64,000 bases of DNA from Utricularia gibba (Eukaryota > Streptophyta > Magnoliopsida > Lamiales > Lentibulariaceae): positions 1,302,001 through 1,366,000 of the forward strand of contig NEEC01000009.1 of the NCBI GenBank assembly GCA_002189035.1, given 5' to 3'. The first letter of the stretch is position 1. Each line of letters starts with the position of its first letter. Below the pieces are notes generated by a model that worked only from the letters and a program-made list of their open reading frames with translations, was not told where the DNA came from and searched no databases. A program made the translations under genes and the position numbers. Shown in pieces: positions 1 through 64,000 of the stretch.

Positions 1-87
1 GCCGCTGACACATTGTGATACTAAGGTGATTGATTGAAGAGATGAAAAGGCAAAGATAAACAAAAAAGATATATTTATAAATCTCAC

Positions 88-439
88 CTTTGCATTGAAG
101 TGGAACTCCAGAGGTGTTGCAAGCCTGAGGGAGGGAAATGGCGAGATTCTGGTTAATGGGTACCACCTGGGAGAGAATGTTGTTGCTGAGGATCTGGCAA
201 ATGCATTCTGTGCCATTGCTCATCAGTGACTTGAGAGAATTGCAACAGCTTTGGCTTGGTCTAACGGATGTCCCGTTCGTTGTGTTGCTGGTGACAAAAT
301 TCATACAAGGAGCGAATGCTGTGATCATCGAAGTGCTGCAGGGGAATATGGGTAGGATCTGGGACTGGACTCTGTTGGGGGCGAAGAGGAGGAGAAGGGA
401 TGAAACTGCTATAGCTAGGAAGAGTAACTTTGAGGCCAT
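88..439 (-). CDS. GPI-anchored non-specific lipid transfer protein, first exon (3' part off the left edge)
   Basis: The ATG is at 437-439 on the minus strand. The exon encodes about 117 residues and ends at a GT donor (GTGAG, 83-87), so 1-87 is intron and the rest lies outside the window. The protein opens with a hydrophobic signal peptide (MASKLLFLAIAVSS...) and then shows the nsLTP cysteine pattern: C in IFPC, C in FAPC, the CC pair in SQSCC, CxC in ECICQ, and C in PQAC and LQC. Several N-x-S/T sites (NTTNGT, SNGT) suggest glycosylation. LTPG-type proteins carry lipids at the cell surface for cutin and wax export. The missing exons should encode a Ser/Pro-rich stretch and the GPI signal, which I infer from the family. 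It stands head to head with the LTP-like gene starting at 724. Confidence 0.88.
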
Positions 440-723
440 TTTCTGGTTGGGAAAATACAAGGTTTCTTAACAGGGAAATGAAAATGAAACGGGGTTTTAT
501 AGATGGGAAATCTAAGAGTTGACAAGAGCAGATTGAGTTGATTAGCAGAATTGGGTTATTCTGGATGAACTACTTAACCTAACTTGTGGAAAGAAAAGCC
601 CAAGCCAGAAAGTTAGGACGAAGTTGTTGAACCTCCTCGGGATTTTTCATTACTTAAACCCCACAAAGTAACGCCCATAAAAATGTCTCCTTTCACTTTC
701 CTTCAACACAAACCACCTGAAAA
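440..723. promoter_or_regulatory. Shared intergenic region of two divergent LTPG genes
   Basis: About 280 bases separate the start codons of two oppositely transcribed lipid-transfer-protein genes, so both promoters and leaders must lie here or overlap the neighbour. I see no sharp TATA consensus near either start. Shared regulation is an inference from spacing only. Confidence 0.4.
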
Positions 724-1238
724 ATGTTGCATCAACACTTCACACTGGCGGCCATTGCCGTGATCCTCATTCCCAACATGTGGACTGGTGTTGCATCTCA
801 GGCCAACGGCTGCAGAAGCATCATCAGTAGCATGTCATCGTGCCTGAGCTACAACTCGTCCATGGTGAGCGATTCCTGCTGCACCGAGCTCGTCTCGGTA
901 ATCACTTTAGAGCCACAGTGCCTCTGCCAGGTACAAAGCTATGGAGGATCCAACTTTGCCATGAGCCAAGAGGTTCAGGCTTTGGCCAGTGCCTGCGGTG
1001 TTGATGTTCCAAGTTTCAGTGACTGCCCGCGTAAGGCTCTTCCTTTCAAGTCGTCTTAGTTCTACTGTGGAACCCCAAAAAGAAAAAGCTAATCTTGAAA
1101 ATGTGTCAACACAACGCAGGTGGAAGTGGAATAAGACCACCGGCTTTCGGGATGCTATCAGATGCTTCTGGTATCAAGCTGAACACTTACACTGCGCTCG
1201 GCATCTTCTTCATCGGAATACCTGCGGCAATTTTCTGA
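724..1238 (+). CDS. GPI-anchored nsLTP-like protein (two exons)
   Basis: Exons are 724-1030 and 1120-1238, joined by an 89-base GT-AG intron that splits an Arg codon; the product is 141 residues. Reading through the intron gives a false stop at 1059. Visible features are a signal peptide (MLHQHFTLAAIAVILIP), the eight-cysteine LTP pattern (NGC, MSSC, the CC pair in DSCC, QCLC, SAC, SDC) and a C-terminal hydrophobic tail ending TYTALGIFFIGIPAAIF, typical of a GPI-attachment signal. The expected role is extracellular lipid binding and transfer at the plasma membrane and wall. It is a diverged relative of the gene at 88-439, in head-to-head orientation. The second exon is supported by phase and by the membrane-anchor-like tail. 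Confidence 0.85.
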
Positions 1239-1611
1239 CATGGCGTGACTGGAAACACTAATCTTCTTATTTAGTGTACAGATTGTAATATGATTGGTTT
1301 CATTCGAGTCTTATGTTCTACAAGTTGAATTCTTAAGTAGAATCCAATCATTGTTCTCCCGTTCAAGACCAAAACAATCCGTTGTCGGATTAGGTACACG
1401 CAGTCGACCGGAATTTGCCTGCACGACTATTTGTATGTGTCGTGCCGCCACGTGTAAATTGAAGTGTTAAGGTGTCGAGCTCTGCCGCTAGCCACGTATT
1501 CCTTCGACGTTCTTGAAAAATCTTTAGCAGTCAACAGAGCATTCGTTTATAAAGCGAAGGGTTGCAGAAAAACGAGTTGTCGAACTCTTGATACTTCAAC
1601 TGAGAGACGTC
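1239..1611. promoter_or_regulatory. Promoter of the LEA/SMP gene with G-box (ABRE) and TATA box
   Basis: A CACGTG G-box in the context CCACGTGTAA lies at 1449-1454, and a TATA-like TTATAAAG at 1547-1554, about 58 bases before the LEA start codon. A second ACGT core is near 1492. G-box/ABRE elements bind ABA-activated bZIP factors in seed LEA promoters, so the arrangement fits the gene downstream; binding itself is inferred. The left part is the 3' flank of the lipid transfer gene. Confidence 0.5.
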
Positions 1612-2477
1612 ATGAGCCAAGAACAGCCGACGAGTTCGCCGGAAGGGACCAAGCAACAGGAACCCATCAAATATGGTGACGTTTTCGATGTGTCTGGGGA
1701 GCTTGCGGAGAAGCCGATTGCCCCTAAAGATGCCGCAATGATGCAGGCAGCTGAGGCCAAAGTTTTGGGGAAAACTGAGAAAGGCGGAACAGCCGCCGTG
1801 ATGCAGTCTGCGGCAAATCTTAATGAAAACGTTGGCGCCGTTAGCCACCACGAGGTCACCGATATTGCAGGTTCTGAAGGTGTTGCCGTCACCGAGATCG
1901 ATATCCCCGGGACCAAAATAATCATGAAATCCGTTGGCGGGCAGGTTGTGGAGCAGTATGCTGAACCTGCGGATTCAGGGAAGCGCCTCAGGCTGCTATA
2001 ACGATCGGCGAAGCACTGGAATCACTGGCGATCACCGCCGGAGACAGGGCGGTGGACCATGGTGACGCCGCTGCAATTCATGCTGCGGAAAGCATGGCAA
2101 CCGGATCCGACGCCGTGTCTCCCGGCGGGTTATCGGCATCGGCCATGTCTGCCGCTGCGTTCAACGATGAGGTGTTGAGGAATGAAGAAAAAGTGAAGCT
2201 CAGCGGCGTGTTGACAGTAATATATATCTTCCACACTACAAAACAGTCATCCAGAACTGCGATTAATGTTTTGAGTTCGTGGTAACATGTCATTTGTGCG
2301 TAACAGGGGGCGGCGGGTATTATGCCGGCGGACAAGGTGGTGACGATGGCCGACGCGGAAGAGGTAGCAGAGGCGGAGAAGATGGGCGATCGGAAAATGG
2401 GAGTCCACCCCGGCGGCGTGGCAGCGTCCATCGCAGCCGCCGCCATGATCAACGAGGGCAGGGCGCCAGGGTCTTGA
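1612..2477 (+). CDS. Seed maturation protein / LEA D-34 family (SMP domains), one apparent frameshift
   Basis: Exons are 1612-2216 and 2307-2477. The start MSQEQPTSS was chosen because it begins the conserved N-terminus; an in-frame ATG lies slightly upstream at 1588. SMP-domain segments are recognisable: KYGDVFDVSGELA, PKDAAMMQAAEAKVLG, ITIGEALES, AVDHGDAAAIHAAE and a final Ala-rich VHPGGVAASIAAAAMINEG. The protein should be a hydrophilic desiccation protectant of maturing seeds, about 258 residues. The frame breaks after AEPADSG: as written it stops at 1999-2001, but one extra G in the GGG run at 1978-1980 restores the frame to GEAPQAAITIGEALES, a canonical SMP sequence. Any intron here would be under 45 bases, too short for a plant. 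The upstream G-box fits ABA control. Confidence 0.88.
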
Positions 2478-3173
2478 TTGCAACCCCAGTTTGTGTACTG
2501 TAGCATAAATAAATCCACAAATAAAATGACTTTTAACTTAATATTGAACCCCATTCAATATTTTTTATAAAAAAATTAAGAATTACAGATATTAAATTTA
2601 ATAATTGAAGGGCCGGGCCAAAGGTATTATGAGTGGAAGGTTAATATAAAAATATTTTATATAGAAAAATAATTTCTAATTTTATATGAGGTATTTTTCA
2701 TAAAAAATAAAACGTAAAATGGTGATTATTGAATATACAAAAACAAGAATTTAATGGAAAGTTAACATTGGACACCGCACTTCCGCCCCCTCGAAACTCA
2801 GAGTTCTTTATTTTTATAATATTTTAAAACTCAATTCAATGGATTCAATCTAATTGATACTGTTTAAAGTTTAGTAATATATTTTTTTCTCTTTTCATGC
2901 AAACCCAGAAAATATTTTGAAAAAAAAAGGGTTGTATTAAAAAAGAAATGGATCTAAATAAAGGGGCACGTGCCCTAATTTGGGTGCAGTTGTTGCCTAA
3001 AAAAGAAGGGGGCTAATTAAATCCAATAAAAAAGATATATTTGCTTCATTTATTAAGCGTCAAGAACACAACAATCTGATTATAGCAATAATGTCGACAT
3101 CCAACGGCATGCAGAAACAATGACCAGATGGATTAGAACAAAACACTTTTAAATTTTATGCACCCACCGGGGG
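2478..3173. other. AT-rich intergenic region between convergent genes, no gene seen
   Basis: This stretch lies between the 3' ends of the LEA gene and the minus-strand glycine-rich gene. It is AT-rich with poly-A/T tracts and no open frame resembling a protein family. It should contain both 3' UTRs. Confidence 0.6.
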
Positions 3174-4078
3174 TCAGTGTCCACCCCCGAATCCTCCTCC
3201 TAAACCGCCGCCGCCGCCGCCGCCGCCGAATCCTCCTCCAAAGCCACCACCTGCACCTCCTCCAAGGCCACCGCCGGCTCCTCCTCCAAAGCCGGGACCT
3301 GCGCCTCCTCCAAAGCCGGGACCTGCACCTCCAAGACCACCGCCGGCAGGGCCTCCTAGACCACCCCCGCCAATGCCGCCACCGAGGCCACCACCATTTC
3401 CAAAACCGCCCTCATTCCCTAGTCCACCTTCACCGCCCAATCCACCACTCCCACCGAAACCTCCAATGCCTCCGCCTACGCCGACGCCGCCGCCAATCCC
3501 TCCACCAATGCCTGGCTTCGGGAAGGGCTTAGGGATTGGCTTGATAAACGGCTTCGGGAAGGGCTTCGGAAACGGTTTACCGTAACCAACTCCACCACCT
3601 AACCCACCGCCTCCGCCAAAGCCACCGCCGCCGCCGAGAAAAGGCTTTGGTACCGGTTTGGGAAATGGCTTTACAAACGGCTTAGGAATCGGCTTGACAA
3701 ACGGCTTCGGAAATGGCTTCTGAAAACCACCCCCAATACCGCCGCCGCCTCCGTAGCCACCGCCCAGACCCCCACTGCCTCCATAGCCACCCCTGGAACG
3801 CCGCCGCCTCCGTAGCCGCCACCCAGACCACCACCGCCTCCGTAGCCACCACCGAGGCCACCGCCCGCCCCGATCAAGGGCTTAGGAAGGGGCTTAAGAA
3901 ACGGCTTAGGAAGGGGCTTAGGAAAAGGCTTAAGAAAGGGCTTAGGAAACAGAAGTGGTTTTGGTGGCAAGAATTTCTCATCAGACACTTGATCTCCACC
4001 CCCATTCTTCTCCCCCAAAACGGCAACCAGCGAGAGCAGTAAAATGAAGACCAGAAGAAGCCTAGAAACACACCCCAT
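3174..4078 (-). CDS. Secreted glycine-rich protein with Lys-Pro-Phe-Pro repeats (cell-wall type), one apparent frameshift
   Basis: The ATG is at 4076-4078 (minus). A clear signal peptide (MGCVSRLLLVFILLLSLVAVLG) is followed by an acidic linker, then alternating blocks: KPF/KPL/FPKP repeats, GGGYGGGG-type glycine repeats, a second KPFPKPFVKPIPKPF block, more glycine, a third KPFPKPFIKPIPKPF block, and a long GGG/GGF/GGA tail ending GGFGGGH. With the frame repaired the protein is about 301 residues. The frame changes by one base near 3790: one more C (G on the coding strand) in the CCCC run at 3790-3793 joins GVPG to GYGGSGG and the frame then stays open to the TGA at 3174. It resembles glycine-rich structural wall proteins, but I know no named member with this mixed repeat. 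The TATA box is unusually close to the ATG. Confidence 0.75.
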
Positions 4079-4114
4079 GTTGCCTCACTTAGAACGCCAA
4101 CTTCATTCAAATGC

Positions 4115-4122
4115 TATTTATA
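4115..4122 (-). promoter_or_regulatory. TATA box of the glycine-rich protein gene
   Basis: The minus-strand reading is TATAAATA, 37-44 bases before the ATG, which implies a very short 5' leader if it is used. Confidence 0.5.
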
Positions 4123-4630
4123 AAAGAAGATGAAGAAGAAGAAGTAACTCGGGCAGCGATCAGATCACATGGTAGTCCCCCACACTTCAACTGTCTCCGC
4201 CTATCAAGAATGAGTGCATTTACTTCATCTCACCCACCCAAAATCACCTCCATCCACAATGCAACATAAGTCCAGCTCTGAGTTTCCTCATTTAGACACA
4301 ACCCCGCAACCCCATTTCACATCCTTTTCTTCTAACACACCAGAGTTTAAGAACTGAGTCATCTTCTTGAAACAATCAATTTCAAGAATCAAGAGATCAT
4401 TAGCAGTTATCTTGCGTTTCTGGGAATCATCATTCCATGTCCAAGAGAGAGTAAAGTTGTGGTTGGATGGAAGGGGGTGATGCCATTGCCTCATGCCTCC
4501 CATTAATGCGCCTACTCCACGCCACAACATGATTGGATGAATTATTAATTCCAGAGTTTAAAATCCACTTTTTTCATTTTTACATCAAAAAAGAAAAGTC
4601 TAAGTTATTTCTCATACATAATTCAGGGGG

Positions 4631-4652
4631 CCCCGCCCCCGCCCCCGCCCCC
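4631..4652. repeat. CCCCCG hexanucleotide repeat (G-rich on the minus strand)
   Basis: Four C5-type runs separated by single G bases follow a GGGGG run at 4626-4630. The minus strand carries four or more G5 runs spaced by one base, which could form a G-quadruplex. Confidence 0.85.
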
Positions 4653-5017
4653 TTACACATTATACTTGTTTGAGATGCACCCAGTTATTACTTTGGAGTT
4701 ATGAAGCCAGCAGTACACAAGCACTGAATGATGCATGTTAAATTAGGGTTTGATTCCCAGTCTTATTCCCTAATTTGAACTACACTTGTGTAAATAACTC
4801 CTCACAGAAGTCAACCCCCTTCCTGCAGCTGCTCCATTTTAACTCCTCCGGTCATCAGTTCGTACAGTCGGGGAAAAAAACTCCGAGGAGTCCAGTCCAT
4901 GTGGGTGGGCAAAGTGGATTGCAGACGGGGGGTCCTCGTCGCTGTGGGACTGCCAACCTGACTACTCACTGCTGCAGGACAGTGCATCTCCATGAAATAA
5001 TAAAAAAGGCGTAGGGA

Positions 5018-5033
5018 GGGGGGGGGGGGGGGG
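5018..5033. repeat. Poly-G run of 16 bases
   Basis: A pure mononucleotide G tract. Its exact length is unreliable given the homopolymer errors seen elsewhere in this window. Confidence 0.9.
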
Positions 5034-6463
5034 CAATCAATTTTCACCACGTGAATTATGGTGTGCTGTGCACCTTCCTTTTCACTATTTCATTAAACAA
5101 ACACTTGAGTGTTTCTCGTCCTTCATTGTTGCTGACTCCTCTGCTCCGATTCGGAATTGCGGAGGAGGAGGAGGAGGAGCGGAGGCAAGTTGATGAAAAG
5201 GTTGGCGCTTTCAGGTGAAGGGAGATGAATGAAGCACGAGGAGAGCGGTGTAAAGCCAGACAGACAGCCGGACGGACAGCAGCCATAGCAGCAAGCTGTC
5301 CCATTAATCCCACTGCTGCTAGTGTCGGGCAACGCCTATCTGTCCGCCCCTCCGACTCCGAGTCCATGTTAACCTGCCCCCAGGGCTGCTCTGCGGATCA
5401 TCGACCTGGATCGGGGATCGGGTCCATGTCCTGAGAACCAAACAAATCGGCGTGCGCGGTGCGGTTATTACTGGAATTATGCAGCAAAATGATTTGTGGG
5501 ATGCAGCAGTAGCATGGGCACCTACCTAAGTGAATATTCCAGCAGCCTCGGCTCCTCCACTACCGGATCGTCATTCCCCCCTAGACGGAATCTTGGTTCA
5601 GATGCAAAACGTCAACAGTTTGGAATTCTTGACATTGCATGTTCCAATATGCATGCTATTACAATAAAAAAGATACTACAACAAAATTTGAAATTGAAAT
5701 AATCACATATATAAGAAATTATAGATTAATAATAATATGTTGAATCTAATTTTTTTTAATATAATTATTCACATTTATTATATACTTGAAATTTACATAT
5801 AGTACGTTGTCTAATTTCAATTATAGTTTATCAGGGGCAAACAAAACATCTATGTAAACTTATATATTTGATTTTTTGAAATTATTAAAGAAAATATAAT
5901 TTATAATTTATGAGATATCAATACAAGTCATCTTGTACGTAGCACTCTGTGATATTTGAAATCGAAGTAATAACAAATGCTTTCTACAAACTGGATGCTC
6001 CATCAATAAAAATATTAAAAAAAAATATATGATTACGAGGAATCAATATCTATGCAGTATTAAATTGATATGAATAAATAATTCATTCGTTTCATATTTT
6101 ATAAAATTGTATAACATAAATATATTATTCTAAATTTTATAACTATAATTTTAACATAATATAATAAAAAAAATATGTTATGATTTAGTTATTATTTAAA
6201 TAAAAAAATATTTAACGATACAAAATTTTTGAAATCTACCATCATTTTAAAACTTATTTATTTTTTGTTTTCAATATATTCAATTACTGAGAAAAAAAAA
6301 AAAAGGACGATTCCATTTCCTGAAGAAAGGAATGGTACAAAACTTGCATTTGCGTCCTGAAGGAATGAATATTCGAAACCCTCCCTGGTAATGAAAGAAG
6401 CAGCATCGGGAAGTATGAAACCAAAAGGAAGAAGCGAAGAAGTAGCATATCTGAGAGGAGAAG

Positions 6464-6673
6464 ATGCTGGACTGGGCGCCGATCCTGATGGGTTTGGTTC
6501 TCTTCGTCCTGATGTCGCCGGGAGTGGTGTTTCTGCTTCCGGGGAACTCCAAGCGGGTGGAGCTCGGGACTTTCACGACGAACGGGAAGGCTGTCATCCT
6601 CCACACTCTGCTCTATTTTGCGACCTACACCATTTTGATAATGGCTCTCCGTGTCCGGATCTACTTCGGTTAG
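6464..6673 (+). CDS. DUF3339 small membrane protein
   Basis: This is an intronless 69-residue frame starting MLDWAPILMGLVLFVLMSPG and ending RVRIYFG. It matches the plant DUF3339 pattern: an N-terminal DW-P motif, a first hydrophobic helix ending SPG, the LPG(N) turn, a conserved linker with polar residues (VELGTFTTNGKA), and a second hydrophobic helix ending near I-Y-G. Length is exactly what the family shows (about 68-70 residues). Two membrane spans are predicted by eye. The molecular function of the family is not known to me; many members form tandem families in plants, but no second copy is visible here. Confidence 0.9.
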   Translation: MLDWAPILMGLVLFVLMSPGVVFLLPGNSKRVELGTFTTNGKAVILHTLLYFATYTILIMALRVRIYFG

Positions 6674-7206
6674 CCTGCCCAGGAACAACACTGCTGCTAC
6701 GCGTAGCTGCTCTTCTTGTATTTGCATTTGGATCTGCATTGTATTCATTCAAATGGGCCTTGTAACGAATAATTCCCAAGTAGTCGTTTCTGCAACTTAA
6801 TCCCATGGATACATTTACTCATTGTACCATTATCAACTTCATAAAAGTGCACCTTGTATTAGAATAAATAATCTTAGATGGATATTTAAAAGTGAAAATA
6901 AATTACAGATCATAAAATATTATATTTTTTTATGTGATTTACATTTATTATGTACTTGAAATTCACTTTTAGTTTCAATATGATACAATTTGCATGGTCA
7001 AGATAAGTTTAATATTTTTATGAGTTTGAATTAAAAAAACAAGAAATTGCAGTAAGGTTAAGTAATAAAAATTAGATTAAATTATGATTTAAGTATTGTT
7101 TAAAATCACAAAAAAAGTATTAAGATCAATTCTACTTGAGAATAGATATTAAAATAAACAATAATACATTAAAATTTAAAAATAAAATAATTAAATATAT
7201 AAAAAA

Positions 7207-7311
7207 ATTGTATATCATTAGAAATTGATTAAAACTAATCTTTTCTGATATGATCTGCATTTTTTATATAACTAGACTTCACATGTACTCGTACGATTTA
7301 TCATATTCTTA
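7207..7311. repeat. Diverged direct repeat, copy A
   Basis: Paired with 7385-7491. Both copies share the order ATTGTATATCATTAGAAATT, then CTTTT(C/T)TGATAT, then TTATATAA, then TTTATCATAT. Probable remnant of a non-autonomous element or a local duplication. Confidence 0.65.
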
Positions 7312-7384
7312 GGGCATGTTTGGTACAAGAGATTATATAATGAGAGTTATGGATTATTTGTGATTGATGTATATTAAGTATAAT

Positions 7385-7491
7385 ATTGTATATCATTAGA
7401 AATTAATTGAACTTAATCTTTTTTGATATCATCTATATTTCTTATATAATTTGAATTCACGTATGCCTGTACAATTTATCATATATTCTTA
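7385..7491. repeat. Diverged direct repeat, copy B
   Basis: Second copy of the 7207-7311 sequence in the same orientation, 73 bases downstream. Confidence 0.65.
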
Positions 7492-7805
7492 ATTTCAACA
7501 CCTTGAATCTCCCAACTTATGAGAATAGAGCACAGTGTGTCAATCTTGACGTTGAGCCTTTTTTTGGGCCTATTTAAAACTGGAATCCTCGGCCAACCAG
7601 GTCCAACTCTAGGTCCACTTGGGGTGCCCGCCAGAAGGTTTAAAACGAATGAAATAAGTGCTACTGCCGACGTGTATAAACAGGGTATCAGAGACAGTTG
7701 AAATGGCTTGAAGAAGAGAGGCGGGCACGCTCTGTTTTCTCGAGGGAAACTGCTCTCTCTGTCTGTCTCTAGATTCCTTCTCAAGAGCCACTTCATTTTC
7801 ATCCG

Positions 7806-9596
7806 ATGGGAAATGATAAAGCACAGGACGAAAGCAAAGTTTTCTCTGTTCTCCGCCTTCTCAAGAGCCAATTTCCCCTCACCCTCAAACAAGTTTGTTT
7901 TCCTACTGCTTCCACTTTCACTGTAAGAGCTCACTCTTTGAATTCCTCTGCACCAGGAGAAGTTTTGCAACAATGCTTGCATCCAGAGGTTTCTCACGCT
8001 GAAAGGATACAACGTCAAAAAAGCAGCCAAGCAACTCAGAAACTGTCTTCAATGGAGAGACTCCATTTCAGCTGGTAAAACATTGTTCCTTTGTTTTTTT
8101 TCTCTCAAAGTGCTACCTCTTTTTCCTCCTCCTTTCGGGGCTTTTTGGAAGACTTCTCATTTCCCTTTCCTTGTCACTTTCTGCATCATCATCGCGTTCT
8201 GGAATCTTATTTTTTTTTCAATAAGCTTTCAACAGAAAGATGGAGCTTTCGTCTTAAAAGTAACTAAAGATGTTGACTTTCAATGTGGGGTGTTGTGCAA
8301 TTTCGTAGACAGTTTGATGGTGAATCAATTCTTGGGAGAGGTCGTTGATGGAGTTGCTTATGTTGCTGGGCATGACGCTGACTCCAGACCTGTAGTTGTA
8401 AGTAAACTAACTCATGTAATGTCACTACCCTCCCTGTCTTTCTTTATCTTTGTTGATTTTCAAACTGTGTTTTGCTACCTCTCCTGCTAGATATTGAAAA
8501 TCAAACAAGACTACCCCAAATCAAAGTAAGTACAAAACATTATGCTATACACTTCAAATCCTTACATATTCATCATGGAAAAACAATCATGTCTCAGGGT
8601 GACCAGACTAGTGGTGTTTACTCTTGAAGCGGCGGTTCGAACAATGCCCAAAAACGTCGATCAATTCGTCCTCCTATTCGACGCCAGTAAGATCACACTC
8701 TTTAGTTACTCTTGTATTCTTCATCCATAGGTGTTTTTAGTCCAGTCAGTGTGTGTCTGACGGACATTTTGAATGTGTAAGCATAGAAAAGTAGGATGGA
8801 CAGTTCTCAAAGTAAGGCTGCACAGCAACCTTTCTTTCAACATATGTGTGAAGCATGCGCAGAAACCGCATAAGATTATGATGATTTACCAGAAGGAATT
8901 TGAAGTGGATGATGAAGTATTTGCAGGCTTTTTCAGATCAGGATCAGCTTTCATGAATGTGGTGTTGGTACCGACACTAAAAATGGTTGCCGATTACTAC
9001 CCTTGTCGGCTTCACAAAGCCTTTGTCATCGACCCTCCCTCCTTGTTTCCTTTCCTTTGGAAGGTAGTGAGGTGATGATGAGTTGAGGTGAATCTGGTGA
9101 TTCAGAACGAATTCTAATCTTCTTCGAATGTTCTTAGGGAATGAGGCCGTTTCTAGAGCTTTCCAGGGACACCCATTTGGTGTGGCCGGAGGACTACCAG
9201 GAGGAGGAGGAGGATCCGGGACTGGGATCCTCTTTCAGGGCGGCGACGGTGTCCAAATCGTCAAGGTTTTCGGTCACCGTGTCCCCTCATTTGGACACCT
9301 TGAAGCCGTGGTGCTTGTCTTTCACCGACGCGAAATCCGCGGGTCCGAATCTCAACCCCAGGTCGCTTTCTTTCGCATCTCCCGGAGGTGGCAGGGACGT
9401 CATCAGGACCCGGAGTCCCCACGCGGCCGCTGGAAAGGCGACCCCCAAGGCGTGGACACCGCTGCCGGGATTCCTACAGTCGCCGGCGGCGACGCTGCTC
9501 CGCCGTGGCGAAGGAAACCGAGAACTGTTCCGTCCCTACCTGAAGTTCCACCGGAGGCCGTACGACGAGACGTGGTACCGATCCAAGATCCAATGA
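7806..9596 (+). CDS. CRAL-TRIO domain (Sec14-like) protein, seven exons
   Basis: Exons are 7806-7892, 7957-8074, 8309-8397, 8491-8525, 8598-8686, 8927-9063 and 9138-9596, giving 337 residues with all phases consistent. The N-terminus ([19 protein letters not shown]) and the helical segment with [20 protein letters not shown] form the CRAL-TRIO N domain. The lipid-binding lobe follows, with [56 protein letters not shown] and MRPFLELS. The C-terminal tail is Pro/Ser-rich and ends [11 protein letters not shown]. Such proteins bind and exchange phosphoinositides or other lipids between membranes. It lacks a GOLD or nodulin domain, so it is not a patellin. The exact ligand cannot be told from sequence. 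Confidence 0.9.
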
Positions 9597-10414
9597 ACTG
9601 CCCGCCCATATATCTAGGGCATGTATTTGGGCCCCCGATATTAAATTAATTAACAATTTTATTTAAAATTAATTAACCCATTTTTGTTATGTTTTTCTGT
9701 TCATTAAATTTTATTCTCCATAATTGGAGTTAAATGCACTTACAGTTCCCAACATGATTTGGAATAAATGATCTCCAGCAACAACCCACCCGGGCCCACA
9801 TCCCATATTATATCGAACTTTATTATTATTATCAGTACTATAATTGGCCAGATCCACATCTTTTTATTTATTTTTTAAAAAATGAATAACCTAAAATCGC
9901 GGTAAAAAAGTTAAAAAAATAACCTTAAAGGTTGGGTAAATACTGAGGAGTTTTTTTTTTTTTTTGGTTTGGAGGAGACAGAAGAGTAGTAAAAAGAAGA
10001 AGCAAAGGCAATAATGGTACAGAATCAAAGGGCTCCGAGATGGAAACCGTAGCAGGGAGAAGCTTTGGAGTTGGAGTTAAAGCATGTGACGATTGCTTTC
10101 TTTTTTCTTTCTCTGTTGACGAAGCAAAGCTGATAGTGATAATTCAAACGCCAGTCTCTTGTCGGGGTCTTTGTAATAAACAAAGAAATCACTTGTCTGT
10201 CATTTTTTTATTTTCATATTCTTCTTCTGCTTGACTGAAATTTACGGCACCCACTCCCCACCTCACGGGCTGTTGCTTCGGGACTCAATTTTCGGATTGG
10301 GTAGTGGGTAGTTGTGGCGGAAATCGATTTTCGGATTGGAAAATCACGTTTCTTGGAGTTTTAGTTTCAGATTTTTCATTTTTGCAAGTTTTGAGGATCT
10401 GGGGGTGTTGAAAG
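9597..10414. other. Intergenic region and leader of the DUF868 gene
   Basis: The AT-rich 3' flank of the CRAL-TRIO gene passes into a leader with a poly-T run (about 9951-9966) before the ATG at 10415. A 64-codon frame at 10040-10234 starts with ATG upstream of the main gene and could act as an upstream ORF, but nothing in its sequence supports a product. Confidence 0.5.
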
Positions 10415-11326
10415 ATGAGGGATTTCCCTTCGTGCTTTGGTGAGAACGGGGTTCAGGTGTCTGATACGTCTTGTTCAACTGTTGGGGCGACTAAGTCCTC
10501 TCAGAATTCAGTTACCTGTGTGTTTAGGTGCAAACTGCTTGCCAAATCTTGCTTAATCAGCGTTATATGGAGTAGAAACTTGATGGGTCAATGTGTTAGT
10601 GTTGAAATTCAAGATTCCTCGCATCGTTGTATTTTCAGAGTTGATGTAAAGCCTTCGTTGTTCTCCAAACGGAAGGGGTCAAAGTTCTTGGAAGTTAGTT
10701 CAACGAAGGTTGAAATCTTTTGGGATCTTTCTGGTGCCAAATTCGGATCCGGACCAGAGCCACTGGAAGGCTATTACATAGCAGTTGTCTCTAAGCAAGA
10801 GATGGTTTTGCTTGTAGGGAATCTGAGGAGAGAAGCATTCAAGAAAACAGGTGCTCTTTCCTTGCTCCCCGACACCCAATTCATTTCGAAGAAGGAACAT
10901 ATTTCTGGTAAAAAGGTATACTCCACCAAGGCTCAGTTTTGTGAAAATGGGGAGTACCATGATCTGAGAATCGAGTGTGACACAACCACAAGCCGACACC
11001 CCAACCTTTCCATTCGAATAGATGCGAAAACGGTCATCCAGATCGATCATCTACACTGGAAGTTTCGTGGCAACTGCCCTATCAACATCGATGGGCTCCC
11101 TGTTGAAGTGTTCTGGGATGTTCACAACTGGTTATTTGGACCTGGTTTAGGAAATGCTGTTTTTCTTTTTCATACGAGTTTGTCTGCACACAAGATGTGG
11201 AACAGTCAACCGATTGATGATGCCTCATCGGCGGCATTGTCATGGAGCTGCTCTCAGACCATTGGGGAATCTAAACTCTCAGGTTTGGGGTTCTCCTTGA
11301 TCTTGTATGCTTGGAAGTTAGAATAG
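10415..11326 (+). CDS. DUF868 family protein
   Basis: This is an intronless frame of 303 residues. It follows the plant DUF868 layout: an N-terminal Ser/Thr-rich segment, a beta-rich core with VTCVFRCKL, LISVIWSRNLMGQ, VEIFWDLSGAKFGSGPEP and GYYIAVVSKQEMVLLVG, the FISKKEHISGKKVYSTKAQF stretch, and the C-terminal VEVFWDVHNWLF, NAVFLFHTS and GLGFSLILYAWKLE. Length is that of the family (about 280-340). The biochemical role is unknown; published work links some members to stress responses, but nothing here narrows it down. The gene is convergent with the lipoxygenase. Confidence 0.92.
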   Translation: MRDFPSCFGENGVQVSDTSCSTVGATKSSQNSVTCVFRCKLLAKSCLISVIWSRNLMGQCVSVEIQDSSHRCIFRVDVKPSLFSKRKGSKFLEVSSTKVEIFWDLSGAKFGSGPEPLEGYYIAVVSKQEMVLLVGNLRREAFKKTGALSLLPDTQFISKKEHISGKKVYSTKAQFCENGEYHDLRIECDTTTSRHPNLSIRIDAKTVIQIDHLHWKFRGNCPINIDGLPVEVFWDVHNWLFGPGLGNAVFLFHTSLSAHKMWNSQPIDDASSAALSWSCSQTIGESKLSGLGFSLILYAWKLE

Positions 11327-11733
11327 ATGTTTTGGATTGAGGACAAGCCTGTTATGATTGTTGATTTGTCATTCTATATTCAGTTTATGTATACAGACAG
11401 ATGACTGAAATGCTTGTGAGAAAGCCAAGGTGACACTAAGAGCCTTCCTTCATCTTTGTCTTGGCCATTTCTATGGCCATTTGTCAAGTTTTTCGTATCT
11501 TGAAATGCGTTGTTTGAAGACTGATATAACCGCCAATGGTTTGAGTGCACTTTTTACATGAAACCAAGATCCTTATAAATGTTGTTGCAGCATCAAATTC
11601 ATAGGTACAATCGCAAACATTAGGCAATATGATGACAACAAAAAGAATTAATCAAACAACAGAGTTGGAACTGCAATCACAGACATGACACAGAAGCAAA
11701 AGACGAAAGGGGGGAAAGGATCTGATTGAAATC
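11327..11733. other. Region between convergent DUF868 and lipoxygenase genes
   Basis: About 400 bases with no open frame of interest; it holds the two 3' UTRs. Confidence 0.6.
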
Positions 11734-14700
11734 TCAGATGGAAATGCTGTTTGGTATTCCTTTGGTGATCAAACCTCCGCCTTGACTGGTCCCAGAGGCG
11801 TTGGGAAACAGCAGCATGTAATCCACCTTCACTGGCCCAGAACGGTTCTTAAGACTGGAATCCTTGTTCCTTTGCAGGATCCTTTCTTCAATCTCCACCA
11901 GAACGGATGAAAACCTCTCAAATGCCTGCAATGACCTTCTGTCGTCAGTCCATTGAGCACTGTCTCTCTGTCCCAAATAGATCTCATCTGCCGAGTGCCT
12001 TGACAAGATTTCGATCAAAGAAACTCCAAGAAGTGTCTGAAACTGTGCTGTTATTGTCTTGAAGAATGCTGCGTCAGGATTTTGCTCAAGTTCTGCGTAC
12101 TCAGGAGTTCCCTTCTTCGGCATGAATCTCCGGCTCACCGTTGGCCTGTTAGGTAGATATCCTGCATAGGGATATTGTCCAAAGTTTACAGCAGCATGGA
12201 GTGCTGAGGCTATCCATATGATGATGGTGCATGACTGCACTAGCTCCTCTCTGGTGTGCATTTTTGGCCACCATGTCTGGTCCTTGAGATCACCATGGCC
12301 TACTTCACGAACCTCCTTCCACCAAGCTTGGAGCTCGGAGTCAGCTGCGACCTTTTCATCTGTTGGGTAGAAGATGCAGCAATATTCTTTAACCCATGAT
12401 TCAATTGCTGACCATATTTCTAGTCCATCCACAGCATATGGGTAGTCCTCGATCATGAGCTGAAGACCATGGGGCTTGTTTTCAGCTTTAACAGCCATCC
12501 CTCTGCGGTTGGCAGCAAATACATTATCAGACAAGTGAGCTTTTGTGCAATGAATTCAAAGTTGTGAAATCACTGACCTTTTGATGAGATCTTGCGGAAG
12601 TGCCTGATCGTTGAAGTTCCAGCTTTTATAAACTGCAGAAGACATTTCCATCGCGTACTTCCCAGGGAAAACAGTGTTCTCCAGTACACCTCCCGCGTTT
12701 ATGAGAATCTGGCGAGCCAAGGCATTTATGTACATGGTGTCGCGGAAGTGGGGATGAAGAAGCTTGTGTATGGGATGCACCACGCTCAGTTGCCTATGTG
12801 TTGCGATCAGGAATGGCTCAATGACAGCATGGGTGTTCACGAAGTGGCTGATGAGTTGATGGTACCCAGAATCATTCACAGCAGCATAAGCTTTTGCAAG
12901 TTGCCAAACTGCAGCTTCAACTCCCTCATCACATGGAGTAAACACTTCACTGATTGCTCCGTATTGGTCCCCTTCTTCATGTGGCAAACTTAACTCGATA
13001 GCTAGTGGCTTCAAAGTACCATCATCCTGGAGCAGCAGCACAGTTCTTGTAGCATATGTCTTTGTATTAGTTGTGTTGATTCTTCTGAGGTACAACATCA
13101 GTGCATCATGATGATCTAACACGTAGAGTTTCCCACAGTTGATAGCCTGTTTTCAAGTCCAATGAAGAAGAACATTCAAAGAACTGAAATCTACAAAGAG
13201 AGACAGGGATAAAAGGAAAGAGCTTTACCTCATCAACTGTAAGCCCATTCATGAACTTCTCAATGTGTTCTCTTGTGATGGTACTGTCTTGATTACCATA
13301 CACTTGGCGGTCGAGATTGCTCCTTGGGGGAAACTCCTCTAGGCGGCGAATGATGACAGGGTTCACTCCGGCGAGCATTTCTCTTCCGAATTCCTCATCA
13401 GTTCTCCAAGCTGTTTTATCCTCTGTAAAACACACAAGCGTTTCAGTCTGGATGCAAAACTTGAACAAACACAAAGTGATCCTTTACCTTGAATTACTTC
13501 AGGCATTGGGAATTTAAAGGAGCGTTCACCATCTGAGCGAATCAGCTCTCTGATCAGTTCCATTGAAACACTTTGCCGGCGCTTCAGCAGAGCACAGGCA
13601 TCAGGAAGGTCCACCTCCTTGCTGTTATCATATAACCTGAGAGCGTCTTCGAATGTGTCAAACTCGTTCCTCGTCTTGTCGAACAAGTCTCTGATCTCTG
13701 GCCCGATAACTTGTCCAATGGATTTCAGAGCATATGCTATGAAATCTGAAAACTTGACACTTGAAAACCTCTCATCTCGTGGTACATAAATGTCTAAGCT
13801 CAGAAGAGGCAGCCTGCTCTCTGTCTTTGGATCTGCATTTCAGCTCCAACAGCTTAGTGAAACTATAGCAAACTGTATGTAAATCATCTGTGATAGCTTT
13901 TAGTTTGTTCCCTTACCCCGTTTGTTGGGACGACGGCCGGTTCTTCCCCTCCGTGGATATGGATATTGTTCCGTTCCTCCGAGAACTGGACGAGCAAAAT
14001 CCTCTCCCCTTTCAGGCATCCCCAGATCATTGTAGTAAGCGTAGTCATACACTCTATCCCATTCCTTCAGAGCGCCTTTCCCATTTCCACGCAGATTGAT
14101 CAGCTCTTGCTCTCTGTACAATCTCAGAGGCTCCGGCGTCTCACACGGCAAGTATGTCTGAAAGTCAAGCAAAATTTCAGGTCTCAAATCAAGAACGATA
14201 AGGATAAACCACTTGTATCCCTTCAGTAAAGTACCTGATTCGAAAAGAAAATGCGATCGTAGCTATAACGGTGTGCTGGGTATACCCAGGAGTTGCAATC
14301 AAAATGGACTTGGCCTTGCCCAGGAACATTTTCCAGAGTGACTGTCTTGAGGTAAAACTGGCTAAAATGATGGTTTTTAACGATAAAAGCTCCAGGGACT
14401 CCCAGACATTCCTCCCAATCAATTTCCAAGTCGAAGGTAGCAGAATCTTCTGCTCCAAGTGAAGTTAACTTTGAAAACCAGTCTACCAAACGTGCTTCTT
14501 TTCCCAGCTTCCCTTTATTCCCATTCTCTGCAAATCCACAGGCAAAACTTTACGATTCAAGAACAGCCAATCTAGAAACACAAAGAAACCCTCCATTTTT
14601 TTCCTCCATAACACACACCCACAAATAAAAAAAAAGAAAACCTAATAAAGAAGAAACTCACCAGGGTCACACTGTGTTGAACTGATAAACCTGAAGCTAA

Positions 14701-14911
14701 TATCTTTCCCAAAAACCTCATGAACTCGATCAAGAACAGAGGCGCCGAGATCAGTAACATCCAGCACATTCTTCTTGGTCAACACAACCCTGCCCTGGAT
14801 CTTCTGCTTGCACTGCTGAAGCACGGGCTCATCCTTCGTCTTCCCGCACACACTTCCCATAACTTTGTCAAGCACATCCACGAAGCAATTGCTTGTTTGG
14901 CGGCTGCCCAT
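11734..14911 (-). CDS. LOX: Linoleate lipoxygenase, cytosolic 9-LOX type
   Basis: Seven exons on the minus strand: 14662-14911, 14235-14527, 13917-14157, 13488-13832, 13229-13422, 12578-13146 and 11734-12502, encoding 886 residues. The ATG at 14909-14911 was chosen over an in-frame GTG just upstream. The N-terminal PLAT/LH2 domain runs to about residue 180 and the catalytic domain follows. The iron site is visible: [15 protein letters not shown] (two His), the HAAVN motif in [15 protein letters not shown] (His and Asn) and the C-terminal Ile of GIPNSISI. There is no plastid transit peptide, and [17 protein letters not shown] resembles 9-lipoxygenases more than plastid 13-LOX. It adds O2 to linoleic or linolenic acid to start oxylipin synthesis. 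9- versus 13-specificity is inferred, not proven. Confidence 0.93.
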
Positions 14912-15000
14912 CACGAAAAAATCTGAAAATTATTGGCGTTTAAAAGAAAGAACTAAACTTGCTGGATGTAGGTGTTGGAACAAGGGAACTAAAAGAGGGG

Positions 15001-15008
15001 TTTATATA
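15001..15008 (-). promoter_or_regulatory. TATA box of the lipoxygenase gene
   Basis: Minus-strand TATATAAA about 90 bases before the ATG at 14911, a normal distance for a plant promoter. Confidence 0.6.
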
Positions 15009-15700
15009 GAATCCATGAGCGCATACCCAGAACGAACACATGCCGTCTTTCTCCACGCGCAACCAGGGAAATTTCAAGGCTTCCAACTTCTCATCTCATT
15101 GACTAGTTGAATTCAACTGAAATATTTCACATTTAAAAAAAAAGAAAAAAAAAAGAAGGATACGGTTTTTATTACATAAATACATTAAAAAGGAATTCCA
15201 AGCATCGACATTTCTCCGCATTCAATGCATGCCATGATCGTTGTAGCTTCGACCTTGGACACCTCCGGCCCCACCAATACGAAATATCTCAAAATAAAAA
15301 ATATTTTTTTATTCAGTTAAACTCATAGGACCCAAATGATACAAATCATTTTTAATTATTTTAAATACAATTACTTTCCCATGAGCATTTTATTTAATAT
15401 GTACCAATCATAATTAACCACGTGGGGCCTCCTAGTGAATAAAGTGCGTCGTACGGAAACACGAAGTAACCTATGCAACGTTGTACGAGATTCGGACCAC
15501 GTTGCTGCACCAATGGATAATGTTCTACAGATCTGATTGTACACGTTACCTTTTAGAAACGGTTATAACCTATTGTTTCGATTTTAGAATGTATTTCATC
15601 GAATATATTAAATTTATTATAAGATATTTAATATTAAAAAATAAAAAGATAGTTATCTACATATAAGATTTTCAATTTTAGATTTTTTTTTATAAAAATT

Positions 15701-15717
15701 GGGGGGGGGGGGGGGGG
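15701..15717. repeat. Poly-G run of 17 bases
   Basis: A pure G tract inside AT-rich DNA; its exact length should not be trusted. Confidence 0.9.
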
Positions 15718-16103
15718 TTTAATATTCTTTATCAGGCGTGGGAAATAAAAAAAATGAATTGAAATTGGTCGAAGAAAGACGCTGTACGCGCGAATCAATG
15801 CTTATCCACGTCTATGGTAAGACTTTCTTTAAAAAAAATTGAATTATGACGTGTGCAAAGTCATCTCCTACACACGAAATGATTAGTTTTTTCAATAATT
15901 ATAATGATTTAAAGAAGGATAGGAAATGTAGGGTGTGCGATCTTTTTCCCTTATCTACTTATGACAACGGTATTGTCTCGTGTTTAAATCATAATGTATA
16001 TAAATGGGGTACGTCTTTTAATTTTAGAACATGATAATTACGAAATAAGTAAGACGTGGCGAAGTGGAAGACTCCGGTTGGGTTGCCCGAAGCCGGTCAG
16101 AGT

Positions 16104-16226
16104 CACGTGGAAAAGGAGGTCCACGTGGCGCAGCCAATTTGGACCACACGCGGCACATTGTTCATCCGAGGAGAAGAATTTAGTGAAGGTTTCATAATAA
16201 GATGTGAAAACCACCACGTGGTGGTT
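16104..16226. promoter_or_regulatory. Cluster of three G-boxes including an 18-bp perfect palindrome
   Basis: CACGTG cores occur at 16104-16109, 16122-16127 and 16215-16220. The third is the centre of an 18-base perfect palindrome at 16209-16226 (AACCACCACGTGGTGGTT). G-boxes bind bZIP and bHLH factors. Which gene, if any, they serve is unclear. Confidence 0.6.
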
Positions 16227-17176
16227 GCTTGTAGGGGACGCAGGCTGCATCTTTAGCAAGAGGAGATGAGGCATCATCATCATCGCATTCTTCCCTTCAA
16301 AGCAAGCAAGTAAGCAGGCAGGGATCACTCGCATTGCTGCGTCTGATTGGTGAATCAGGGTTTCCTGAGGCTTCGTTTTGTTCGAGATTGGTTTCTCTGG
16401 AAGCGACTGGTTTGCACTGCGGCTGGTGAAATGGTGGGAGATTCTGTGGGCTGGGGGTATCAACCGAAGCGTCCATTACAGAGACTCCTTGGGTCAGACC
16501 TTCGAAATGGAACCAGATTCAGTCTGTCACATTACAAAAGCACAAACCTTTTCCAACTTTTGGCACTGCAAATGGAGGGCTGAGGCCTTCGTTCCCGACG
16601 TGCTGCAAGTAAATCACGCTGATTACCGCTCCTCTTCCGGCTCCTGCTGGTTAAAGCATGGCCAATCCGATCGGAAGGTTCATAGGAAAACGGCATTCTA
16701 TCGTCGGCTCCGGCGACGACACTGCCCCGGCGTCCCTCGGCCACGGCTCCCTCTCATTTGCTGGTTGAGAGATTCGAGGAGAAAAATCTACATTGATATT
16801 TTATTCCTAGAATCGAATTTTGTGAAGCATCTTTAAGGGATATTGCACAGTTTTAAAATAATGGGCTCGACTCATGGTTACATCCCGTTAGTACTAACCC
16901 GTATTTTAATGGATTGGATCTAATTCAATTTTTTTTACTTTCATTTTCTTTTTTTAAAATTTTTTTTAATGTGTAATTTAGAGAAATAATGAATAGCAAA
17001 TATAAGATATATAAATATTTGATATATATATATATATATTGATTATATCTTAATAATTATATTTTTATATATGTATTAATATTGATAGTCAAAAATATTT
17101 ATCTATAGTTAGATTATATATTATTTGAATGAGATATTGAACAATTAGAATGATTTAATGTAATAGTATCAATTGC

Positions 17177-17180
<4 letters not shown>

Positions 17181-17209
<29 letters not shown>
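17181..17209. repeat. TA dinucleotide microsatellite
   Basis: About 14 TA units in AT-rich intergenic DNA; a shorter AT run lies near 17023-17040. Confidence 0.9.
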
Positions 17210-17213
<4 letters not shown>

Positions 17214-17669
17214 TTATTTAATTTTCTATATTTTCAATATTTTGATACATTAAAGTATGATTTTATAATTATATTTTAATATTTTAATAAATATAATTAA
17301 AATTTAATGAAATCAGTTCAATTCATTTTAAAAAGTGTTCGACCCAAGACCATAACAAAACCGTTCAATGGGTTTAACCCATTTTTAAAACATTGGGATA
17401 TTGTGATTTTCCAATCAAATATTATATTCGCAAATTGGCTTTCTAGATTTATTTCTGGCAAGGGATTAAAAAAATAAATGATTTTATTACGGATAAATAC
17501 AGATTACAGAAGTGGATATTATCAGTCATGGAATATGGATTCGGATTGCAATTAAATTAACACGTGCCCGGAATTCGAGGAGGCAATCCAACTGACCTAA
17601 AAAATAGGAAGACTCTAACGAAGTTACCAAAAACAAGGAAGATAGTGCGGCTACATCTGCGTCATTAAG

Positions 17670-17677
17670 TATATAAA
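17670..17677 (+). promoter_or_regulatory. TATA box of the sugar transporter gene
   Basis: TATATAAA 49 bases before the ATG at 17726. Confidence 0.6.
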
Positions 17678-17725
17678 CTCGGATTCATCGTCAACCCCAG
17701 TTCAAGAATCAGAAGAAGAGAGCCG

Positions 17726-19431
17726 ATGGCGAATGCGGAAGAGTTCCAGTCGAAGATGACGTTGTACGTCTGGGCCTGTTGGATACTGGCTGCGTTTGGT
17801 GGTCTAATGTTTGGTTATGATATCGGGATCTCTGGTAGGGTTTACCCATCTGCTTCCTTGTTTTGATTTCCTGCTATGATGTTTTTGGTTTTGTGGTGAA
17901 GGTGGTGTGACGGGGATGGATGATTTTTTGAAAAAATTCTTCCATCATGTCTATGAGAGGAAACTACGAGCGCATGAGGATAATTACTGCAAATATGATG
18001 ATCAGATGCTGCAGCTCTTCACTTCCTCGCTTTACTTGGCGGCCCTCGTTGCCAGTTTCTTCGCCTCTAAGCTCTGCTCTGTATTTGGTCGCCGCCTGAC
18101 GATTTTAACAGCCTCCCTGTTCTTCATCTGTGGCGCCATTCTGTGTGCCTCTGCGCCTGTCAAGTGGGTTCTCATTCTCGGGAGGATTCTGTTCGGAATC
18201 GGCGTGGGATGTGGTAATGAGGTGCGTGGTTAATCTGTTTTTGTGAATTAGGTTTGATTGCTATGCATGGAGATCCAGTGTAAGAAATATTTGTGTTTGT
18301 TGTGGCCGCAGGCGGTGCCGTTGTTCTTGTCGGAAGTTGCACCTGTGCGACACAGAGGTGCAGTGAACATTCTGTTTCAGCTGTTCGTCACCATCGGGAT
18401 CTTCATAGCCAACATCGTAAACTATGGCACCTCCTTCGTTCACCCTCACGGTTGGCGGATATCCCTCGGCCTGGCGGTGGTTCCCGGCGTCGTTCTCTTC
18501 ATCGGATCCCTGTTCATAACCGAGACTCCTCCGAGCCTCGTCCAGAGAGGACGCGTGGAAGAGGGATTGGCGGCGTTGAAGAGAATCCGGGGAGTTGAAA
18601 ATGTCGACCTCGAATTCGCCCAGATTGTCACCGGATGCGAAGAATCCAAAAAGACGACACATCCGTGGAAGAAAGTCTTCGCCAAATCCGGGATTCCGGC
18701 ATTGGTCGTCGGAAATTCGATTCAGATCTTCCAGCAGTTTACAGGGATCAATGCGATAATGTTCTACGCTCCAGTCCTGTTTCAGACACTGGGTTTCAAA
18801 TCCGATGCCTCCTTGGCGTCTTCACTTATCATCGGAGCTGTCAACGTGTGCTCCACATTCGTCTCCATCTTCGTCGTCGACAAAGTTGGCCGGAGAAATC
18901 TCCTCCTCCAAGCATGCGTCCAGATGCTCATCTCTCAGGTTCGTTCATCATATTATCCTACACTATCACACCCAGACCAGAAGTAGAATGTAGAATCAGA
19001 GATTGGCGTGTTATTACATGCAGGTCATCGTCGGGTCCGTACTGTCAACTCACCTGGGTTCAACCGGGGGTTTACCAAAAGCATTGGCGGCCGTAGTGGT
19101 GCTCTTCGTCTGCACATTCGTGATGTCCTTCGCCTGGTCGTGGGGGCCGATGGGGTGGCTGGTTCCGACGGAAATTTATCCGATTCAGACTCGAGCGGCG
19201 GGATTCGCGATTGCAGTCAGCACCAACATGATCTTCACCTTCGTGATAGCTCAAGCCTTCCTGTCGATGCTGTGCCACATGAAAGCAAACATCTTCTTCT
19301 TCTTCTCGGCCTGGATCGTCGTCATGGGCCTCTTCGCCCTGTTTCTGTTGCCGGAGACCAAGGGGGTGCCGGTGGAAGAGGTCGAGGAACGCCTTTGGAA
19401 GACTCATCCCATCTGGAAAAAATTCTTTTAG
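17726..19431 (+). CDS. Monosaccharide/H+ symporter, STP family (MFS)
   Basis: Exons are 17726-17834, 17902-18221, 18312-18938 and 19024-19431; 487 residues. MFS sugar-porter signatures are clear: GGLMFGYDIGISGGVTGMDDFL in TM1 and the following loop, the FGRR loop, GRILFGIGVGCGNE then AVPLFLSEVAP, QIFQQFTGINAIMFYAPVLFQTLGF, DKVGRRNLLL, SWGPMGWLVPTEIYPIQTRAAG and PETKGVPVEEV. Twelve hydrophobic spans can be counted. STP proteins import hexoses from the apoplast across the plasma membrane using the proton gradient. At 487 residues it is a little shorter than the usual 500-520, mainly through a short loop after TM8-9 and a short C-terminus. No frame damage. The family member cannot be fixed by eye. 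Confidence 0.93.
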
Positions 19432-20239
19432 GATGCAACAATGCTTCCTCTAAGAATAAGATATTTTTCATTTTCCTTTTTTATTTATTTTATGACATAG
19501 CTACAAGCCCCTGTTGTTCTCTTCCAAAGACTATGATGTTATCAATTGCACATTTTACTTATTTTTTTTTCAATTAAATTTGTGCAATTATTTTTATTTT
19601 AAATATATTTATAATAAATTAAATTAATTGAAGATGAATATTTTTTTACATATTTCATCAAAGATTATCAGATTTGTAATACATCCATTTGTGAATAAGA
19701 TCAGTTTTCGATCGCATTTAGTATTTGACCGAAAGAGTCAAACATTTCCTAAGGAGTGTGTGTTGGTATTGTAGGGTTGTTACAGTTTACATTAAATTGC
19801 ATTTTTGAATTCACGCGGGAATGTAATGACCGTACGTTAATGCTTGCCAAAATATATGCATTTATTTTGTGATTGAAATAAATAAAAAAAGAAAATAGGG
19901 GCGTGGAAAATAATTAATGGAATTAATAATCCAGGAATAATTTAGTCCCTAGTCACTAGGCTCGGTTAGCAATTAAATTTTTGAATTAATATTTTATGTG
20001 GTCCCCACGGGTTGCTGCCCGACACTCAATTACCACCCGAGATTCTTCTTTTTTTTATTGTGTATTTATTTTATAACTGTCCTAAAGGAAGAAAATTATT
20101 ATTATTTTTTTGATAGTAAATGAATTTTATGCATTATTATATAAATTAATTGGGTTGACAGGCTGACGTGGCAGCGCATTGGAACTACAAATAAGCCCCC
20201 GCCGTGGGGGGTGTAACTGTGTAGGCGCTCTACAGCTCC
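19432..20239. other. AT-rich intergenic region, no gene seen
   Basis: 3' flank of the sugar transporter followed by AT-rich DNA. No frame of interest. GC content rises towards the MAKR-like locus from about 20160. Confidence 0.6.
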
Positions 20240-20409
20240 ATGACCGGAAGGCTTCACTCTTCCGTCTCCTCCTCCTCCGACTGCGCGGTTGACATTCTCC
20301 GCCACATTTACGGGGAGTTCTCCCGTCCCAGCTCCGTCACTGAGGAGGAGCTCGAACGCTTCGTTTTCAGCATCAACAACGGCGATGCGTCATCGTCTCC
20401 CAGCAGCCG

Positions 20410-20951
20410 ATGGAAGCACCCTCGAAAACATTGTCCCTTCCAAATCTCTCTTCCGTGCGGGACGCCGCTGATCCGCCGCCGACGTCCTCGGCCTCGTCAA
20501 CCGGTGGTGTGATTACCGCCTCCGTGAGCTCTAGAGCGAAAGAACTCTTGAAAAAGTATTTGAGAAAAGCGAGGAGCTTAATCGGAATACTGTCGCCGGA
20601 GCAGCTGTCGTCGTGCCGCATCCCAAGAACGGTGACAGCCTCTAGCTCGCGGGACATGAAAGAAGACGAAAGGAAGGAGGACGAGTATGCCGGCGCGTGG
20701 CGGAATATAACGGGATACTGTAAGCCACCGGTAATACCGAGGAGAAGGAGGAGGAGAAGAAGAAGCTGCATTTCGAGCTGTACCACATCGTCGTCATCGC
20801 CATGTGGATCCGCCCAGTTGAAAACGGTTCGGGTCGGCCCGGCATCGCATTATGCGGATCCTTCTTCAATGCAGGAGTTGCAGGAGGCGATTCAGGGGCA
20901 ATTGCTCACTGCAAGAACTCCATGGTGAAGAAGAGCAACGACCCTCCCTAG
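20410..20951 (+). CDS. MAKR/BKI1-like membrane-associated kinase regulator, frameshift near the C-terminus
   Basis: The frame from 20410 encodes a Ser-rich basic protein with a KELLKKYLRKARSL segment and an RRRRRRRRSCISSC stretch, then DPSSMQELQEAIQG. The MAKR/BKI1 C-terminal signature is SSM(E/Q)ELQ.AIQ.AIAHCK.S. As written the frame runs to a TGA at 20926-20928 with an unrelated tail. One extra G in the GGGG run at 20895-20898 gives QGAIAHCKNSM and a stop at 20949-20951, which matches the signature. MAKR proteins sit at the plasma membrane and bind receptor kinases (BKI1 with BRI1). The N-terminus is uncertain: another frame from 20240 (MTGRLHSSVSSSSDC...) may be the true start if a second base is missing between 20350 and 20410. 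Confidence 0.65.
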
Positions 20952-21617
20952 GAAATCAGTGGTACGGAAAATTAAAGTAATATTTTTATAAATAAATTAT
21001 TAGACTTTATTTGACTGTGTGTATGAAAATTAATTTTCTAAAAATATTTTCCCGGATTTATTTAATTATCAATTTCAAGGAAAATGAAATTGTCAAGGAA
21101 AACGATGGGCCCAAGTTCAAAAATGCCCTCAAAGGTTTGCAATAATGGCCCAAAAGATTTGAAACTGTCGGAGGTTGTGAAAGTGGGGCCCACTTCGAAA
21201 AAGATACTCGGATCGCGAATCACGCCGATTCGGATCCGTAACCTGGGAATCTGAACTCATTCGTGCTGAATTGGAGGGCGTTGGATTGCGTAGGTCGGGG
21301 ATTCGTTTGCCCGGAGGCGCCGAGCGGAATTGATGATCTGATAGGCGAAGGGGCGCCTTGCTTGTCGCCGGAAGGATATGTTGAAGAACAGGGGCGGTGT
21401 CGTACTGGATGAAGGTGAGGGAAACTGGGTGGCGGTCGCTGGAGAAGGTCACCGCTTTCATAGACAGCATAGAAGAAATAACAGTTTAGGTATACACAAA
21501 TTCCATCGCTACACTGTACAATCCTCCTACATACGCCATCTGGATTAGGCGGTACAAATTTGATTGGTTGTTTTGTTTTATTTGGAATAAGCAGCTACCT
21601 TGATCCGTGGATAACAT
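20952..21617. other. Intergenic region, no recognisable gene
   Basis: A minus-strand frame of 113 codons at 21129-21470 is open but unlike any family I know. It lies downstream of the minus-strand gene ending at 21618 and may be 3' UTR or chance. Confidence 0.45.
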
Positions 21618-22118
21618 TCAGGCCCTTCTGATGTTGAAGGAGTGTTGATCCTGGGAATGAACAACTGGGTTTCCGTAAGGCACATTTGGGAGAACCTTTG
21701 TTGTGTTGTCATGATCAAATGGCTTGTGAAACTTGTTTGCTGGGACTGTACCCTTCCCTTGCCTCATCATAGTGCTCTTCCTTGTTGGATTGGGGATAAA
21801 AACTCCGGTGCCTCGCTGAAACGATGCGTTCGTTGTTGGGTGAACTACCGCAGGATAAGCCTGAGAACAGGGGTGGTGTGTTCAGCCTAGTGTCATGTTT
21901 TGGAAAAGGTAGCAACTATGGTGGATGAGAGGAAACCTGTAGATCTACAGATTGGCAACGATGGAATAGCCCAGGATGCGGATGACGATGAATATCTTCT
22001 TCCGAATCATCCAAGATAAGATAAAGCTGCTTGCTCAAGTCTGCAAAGAAAACATCATCAGGATCACACTCAACACCGCCTTCCATTGAAGCACGCAAAC
22101 GCCTTGCTCTGTTCCCAG
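21618..22118 (-). CDS. Unnamed plant-conserved protein, C-terminal two exons
   Basis: Two minus-strand exons can be supported: 21937-22118 and 21618-21860, joined in phase 0 across a 76-base GT-AG intron. The first contains RARRLRASMEGG followed by DPDDVFFADLSKQLYLILDD and an acidic stretch. The second contains TTNASFQRGTGVFIPNPTRK, a basic segment and PNVPYGNPVVHSQDQHS, ending FNIRRA. The combination of a (D)VFFADLSKQ..L motif with a later GTGVF(I/L)P motif recalls a family of uncharacterised plant proteins, but I cannot give it a name or function. An acceptor (CTAG) sits just before 22118, so at least one upstream exon is missing from this model. I could not find it between 22119 and the MUTE start; it may be short. 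Confidence 0.6.
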
Positions 22119-23158
22119 CTAGTCACCAAAAGGCCTTTTTAAAGAGGAAAGTTTTGTGGATCCAAATGAAGTGAACATGCGGTGTGGGGCAATGGAAGTC
22201 AGCAGGGCATGCTGTCATAAGCCCACAGAGAATGCACAGTAAAGCCAAAGTCCATTCTGAGACTGTAGCGATATATATGATAATCCACTTGACAAGAAGA
22301 GATGGTGATGATAAGAAGCAAGCCAGTAGATGGTCCCACTCCCAAGAGCAATTTAGCACACACTTGATTCTCTTCTATCCCATCCATTCCCCACTTGCAT
22401 CCCATCACATGAACTCAGATCCATTGTGAACCTCCACGAGCCCCTGTCGGTGCCACCGAATCACGTACCTATGAGAACATGCATGAATTCTTAGGGCTCA
22501 CCGTCTCCCTGTTCAGAATCTGTTCTAAACACAGCAGACTCAGACTACCCTTCTCTATGTGAAAGTGAATCCAGGCCGTGCATGGGCGTGATTAAATGTT
22601 TGGTTCCAATAGAGCTGGAAAACTCTCTCTTTTTACCCCGCGGTGAATTCATCTTGTAGAGTGGCAGCACCCAGTGAAAATATGCAATGCAGAACTAGGA
22701 CCTCGAAGGTAATAAACAAATGGTGGTGGCTTCGTGACCACATGGTGTTGACTACTAGGCAACAGAGGCACATGGGGTGGTGAGCCTGAGGCTGTCCTAA
22801 ATCCAGACAATCAACCAATGTAAACCGAAAGAATTGCACATGGGCTACCCCAAAAAAGGATTTTCTTGCATCCAACCGATCTTCATAAGCTTGGTTTAAG
22901 GTCAAGTTGTTAATGAGAGGTTGCCGGAGGATGCTGTGGATCACATCTTACTGTGAAGAAGGTGGAGGTCACGTAATTGCTCCAACTGCATAGGCGTGAG
23001 AGTGGGATTGCATACGAGTATGCATAAGTGCAAAAGCGTATAAATTGACCTCACGAGACCCAAGCTCGTCGCATTCAATGTAAGAATACCCGACAAAGCT
23101 GGGCTACACCTATAAAGATCCGAATCCCCCACCGGGCTCCGCCGGGGGATCCATCGCC
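22119..23158. other. Region between the unnamed gene and MUTE
   Basis: It should contain the MUTE promoter (plus strand) and the missing 5' exon and promoter of the minus-strand gene. Open frames here (for example 22633-22944 and 22941-23132, minus) show no family resemblance. No clear TATA box was found. Confidence 0.5.
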
Positions 23159-23837
23159 ATGTCCCACATCGCTGTGGAGAGGAACAGAAGGAGAATCATG
23201 AACGAACATCTCAAGGTCTTACGTTCACTCACTCCCTTCTTCTACATCAAAAGGGTACGTGTGTGCAGGCTAAGTTACGTTTACTTGGTAGATTTGGTGG
23301 GCGCTTCTACTTTTTTGACATGTTTTGGTTCGTTGAAGATAGGGTGATCAGGCTTCCATAATTGGTGGGGTGATCGAGTTCATCAACGAGCTGCATCAGC
23401 TTTTGCGGTCCCTTGAGGCCAAAAAGAGAAGAAAGAGTTTGCAGCCGAGAGCCACGCAGGGTGAGAGATCGCAGGAGCTGGAAGCTTGCTGCAACTCTCC
23501 CTTTGCCGACGTCGAAGCTAAAATCTCGTCTTCCCACATTCACTTGAGAACTATCTCTCGTCGAGTTCCGGGACAAATAGTGAGAATGATTCATATACTT
23601 GAGACACTTTCCTTGGAGATTCTTCACCTCAACATCAGCACAATGGAGGATACCACTCTTTACTCTTTTGTCCTCAAGGTGATCGATGTCTGCTCTTCGC
23701 CATTTGTTTTTAAGCAACTTATTACTATTCGTACGATGTTGCAGATAGGGTTTGATTGCCGAGTAAGCTTAGAGGAGCTCGTCGGAGAAGTTCACCGGAG
23801 TTTCATCGGTGAAGGACATGCACAGCCTCAAGTCTGA
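23159..23837 (+). CDS. MUTE: bHLH transcription factor MUTE (stomatal lineage)
   Basis: Exons are 23159-23254, 23343-23678 and 23745-23837; 174 residues. The protein starts directly at the bHLH: MSHIAVERNRRRIMNEHLKV, then SLTPFFYIKR, GDQASIIGGVIEFINELHQL. MUTE, unlike SPEECHLESS and FAMA, has no N-terminal extension, which identifies it. The C-terminal SMF/ACT-like domain is present: ACCNSPFADVEAKISSS, RTISRRVPGQIVRMI, LEILHLNISTMEDTTLYSFVLKIG and SLEELVGEVHRSF. MUTE ends asymmetric divisions and turns meristemoids into guard mother cells, working as a dimer with ICE1/SCRM. Family members usually have about 190-200 residues; the linker between the two domains is shorter here. The usual Cys after SLTP is Phe. 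No frame damage. Confidence 0.95.
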
Positions 23838-24354
23838 GATCATTTCACTATGCATGCAAGCAAAGCTACTCAAAAAAAAGTAGCCCTAATCACTACATAT
23901 ATATGAATAAACATGACCTTTGACTTTCCCGGATCTCTCCTGTTCTAGACTTCATAAAGGCAATCCCCTATAACTCATTCGGACACTCTATCGAACCTGC
24001 AAAACTGTGTTACCTTAAAACTTCAAATATCCACGTTCGGATTCAAATGCAGCTTTGATAACATATTATTCAATCATTTCTTGCATTGGGCCCGACCCAG
24101 ATGTGATGTGATTTGGTGGATTATGTCTATGCCTTTCGGGCCTTGTGCTGCTTTTTTACGTAGTGGCTCATATATTATGCAAGATAGAAGAAAAATGGGA
24201 GTCAACCCTCTTGCTGGTGAGTAAATTTGCTCGTCTGTTTTCTGCAGCACAGTCTGTGTTGTTGTGAGAAAATAGTTCCGGAATTGTATCATTATCCATG
24301 TTATTTATTGCAAACTGAGAAAGGTCTGATGCACAACCACTCCTCTGTGTCAAC
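23838..24354. other. Region between convergent MUTE and acid phosphatase genes
   Basis: No gene recognised; 3' UTRs of both genes are expected here. Confidence 0.6.
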
Positions 24355-25288
24355 TCAAGCTACATAGTAGAGAGGATTTGGAAGTTTGAATGCTCTCTTT
24401 GCTGCTGGAGCACCCTCGAAGCTGCTCCACTGATCCCCAAAGCCCCCCAAATATGGTATCCACTGTTCACCAGCTGCTTCCTCGCATCAGCTTTGTACCT
24501 CCCTATCTCCTTGTTTTCATCATCCTGTTTCCTGCAAGTTCCTCAGAAGAAAATGAGTATCCTGCTCTGTAAATTACAACATATATGTGGAGAGAGGTCG
24601 AACCTTAAGATGAGACTTGCCCAACCATGGTAACCAACATCAACAAGGTTGTCTGTAGTGGCAGAGCGCAGACATTCCTTTCTTGATGAGATCAAGAATA
24701 TCCGAAATCCCAAGCCCTTCAAATGATCGAACAGCCTCAGTGAATGGTCCAGCACTGGCGCCTTAGCAGCCAACGCCCACTCCTCATAACTAGTTGAGTT
24801 CAGCCTGTTTCCCCTGCTTCCAGTGCTCTCTCATTAGTGATGGATTCTTGATCAACTACAAGTTTGTTCCTTAAGTAGTTGAGATGGAGTCTTACGTACC
24901 CGAAGCCGTTCTTCTTGTAATAAGGAATGGTGGAAACAAGGGTGTCATCAACATCAAAGATCCAGGCATCAGTCCCATCTTTCCTCAAACTGCAGCTCGT
25001 GCTTATGTAGGAAATGATCTCATCGATAGTTCTCTCGGAGTCGACTTTGTACTGAGTCGAAAGCATGTATTTCCAGATAAAGCTGACGCATTCCTCGGGC
25101 ACAACCTCGTAATCCCTGATGTTGTGAAGCTCCACATTCACTCTCCAGCTCTCACAGTAGTTCTTGAGTGTGATCTGGAGCCCGGATCTGGTAACCTTCC
25201 TCTGGTGCAAAATGTTCCAGTCTGCAGCTGAAGCACAGAGCAGGAAGAAGGTAGAGATCAGCAGAACCAAAAAGGGGTGCCTTCCCAT
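24355..25288 (-). CDS. Acid phosphatase, VSP/HAD class IIIB type, one apparent frameshift
   Basis: Minus-strand exons are 24900-25288, 24604-24813 and 24355-24531. A signal peptide (MGRHPFLVLLISTFFLLCASA) is followed by CESWRVNVELHNI, VPEECVSFIWKYMLSTQY, the HAD nucleophile motif DAWIFDVDDTLVST, PYYKKNGFGG, APVLDHSLRLFDHLKGLGFRI, FLISSRKE and NLVDVGYHGWASLILR. In exon 3, KQLVNSGYHIWGALG should run on as DQWSSFEG; one extra G in the GGGG run (CCCC at 24435-24438) restores this and the conserved ending KLPNPLYYVA with its stop at 24355-24357. The family includes vegetative storage proteins and secreted or vacuolar acid phosphatases; the intact DVDDT suggests enzymatic activity. About 261 residues once the frame is repaired. 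Confidence 0.88.
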
Positions 25289-25789
25289 GATTCAAGGACC
25301 TGAGATTTGTGTAGATTGTCAAAAATGGTGCAAACTATATGAGTGAAGAGAGCAGCATGGCTCCCTGAGCAGAGCTTATCTTTCTCTTTATTGCCACATG
25401 GGAAGCTGGCAATGAAATTAAAACACATTGGCAAGATGACAAGTCCCCACTCATCCATATTCATTGCAGCAGTTGCTATGAAGAAAAGTGGGGGCATTCA
25501 CGAGTCACCATCTTTTGCGGGGGCAAAATGATGTGCCATTCACTCCCACTGTGGAATGATGTAAAAATCAGAAATATTTACAAAGGTAGAAATTAGAAAA
25601 AAAAAATCAACAATTCTAATTAATTTTGTTGCCCTATTTATTCTTTTTGTTCAATGAAATGTTCCCAAACCCTTGACGTTCTATCGTTTGGAGCGTGATC
25701 GCTGGGGCGAGCATTGTCCCGGCGGTGGCCTGAGGAGATGACTGCTCAAGTAAGGATATTATTCTCCTACGTTTTTGGACTCTTTGGTG
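25289..25789. other. Region upstream of the acid phosphatase, no gene seen
   Basis: Contains the acid phosphatase promoter (minus strand) and flank of the PRP19-like pseudogene. No TATA consensus was obvious to me. Confidence 0.5.
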
Positions 25790-26301
25790 TTTCGGCGAAC
25801 CGTACACCCGTCATCTCAAGAATTTCTGGAATACTCTTTGAGAAGCGCCTAATCGAGCGTCACATTTCATGCGTGCATCTGTCTTTCTGCTTTACTGCAT
25901 TTACGGATTTTTTCATGTTTTTTTTCTGCTAAATGCCTTGATTCTTTTTTAAAATTTGGAATCTCTACTGCTAAAAAAAGCCTTGATTTTTTTAACCTAA
26001 TGACATTCAATCTCGATATTCATTGTAGATTGTGAAGCCCTGACCAGTGCAGGCTGCAAGTATTTCGGGAATGCTTGTTATATCATTCGACCAAGCTGGG
26101 TATTCAATTCTAGACCTTCCAAAGGGAGGGTTACCTTGTGCTGGTAACCTGCATGAAATCTGTTGTTGTACTCTGTGTATATGCTGATCACATCTGTTCA
26201 TTCCTGTGCGCAGGGAAACCCACTTGTGTCAACTTTGGGACTGACGCAAAGTACATAGCAGTTGGATCCAGAGGAGGAGCGCGTCTCTGTGTCTTAGTTT
26301 G
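25790..26301 (+). pseudogene. Decayed PRP19/MAC3 (U-box WD40 splicing factor) copy
   Basis: Three fragments of plant PRP19 appear in order. At 25790-25869, RISGILFEKRLIERHIS matches the start of the U-box. At 26029-26080, after an intron-like acceptor, IVKP is followed by a TGA where the parent has CGA (Arg), then PVQAASISGML. At 26214-26301, KPTCVNFGTDAKYIAVGS matches the last WD40 repeat, then an unrelated end and a stop. The U-box exon with DYGKCPVTGEP, the coiled coil and nearly all WD40 repeats are missing. Intron-like sequence between the fragments shows it is a truncated genomic copy, not a retrocopy. PRP19 is an E3 ligase of the NineTeen splicing complex; this copy cannot make it. Fragment identity rests on recognition, not alignment. 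Confidence 0.8.
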
Positions 26302-26763
26302 AAGCAGCCATTTTTTTTCTTCCGGCTCCGCCCTCCTTTAGTTTACAGAACCATCAACTTTTCGCTATCATCCCACTCGTAGGTTGTTAACAAGTTAACA
26401 CTAGTGATAGATTCTAACACCTTCTTGAATGGGATGGATATAGGAGTTGTCGCAAGTACTGCTGGAGTGTCACGAGTGCCACTACTCCGTTTCTGAAAAA
26501 TAAAGGCTCAAAATGTTTTTGGAGCCTCAGAAAGACGTGTACTTTTACTGATGCGTGTTTCTTTTGGATGGAGACTTCATTCCTTTGAAATGCCAGTTAA
26601 CATACTTTGACATAGTTTGAAATGCAAATAGTTTTGAATAGTGATTAAATGGCTTGATGTTTGGGTGCATACATTGCTCAGACATCAAAGCAAGCTTCAG
26701 TACATGAGAAACTATCAACACAAAAAAAGGGGGAAGCCTGAGTGTCAATCCAGTTTTGTCTTC
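26302..26763. other. Region between the PRP19 remnant and the TML 3' end
   Basis: No gene seen; contains the 3' UTR of TML (minus strand). Confidence 0.6.
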
Positions 26764-28664
26764 TCAATTGCATATGTAATCTCCGCTAGCATACTTGTGA
26801 TCGGTCTCATAGAACTCAATCTTGGCATCAGAGGCAGCACAGAGTGAGAACCCCGACAACGATCTAGGCGTTTTTGAAGAAAATTTGACATACGCAAAGA
26901 TCTCAAAATCAGGTACATCATCATCATCCCCTATCTCCAAAGGCATTCTAGCTCTCAGTCTCCCAGGTTTCCCCTTCAATGGAATTTCATCAATCTGCCA
27001 TTTCAGTTCTCTTTCAGACCTATTCAAGACTGCTTTCGGTGAAACTTTTAACAGTGTAGGGTCTGAAGGCAATTTGAGAACGAAAACCACATCAGTCAAT
27101 GGTGCTGGCAGGTCTGGATTGGAAGCATAATGTATCATCAGTGACAGCAGCGTGCCACTGAGACGTTTGATGAGGCGAATCCTTAGAGGCAACGGAGACA
27201 TACGAGGTAGCAAGCTGTACTTAATGATAGGCATGGGTTCCTCTGATGGTGTAGTCCTCACGTGAAACAAGCCATTACCGAGGCTGCTCACCTTGGAGCT
27301 TTCAACAGCAAATCTCTTCACCCCTTCGGTACCTTGAACCTTAAATGAGAACTCTGTCTCCTTATTATTTGTAGAAGATGTTGGAGGCATAGTCTTGATG
27401 TATACCACACCCATCAATCCAACTCTAGCAAGCAATGACTCTCTAAATTCTGCACTTATCTCCTCCACAATGTACATTTCTGGACCTTTCATTTCAGTTT
27501 TCTTGAGCAGTATATCTTCTAGTTTCTCTCCCGTGTCACTTTTTGCCACAGTTTTGGGAGGTGGCTCACTTGTAGCCAGGAGCTCCAAGCCACCAAGACC
27601 TTGGTCCTTAGGAACCTTCTTTGGCCCAACGTACTCAGAAGCATCCAATCCGCCGCCCCACGCATCATTGATCCCCTCAAAATCTTCTGGAAGGGTCGTG
27701 CCATCGTTACTGAACTCAATCCCCCATAGTTACCTTCAAAACCTTCAACACCAATGTGAGTGGACTCTGTAGCCGCAGGAGGAGGCAATGTAGTAACTTC
27801 AAGTCCTGCTAGAGCCTTGCTAACATCCGAAAGGCCAACACCCTTGTTCTTCTTAAAACCTTCCACCAGCAATTCTTCTGGATTGTTGATCCTGTCACTA
27901 GCCGCAAACGGGTCTTTCTCTTCCTCACTGTTTTCAACTTTAGGTGCCTCTTTTTCCTCCACTTGCTGGACGAACCCTAATGCAGATGCAGCCACCTCAT
28001 CTCCAGAACTCAGTGTCTCAGCAGGGAGCTCAAAGAAAACCTTAGAAAAGGTTTCAACACTAGTCTCGTGCTCCACAGCCTGCGGTTCCACGACGGCCCA
28101 ACTATCCGCTCCTCGGATCTTAGATTCAGTGTGAACAGCAGAATGCACCATTTTGGCAATGCTTTCACCATGCATAGATGCAAGCATCGCTGCAAGCCTA
28201 ATGCTACTCACTCCTCTCAAAACTATATCCAACGCCATATATACTTCCGCATACTTCTTCCCCAATTTCTCCAGTGTTACATCGACGCCACGACAGGCAG
28301 TCACTATCACTGAAACTGCTTGATTTACAATATGTATGCACTCAAAAACATTATTATTGGAATCATCGATAGTAGCAATAGCCAAAACATAGATCGAATT
28401 GACTAGACGGTACACCACGCGATACCGTGATTCGACGCCGACAATTACCTGCCCAGAGGAAGCGGCCAATGGGTCATCTCCGAGCAAATCGGAGGATGGA
28501 TCAGACGCTGTGGCAGACTGCTGTTGGCTTTTGACGAAAGAAAGACGGGTTTCCCTGAACGCGGAAAGCGCCATGAGAGCTCGAAAAGGAGGGAACCATT
28601 CGCGAGTCTGGAGGAGTATATCCGGTCCATTAGCTGGTTGAAGAGCTAGTCCTAGACACGACAT
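26764..28664 (-). CDS. TML: TPLATE-complex muniscin-like subunit TML, one apparent frameshift
   Basis: Intronless minus-strand gene starting MSCLGLALQPANGPDILLQT, about 633 residues once repaired. The N-terminal part (VIVGVESRYRVVYRLVNSIY, GVDVTLEKLGKKYAEVY, LRGVSSIRLAAMLASMHG) and the linker with KDPFAASDRIN are typical of TML. The C-terminal mu-homology domain follows (GLMGVVYIKTMPP, FRLIHYASNP-like, WQIDEIPLKGKPGRLRARM, FEIFAYVKFSS). TML is a core subunit of the plant endocytic TPLATE complex, acting with AP-2 and clathrin at the plasma membrane. The frame breaks after EGNYGG: one extra G in the run GGGGG (CCCCC at 27721-27725) gives GIEFSNDG and LPEDFEGINDAWGGG, joining the two long frames. 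The head-to-head neighbour is dihydroneopterin aldolase. Confidence 0.93.
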
Positions 28665-29367
28665 CGGAGAATCGCCGGCGGAAACTCGATCGCTCGATGG
28701 GAGATCCGAAACCGTCTGTGGAAGAGTTGCTTCTTTTTCTTAAAAGAATTACTAAAATTAAATATAATGTTTATTAAAATTACACGGGCCCATTAGTAGG
28801 TTAGGAGTAATTTAGCAGGCTTGGGCCCATCTCTCAGGGAGTTAACAAAGGGGCCTGGAAAGCCCAATATGTGTTCCCTATTTGTCGGTGCTATGCATAT
28901 ACTGTACGGCTCATAGCTAGCCGACTCAGATTTCCGGTGAACCGGCGTTGCGGTTATCTTCTTTGGGAAATTCTACTCCAGTTGTTACTACCAGTTGAGG
29001 CTTTAGTTTGTCGTTGATTGAAATTCATGCTTCAGATCTCCTTCATGCATACTGCCTTCATCTGTTTCTGAATCTTTAAGTTTTTCTTTTCAATCCGTTA
29101 TCTGTAATTTTTTCTGTATCCCAGATGTAGTGCACTCTTCGTGAAAATGCAATTTCTGGTGTAGATTATCTAGCTTTTGCTTTGTCTTCTTTTTTCGCTT
29201 GTATTTCTTGTCTTTCTTTAGAATATTAGTGGCGGAAGTTGTATCGTGGAGGATAAGTTATTATTTGTTTCATACGTGATTATGGCGCCTTGCCTCATTG
29301 CATCACATCCTCTTCCGAATGAATGACCATGCCTCATTGGTGATGAACTTACAGGCAAACATAATAC
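28665..29367. other. Divergent intergenic region, TML and aldolase promoters
   Basis: About 700 bases between start codons of divergently transcribed genes. AT-rich flank next to TML, pyrimidine-rich leader before the aldolase. No sharp TATA box was seen. Confidence 0.5.
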
Positions 29368-29881
29368 ATGTCTGAAGGTGATAAAATCGTGTTGCGGGGC
29401 CTCAAGTTCCATGGTTTCCATGGTGTTTTGGATGAAGAGAGGAGATTGGGACAGAAATTCTTTGTGGACATGGATGTCTGGATGGATCTTAAACCTGCAG
29501 GTTTATCAGATCAGTTATCAGACACAGTCAGCTACGTTGATTTACATAGCATCGTAAAACAGGTTGTTGAAGGACCACCTTACAACCTTGTTGAGGCAGT
29601 GGCTCAACAGATCGCAGGCCGAGTTCTTGCTGATTACCCTCAGGTTAACAAAAGCTGTTATTACCCTCTACCCTATGTCCTACTGCTCCTCTGAAGTACG
29701 ATTCTTGGTATTACCAGAGAAGTTTCAAAATGTGCTTTGCTGATCAAAACATCACCCTCAGGTTTCAGCTGTGAGAGTTCATATTGGGAAGCCACATGTT
29801 GCTGTCCCTTGGCCTGTGGACTACTTGGGTGTTGAGATAGTCAGATACAGAAGCAAGAATTCAACAGAAACAAGGGGATAA
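29368..29881 (+). CDS. FOLB: Dihydroneopterin aldolase (folate biosynthesis)
   Basis: Exons are 29368-29643 and 29762-29881; 131 residues. The full FolB signature is present: GDKIVLRGLKFHGFHGVLDEERRLGQKFFVDMD, SDQLSDTVSYVDLHSIVKQVVEG, YNLVEAVAQQIAGRVL, then VSAVRVHIGKPHVAVPWPVDYLGVEI. The conserved Glu and Tyr near GVLDEE and VSYVDL and the Lys of IGKP form the active site in known enzymes. It converts dihydroneopterin to 6-hydroxymethyldihydropterin plus glycolaldehyde in the cytosol, an early step of tetrahydrofolate synthesis. Length and ending are normal for plant FolB, and no frame damage is seen. Confidence 0.95.
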
Positions 29882-30458
29882 GATTACTGCTGGGTGTTGA
29901 GATTGTTGAAGGTAGGAGCAATCATTCAATATCTTCTGTTACTCCTTTTTCTTTTCTTTTGTCAACCAACACCTCTGAGTAGAGTTCCAGTGTCATGGTG
30001 CCATCATCTCCTTGGTGACATGACGATGATCTTTACTTGCATTACTTGGGACACGCACGAGAGATGGTCCCTGTGAGAAGAATTCCCTCGGGTCAGTAAA
30101 CGTGGCCTGTAAATGCCACGGTGAAACAAGATGTAATATTTTGGAAGTGTGTTGTAAAATTTTAAAATTTCACTGCCTTGTTTTTAGTATTTTTATGAAA
30201 TATAACATTTAATTAGTATGATTATTTATTTTTGGAGTAAATAGGTTGATATTGGGCCTTGCGACTTGGGCTTACCTTTATGTAATCGAAGGTTCCTAAG
30301 AGACCATACCCTTGGACTTCCTCCTGGTTCCCGCCCACCCCCTCAAGACACTTCATCCCGAAGTGCGATTGAGCAGCTCCGGGAATTCGTGTGGAACCAC
30401 CTTCTCTTGCTTATGAGTGGCCTCGTCCGGTGATTTGAGGTTTCCCGACGCTGCGCTG
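29882..30458. other. Intergenic region before RH13
   Basis: Aldolase 3' UTR and the RH13 leader. No additional gene. An in-frame GTG at 30417 lies before the RH13 ATG but is not a likely start in a plant. Confidence 0.6.
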
Positions 30459-33400
30459 ATGGAGGTCGGGAAGAAGAGTAACAATAATAGCAATAGGAAG
30501 TCGAAGAAGAGGCCCCGTGAAGAGTCGGAGAAGAAATTGGAACAGCTTGATTCACTCTCCTGGAACCCTTCCATTAAGGGAATTGACGGCGGCGACGACC
30601 TTTCTCTTTTCATAGGCTCCGACGACCTACAGGGAGGTACCACGTGTTTGCAGTTTTTATCCAGAGAATAAGCAAAAGCAATGCACGTCGTATCGTGGAT
30701 TTGTTGCCTAGTTATTCGTTGAATGTCTAGCAAGATGAATGGAAAAATTGGCCCTTTGCACTATAGACAGGTGGATTTAGGAATTTAATTTGAGAAATGT
30801 GGGATTCATCTTCGACTTGTGTTGTGAACTGCTGAGTTGCGCGTTTTTCTTCTATCTTATGATGATTGATCCTTGCGTTCAGGTTTTCTGTCACTCGAGG
30901 AGATTGATGAAGTTGAATTCGGGTTAGAAATTCCGAACGTGGATGTACCTAAAGACGAGGGAGACTTGGGAAAGAAACCAAAATCAAAGAAAACCACTCC
31001 TAGTAAAATTCGTGCGGGCAATAGTTTTCTCAAGGAGCCTCATCATGAATTAGAAGGGGAGAACCAAAATGGCCCCAAGGACAATGAGACGATTCAAATC
31101 AAACAGGGGGGATCGAAAAAGAAGAACAAAAGGAATAGAAAGAAAAATAATGTGAAGAATGACGAGGCAATTGAACAGTCAGAACCGGCATCTGGTTCGT
31201 ACTCTTTCGGTGGGCTAATGACTCGTTTTATTTGTTGAATATCAAGTTACAGTCAAAATGATGGATTTTGGTTGGTCCACTTGTTTTATTATGTTTTAAA
31301 GCTAACTGGGTCTTGTACGTGTTTTTCTTGGAGATTTTGAATTTCATGTCCTTTTGTCACTCTAGGAAAAAGCTTAAATCTTGCTACCATTTGTGTTATA
31401 ACAATTAATTTTATGAAGCTTGCATGTTCACCTGGATAATTTGACTTCAGAAAATGATGTTAAGGGTGACGATGGCGATGCTTCATATTTGGAAGAAGAA
31501 TATTCTGCATGGAATGAACTGAGACTTCATCCGCTAATTATGAAATCAATATTCCGCCTCAAGTTTAAGAAGCCTACAGAAGTACAGAGAGCTTGTATTC
31601 CTCCTGCTGCTCATCAAGGGAAGGTAGTTAGTTTTGGTGGAGCTCAGCATTAATTGAATTGTTTCAAGTAATGACGTGTGGCTTGGGTGATAGGATGTAA
31701 TTGGTGCAGCCGAGACAGGATCTGGTAAGACACTTGCCTTTGGTTTGCCTATTTTCCAGCGTCTTCTAGAAGAAAAAGAGAAAGCAGAGAGGCTCCTGAT
31801 TGGGGAAGCAGATGCCAATGAGAGGGTTGCACCACGAGGAGTACTCCGTGCACTTATTATTACTCCCACCAGAGAACTGGCTCTTCAGGTGTTCTTCAAT
31901 CTTTTGGATTCTCTTTTTTTTTTTCTAGTTTCTATATTATCTATTGCAATGCAGAAGACTGCTGTATTATAATATTCTTCCTGCTGAAGGTCACTGATCA
32001 TCTGAGGGCTGTAGCTGTTGGAACCAGTATCAGAGTTGTTCCTATTGTTGGTGGAATGTCAACAGAGAAGCAGGAAAGACTGCTGAAAGCAAGGCCTGAA
32101 ATCATTGTTGGAACACCAGGGAGGCTGTGGGAAATTATGTCTCGTGGTGAACCACACCTTGTTGAGGTAATGATTTTTCCGAACTCAGTTATTGATGTGC
32201 TTCCTTGACCAGTTGTGCGGGAGGATCATTCTTGAACATCTTTTATGTCAGTTTTCTTTACTTCTTTTTTCTTGCAGCTTCACTCTCTGTCATTTTTTGT
32301 GTTGGATGAGGCTGACCGTATGATTGAAACGGGGCATTTCACTGAGTTACAGTCCATAATTGACATGCTTCCTGCGGGCAAGGAGTCAGCTGAAATACAG
32401 GCTCAAAATATGAATTGTGTGACTGTTCACAGTACACAAAGGAAAAAAAGGCAGACCTTTGTTTTTTCTGCAACACTTTCGCTTTCCTCTGGTTTTCGTA
32501 AGAAGCTAAAGAGTGGAAAAGTTAATACAGTAAAAGATGGGCTTGATTCTATCGAGTCTCTGTCTCAAAGGGCAGGGATGAGGGCCAACACTGCCATAAT
32601 AGATCTTACAAATGCTTCAGTTCTCGTGAGAAATCTTGTGGAATCCGTCATCGAGTAGGTTAACTAGCTTTCATTTTCGCTTTTTTTAATGGGAATATGA
32701 ATTTTAAACACTCTGTGCATGATTGAATGATCATCCCGCATTTTGTATGTTAAAGCATCTACTCCATTTCGTAAGTGTAAGGTAATTCCTGCAGTCTTTG
32801 AATTGCAGGTCTACAGAAGAAGAAAAGGATGGGTACCTATATTATATATTGAGTGTACATGGTCATGGTCGCACAATTGTGTTTTGTACTTCCATTGCTG
32901 CCTTGCGCCGTATTTCATCCATATTGCGAATTCTTGGCATAAATGTTTGGACTCTTCACTCAGAAATGCAACAGAGGGCACGCCTCAAGGTTGGTTGGCC
33001 TTCGTATTTAGTAACTAATATGGTCCTATCGTTATATTTTTTGAAAAAAAATGTTTTTATTCATTTATACTTGTCTTATCATCAAGCTAAAGTGTGGATC
33101 TGTATCTCAAGTATTTCCTAAGAGTGGATTAGCTTGTTATCAATGGTTTTTCTTATATATTCTGTTGTGTTTGTATGTGCATGAATGGAGAAAAAACGTT
33201 GTAGTTATGCACAGCTCTATCCTTTGATGCTTTTCTGTTAGAGTCACTTACCTTCTCATTGGTAGTCTGTGGACCATTTCCGTGCAACGGAGGACAGTGT
33301 ACTCATTGCTACAGATGCAGCAGCGAGAGGTCTTGATATTCCTGGTGTGCGAACTGTTATTCATTATCAACTTCCGCTCTCAGCAGATGTAAAATTTTCC

Positions 33401-35358
33401 AAATATGTTCGTTTTCCTATCTTGCAAGCACGCCTTTTTCTCACTATTGAAATGTTAAACTGAAGGTATATGTCCATAGATGCGGAAGAACAGCTAGGGC
33501 CTCTAGTGATGGGTGCAGCATTGCTTTAATTTCACCCAATGATGCATCAAATTTTGCTGCTCTTTCTAAATCCTTTCAAAAGGTATATCTGTTTGTGATA
33601 TCTCTATAGTCGGAAGAAGCTGTTTATATCTATGTTGATTATATTTTTTAGCAACTAAATTTCAGTGATATGGATGATTAAGTAGTGTAAGTTCATATTA
33701 GTGGCTCTTCCTTTTAAGTTTACTATGATATCAGATTTCCTACTCTACGGATATTGTTCAGTGACTTGTATAATTTTTCTATTTTTACAGGAAAGCTTTC
33801 AGCGGTTCCCTGTTGAATTGTCATATATGCAAGATATCATGAAAAGGTCTTCTCTTGCACATCAAATTGACAAAATTTCGAGGAATGCCTCCAAGGTACT
33901 AAATCTGTCAGACATCCTGGGTCTTTAATTTTCATGATATTTTATCTTAAAACTGATCCCCGTTGTACACATGGAGCATTTTACCAGTTTATTTAGCATT
34001 CTATCCATTGTGCTTCCCTATTGTCTACTAAGTCTCTCTCTCTATCATAATAACACTTAATGGTGACAACATTTTGTTTCCACGTTTCATTCTTTTTTTT
34101 TCAGGAAAAGGCACAGAGAAGTTGGTTGGAGCGGAATGCTGAATTATTGGATCTGGATTTGGATGAGGATGATAGCGAGGAGGAGAAAATGAAGAAACAC
34201 AAGCAAAAGAAAGCCAAATCAAATCAGTTGAATAAGTTGCAACAGGTCATGGAAGTTCTTGTTCCTCAGTTTAACCAAATGTTCAATCCTTAAATTTTTC
34301 CTATCTAAACTGATTATGCTGCCATTACATGTTTTTTCCTTGTTTCAGGAGCTCAATGCGCTACTTGCAATTCCATTGCAGCCTAAAACATTCTCCAGGC
34401 GCTTTTTGGCTGGGGTAGGTACATACATGGGTGTAAGATAATTTTAGGATGCTTGGTGATGAAATCATTTTGGATGAGCTTAACTGCTGCAAGACTTGGT
34501 TGAATAGTGAAATCCTAAAAATTGATTTTGATGCTGTGCCTATCGCTTGGAACTGAAGGATCTTTTTTTTTTTTTCGCAAAACTATTCATGACAACATTC
34601 AGAATTCTAAAGTGATTTGTTGCACTTGCAGGCCGGTGTTTCTCCTCTTCTTCAGTCTCAGTTTGAAGAACTGTCAAAGGAGAAATCGAAGGATTCACAT
34701 AATTCAGAAGCGAATAAAAGGAGAAAATTTGTGGTGATTGGCCAGGATTTCGTGGAACCGCTCATGGCATTGAAGAGAGCTGGCACGGAGGTACGTACTG
34801 CTTTGGAAGTTTTATATTCTTTGGCGTGCCTACTTTAAGGCATTTCTAATATAACCATTTTGCAAGGATGAAACCACCTTTCTGAGGAATATTATCGTAC
34901 TCCATAACACTATTATTGCATTCCAATCTCCAGGGTTATGTGATTTTTTGTCCTCTTTATATATAAAGCCTAAAAAAACTTTAGTTTGTCTTGTGAATAT
35001 TTCTTCACACCATCTTTTTTAGTCATGCATATGGGAAGTCGTATCAAGAAAATGTCTGTACATGCTTTTCCATGTTCCCCAAGCCATATTCTTCTGAATC
35101 GTCATGTTTCTCGATTGTCTGTTTTTCCATAGGCGTGCTTGGATCTTAAAGGGATAGCGGAGAAGAAGAGTAGTATGGATAAGTTGCGGAGGAAGAGGAA
35201 AGAGATGAAAAAACGTACTACCAGAGTTTATTAGATACTCTTCTTCTTTGCTACTGTATCATACCGTGAGCTGATCACCAGATTCTTCTGCTTGTTCAGG
35301 TCTACGTGACGAAAGGAAAAATGAAAAACGAAAAAGCAAGCGCCCAGATGGTCAATGA
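30459..35358 (+). CDS. RH13: DEAD-box RNA helicase, RH13/DDX24/Mak5 type, 15 exons
   Basis: Exons: 30459-30636, 30883-31194, 31451-31623, 31694-31888, 31990-32166, 32278-32654, 32809-32989, 33266-33388, 33466-33582, 33791-33895, 34105-34245, 34349-34414, 34632-34790, 35133-35214 and 35300-35358; 814 residues, every phase consistent. A Lys-rich N-terminus precedes the helicase core. Q motif region [15 protein letters not shown], motif [10 protein letters not shown], Ia TPTRELALQ, Ib [26 protein letters not shown], then [20 protein letters not shown] (V) and [11 protein letters not shown] (VI). The insertion between motifs II and III and the basic C-terminus ([23 protein letters not shown]) mark the Mak5/DDX24 subgroup, nucleolar helicases for 60S ribosome assembly. 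It is convergent with the WD40 gene that follows. Confidence 0.95.
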
Positions 35359-36169
35359 TAGCCGTGACCACTTTTGCAGGTAGTTCATCTTCAAGAAACG
35401 TTCCGCTCAACAGTTTTCTGTCGATAGTGCGGATTGCAGGGTTTTTTGCAGCCACCCCAAGCTCACTGCAGCTTGTTTGTCTAGAACGCTGAAACCGGCT
35501 GACCTATTCATAGCTATGAGTAGAGAACATAGATCAAGGTATGATGTGGTTTGTTCGATTCGTTCCAGTTGCTGATTTATCATGAATCTAGATCAAGGTA
35601 TCAACATAGACCATCGAGCTATGAGTAGAGAACATGGAAGCCATTGATTCTCTCCACACGGAATTGGATCAAATGATATACAACAAGACTGAAATAGCAA
35701 GCCACATTATTCTGGTCTAAACCCATTGTAATTAACTAAATAAGCCATTGCATTGCATTGACCACCAAGTTAGCTAACCCCATCGCTAATTATCCCCACC
35801 TGAGGGTGTGCACAGCTTCAGTGAAACCAGCAAATTTTGTCATCTGTATCTCCTGCTGCTTTTTCCCCACTCGGTTCAATTGCTATCTAAAAAGCATTGC
35901 CTGGGTGGGTGCTTGGCCTGACTGAACAACAGAAGTTCGTCAAAAATCATCCATTATTAGCATCAGAGGATGGGAATTCCATATCTCATGCATCAAGTAT
36001 CAGCTGTTGTCGAGTATACCTCCGGTAAGGCTGACTTCGCCGGAAGATATTCATATCAGCCATCTAAAGCGTATGTCTGTGCCTACGGTCATCACAGCAA
36101 GTTTATAAGCAATCACAGTACAGTCTGCATGGCACATTGACTACAACATAATGATTCTCACGTGCCAAA
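35359..36169. other. Region between convergent RH13 and WD40 genes
   Basis: No gene seen. A roughly 20-base phrase (GAGTAGAGAACAT with nearby AGATCAAGGTAT) occurs twice between 35517 and 35635, a small local duplication. Confidence 0.55.
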
Positions 36170-39100
36170 TCAAGTTCTATGAAATACCTCAAGCATGGGG
36201 TCATCGGGAGTACTGGTCTCCTTGTTGAAGCCACACTGAAGAATCCTCAACTTCCCTTCCTGAAAATGGTGATTGTAATCATAATCACAGCCTTAATGAT
36301 GATAATGAAGGTACCAACCCACCACATACTCACCTTTGTTCCATATACAAATCCACCACCAACGTGGGGATGAAAGCATGCCACGTTAACCTCATCTTCT
36401 GCATTTGGGAGAACTCTTACAAGTTCCATGTCTGAAACTCTGTAGATCTGGAATCAAACGAAACAGCATGGCACAACGTTATCTTACTTAAAATTTCATT
36501 GCATTAAAAGGTTCTAATAGCACCATTTAACATTGTTCTTAATCGCTTGAATTTAGGCAAAAAAATGCTTACGAGAACATAATACTGGACCAGATATTTA
36601 TAAATATTGATTGAGATTATGGAGCATAAATCACCTCCAAAATTGTGTATATCGGCACAGCGGTGTCTCCGTCAATCACGACACTCCTAAGAAGTGAACT
36701 GTGTCGCCGTCCATAGGCTAACAATAGATGCTCAGAAGTAGGAGAAAACTGAAAGAAATAAAAATTGATGATTGAAAAGTTGTAAGAACTTCCAAAGGGT
36801 AAATTTCAACTGCAATGTCAATAAAAGTTAAGCTTTATGATCCAGATACAATTTTATAAGTTTAAAAGGAATAATATCTTACTCAACAACAATAAGGAAA
36901 AAACCAATTCAAAATCATCGTTGATAGCAATACTATCAGCTTCACCCATCATCGTTTAAGATAAAAAAGTATAGCCTGATTAAAATCTGTGAAAATTTTT
37001 TTTGAAGCCCCATTTTCATTCAAGTACATGTAGTTTCAACGTTCAATACTGAACGTGGCATATGCCTTTGGAGATTCATCATAGATTATTAGGTCAAGGC
37101 CATGAAAGAACAAGCAGCTTTAAGGTAAGAAAATGATTTGAAAAAGCTCTAACCTGTATTGATGTCAAACAATGCGCGGCTCTGATTGCTCTAGAAGCTA
37201 GAATACAGCCAAATCTAGAAAAAGTAAAATACCATTCATTAGCTCAGTGAGGAAGATAATGATGCAAGATTAACATGTGACATAAAAAACACATATTATG
37301 TACTTACGTAGCCTCCTCAAGGGAGTATATCCTTAGTTCATACATAACTTGATGGGCAGAAATTGGATGTCTTGTTGGGGAAGTTGAAGAAACAGCAGTA
37401 TCATTATGAAGATGACCTTGCAATCCTGGATCATTATCCACGTTTGGCAAGATACATGCCACACAAACTGCCAGAAATCTTCCGCATGGAGAAAAATGAG
37501 CACCCATCTCACTGTGAAGAAGTCAATCCATAGTTAAGCATCTGATTCTACACAGCAGTCAAAGAACAAAAATAGAAGACTTCGATGCACTCTTTATGGA
37601 AATGTTTTTCAAAAAAAATTTCAATCTAAATAACAAAGCAAGTTTTCGTAGGTAATTTACAGTAGATTGAATGCAAAAATACACAAACCAGGAGTAATCC
37701 TACCTGCAAAGAACAGCATGAGGTATCATCAAGCGACATCGTTCTGAATCAAGAGGCTTGCAAGGATCCTTCGCATCATGGGACCATATCCTGAGCTTGA
37801 CAGTGCAAGGTAACTCTGCAGCTGCAGCTGCAGCAATCGACGAAGCCACCTCAGTTTGAACTTGGCTTACAAAAGGTTCTGGATTGCTCTGCTCACGTGG
37901 GATGCTATTAAGGGCAGGAATCTCACTGGACCCATTAACCAGTCTGGCACGTGAGCGCGATCTATTTTGTGAGCCAGGTATTCCTGAAAACCTGGAACTG
38001 CCAGCATTATGATTTATAGAGGATACAATGGGTGGATTCCCCACTAAATTATTGGAGGCTAGTCCTTCAACAGGTGCCTCATTATGTGAGTGGATTGCAC
38101 GTTGGCTAGCTTGACTTTGACCAACCAACCAACCCTGGAGAAATGGAACCTCCCAGCATGCAAGGTCTCCAAACGGGAAATACTGATTACTTCTCTCTCC
38201 ATTTTGTACTTCGGTCTGCTCGGATTCAACTGCATCTTGAGAAGAATGGCTGCTAATTTCCCTTGTCAAAGAATTATTTTGTATCTCTTCTCGCACTGGA
38301 GAGTTGATTGGAGACAATACAAGTTCGTACTGGCCAGATGGAGTTGAATACGTGAACAGCCGTACAGAACCAGATGAATTACCTCTCTGTTGTGTAACAA
38401 TAGAGTTCATTTCCATCTCACTTTGCTGATCAGCTCTGCTTATTGAAGGCCATATTATAAATGGTATAGACATGATCGGCAACTCATTTGTAGAATTTGA
38501 CCGATAGGCAGAATTAGCATCAGCCAGGTATATGGTAGGTGGAGGATATTGCAAATAACCAGGAGAAGTAGCAAGAGTCATTGAAGGATCGGATGAATCA
38601 AGATCATTAACCTGAGAAAAAACAAGAATTAGAGATAGTCCCTTGATGAAATGGGTAAGCTTAGGAAAACCATTACTTCTGCTGTCAGAAGAAACGGGGC
38701 AGCATGGGGATGGAAGTGGACTGCCCGAATTGACCGTCTTGTCTTTAGTATAATGGCTGGTGAGGAAGCATCCCCCTTCTATTATAGTGCCATATATAAA
38801 GCTGCCACAGAAGCATGTTACCAAGCAGATAATCTAAATCTGAATCAGGGGCAGTGTCCTGTTTTAAAACGCTAACCTTGTGGCCTGATGCTACAGCTAA
38901 AATTTCACCTAGGGCATGAAAGGCAATTGATGCTATCGGACGGTCTGCATGTGTTTAACAGAATGTTAAATATTTGATGATTCTCAAGTAGCAAGATAAT
39001 AATACAAAAGAGGCACAAATGTTGGTTACAGAAATCTCGTGATCCTAAGCAGTCTGCAGTTTTTGCATTCCATAGCCTAACTTCATGATCCAAACTACCA

Positions 39101-40489
39101 CTTGCAAGAACTTCTGGATAGAGTGGATGGAATCTAACCTGCATACCAGAAAAAAATTATCCAACCAACCATTATTTAGAAAGATAAAGGCAAATGTCTA
39201 CACTAAGATGAATATCTCCAGAAACAGTCAGGGAGGATTTTCTTTTTTTTTTTTAAGATTACGAAACAGTAAAGATTACACGTTATCAATAACAAAATTG
39301 CCAAAAGTGCTCACCACCCAGGGTGTCCTCCGATGACCACTAAGCACTTTTAGGCATTTTCCAGTTTGGCAGTCAATTATCTTCACTGTATGGTCTCCAC
39401 TGCCAGCATCCAACGTGGGTCAAAGAAATATATTATAGAGGACATGAAGCAGATGCATACAAAGAATTGTGCTTTTGGTGGGCCGAAATGAAGGACTAAG
39501 AGCACAAAGAAACTCGTAAATAGAGAAACAGATATACTTACTGTGTTGAAGCAAGCGTCTTCCCATCGGGACTAAAGGCTGCAGCAATGGTTGACCTTGG
39601 TGGAGGTAGAAGGGGGCAATATTTTGCAGACAAATGCTGTAATGACTCTGCCTCAGCCCTGTGGTTCAGAAGATTTAAAATGTCAGATCAAGCTTCTTGG
39701 CAGCAGATTCACAGTCAACTATGAAATACAGGGAGTACCAAGACCGAAGCTCTTGTCTAGCATCTTTAGATATGTCACTTATGGAGTTCCGGCTGGAGGC
39801 TTTTCTCCAAAATCTATTGGGAGCTCTCTTTGTTTGAGGAGATATCTCTCTCTTAGATAGCAAATCAAATACATTGCTGCAAATGGAGCTACATGAGTTA
39901 ATACCAACTTGTAAGTTTTTTAATGAAGCATAAACAAAAACACATCACTACCATATCCGGTATTTAAAAAAAAAAAACAGCGACACCTTCTGTTCCTATT
40001 GGAAATGAAGAAAGAGTCGTAAACTCTAATCTTGCTGCAAAGCACACGCATGAATCTCTAAAATCCTTAGGGAATTGATATTGCACGCAGCCCAATTGGT
40101 AAAAACATAAAAGAAACGAAAAAGAGAGTAACTCAAGCGAATAGCTTGATAAAATTGATTAAAAGCTTGCATTTCTCGCCTGCAGCTATCTTAACGGAAA
40201 AGGATTACGCATTAAACGAGAACACAACCCAAAGTTCCTGTACCCCCGTCAACATTCACACAACTGACGCCCATCTATCAACTTACAGTAAACCATAACT
40301 TATCAGTTGAAGCAACTAAATTCCATGTCAAAGCGCAAAATTGAGGCAAAAAACATACCTTTTCCTGGAACCATTTTCTTCGGCGGCAACTACAGGCGGA
40401 AGTAGGAGCTGATGGAAATTCGACGAAGGATGCTGCGAACCCGTAGCTGATGACGGCGTATTATCCGGAAAAACAGGCGATGACCGCAT
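36170..40489 (-). CDS. Plant AMBRA1-like WD40 repeat protein, 13 exons, one apparent frameshift
   Basis: Minus-strand exons: 40359-40489, 39739-39876, 39542-39658, 39315-39399, 39030-39138, 38877-38944, 38677-38801, 37704-38611, 37308-37511, 37154-37214, 36635-36748, 36334-36447 and 36170-36259; about 754 residues. N-terminal WD40 repeats are clear (STIAAAFSPDGKTLASTHGD, HTVKIIDCQTGKCLKVLSGH, VRFHPLYPEVLASGSLDHEVRLW, IASIAFHALGEILAVASGHK, RAVHFHPHAAPFLLTAEVND). A long Ser/Asn-rich disordered middle follows, then C-terminal WD-like segments (MGAHFSPCGRFLAVCVA, FSPTSEHLLLAYGRR, VACFHPHVGGGFVYGTKEGKLRIL). This is the split-propeller layout of AMBRA1, an autophagy regulator and CUL4-DDB1 receptor in animals; the plant role is inferred. 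Exon 7 needs one more G (CCCCC at 38772-38776) to read YNRRGDASSP. Confidence 0.85.
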
Positions 40490-41567
40490 GATTAAACGCA
40501 ATTCAGTCTACGCAGGAAAATTCAGCACAAAAAAACCATTCAAAATCCTTGCCAGATCCAAAGGGAAAAAAAGATCATAAAACTCTGGCCCTGAGATCCC
40601 AAAGCACTCGAACCAAGGGCAAGGAAGGAAGAAGAAATGGAGATCTCAGAGACAGAGCGAGGATGCAGATGATCGATTCTCCTCCTCCTCCGGCCGATTG
40701 GACACAAGATTGGTTTCCGGTTTCAGGAATTTACCAAAATAGGCCTACGCAGGGTTTCATTCGATACCCTCTTCTCATTAAGCCGTGTTTATTTAATTAC
40801 CTCACACCTGTACTTTATTGTCATTACACATGTAACGTAGCGTGCTTTTTCTCCTTTTTTCACTGCGGTAATATGTCAAAGTGGTTTATTACAAGGTAAC
40901 GTTCTTATTTTGAAATATAATAAATATGAGTAACGTTCATTTTTTAAAAAAGAATAATTCCCAAAAAAGAATTTTTAAATATAAATCATTTTTCATTTTA
41001 TCATGTTATTCTATCCAGTCCAGCCGACCACGCAGAGAAAAGACAGACCCATCCAATAAAACCTTCCATCAATATCCCATTTTTAAATATTTTCAAATTT
41101 AAAATATCAACTCAAAATATGAAAATGATATATATATTTTTTGAAGGCGGTTATCTCGAGGTTAGATGAGCCGCACCACAGCCACTTGTTTTTTTTTCTT
41201 TTTTTTTTAGTTTTTATTATATCGGATATTTTCTCAGAATCCAGTGGAGGCGAGCTCGGGGGACTATTGGAAATGAAATCCCACCGTGGGTTAGTTTTTT
41301 GGGCGTGAATGTGAGAAATCACAGCCGTTGTTTCTACGTCCTTTGGGTTGTTGCCACGTGTGGCGGTGGCTACGTGTTTAATCCTGGACGGTCCACCGAT
41401 GTTTCTCCTTTTTGGTACTAAGTCATGGGGTTCCTTCCTTCTTGATCTATAAATTTGGGAGCTTTTTGTGAATTCGAGGTATCGGGAAGTCAATCGTGTC
41501 TCCTTGCTCAGAAATCGATCTGCTCTGCTAGTTTCGTGTTTGTTTTTTCCACTATTCACAGAATCCA
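40490..41567. promoter_or_regulatory. Divergent intergenic region with BAM1 promoter (G-box and TATA)
   Basis: Holds the leader and promoter of the WD40 gene and the BAM1 promoter. A G-box CACGTG (CCACGTGTGG) is at 41355-41360 and a TATA box (CTATAAAT) at 41448-41455, 113-120 bases before the BAM1 ATG. In Arabidopsis BAM1 responds to ABA and osmotic stress through ABRE-binding factors, so the G-box fits; function here is inferred. The 40900-41120 part is AT-rich and empty. Confidence 0.5.
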
Positions 41568-43545
<1,978 letters not shown>

Positions 43546-45316
43546 AATCCTACTACCACCCTAGTGTATGCATGTGCATGTATGACTTGGAACATTCATA
43601 CTATCCTTGTACTAACAGCTTCTCCTCCTTTGCTTGTACTTCTGCTGCTGCTGTGTAGCTGTAGATGTGTATCAGCTGTTGTAGCTTCGAGAAACAGAGT
43701 TGTCCGAACAATCTGGGCTGCGCCATCAGCTTGCAGACACACAAACTGGGCTGCTCGCGCCCAACTGGGTCTGGTATTCCGACACAGATCTGAAATTTCT
43801 CCATAGCTCCATAGATTTGGCCCAACCGGATTTGCATCCCACACCGGAATATATTAAGCAGATTACTCTAATAAAGAAATGGCTGAGAAAAGACAGAAAC
43901 TGAGCATTCACTCAAGTCAAGTTGGGGGGGAAGGGGACCGCTACGCCTGCAACTTAGCCTTTACCCACCGAGGGCACCACCACCACCTTCTCTACCCGCA
44001 CCTACTTCACCCCCGGGGCGGTGCCCATTTTGCATGGATCCATTTTCATGCACCTTTTTCCCCTATTTTTTTCTTAATTTATTTTGTATGGTAACATGTA
44101 GATGTTGGCAACCTTTTATTTTCTGCATGCGGGTCGGGTCGGTCTTCAACCCATCACATGGATTGGGATTGAGACTGGAGTCGGAGCCTAGGCTCGAACT
44201 CGGACCCAACGGCCTAGAATCGGACAGAGACTTGCACCCTACGGGTGATTTGGACAACTCATTGGATTTGCTCCATGGGTGAAAACCAGTAGAAGGATAG
44301 ACAAGGAAGGTGTTAGAAATGAGAGATTAAGGTTTAGGGTTTGGAGGGTATGATCATCTTTACATGCGTTGGCTTCTTTCGAAAGGCTAGCGCAAGAATA
44401 CAAGTTGCTTTACATTTTTTTGAATGGATCGCGTTTATCGTGTTGTGAGATAAAAAGGAATAAAGCATGCAAGAAGCCAAGAGGGGTGATTTGGACAACT
44501 CGGTCTTAGAGAGGGACCAAACATGGGGGGATGACATGAATCAGACTAAACATGTTTTCGCCACTAAAAATACAAAAATAAAGAAAGCTTTTTTCCTCCC
44601 AAAAAAGTTTTTTTGCTTTCAATTTCGCACACCATTCCCTTTAAAGATCTCGTTCTCCATCATACAAAAAACCCAAAAAAAAAAGAGTGGAGAGTCCATT
44701 GGGATGCGGTCCCGGGCTGTGTGGGTCTGTCTACGGTTGGGATTCTTGAGTTCTTACAACCAACAAGGGGTAAAGAACAGTGATCCAGATTCTTACAATA
44801 AAGACAGGGAGGGAGGTTTTCCATTGGCGCATTGAATATAATATTAATTTGAATACTTGTGATTTGATGATCAGGATTTTGATGTGCATTGCATGGACTT
44901 GTTTTTTGAATGGTTTTGGATTTTGAGAGTAGGATCGGATTGTCTTTCGAAATAGGGCACATGGCTAGGATTTCACATAACTAGCAGTCATGTTCCAGGA
45001 ATAGGGCACGTGCCTACTGCTACCTGTTCATACAAGAAATAGCTATTGGTAATAAAAAAGAGTAGGAAGATTTGGACTTGGTTTAACCTGTAAACCCCGC
45101 CATAGGTTTGTGTAATGACGGAAGAAGACAAAAGGGAAGCATCTAAAAGGAAGTCCCTCTTCACTTAGATTTCAATCCTTCTCCCATTTCTATCTTTTCT
45201 CTATCCCCCACCTCTCCGGTCTCCATCACCCAAGAGACTCTTTTCCTCCATTGTGTTGTCTTCCAACCTCATTTATATCCATCTATTTCTTTCTCCGCTT
45301 TCTTCTTCGTTTTGTC
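43546..45316. other. Intergenic region between BAM1 and YUCCA, no gene seen
   Basis: BAM1 3' UTR, then mixed-composition DNA. The 18-base phrase GGGTGATTTGGACAACTC occurs at 44243-44260 and again at 44484-44501. Short open frames (for example 43879-44094 and 44467-44835) have no family resemblance. The 45180-45316 part is a pyrimidine-rich leader of the YUCCA gene. Confidence 0.5.
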
Positions 45317-46740
45317 ATGCCAAACATGGGGATAGGGGGCCAGATGGACTTCTTCTCCGGCCGCTGCATACTCGTAAACGGCCCGGTAATCGTCGGAGCC
45401 GGTCCCTCGGGGTTAGCCGTTGGTGCCGGTCTGAAACAACAAGGTGTCCCTTTGTCATACTGGAAAGAGCCAACTGCATTGCTTCTTTGTGGCAGAACTG
45501 GACTTACGATCGCTTAAACCTTCATTTGCCTAAGCAGTTTTGTGAACTCCCTTACATCCCTTTCCCCAAGAGCTTCCCGGAGTACCCTTCTAAGAACCAG
45601 TTCATTGATTATCTGCTTAACTATGCAAAGGTATTTGAGATTGATCCCAGGTTTAATGAAACAGTTAGGTGCGCTAAGTATGATGATACCTGTGGTTTGT
45701 GGAAGGTTATGACGGTTAATTCCTGTTACATTTGTCGGTGGCTTGTTGTGGCTAGTGGTGAGCATGCTGAGAAAGTAGTGCCTGAGTTTGAAGGGATAGA
45801 GAGGTTTGGTGGGAGTGTAATGCACGCCTGTGACTATAAGTCCGGCGAGGATTTCCGGGGGAGGCGCGTCTTAGTCGTCGGCTGCGGTAACTCCGGGATG
45901 GAGGTTTCCCTCGATCTTTGCCTCCATGAAGCTAACCCCTTGATGCTGGCCCGCGGCCGGGTGAGTGCCTTTCACCATCTTACCAGCTCCGCATTGGCGG
46001 TTCAAGTCTGCTTATCGCTTTGGTCTCTCTGTGTGCAGGTACATGTTTTGCCCAGAGAAATACTTGGGATTTCGACCTTTGGGCTATCGGTTTTCATGGC
46101 GAAATGGTTGCCATTGTGGTTGGTAGACAGGATTCTGGTAACTGCTGGGAGATTGATTCTTGGGGATCTTGAGAAATACGGTTTGAAACGACCCAAGATG
46201 GGGCCTATAGAGCTGAAGATCACACAAGGGAAGACGCCCGTGTTAGATATAGGGACACTTTCAAGAATACGGTCAGGTGATATCAAAGTAGTCACCGGAG
46301 AAATCAAGAGGTTCTTACCAGGAAAAGTCCAGCTCATGACACAGCAAACTGTTGATGTGGATGCTGTCATTCTCGCAACGGGATACAGCAACAACGTCCC
46401 TGCCTGGTTAAAGGTTGGTTCTTTTTCTTTGTTTTTTTTTCCATGCTTCCATTTCCGGGATCGAACCTCCCTTCCTCTCTCTCTATCTCTCTTTCTCTGT
46501 TCATCTCTTTCTGACGAGTGGTTTGATGGGCAGGAAAATGAGACGTTTAATGAAGAAGGGTATCCAAGAAACCCATTCCCCGATGGATGGAAAGGGAAGA
46601 AAGGGCTGTACGCAGTTGGATTCACAAGAAGGGGGCTCTCAGGTGCATCTCTTGATGCAATCAAAGTGGCACAAGACATTGGGAAGATATGGAATCATGA
46701 AACCAATCACGCTTTTGCTGCTAGAAAAAGCAAGTCATAG
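45317..46740 (+). CDS. YUC: Indole-3-pyruvate monooxygenase, YUCCA family (auxin synthesis), one apparent frameshift
   Basis: Exons are 45317-45960, 46039-46413 and 46534-46740; 408 residues after repair. The start [22 protein letters not shown] leads into the FAD motif [13 protein letters not shown]. Further YUCCA markers are [47 protein letters not shown], the NADPH motif [43 protein letters not shown], the ATGY motif in [15 protein letters not shown] and [19 protein letters not shown]. It oxidises indole-3-pyruvate to [21 protein letters not shown] and the LPLWLVD stretch resemble the YUC3/5/7/8/9 group. The frame shifts inside [10 protein letters not shown]; one more C (run 45448-45450) or T (45451-45453) repairs it. 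As written, the first frame stops at 45517. Confidence 0.92.
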
Positions 46741-48467
46741 ACTCGGCGACCTTTTTTTCATTACTCGGTGTTCATGTTGCAAGCTCAATCCAAGAGTTCT
46801 CGAAATCACTGTACATATCTATGAATCATCCCATCTTCCAGTTTGCTCAAAGCCAAAAACTCAACACAAACTACACGCACACACACCATAGAGAGTGAGT
46901 CTGACCAAGATGTACGATTCATTGAACACAGGAGGCAGTGGAAAAAGGTGGGTCATGGTGGTGATCAAGCCCATATTTTCTCCCCACATTTGTGTTGTAT
47001 TGAATGTGACAGGGACTCAACAATGCTTCGATTCAGGGAAATGAAGTACATGTGAAATTAAAATGCCCCCTATCCCCTAAGATGAGCAGCACGTGGAGCA
47101 CAGTGCCCTCCCCAGCCCACAGTGTACAAAGAAGTGTTAACTCATGTGGGTTCCTCGACTGCAGTCTGCACACACGGCACTTGCAGATTTCGATATTCGA
47201 ACCACAACCACACACTTGAGTTTTATGAGCTTACCTGCTTCTCTGCAGAACTGATTCCACTGGTTTTTACTCCAGCACAGAAGTCAGATGAATGCATTTA
47301 TGATGGATCAATGCAACCTTCTCGCTCTGACTGCATAATCTCATTTTCACCAAGTGGCCTTCCACCGGTTGAGGTGGGAATCTGTTCCCGCCTTCTAACA
47401 GCTCGTGATGCGTCCGAGTTGCAAGCCCGGTAGCTTGGGGTTAAGGAAACAGGTAGGAATCTGTGCACCATCATCCAAATTCAGAGACTTAGTGCCAGGA
47501 AAGTTTCACATGGGACGGCCATACAAATTCACATAGTTCTTGGTGAAGAAAGAACGCCCATACCTTACTGAAAATGTTATTTTACATGTAGCAGACAGGC
47601 GAGCTACATTTAGATGCCAGGGTGTATAATAAATATACTCAATACTATTTTGCCTAACAATGGGCAAGGCACACAGGTAGACCACAGCACTGTATAGAAT
47701 GGTCACAACTCTCTACTTGGTTTCAGCAGGCAACTTTTATACACCAGGTTTGAACCCCTAAAACTACCCATCACCCTATTTCATACACGTCTTTCACCTT
47801 TGTTCTGCAAACTTGTAAAAAATTGATTTTTGTACATACCGGACCACTCCGTTATTTCAACATGGGGTGTGGGTAAATCTTTGCCGTCCATTAGTCGATA
47901 CCTCGTGTTCTGATGCTCACAGTCATCTCAGTGATTCAGAAATGCCTGCAGCACAATCCGGACATTTATGAAAGATATCAGATTCTAGTGGATTTGCCTT
48001 CAGTCATAACATGAGTTAAAAAAGTACGGGTGAACTTCACATGGTTTACCCCAGAACTAAAAAAAATGACGGGGGCAGATGCCTAGGGAAACCAAGAATG
48101 TGGTGTTATTCCCAATGGTTTCCATGTCATTTCCCTAAAAAATGCTGATGCCTCAGCAGGTCCATGAAATCACATGCATTGTCAATTCCATCTGCATTTG
48201 CAGTGTGGGTTAAGGGAATTGTTAATTGAAGTAGTTTATGTCTACATGATTCTTTTCGCTGAATTTCATTCAGAACAACCTGTATCTAGTTTGAAGGGCA
48301 CTTTCAGCATGGCAAAAGAGTCACATGGAAAATGTTAAATCCAACAAAACACGACAAAATGCATTGCTCTCCAGTTGTATACAAGATCAGTGACTTAAAG
48401 ATACACGGTTACATTCATACAGAACAAACTAAATGGAATAACCAAAGCATGCATGCTCCCATATTTA
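46741..48467. other. Region between convergent YUCCA and HCAR genes, no gene seen
   Basis: About 1.7 kb of mixed sequence without a supportable frame. 3' UTRs of both genes are expected; nothing RNA-gene-like was recognised. Confidence 0.55.
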
Positions 48468-51400
48468 TCATTTGGAGGAAAGCAATTTGTCGATTTCACC
48501 ATTTTGGTTGTACATAGACACCAGCTTTTTTGCATACGATGGGATGTGCTGATCAGCTCTGAGACGATGAAGTGAAGCAAGAAAAGCAAGCATCTTAAAA
48601 TTAAGCATCTAACATTAAGTTTAGTGTAAGAATTTCTGGTGAACTAACCTTTCCTTTCCCCAAGCACGGGTTACATGAATGTAGTTTCGAATTGTGTGGT
48701 AATCCAAGGAGTAACGTGCAAACTCCAGACCCTTGGGACCAATCTTTAACAGAAATATAGCATTCTGGTCACAAGGTCTTGGGCAATATCTTCAAATGAG
48801 TCATAAAACAAACCGTCCTTACCAAATTGAGGATGAAAGCTATCAAGTCACCAATGAGTCTTGGGGCAGGTTGGGACGGACCTTTGCCTTAAGAAAGAAT
48901 GCACATATGTTAGACACTGGGAATCGAACGGTTAACTATTTCATTCGTCAAGATGAAATCAAGAACTGTACCAACAAACATTAGGTACCTAATTTAGCAT
49001 TATCATCTGCCTTGACTGTTTCCATAACAAAGGGACGCCTTGCACCCTAAGAATGATTTACAGTGTCAAGATCATTATGAATGATATTTGGCAGGATATA
49101 CGTGAGATGCAAGTATCTCATAAACCAGATGATGTGCATCCAATTACTGTCAGAAAAGCATACTGGCCTTGAGAATTTCAAGATGAATATCAAACTAGAA
49201 CTGCACTAAGTGTGTTTACCTGACTAGTTGTTGGAGAAAACTCCAAAAGATCCTTCACAAGGCTTAACATCTCCTTCCCACGCTCATTTCTGCCAACAAC
49301 GAAAACTGCTCAGTCACTAAACAAGAAATACAAGCACAGCCCAAGGGCGGTAAGAAAATCTCGAGAATTATCTGAGACTTGAAATCACCTGACAGTGACA
49401 TATTGTGGATGTTGGGACATGCTAACTCCAGCATATTTTGGTACTCCCATGTAACCTATTACCAAGTCCTGAAAATCTTGGTGGTTCAGTTGTCATCTCA
49501 GATATGCTTCATGAACGAGAAACCAAAAGGATGAAACAGTTTAATGCTCACCGCTAGGGCATTGCTGTAGTCGAAACAGCTGTAAGGAAAGAGGGGATAA
49601 AAATAAGAAACAAGGGAACTACAAACTTCCAACAAAACACAACGTGAAAAACAAGTGCTAGTAAATTCCTTATGCTCAAGTAATTACGGCCAAAATGAGA
49701 AGATAAAAAAACATTGAAAAGAATCAAGGGAAGCATCTACAGGGGCAATCTTAATTACAGATTAACATGTTTATCTTTGGTGCATCAGAATCTGGTTTAA
49801 ATCTCCTAAAGAATCCATGAAAATGATAAACAAACATCTAATTAGGTATAAAAGAAGGAAATAGTAACATAAAGTTTCCAATGATGACAATATGTGGTTA
49901 CTTCATATGTCATCTTTTATCTGAAATTGGTGGAAAAAGAAAAAGTTGAGGCCACCTTTTTTAGATCACATGCCACATGACAAACATTTTCAATATTCGC
50001 GTTGAATACAGAGATATTCAGACGCATTTAGGTTCATTATCACATAAGGTTTAGCAGTGTAAGAGAGCAAATGGCTCAAGTTATTATGGAATAATAAGGC
50101 AAGTTTGACATGGAGTATCATACCTGTAACAAGAAGGAGCAATCACATCAGTTAACTCATTTGCTGGGAGGCAGAAATATGGAACCTGATTCCATTTATT
50201 AATGATTTAGAACATAACTAAGGTCAATCTGCCATTAACAACAAAATAACTATGTACCTCCTCAATATGGCCATCTAAATGCTTCAAATGAACCTTTTGA
50301 AAAAATTAAAAAGGTAAGTGCACAAAAGCAGCGGATTCAGTGCTACCAAATACATTTAATGGAAAGTTTCTGTTCATATAGGGAAAGTAATAAAATAAAA
50401 AAATTATATTAGTATTGTAAAAACTGAAATATGTATCGATGCCAGGATAGGGTTGGTCAACCTTGTAATCTTGCATAAATTCATAATGAAGAACAGTTTC
50501 TGGTTCAGTACTGGCTGCTTTTAGAAATTTCTCTAGCCCTTCTCGTGTCCCGTTATCCACTGCATAGAAGCGTTTTTGTCACTGGGTTCGATGCATTCCA
50601 AGACAAGGAATTCAGTCTAATGAATATTACTAGCTTAAATTGAATGTCAAAGAGAACATGCTCAAAAGCTGAAAACTTTCCAATTAGAAACATAACGAAT
50701 GAAAAAGGCAGCTTCTTGAGACTGCTATATGTTGGCTATTACCATACTATGATATTTGTTATTGATCATTGTGAGGGATCTACTATGTGGGGTTTACAGC
50801 TAGTATGGAGGATCACAGGCTAATTCAAAGTTTGACAATAAGAGCGACTTGGAAATTCTAATAATGTTTTATTTTAGAAATTGATAAGCTTCAATGAAAA
50901 CACAGTCGGGGTACAGTAAGCAACTTTCAGACATTAACTAGAGCAAGCATATAGTTACCACAATTAGTTCCAAGAACATAAAGCTTTTCCAGATTCAGGT
51001 ATTTCTCCACCGATCTAAGAGCTGCACTTCAACAAATTATTCTGCATTATAATAGTTCAAGTTAAACATAGCAAACCATTAAGTGTATAGGAAACGTCAA
51101 CTCATAATAATACCTTGCACTTGACAGCCGACACCACAAAATAAAAGGCGTTTGACACCAGCAGCCTGTGAGAATCCAACTAGGTGTTATAGCCAAATGC
51201 TATACCGTTTTTACCTTTATTGGAGAGGATATAAGGATGTGATAGAAGGAAATCAGTTTCGAAAAAACCTTTTGAACTGAAGATGGCCATAGAGAAAAAT
51301 AAAAATATGAACTTGATGACCTCAACTAGTGCCAGTGTGTTGAGGTTTGGAGACAGTGTAGGCTTTACTCCTTTAGCAGCAATAACTTCTTCTGGAGTCC

Positions 51401-52812
51401 TGATTACAGAAAACTTTTGGGTATGTATACTTCAGAAAGCAATAACTAGAGTTATTGAAATAGCAAACCTCGCTAATATTGGTCTGGGTGTGAATCGGTC
51501 TTCTGGATCACTAAGAAGATGTCAAAAAATTAAAAAAGTTGGAAGGGACACAAAATGATGATATGCACGTTTAAAGGGAGGGTAATTGGCACCTCTGAAC
51601 GCAGACAACAGCCTCAACCATGCCAGTTTTCAGCATTTCTACGGCAATTGTTGTCACTATGCCAGTCCACTGAGCCCCTGCAGAGTAATCATGTGAAATT
51701 GGGCATCAAGTTCATACAAGACCATTTTCACTAGACTTTTGTCTATGAAGAAGCCAGACTACATTGTGGGGCTGGCAACATAGCCCCTAATTTAGTTTTC
51801 TTCTAAACCACCAAAAAACCAAAATTACATGACGTTCAGTCAATCAAGCAGTTAGGATTTATTATAAATTTTGAAATTTAGAAACGGTAAATGCAAGTAC
51901 TTGGAAGCTTTTCTGCATGAAAATAATGCCTTGGCTACAAAATAAACTACCAAGGTAACCAAGTTTCAAGCCTCACCAGCAACAGGATCTTTTTTCCGGG
52001 CATAAATTATGTTATCGTAGACTCCCATATAGGTCTCATCCAAGGAATCTGATTTCCTGCCACGTCCATGGACCTCTTGTTCAAGGTCCTAATTTTGTGT
52101 TTCATCATCAACATAAGATCATGATGTTTAGACCTTAAATCTAATAAATCCAAATTCCGACTTTGTGAAATTGGCCCATTTACTGTGTTAAGCAAAGAAG
52201 GATTTTCAGAAGAATATCTCAGTTTCGAAACCACATTGGACAAAAGCAACTGACACGTCATCTTCCCCAAAAAATGAATTCATCTCTAAACAACTCACCT
52301 CGATTCTCGACATGCCATCCCCCAAAAATGCACAAGCATTCTTCACATGAGCGATGTAATAGGTATCACACAGACCACAGCGGCTGCCAAAGAAAGCATA
52401 AGAGCCATAACTATCTCAATCTCACTACCACACTCGACGAATCAGGACACACAATAGCCAAAAAAGATAGATCTTGCATTCAAAACAAGTGATCATGAGA
52501 ATTACCAGAACATGGGACAGTAAAACAATCGACACAGTTGATTAAGAAAAACACCTGCAGTGGTCTTTGGCAGGATACGTGCCACCGGGAGGAATAGGCT
52601 TGGACTTTTGCCTCCAGTCATCTCTCAGCTTCACCGATCTACTACCTTGATCTTCCGCATAATTACAGAAATTAAACATGAACAAAAAAAACTCAAAAAA
52701 AGTACCAAGTGCTGAAGAGGATGATGAAAGAAGAACCAGGTGCTGAAGATGATGATGAGACGCTGGAAACAGAAAAACGACAAGAGGAGAGCACTCCGAA
52801 GGCCGCAGCCAT
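48468..52812 (-). CDS. HCAR: 7-hydroxymethyl chlorophyll a reductase (HCAR), 18 exons
   Basis: Exons 2-18 on the minus strand: 52299-52383, 51977-52088, 51593-51677, 51469-51510, 51321-51399, 51114-51165, 50959-51021, 50462-50559, 50258-50293, 50124-50185, 49552-49579, 49389-49468, 49220-49289, 48989-49046, 48823-48881, 48649-48743 and 48468-48558; phases all agree. Exon 1 ends at 52555 and carries SVKLRDDWRQKSKPIPPGGTYPAKDHC. Cysteines for the Fe-S clusters are seen in DHCSRCGLC, LFCGVGCQVQ, GTNCVDNG and APSCYSCFDY; the protein ends NGEIDKLLSSK. HCAR is an FAD/4Fe-4S plastid enzyme that uses ferredoxin to turn 7-hydroxymethyl chlorophyll a into chlorophyll a. The likely transit peptide (MAAAFGVLSSCRFSVSSVSSSSSAPG, ATG at 52810-52812) is in another frame than SVKLRDDW, so a small intron or frame error near 52690 is needed. 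Confidence 0.93.
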
Positions 52813-53496
52813 GGCAACCACTTTGCAGCCACAGAAAGAGAGAATTCGGATAACATACTGGACATTTCTGCATAAAATAAGACCGTTACGAAAACATGAA
52901 AACATGCCGTTACCATTATTTTATTTCAAATATTATTTTTAATTATCTATTCCAAAAATGTATGTCGCAAATCACAATATTGCATCCACAGCCCAAATGT
53001 TTTTGATTATTGTCTAAATAACCCTATTTGCTTCTGCTTGCTTTCCAGCACGTTTTTCATCGCCGATGTAGCCCAACCGAAAGTTCATGTGGCCCAGCCC
53101 GGTTCATCGATTTCGGAAAGCCCAAATGGTAAATGTGCCCCAGACCAGGTAGACACACGACGTAGCCAATATATTCGATGCGAACCAGCCCACACCCTCT
53201 CATTGGCCCAGACTACTTCCTATATTGGGCTAGGACCAAATCCTTTCACTGATCCAGCCCAACTTGTTTTCGGCCCGACCCACATGAATATAAAATATTA
53301 GCAAATGTCTTGTAATTAACTCTTCTTTTTTTTGCCTTTTTAATTGTTTTATAAATACAGTTGTTCCTCATTTAGCATTTTCCCGGTATTCACTCTCTCC
53401 CTCTCACGTCTCTCTGGTTTTCTGAATCAATCATGGCGCTTTTCTTCAAACAAACTCTTCCAATAACTCCTGGAACCACCAACGCGTCACCGGGAA
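52813..53496. other. Divergent intergenic region, HCAR and 5-phosphatase promoters
   Basis: AT-rich next to HCAR, then a stretch rich in AGCCCA/GGCCCA-like words (53070-53280), a motif class often seen in promoters of housekeeping and ribosomal genes. A TATA-like TATAAATA is at 53350-53357, 140 bases before the 5-phosphatase ATG. Confidence 0.5.
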
Positions 53497-56400
53497 ATGG
53501 AGGACCCCGATGCAGCGGCTCTCGAGGGCCTGTCACACTCGCCGCCGCGCCGGAAAGCGCACTCCTATAGCCAGCAACTGGGGAACCCCATCCTTGGCCA
53601 CCCCAGGCGCCAAAAGAACCATAGCCTGGATGAGACTCTAATTTTCGTTGAAAGAAGTAATGACGGGAGCGTCAATGCTTCCGATGATAATGGTGTTCAC
53701 CGTTACTACGGCTCTGATGGAAGTGAAATTGGTGTTTCGTCTGATTATAATGTGGATTGCAGCCATTCGTTTAGGGAGTGTGGCGATGATGAAAATCGAC
53801 ACCAACCATTGCCGGAGTTTGTTGGGAGCGGCGGAGGCGTTGGCGTATTTAAAGCCCCGACTAGGGCAGCTGTGCACCCCAGTCGTCCACCCTGCCTTGA
53901 GCTCAGGCCCCATCCTCTCAGAGAAACTCAGGTGCTTTATGGCCTTTCATCTTCTTTTTCACATTTGGGGTTGTTTGGTGTTCTCAAGAAAAAAATGTCG
54001 ATCATACAAAACTCTTTGTTTCCTAAATAATTCTATTGTTTTCATGCTTGCTTCAATTAGTCTTATAATGTTGGATCCATTTTTTCAAAGCTCGAACCTC
54101 ACCATGATAGAGTTGCTTGGTTGTAATATGGTAATAAAAAATTATAAGTAGGGGAAATAGGCAAAAAATCATAGCCAACATGGTAGCTGCCTTTAGTTAC
54201 TAATGTGAATCATACACTGTCTGTTTTTTTCTTATGAAAGTTGTCCTAAATTTCATCTACTTAAAAGAGTGGAAAAATCAATTGGGATGATTGAGAGTTT
54301 TGTACCACAAAAAATGCCTTGTTTCTCAATTTCACTTCAGGTATTTGTTCCCTTGCAAATTCCTGAACAGGGTGGGAAGCTCTTGAAGACAATTGTCACT
54401 ACAGAATCACAACTATGGGCTGGGCAAGAGTCTGGTGTAAGAGTTTGGAAATACATAGATGCATACGAGGCTGGAATAGGAAACGCTGGAGCGAGAAAGA
54501 CTCGTAGAGGGGATGAGGACACTTCTCCATTTTATGAGTCGGCTAGCACTCCACCAGTTATGTGCATGCTTGTGGACCACGGGACCAACCTTGTTTGGAG
54601 TGGACATAAAGATGGAAAAATCAGATCTTGGAAGATGGACCAACAATTTGCTGATGATACCGCCTTCAAGGAAGGCTTCTCTTTTCAAGCTCATCGTGGT
54701 CCAGTTCTTTCTATGGCCATCTCTTGTTTTGGTAATTTACTTGATTTTCTTGAGTAAATGCTGTTGGTTTCGAAATACATATTTAAAGCCTGTGATTTCT
54801 TGGGTTACAGGTGATATATGGACTGGTTCTGAGGGTGGCGTCATAAGAGTTTGGCAGTGGGAATCCATCGAGAAGTCAGTTTCTCTTTCACCAGAGGAAA
54901 GGCGTATGGCTGCGCTGTTGTTAGAACGATCTGTGATTGACCTGAAAGCTCTGGTCACTGTGAATGGCGTATGCAGTATTTCATCTTCAGATGTCAAGTG
55001 CTTGTTGTCTGACAGCATCAGAGCCAAAGTTTGGGCTGTTTGCTCTCTATCCTTTTCTCTCTGGTAGGTTGTCAGCCTCCATATTATTTAAAAGTACCTT
55101 CACATATGAAACTGAAAAAAAAAATAATGCTTTCAAATAGAGAAAATGACTACCAGCTTTTTTAGTCATTTTTTCCGAAAAGTTTTGGTTTTTGGTATTG
55201 TCAAACAGCTCAACTAATGGTTCATTTTGTAAAATCTCAGGAATGCTAAGACAAGAGAACTCCTAAAGGTGTTTAACATCGAGGGTCAAATGGAAAATCG
55301 TGTTGACATGCCATCATCTCATGATCATGCAGCAGAAGATGAGATAAATGTGAAGTTTGTCTCCAAGTCAAAAAAAGAAAAATCTCAAGGCTTTTTACAG
55401 AGGTCAAGGAATGCTGTAATGGGAGCTGCAGATGCAGTTCGACGAGCAGCTAAAGGGGCAGGTGCTCTTGTTGAAGAAATAAAAAAAACAGAGGCCATTA
55501 TGCTTGCATCAGATGGCATCATTTGGACAGGGTGCTCCAATGGCTTAATAGTGCACTGGGATGGAAATGGAAATCGTTTGTATGATATCAGCCATCATCC
55601 AAGTGCGATTTTATCCTTTTGCAATCACGGATCTAGAGTATGGGTTGGGTATGCAAGTGGACTGATCCAGGTGTTGGATCTTGAGGGAAATGTAACTTCC
55701 AGTTGGGTTGCTCACAATGAGCCGGTTATTAAAATAGCCATTGGAAACTGTTACATTTTCAGTTTGGCAACTCATGGGGTATAAGGGGCTGGTTCATCTC
55801 TTCTCCATCTCCCATTGATAACATCTTGATAAAGGAACTATCTGAAAGATCAGATATGTACACAAGGCAAGAGAATGTGACGATCTTAGTGGGAACATGG
55901 AACGTTGGACAAGGAAGAGCATCACATAACGCTCTCATGTCATGGTTGGGCTCTGCAGTCTCAGGTGTTGATATTGTTGTTGTTGGCCTTGAAGAAGTTG
56001 AAATGGGAGCCGGCTTTCTAGCTATGTCTGCAGCCAAAGAAACTGTAAGCTCACTAAAAACTACATCATACTACACATCCCAAATCTAATTTGCGGCGGA
56101 GTTTGAAACAAATCTTTGTTTACTATCTTCTTGCACTTCACGTACTAAAGGTGGGAATTTGTGTATTTAGGTAGGACTAGAAGGAAGTTCGGTTGGCCAA
56201 TGGTGGCAAGACCATATTGGCAAGGCCTTGGGCGAAGGATCTACTTTTGAGCGACTAGGGTCAAGGCAACTGGCTGCCTTGTTCATTGCAATCTGGTATC
56301 ATCAAACTTTTGTGCACATCACAAGACATGCAAAACGTTGGCTTCGACAATTTCTTTGAACCATTTCTACAGGGTGCGGAAACATCTTAGACCTGATGTT

Positions 56401-58218
56401 GGTGACTTGGATGTAGCTGCAGTGGCATGTGGGCTAGGTCGTGCTATCGGTAATAAGGTATTCAACTCATTATGGTACCTTCCCTTATTCACAACTCATT
56501 ATTTTGCATATTTTTTTGAACCTGATGGTCAGCTAATTTTGTTTTTACATTTCTAGGGAGGTGTAGGTCTAAGACTAAGGGTGTTCGATCGGTTGATGTG
56601 TTTCACGAATTGCCATTTTGCTGCACACTTGGAAGCAGTTAACCGCCGAAATGCTGATTTTGATCACATATTTCGCACAATGGCGTTCGCCCGATCAACC
56701 AGCAACCATTTCAACAATAATCCTGGTATGTTGGTTTTATATTCAGTGGAAGGTGTTAGTGGTGGTGTAGCTGACATATGTGTTATCCAACGTAGCTGGT
56801 GCTTCTCCTGCGAATCCAGCACTTCGGGGAAATAATGTACGAATTTTGTGATGATGGCTTTTCCCCTTGATTTTCTTGTATTGGCACTAAAGTATGTGAG
56901 CTACAACAGGCAACAATTGCTAATCCTGATGAATGGAGACCTGATCTTGCAGAAGCTGATCTCGTTGTATTCAGTGGTGATTTCAATTATCGTCTCTTTG
57001 GCATAACATACGATGAGGCTCGAGACTTAGTATCACAACGAAGCTTCGATTGGCTTCGAGAAAGAGATCAGCTCAAGGCAGAAATGAAAGCTGGTAAAGT
57101 ATTTCAAGGAATGCGTGAAGCAATCATAACTTTCCCTCCTACTTACAAGTTTGACAAGGGAAAACCAGGACTTGGAGGTTAGTTGGCTCCTTGATTCTCA
57201 CGTATAACATTTCTTGTTTAGCTACTGTTTAAATTGTAGAACAAATCCCATGCGCAAGAGAATAAGCATGCTCTTAATGAGTGACGTTTTAGGCTATGAT
57301 TCTGGTGACAAGAAGAGAATACCTGCATGGTGCGACAGAGTACTATATCGTGACAGTCGGACAGCTCCCACAAAGGATGTCAGCTTAGATTGCCCCGTAA
57401 TAGCCGCAATAGTACAGTACGCCCTGATACTTTGTTATCTCCTTCCTGTTGAATTCATCTCTCCGGCCATGTTTGCTTGATGCTGCACACCTTTAATGCA
57501 GATATGATGCATGCATGGATGTCACGGAGAGTGATCACAAACCAGTACGGTGTAAGCTCACAGTTGACATTGCTCGCGCGGATAAATCAGTGAGAAGACA
57601 GGAGTTTGGGAGGATACTCAACTCCAATGATGCAGTCAGATCCAGCCTCGAAGCTTTGTGCTTTGTACCAGAAGTTAGTATCAGCTCAAACAGGATCACA
57701 CTGCAGAAGCAAGACCTCTTCAACTTGAAAATCACCAACATGAGCGGAAGTGAAATGGTCTACTTTCAAATTGTTTGTGAAGGCGTATCCACAATCAAAG
57801 ATGACCAAGCTGAACCAAACTACCGACCCAGAGCCTCTCTCGGCTTCCCACGCTGGATCGAGGTAGTGCTTTTCCATTAAAGCTGAGCTTATTCTGTGCA
57901 ACCATTGAAAATTACATTCTTTTTTTTGTTTTTCTTGGGTTGATTGACTCACAGGTTATCCCAACGGCGGGGATAATCAGGGCAGATCAGGTGGTGGATG
58001 TGTGCATACGCCACGAGGAAGCACACAAGTCGGAGGAGTCGACTGAGGGTGTCCCTCAGAGCTGGTGGTCGGAAGACACGCACGACAAAGAGCTCATCTT
58101 GTCCGTCGTCGTCAGAGGCGCGTGCTCCTCCCGCGCCAAGACGCACCAGGTGCATGTCCGGCAGTGCTTCTCCGATGGTGCCTTTCAGACTGATCAGACA
58201 AGTAAACATAATGTTTAA
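53497..58218 (+). CDS. Type II inositol polyphosphate 5-phosphatase with WD40 repeats (FRA3/IP5P12-14 type), one apparent frameshift
   Basis: Exons: 53497-53931, 54341-54731, 54811-55063, 55241-56044, 56171-56295, 56373-56457, 56557-56725, 56796-56836, 56910-57177, 57293-57416, 57502-57862 and 57955-58218; about 1106 residues. After a disordered N-terminus ([12 protein letters not shown]) come WD40 repeats ([69 protein letters not shown]). The phosphatase domain has [24 protein letters not shown], the motif [24 protein letters not shown] and VTESDHKPV, followed by an ASH-like C-terminal domain. It removes the 5-phosphate of phosphoinositides or inositol phosphates; FRA3 affects actin and secondary walls in fibres. 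In exon 4, SLATHGG breaks: one more G in GGGG at 55776-55779 gives [13 protein letters not shown]. Confidence 0.94.
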
Positions 58219-58792
58219 GTGATGGCACTGGTACTTGTGTGAACATTTCCTCCTCGAAAAAAGCCGGCTTCACAAAATCGAAATTTAATATGTGCATTTA
58301 ATTATATTATATTTTAAAAATTAGAAGTAAATTTGTAATCATAAATATATTAAAATACAGAAGTGCGTGGGCTCGGGTGGTCCAGCCTCCTAGCCCAGTC
58401 CTGTAACGGGCCGTTATTGAGCCACCATGTTTATTTTTGGGCCTAATTGATGGTCTTGAACTGGCCCATTGTGTAATTATATTAACAAAAATGTGTTGGC
58501 CATTTCAACCCAAATCCAATTGAACGTGGGTAGGGCTTGGTGTCTTAGCAAATTAGGCCCGCTTTCCTTCGAAGGTTTCAGCTTTCCACGTTCTGTTCTG
58601 AACCTGGAGGCTGTAGAACTCCAGAGTTTCTATAGCAATTCATCTATCTGAGTTAGGTTTTCTCGAGCTTTGAATTTGATTTCCGTGGTTTTAGACCCCC
58701 ACTTAATCATCGGGAAGGCGGCCGGAGGGTAACTACGATTCATCGTCTCTGTCGACATTTGGGGAACATTTCTGTCTGTTTCCGTTCACAAA
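58219..58792. other. Region between the 5-phosphatase and RRP36
   Basis: 5-phosphatase 3' UTR, AT-rich DNA, then the RRP36 promoter and leader, which again contains GGCCCA/GCCCA words (58372-58475). No gene seen. Confidence 0.5.
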
Positions 58793-60440
58793 ATGCTGAA
58801 TTTGGAGCCGTCAATCGCAACGTCGAGCAAAGCCGGTTTTGAGGATACTGATATTTCCTCTGAAGAAGTAAAGAGTGCCTTTTGAGTTGTTCGTTCTTGG
58901 TTTTTTGAGTGCCTAACCTATACGTTTGATTGATTATGGACATGCCAGCATATTTAAAAGCTAATTGTTTCGATTTTTCAGGAGAATGAAATTCAACGTC
59001 ATCTTGATGAAGTGACATTTGAAGAGCTCCAGAAAGCTCGGTCTGATGGCTCCGACATGGTTTACCGGAAGCAAAAAGAGGAGAAGAAAAGCAGTCGAGC
59101 AAATAAGAACAGGTAGTTCATATTCATTGAATGTGGCCTTTGTATGTATTTTTCAGTATACATTCGTGATCTTTTAGACCAATGGAGATAAGTTCCAAGA
59201 AGCCCGTCAGCAAATTTAGAGAAGTCATTCAAGTTCCTAAAAAGGTGGGTGCTTTGCCTGTTGTTGCAGTCTTATATAATGCATTGGGGACATCTAGGTA
59301 TCTTGTATTTATCTTTTCAATTTTTTCAGGTGGTGCGGGATCCTCGTTTTGAATCGCTATGTGGTGCATTTGATCCTGATGGGTAATCAGTCGAATGCCC
59401 TCTGCCTTGTTTTTCTTTTTAGTGTCATTTTCAGTGGATGCAGTATAAATTATTTCTATGAGGAATCTTCATTCAACATTCTTGACTTAGGAATGAAGTA
59501 CATTTCATGAAATTGTAGCGTCCTGTTGCAGAGTCATCTGTTCATTCCGTATTGTGTAACTGAGTACAAGCTACAAGTTTCGTGTGATATGCAGTGCCTT
59601 AGACTTATTTAGCTTTCTTTTGGCATCAGGTTCAAGAAAAGGTATAGCTTTATCTATGAGAGCACATTGCCTGCCGAAAAAGAGGTAATTTCAGCGATCT
59701 TTTCTCATAGATTCTATATGTTCTAATTTGGGGTTTGCAACCTACAGGAGCTCAAGAAAAAATTGAAAAAGGTAAAAGATCCTGAGGTGATCAATGAACT
59801 GAAGGGCAAAATCTCGCGAATTGTAAGTTTTTTAAACGTAGCAATCTGATCTCTGAAATTGAAGTCAATCTGAAGGAAGATTCATTTTATCATTTTGAGA
59901 TGCATGTCTGTACTTGTGCACACAGAATAAAGAATTGAAGTCCACAGTCACAAAACGCAGCGAGAAGGATATTTTGGCAGAACACAAGAAGAAAGAGAGG
60001 GAAGCTGCAAAGCAAGGGAAAAAACCTTATTATTTAAAGAAATGTAATCCCCTCTCCTTCCCTTTGAACATGTCATTGTGTCGTGTGTTCCGTGAGGCAT
60101 ATTGCATTACATACTATTCTTCCATTGAATGCAGATGCACCTCTTTATGAACTTTATGCCAACTTGGTAGTGTAGCTTTGTATTGCTGATGAGGACTGAA
60201 TTTTTTTCCCTTGCAGCGGAGCTTCGCAAGCAAAAGCTTGTTGAGAAGTATAACGAACTAAAGGTAAATAAAGTGAAAGTGTGATGAGAAGTTAGTACTT
60301 CTGTTAAATGCATTGTTGGTCACAGTGTGATAACATTGCAGGAATCCGGGAAACTTGAAGCATATGTTGCCAACAAGAGGAGAAAGAACGCCTCAAAGGA
60401 CCATCGTTACATGCCATATAGACGATCCAATGACCAGTAA
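58793..60440 (+). CDS. RRP36: Ribosomal RNA processing protein RRP36 homologue, nine exons, one apparent frameshift
   Basis: Exons: 58793-58867, 58982-59112, 59178-59244, 59330-59382, 59630-59684, 59749-59822, 59926-60043, 60217-60263 and 60342-60440; about 239 residues. Conserved RRP36 pieces are in order: DEVTFEELQKARSDG, RPMEISSKKPVSKFREVI, VVRDPRFESLCGAFDPDGFKKRYSFI, LKKVKDPEVINELK, HKKKEREAAKQGKKPYYLKKSELRKQKLVEKY and KRRKNASKDHRYMPYRRSND. RRP36 is a nucleolar component of the 90S/SSU processome needed for early 35S pre-rRNA cleavages. Exon 6 reads out of frame after the Lys codon: AAAAA at 59758-59762 must be six A bases to give ELKKKLKKVKDPEV; as written a TGA follows at once. Nothing else is disturbed. 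Confidence 0.9.
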
Positions 60441-61276
60441 CAATTTCTGTCCCCGAAACAAAAGCAGCGCTTCATCTTTCTTTCTAGCAATTTTCACTCT
60501 GATGGTAATTCTCCAGTCATGCTTATCTCTAATGAATCCATGCACTTGAGTCATGATCTGCCAATGCCTTCCAATCGTGCTTGTGTTGTTTTTTGTCTCC
60601 TAAATCAGTCATACTATCCAAATTTGACTTAACTGGAAGCTGATGAATGAAAGAGAGAGAGAGCATTCACTTTCAGAGAAGCATACCCTTGTCATTGAGA
60701 TAAGCGCTTGGTTCACTAGGTGCATCCTCATGGGAAGAATGTTCATGCAGAGGACACATACATAATTGCAACTTCCTTGATAAAATGAGACATTTTCCCC
60801 TGCATTTGTCTAGCATTCCCTCGACATATGGCTTCCAAATTTTTTTTAAACGAAGTCGTTTTTTTCTTTTCCATTTTTCGAACTGTGAGCAGTTCAGTTG
60901 ACTAATCATCACTCTTTAGTATAAAAAAAATCTACAATTTATTGGTTCAGGTGCGGCTTGCTCTCTCGGACAAGGAGCCAATAAGGTACTGGATTCATTC
61001 ATCAAAACCCTGGTTCGAAAACATTCGGGGGAACTTTGTGGATGATGTCTGAACTTTAGATACAAAGTCAACGTAATGGATGCAAAGTTAACCGCTGACG
61101 TTGCTTGTGTTCTTGCTTCTGGATGCATTTTATCCTGACATGCTTTATTTAAAAGGAGGCTATGCAAAAGATATTTATGTCGGCACACCAGGCACACGGT
61201 ATATGAACTGGTATCCTGTACCTGTGCAGCACAGGCGATAACTATACAATCGCAGTGACCGGGATGCAACCCAAGA
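60441..61276. other. Region between convergent RRP36 and polygalacturonase genes
   Basis: No gene recognised. Minus frames at 60673-60912 and 60916-61350 are open but without family resemblance; the second overlaps the polygalacturonase last exon in another frame. Confidence 0.55.
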
Positions 61277-62782
61277 TTAAAAACAGCTCTTAGGAGAAGC
61301 GGGCCCCAATGTAGTGCCTTGTATGTTCTCACAGTAGGCCGTGGATGCACCGCTGCCGGTGTAGCTGAGGCTTATTTCTGAGAGATATATGTCGGTGCAG
61401 GGGTTGCTTGGACTGCAGTTGTACGTCATTGCCACTCGTGTGGACGAACTTCCCTTAATGTTTTCGTACTTCACGTTGCTGATTCTGATCCCAGATGTCT
61501 GCTTACCAACAAAACAGACGTTAACAAGGTGCAAAATCATTATGATTTTGTGTGAATTTCATTCTGCACTGTACAGAATGAGTATGAGCAAAATGCTCTA
61601 TTTTCACTACTTTCAGAATGATTCAGGGAAGTCTAGGGAGGTTGGAGAGTTAAGAAAATAAGGTAAAGTACCTGAGTGGGGCAGTTGATGTTGTGTGGAC
61701 AATATTTCTGGTCTATGATTATAGGGTTCTGCACATTTTTCATCGTAAGTATGCTGTACAGAACACCGTTCACGAAACCATTGCTAGGGTTAGCCCATGT
61801 CTTCACTCTCACCCCATTCGTCGTCCCACTGAAACTGCAGTTCACCACTTTCACATCCTGCACCCCAGCCTCGTTCACATTCCTTCCCAAGCTCCCAATG
61901 CTACAAAACCCAAACGCAAATCATCATAAACCCAACAAGGGCGATTAGTTCAGCCGTCAGGACTTTGTGTGTGTGTGTGTGTTGTGTGAGGGATACCTGA
62001 TGCCATGGCCAGGGCCACACTTGATGTTGCTGATGGAAGTGGAGAAGGTTCCAGGGCCGATGGAAATGCAGTCGTCGCCGGTTCCGATCTTGGACGATGA
62101 GATGGAAGTTACACTGGAAGCCTCGACGTGAATTCCGTCGGTGTTGGGGCTGTTGCCTGGCGCCGTAATCTTCAGACCACTCAACGTAGTGCCGGTGCAC
62201 TTATGAATCGATATGTGCATTTGCAGGCTATTTGCCGATGTCAGCCCACTGATCTTACCGTTAACAACCGACTCCAGAGTTAACGACTGCGGCAAAAATG
62301 TCAGTTACTACACTACAGAGAAGGAATTGCATGCATGTTATCGATGAAAGTACCGTTGGTCCGGAGGAGGGGCAGGGGCCGTTGGCTGTCTTGCAGTCCC
62401 AGTATCCCTTCCCCTTGGCGTCCAGTGTCCCACCGTTGATCCAAAGCCCGTTTATGCTCTTGAACATGATCCAGTAGCTCAAGCTCACGACTTGGGTGTA
62501 ATCGGCTGGAGCCACGATCGTTCCCAGTATTTGAACCGTGACGGGAGCTTTGCACGGCCCTCCAAACTGCACGTTTGTCAGCACGTAACTACCATTCGGT
62601 ACTTTCATCGTCGCCGGCGTTGCCGAGGCGCAGGCTTCTTTCCACGCGGCGAGAAACGCCGCCGTCGAGTTGGTTGCGCCATCGCTCTTAGCACCGTAGC
62701 TGATCACGTCGAACACCTGCGGCACCCCTTGTGCATTGGCAGCTGACAAGAGAACAAGGAAGAGACAGCAGGAGGGCTTCAT
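61277..62782 (-). CDS. Polygalacturonase, pollen/exo type (GH28)
   Basis: Minus-strand exons are 62354-62782, 61997-62286, 61672-61900 and 61277-61498; 389 residues. A signal peptide (MKPSCCLFLVLLSAANAQG) is followed by VFDVISYGAKSDGATNSTAAFLAAW, the usual GH28 start. Catalytic motifs are present: NTDG in NSPNTDGIHVE, GDDC in IGTGDDCISIG, the GHGIS motif spanning the exon 2-3 junction, and RVKTW in GVRVKTWANPSNGFV, where many members have RIK. YCPHNINCPTQTSGIRISNVKYENIKG and a C-terminal Cys pair close the domain. It hydrolyses alpha-1,4-galacturonan in the pectic wall; the spacing GTLDAKGKGYWDCK resembles pollen exopolygalacturonases. Intron 2 carries a GT repeat. No frame damage. Confidence 0.93.
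61966..61981. repeat. GT microsatellite in polygalacturonase intron 2
   Basis: About eight GT units just inside the 5' part of the intron on the minus strand (CA on the coding strand). Confidence 0.85.
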
Positions 62783-64000
62783 CCTGCGGGCGTGCCAGAT
62801 AGGTTGGGCACGCCATGCCTTTATCTTTCAGACAAGGATACACACCTGGGCCGGATTCCGGGGGAAGATGAGCTTTCTGAATATAGACGAGTTCGACTGT
62901 AGCATGAAGCTTGAACATCTGGGGTGGGGTTTGGTGGAAACTTTAAGGCAGAATGATGGAATGGCTGACTTTGCACCCGTAATTATTATTTCATGTCAAC
63001 CAATCCATTTGTTGACCGCTAGCAATTTTGATCCATTAAAAAAATGTATTTGATAAAATATTCATGTTAACTTTTGATCTTATTATATAAGAAAGAAAGG
63101 CATTGAGATCATCTTTGAAAATTACGATGTTGAATGTCCTTCAAAATTATGTACAATTTTGAAAGTTACCATACTAAGGGACTTGTGGCATTCGTATCTT
63201 GATATTAGATAATTTATATACTTTTTTGTATATTATTTTAGATTGATGAATTTTAAGACTTCAAAATTCAATTTTTAGATGATTCAAAATCAAATTAATT
63301 CGAATAATTACACTCAAATACAACAAATCAATTAAAAAAGTGATCATGCATGGTGTATCAAAAAAATAATCATCTTATATATAATTTTTTTATCTTAATG
63401 TATCATAACGAAAATAGTAGTGGCTACTTTTGTCCCAAATACAACTTATAGTACTGATGTTTTCAATTTTGTCTGATTTCTCCAAATTTTGAATTTATCT
63501 CAAAATAAAATATTCCCAAAATTGGTTATGAACGGTATATGTTTGTCGTTTTACTTTCTGCGGTTACTGTGCTTCGAATGCCTTGGTGAACGTCGGCCGT
63601 GGAGATTACGCTCATCGGGTTCGCCATCTCAACCGCTTCGTTTACATATTCTATGCCGGCGGCTCCTCGACGGCTTTCTGCGGTTATCTTCGGGTGAATC
63701 GCCGTCCCTGCTATGGCTCCGATTCCGGATCACACTTTTGGCCTCCGCGGTCGCCTTCTTCTTTCGAGTGGTTACTTCTTCGCGCGAAAACGAAATCTTC
63801 GTAATCGCTCGGGCATTTGGGGATTGCTTTTCAGAAACCGCACTTCGCCATGGTCAAGAGTCGTGATGAGGAATCCGACCGGGTAGATGGGCTGGGCCTA
63901 GGGCTTGGAGTGGGGCCTGGTCAGCCCAATCATTAACGGGCTGGGATAAGGCTTGGATACAATGCTTAGAAGTCTGTTTCATGGTGCTGCGTTGTGAGAT
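62783..64000. other. Right-end intergenic region; possible start of an unrecognised transcript
   Basis: Polygalacturonase promoter, then about 450 bases of AT-rich DNA, then a GC-richer stretch from 63540 with overlapping plus-strand frames (63489-63866 and 63583-63804). Neither resembles a family I know. Composition suggests a real 5' exon or leader of a gene continuing beyond the window, but it cannot be called. Confidence 0.4.

Follow-up and report, generated by a model that had tools for sequence, protein, structure and literature searches.

The window analysed here is a stretch of 64,000 nucleotides of the Utricularia gibba genome (C505:1302001-1366000), which belongs to an assembly of 100.09 Mb in 516 contigs. 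The PacBio assembly of U. gibba is listed as assembled with HGAP, with a contig N50 of 3.4 Mb (PMC5793159). The original prediction held that nine genes of the window each change frame exactly once at a short run of bases. We found a frame break in eight of them, and the sites are as follows, with the ninth gene given last.

1978-1980, plus strand, GGG: LEA/SMP seed-maturation gene, with GGGG in contig C234
3790-3793, minus strand, CCCC: glycine-rich protein gene, with Gly-rich repeats across two ORFs
20895-20898, plus strand, GGGG: MAKR-like gene, break inside the C-terminal motif QELQEAIQ/GAIAHCKNSM
24435-24438, minus strand, CCCC: acid phosphatase (HAD IIIB) gene, break close to the 3' end
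27721-27725, minus strand, CCCCC: TML (TPLATE-complex muniscin-like) gene, ORFs in adjoining frames
38772-38776, minus strand, CCCCC: AMBRA1-like WD40 gene, break seen by paralogue comparison
45448-45453, plus strand, CCC/TTT: YUCCA-type flavin monooxygenase gene, break seen by paralogue comparison
55776-55779, plus strand, GGGG: inositol polyphosphate 5-phosphatase gene, break between the beta-propeller and the phosphatase domain
59748-59822, plus strand: RRP36 exon, not broken, phase 0 through the A-run at 59757-59762

In each of the eight broken genes there is a single shift of -1 with family-like sequence on both sides, and the predicted coordinates of these eight runs were correct. The LEA/SMP gene has its SMP domains in two different frames flanking 1978-1980. 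The PF03767 match to the acid phosphatase ends at profile position 203 in one frame and resumes at position 201 in the next, and the PDB structure 4fyp aligns across the join of the two frames once one residue is filled in there. In the 5-phosphatase gene, Pfam places the beta-propeller in one frame and the catalytic domain in the next. The C-terminal motif of the MAKR-like gene is split over two frames in the window, but five further places in the genome have it in a single frame. TML is read as two ORFs (406 and 321 aa) whose frames adjoin, the muHD lying in the second, downstream ORF, and both the stop codons and the codon usage change frame at 27721-27725; a search of the PDB found no close TML structure. 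Judging from the frame statistics, the downstream muHD and the sequence of the family, we regard the putative break in TML as confirmed. In the glycine-rich gene, Gly-rich repeats run through two ORFs that overlap and differ in frame, one of 137 and the other of 235 aa. It is the weakest of the eight sites, its putative break being read from the repeats.

Paralogues carry one base more at several of these sites. This was found in the acid phosphatase and AMBRA1-like paralogues on contig C402 (the latter with 82% identical DNA), in the 5-phosphatase paralogue on C451, and in several YUCCA paralogues at 45448-45453, where the FMO domain lies downstream of the break and either a C or a T may have been lost. 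These longer paralogues are located in the syntenic duplicate on C402, on C451, on C2 and on other contigs. Taken together, there are five sites at which a paralogue or a family motif speaks against the shorter text of the window, namely those of the acid phosphatase, AMBRA1-like, YUCCA, 5-phosphatase and MAKR-like genes. Three further candidate shifts were rejected. The one at 39676 falls in an intron of the AMBRA1-like gene, and at 12161 and 30583 the damage belongs to the C402 copy while the window reads through.

The syntenic duplicate (C402:883650-912343, minus strand) corresponds to about 11.7-39.9 kb of the window in reverse order, with 69-84% DNA identity in the aligned stretches, an arrangement that is consistent with a whole-genome duplication. 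A lipoxygenase exon is intact in the window at about 11734-12555 (minus strand) and degraded in the syntenic copy at C402:911531-912343. The degraded copy is an example of real loss after duplication.

RRP36 does not belong to the broken genes. The A-run placed in this gene by the original prediction is really six bases long (59757-59762), the exon at 59748-59822 reads ELKKKLKKVKDPEVINELKGKISRI in phase 0 across AAAAAA, and the neighbouring exons join in frame. When spliced with no shift, RRP36 matches PF06102 with an E value of 1.3e-40 over profile positions 30-165 of 165. The frame break was rejected on these in-frame exon phases and on the profile match obtained without a shift. RRP36 was also the only one of the nine sites assigned to a pure A/T run, and because it falls away, each of the eight real sites is found at, or adjacent to, a G/C run of 3-5 bases. 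The prediction that the direction is always a loss was borne out (8/8 real sites). The broken genes were also said to carry no further damage, which agreed with our results, as one shift was found in each and no other break appeared where paralogues permitted checking.

Two other features of the window may be mentioned here. An AT-rich element of about 550 bases at 16850-17395 has short imperfect terminal inverted repeats (16840-16858 and 17383-17401) and dozens of partial copies in the genome at 71-87% identity, and it looks like a non-autonomous transposable element. Non-coding sequence also holds two long runs of G, one of 16 bases at 5018-5033 and one of 17 bases at 15701-15717, and all remaining G/C runs in the window are 7 bases or shorter.

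The beginning of the window is present a second time in the same assembly, on contig C234. The duplicate stretch and the run-length differences within it are listed below.

Window 1-3430, equal to C234:21549-24975, opposite strand: duplicate stretch, 0 substitutions, 5 single-base indels
Window 377: G5 in C505, G4 in C234
Window 1073: C4 in C505, C3 in C234
Window 1978: G3 in C505, G4 in C234, the LEA/SMP site
Window 2882: T7 in C505, T6 in C234
Window 3364: C5 in C505, C4 in C234

Within this stretch C234 is the shorter copy at four runs and C505 at one, which is the LEA/SMP site (GGG vs GGGG). In the 3,500 bases upstream of the window the two contigs show no substitution and four homopolymer indels, two short in each contig, C505 being one A shorter in two A6/A7 runs immediately before the window starts. 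Over the total of 6.93 kb there are no substitutions, and 9/9 single-base differences fall in homopolymers; C505 is the shorter contig at three of these. The LEA/SMP break is shown directly by this second copy. A/T runs are affected too, with C505 short at the A6/A7 runs and C234 one T short at 2882, and run lengths in the assembly are unreliable. The match of C234 (35.4 kb) to C505 ends at window position 3430, within the glycine-rich gene, beyond which C234 consists of unrelated sequence; a chimeric join in C234 or in C505 is possible at this point.

Other overlapping contigs gave a similar picture. C316 and C412 overlap by 4.13 kb, where they differ by 1 substitution and 10 indel events, C316 being the contig that lacks the bases each time. 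One GRAS gene is carried by C422, C414 and C416 alike, and its copies show 0 substitutions and 5 indel events, all of them losses relative to C422. These two sets together hold one substitution and 15 indel events, every one of which consists of bases missing from the smaller contig, with some events longer than one base and several of the C316/C412 events lying outside homopolymers.

As the window by itself offers too few cases, we used the GRAS family from other parts of the genome to measure how far the pattern exceeds chance. This family was picked since most of its members match in one uninterrupted frame, and intact paralogues served as references for the frameshift-aware alignment that revealed the breaks. 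Duplicates were removed from the counts, as were loci that might hold introns or be truly decayed, the choice among split genes being made by hand; the split or degraded loci L073, L077, L080, L084 and L085 were excluded, since either an intron or genuine decay could account for them. Among the 36 cleanly analysable genes, 12 were frame-broken and 24 unbroken; the breaks comprised 16 losses and no gain. G/C runs of 5 bases or more were present at 6 of the 16 breaks, compared with 1.0% of background positions (P ~6e-9), and runs of 4 bases or more at 9 of the 16, compared with 6.3% (P ~1e-7). A/T runs showed no enrichment at the 16 GRAS breaks. The homopolymer bias is not absolute, as the run is only two bases long, or absent, at a few of the GRAS breaks. 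The density of breaks in the GRAS domain is about 0.4 per kb, of the same order as in the window. The loss of bases from homopolymers is a genome-wide process that is independent of gene function.

Outside this family, a contig of 267.5 kb carries psaA and psaB side by side (C515:70174-74549, loci L069-L072). Its psaB is open, and psaA has several in-frame stops and frame changes. It may be an organelle contig of low quality, or it may derive from plastid DNA that was inserted into another genome.

In this study, we conclude that the eight frame breaks of the window are almost certainly consensus errors of the long-read assembly. One base, most often G or C, would be dropped from a short homopolymer at consensus calling, and the dropped base would make an intact gene look frameshifted. 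For the seven sites other than LEA/SMP, we infer a common cause with that site from the shared signature, from the paralogues and motifs at five of these sites, and from the pattern seen across the genome. All eight frame-broken genes are very probably intact in the plant, as far as sequence comparison can tell. Homopolymer under-calling had been proposed as the single cause for nine genes; the second copy and the loss-only breaks across the genome uphold it for eight, and RRP36 had been misread. The data support an ordinary artefact rather than biology, and neither pseudogenes nor recoding are necessary to explain the breaks. There is a small chance that one or two of the eight sites are real frameshifts that resemble the error, most plausibly the one in the glycine-rich protein gene.

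Some or all of the breaks might instead be genuine young frameshift pseudogenes, reflecting gene loss after whole-genome duplication in a shrinking genome. Duplicates are being lost here, as the contrast between the window lipoxygenase exon and its C402 counterpart demonstrates, and at least one GRAS copy (L085) has stops plus several shifts. The broken genes of the window, with a single shift each, do not look like this; the changes are losses only and are concentrated in G/C runs, and decay of a core gene such as TML is not expected. Moreover, five GRAS paralogues break within one conserved G/C-rich segment, which would not be expected of independent pseudogenes, and the run at the LEA/SMP site is complete in C234, the two copies differing by no substitution. 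We therefore consider decay of these genes very unlikely, in agreement with the original prediction, which had ranked pseudogenes and recoding below an artefact.

It is still less probable that the copies represent two alleles and differ in run length through real heterozygous indels. Redundant contigs could be haplotigs, but alleles normally differ mostly by substitutions, whereas all the redundant sequence (~13 kb) holds 1 substitution vs 24 indel events, and coding frameshifts would need to segregate in a third of genes. Programmed ribosomal frameshifting or other recoding has a negligible chance of being correct, since, although runs of identical bases can be slippery, the LEA gene is in one frame in C234, the window genes come from unrelated families and have no common slippery motif or position, and the paralogues are read without a shift.

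Consensus errors as the source of these breaks amount to a warning about the quality of the assembly, in which eight genes of a 64-kb window and roughly a third of those GRAS genes that could be analysed cleanly look frameshifted. Claims of gene loss, truncation or pseudogenes that are drawn from this assembly need the support of reads or cDNA. In a report of a DCL3 truncation, probably based on the same assembly, the authors checked the finding by RNA-seq and 5' RACE (PMC8333044).

Single-base homopolymer deletions that remain after Quiver polishing are an already known fault of PacBio assemblies, and 561 of them were reported in a genome of 2.9 Mb (PMC4888979). Assemblies made from PacBio continuous long reads and polished with Quiver only resemble the window, as single bases are lost from short homopolymers, substitutions are absent, and intact genes seem frameshifted. 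In contrast to that case, the errors described here were revealed by redundant contigs and paralogues instead of short reads, and they show a marked bias towards G/C runs in coding sequence. Gene-fragmenting indels of long-read assemblies were also described in the Kastor work (PMC12007338), and as in our results, they produce false frameshifts and premature stops that resemble pseudogenes. That work dealt with small genomes, whereas the breaks reported here are found in a plant nuclear genome.
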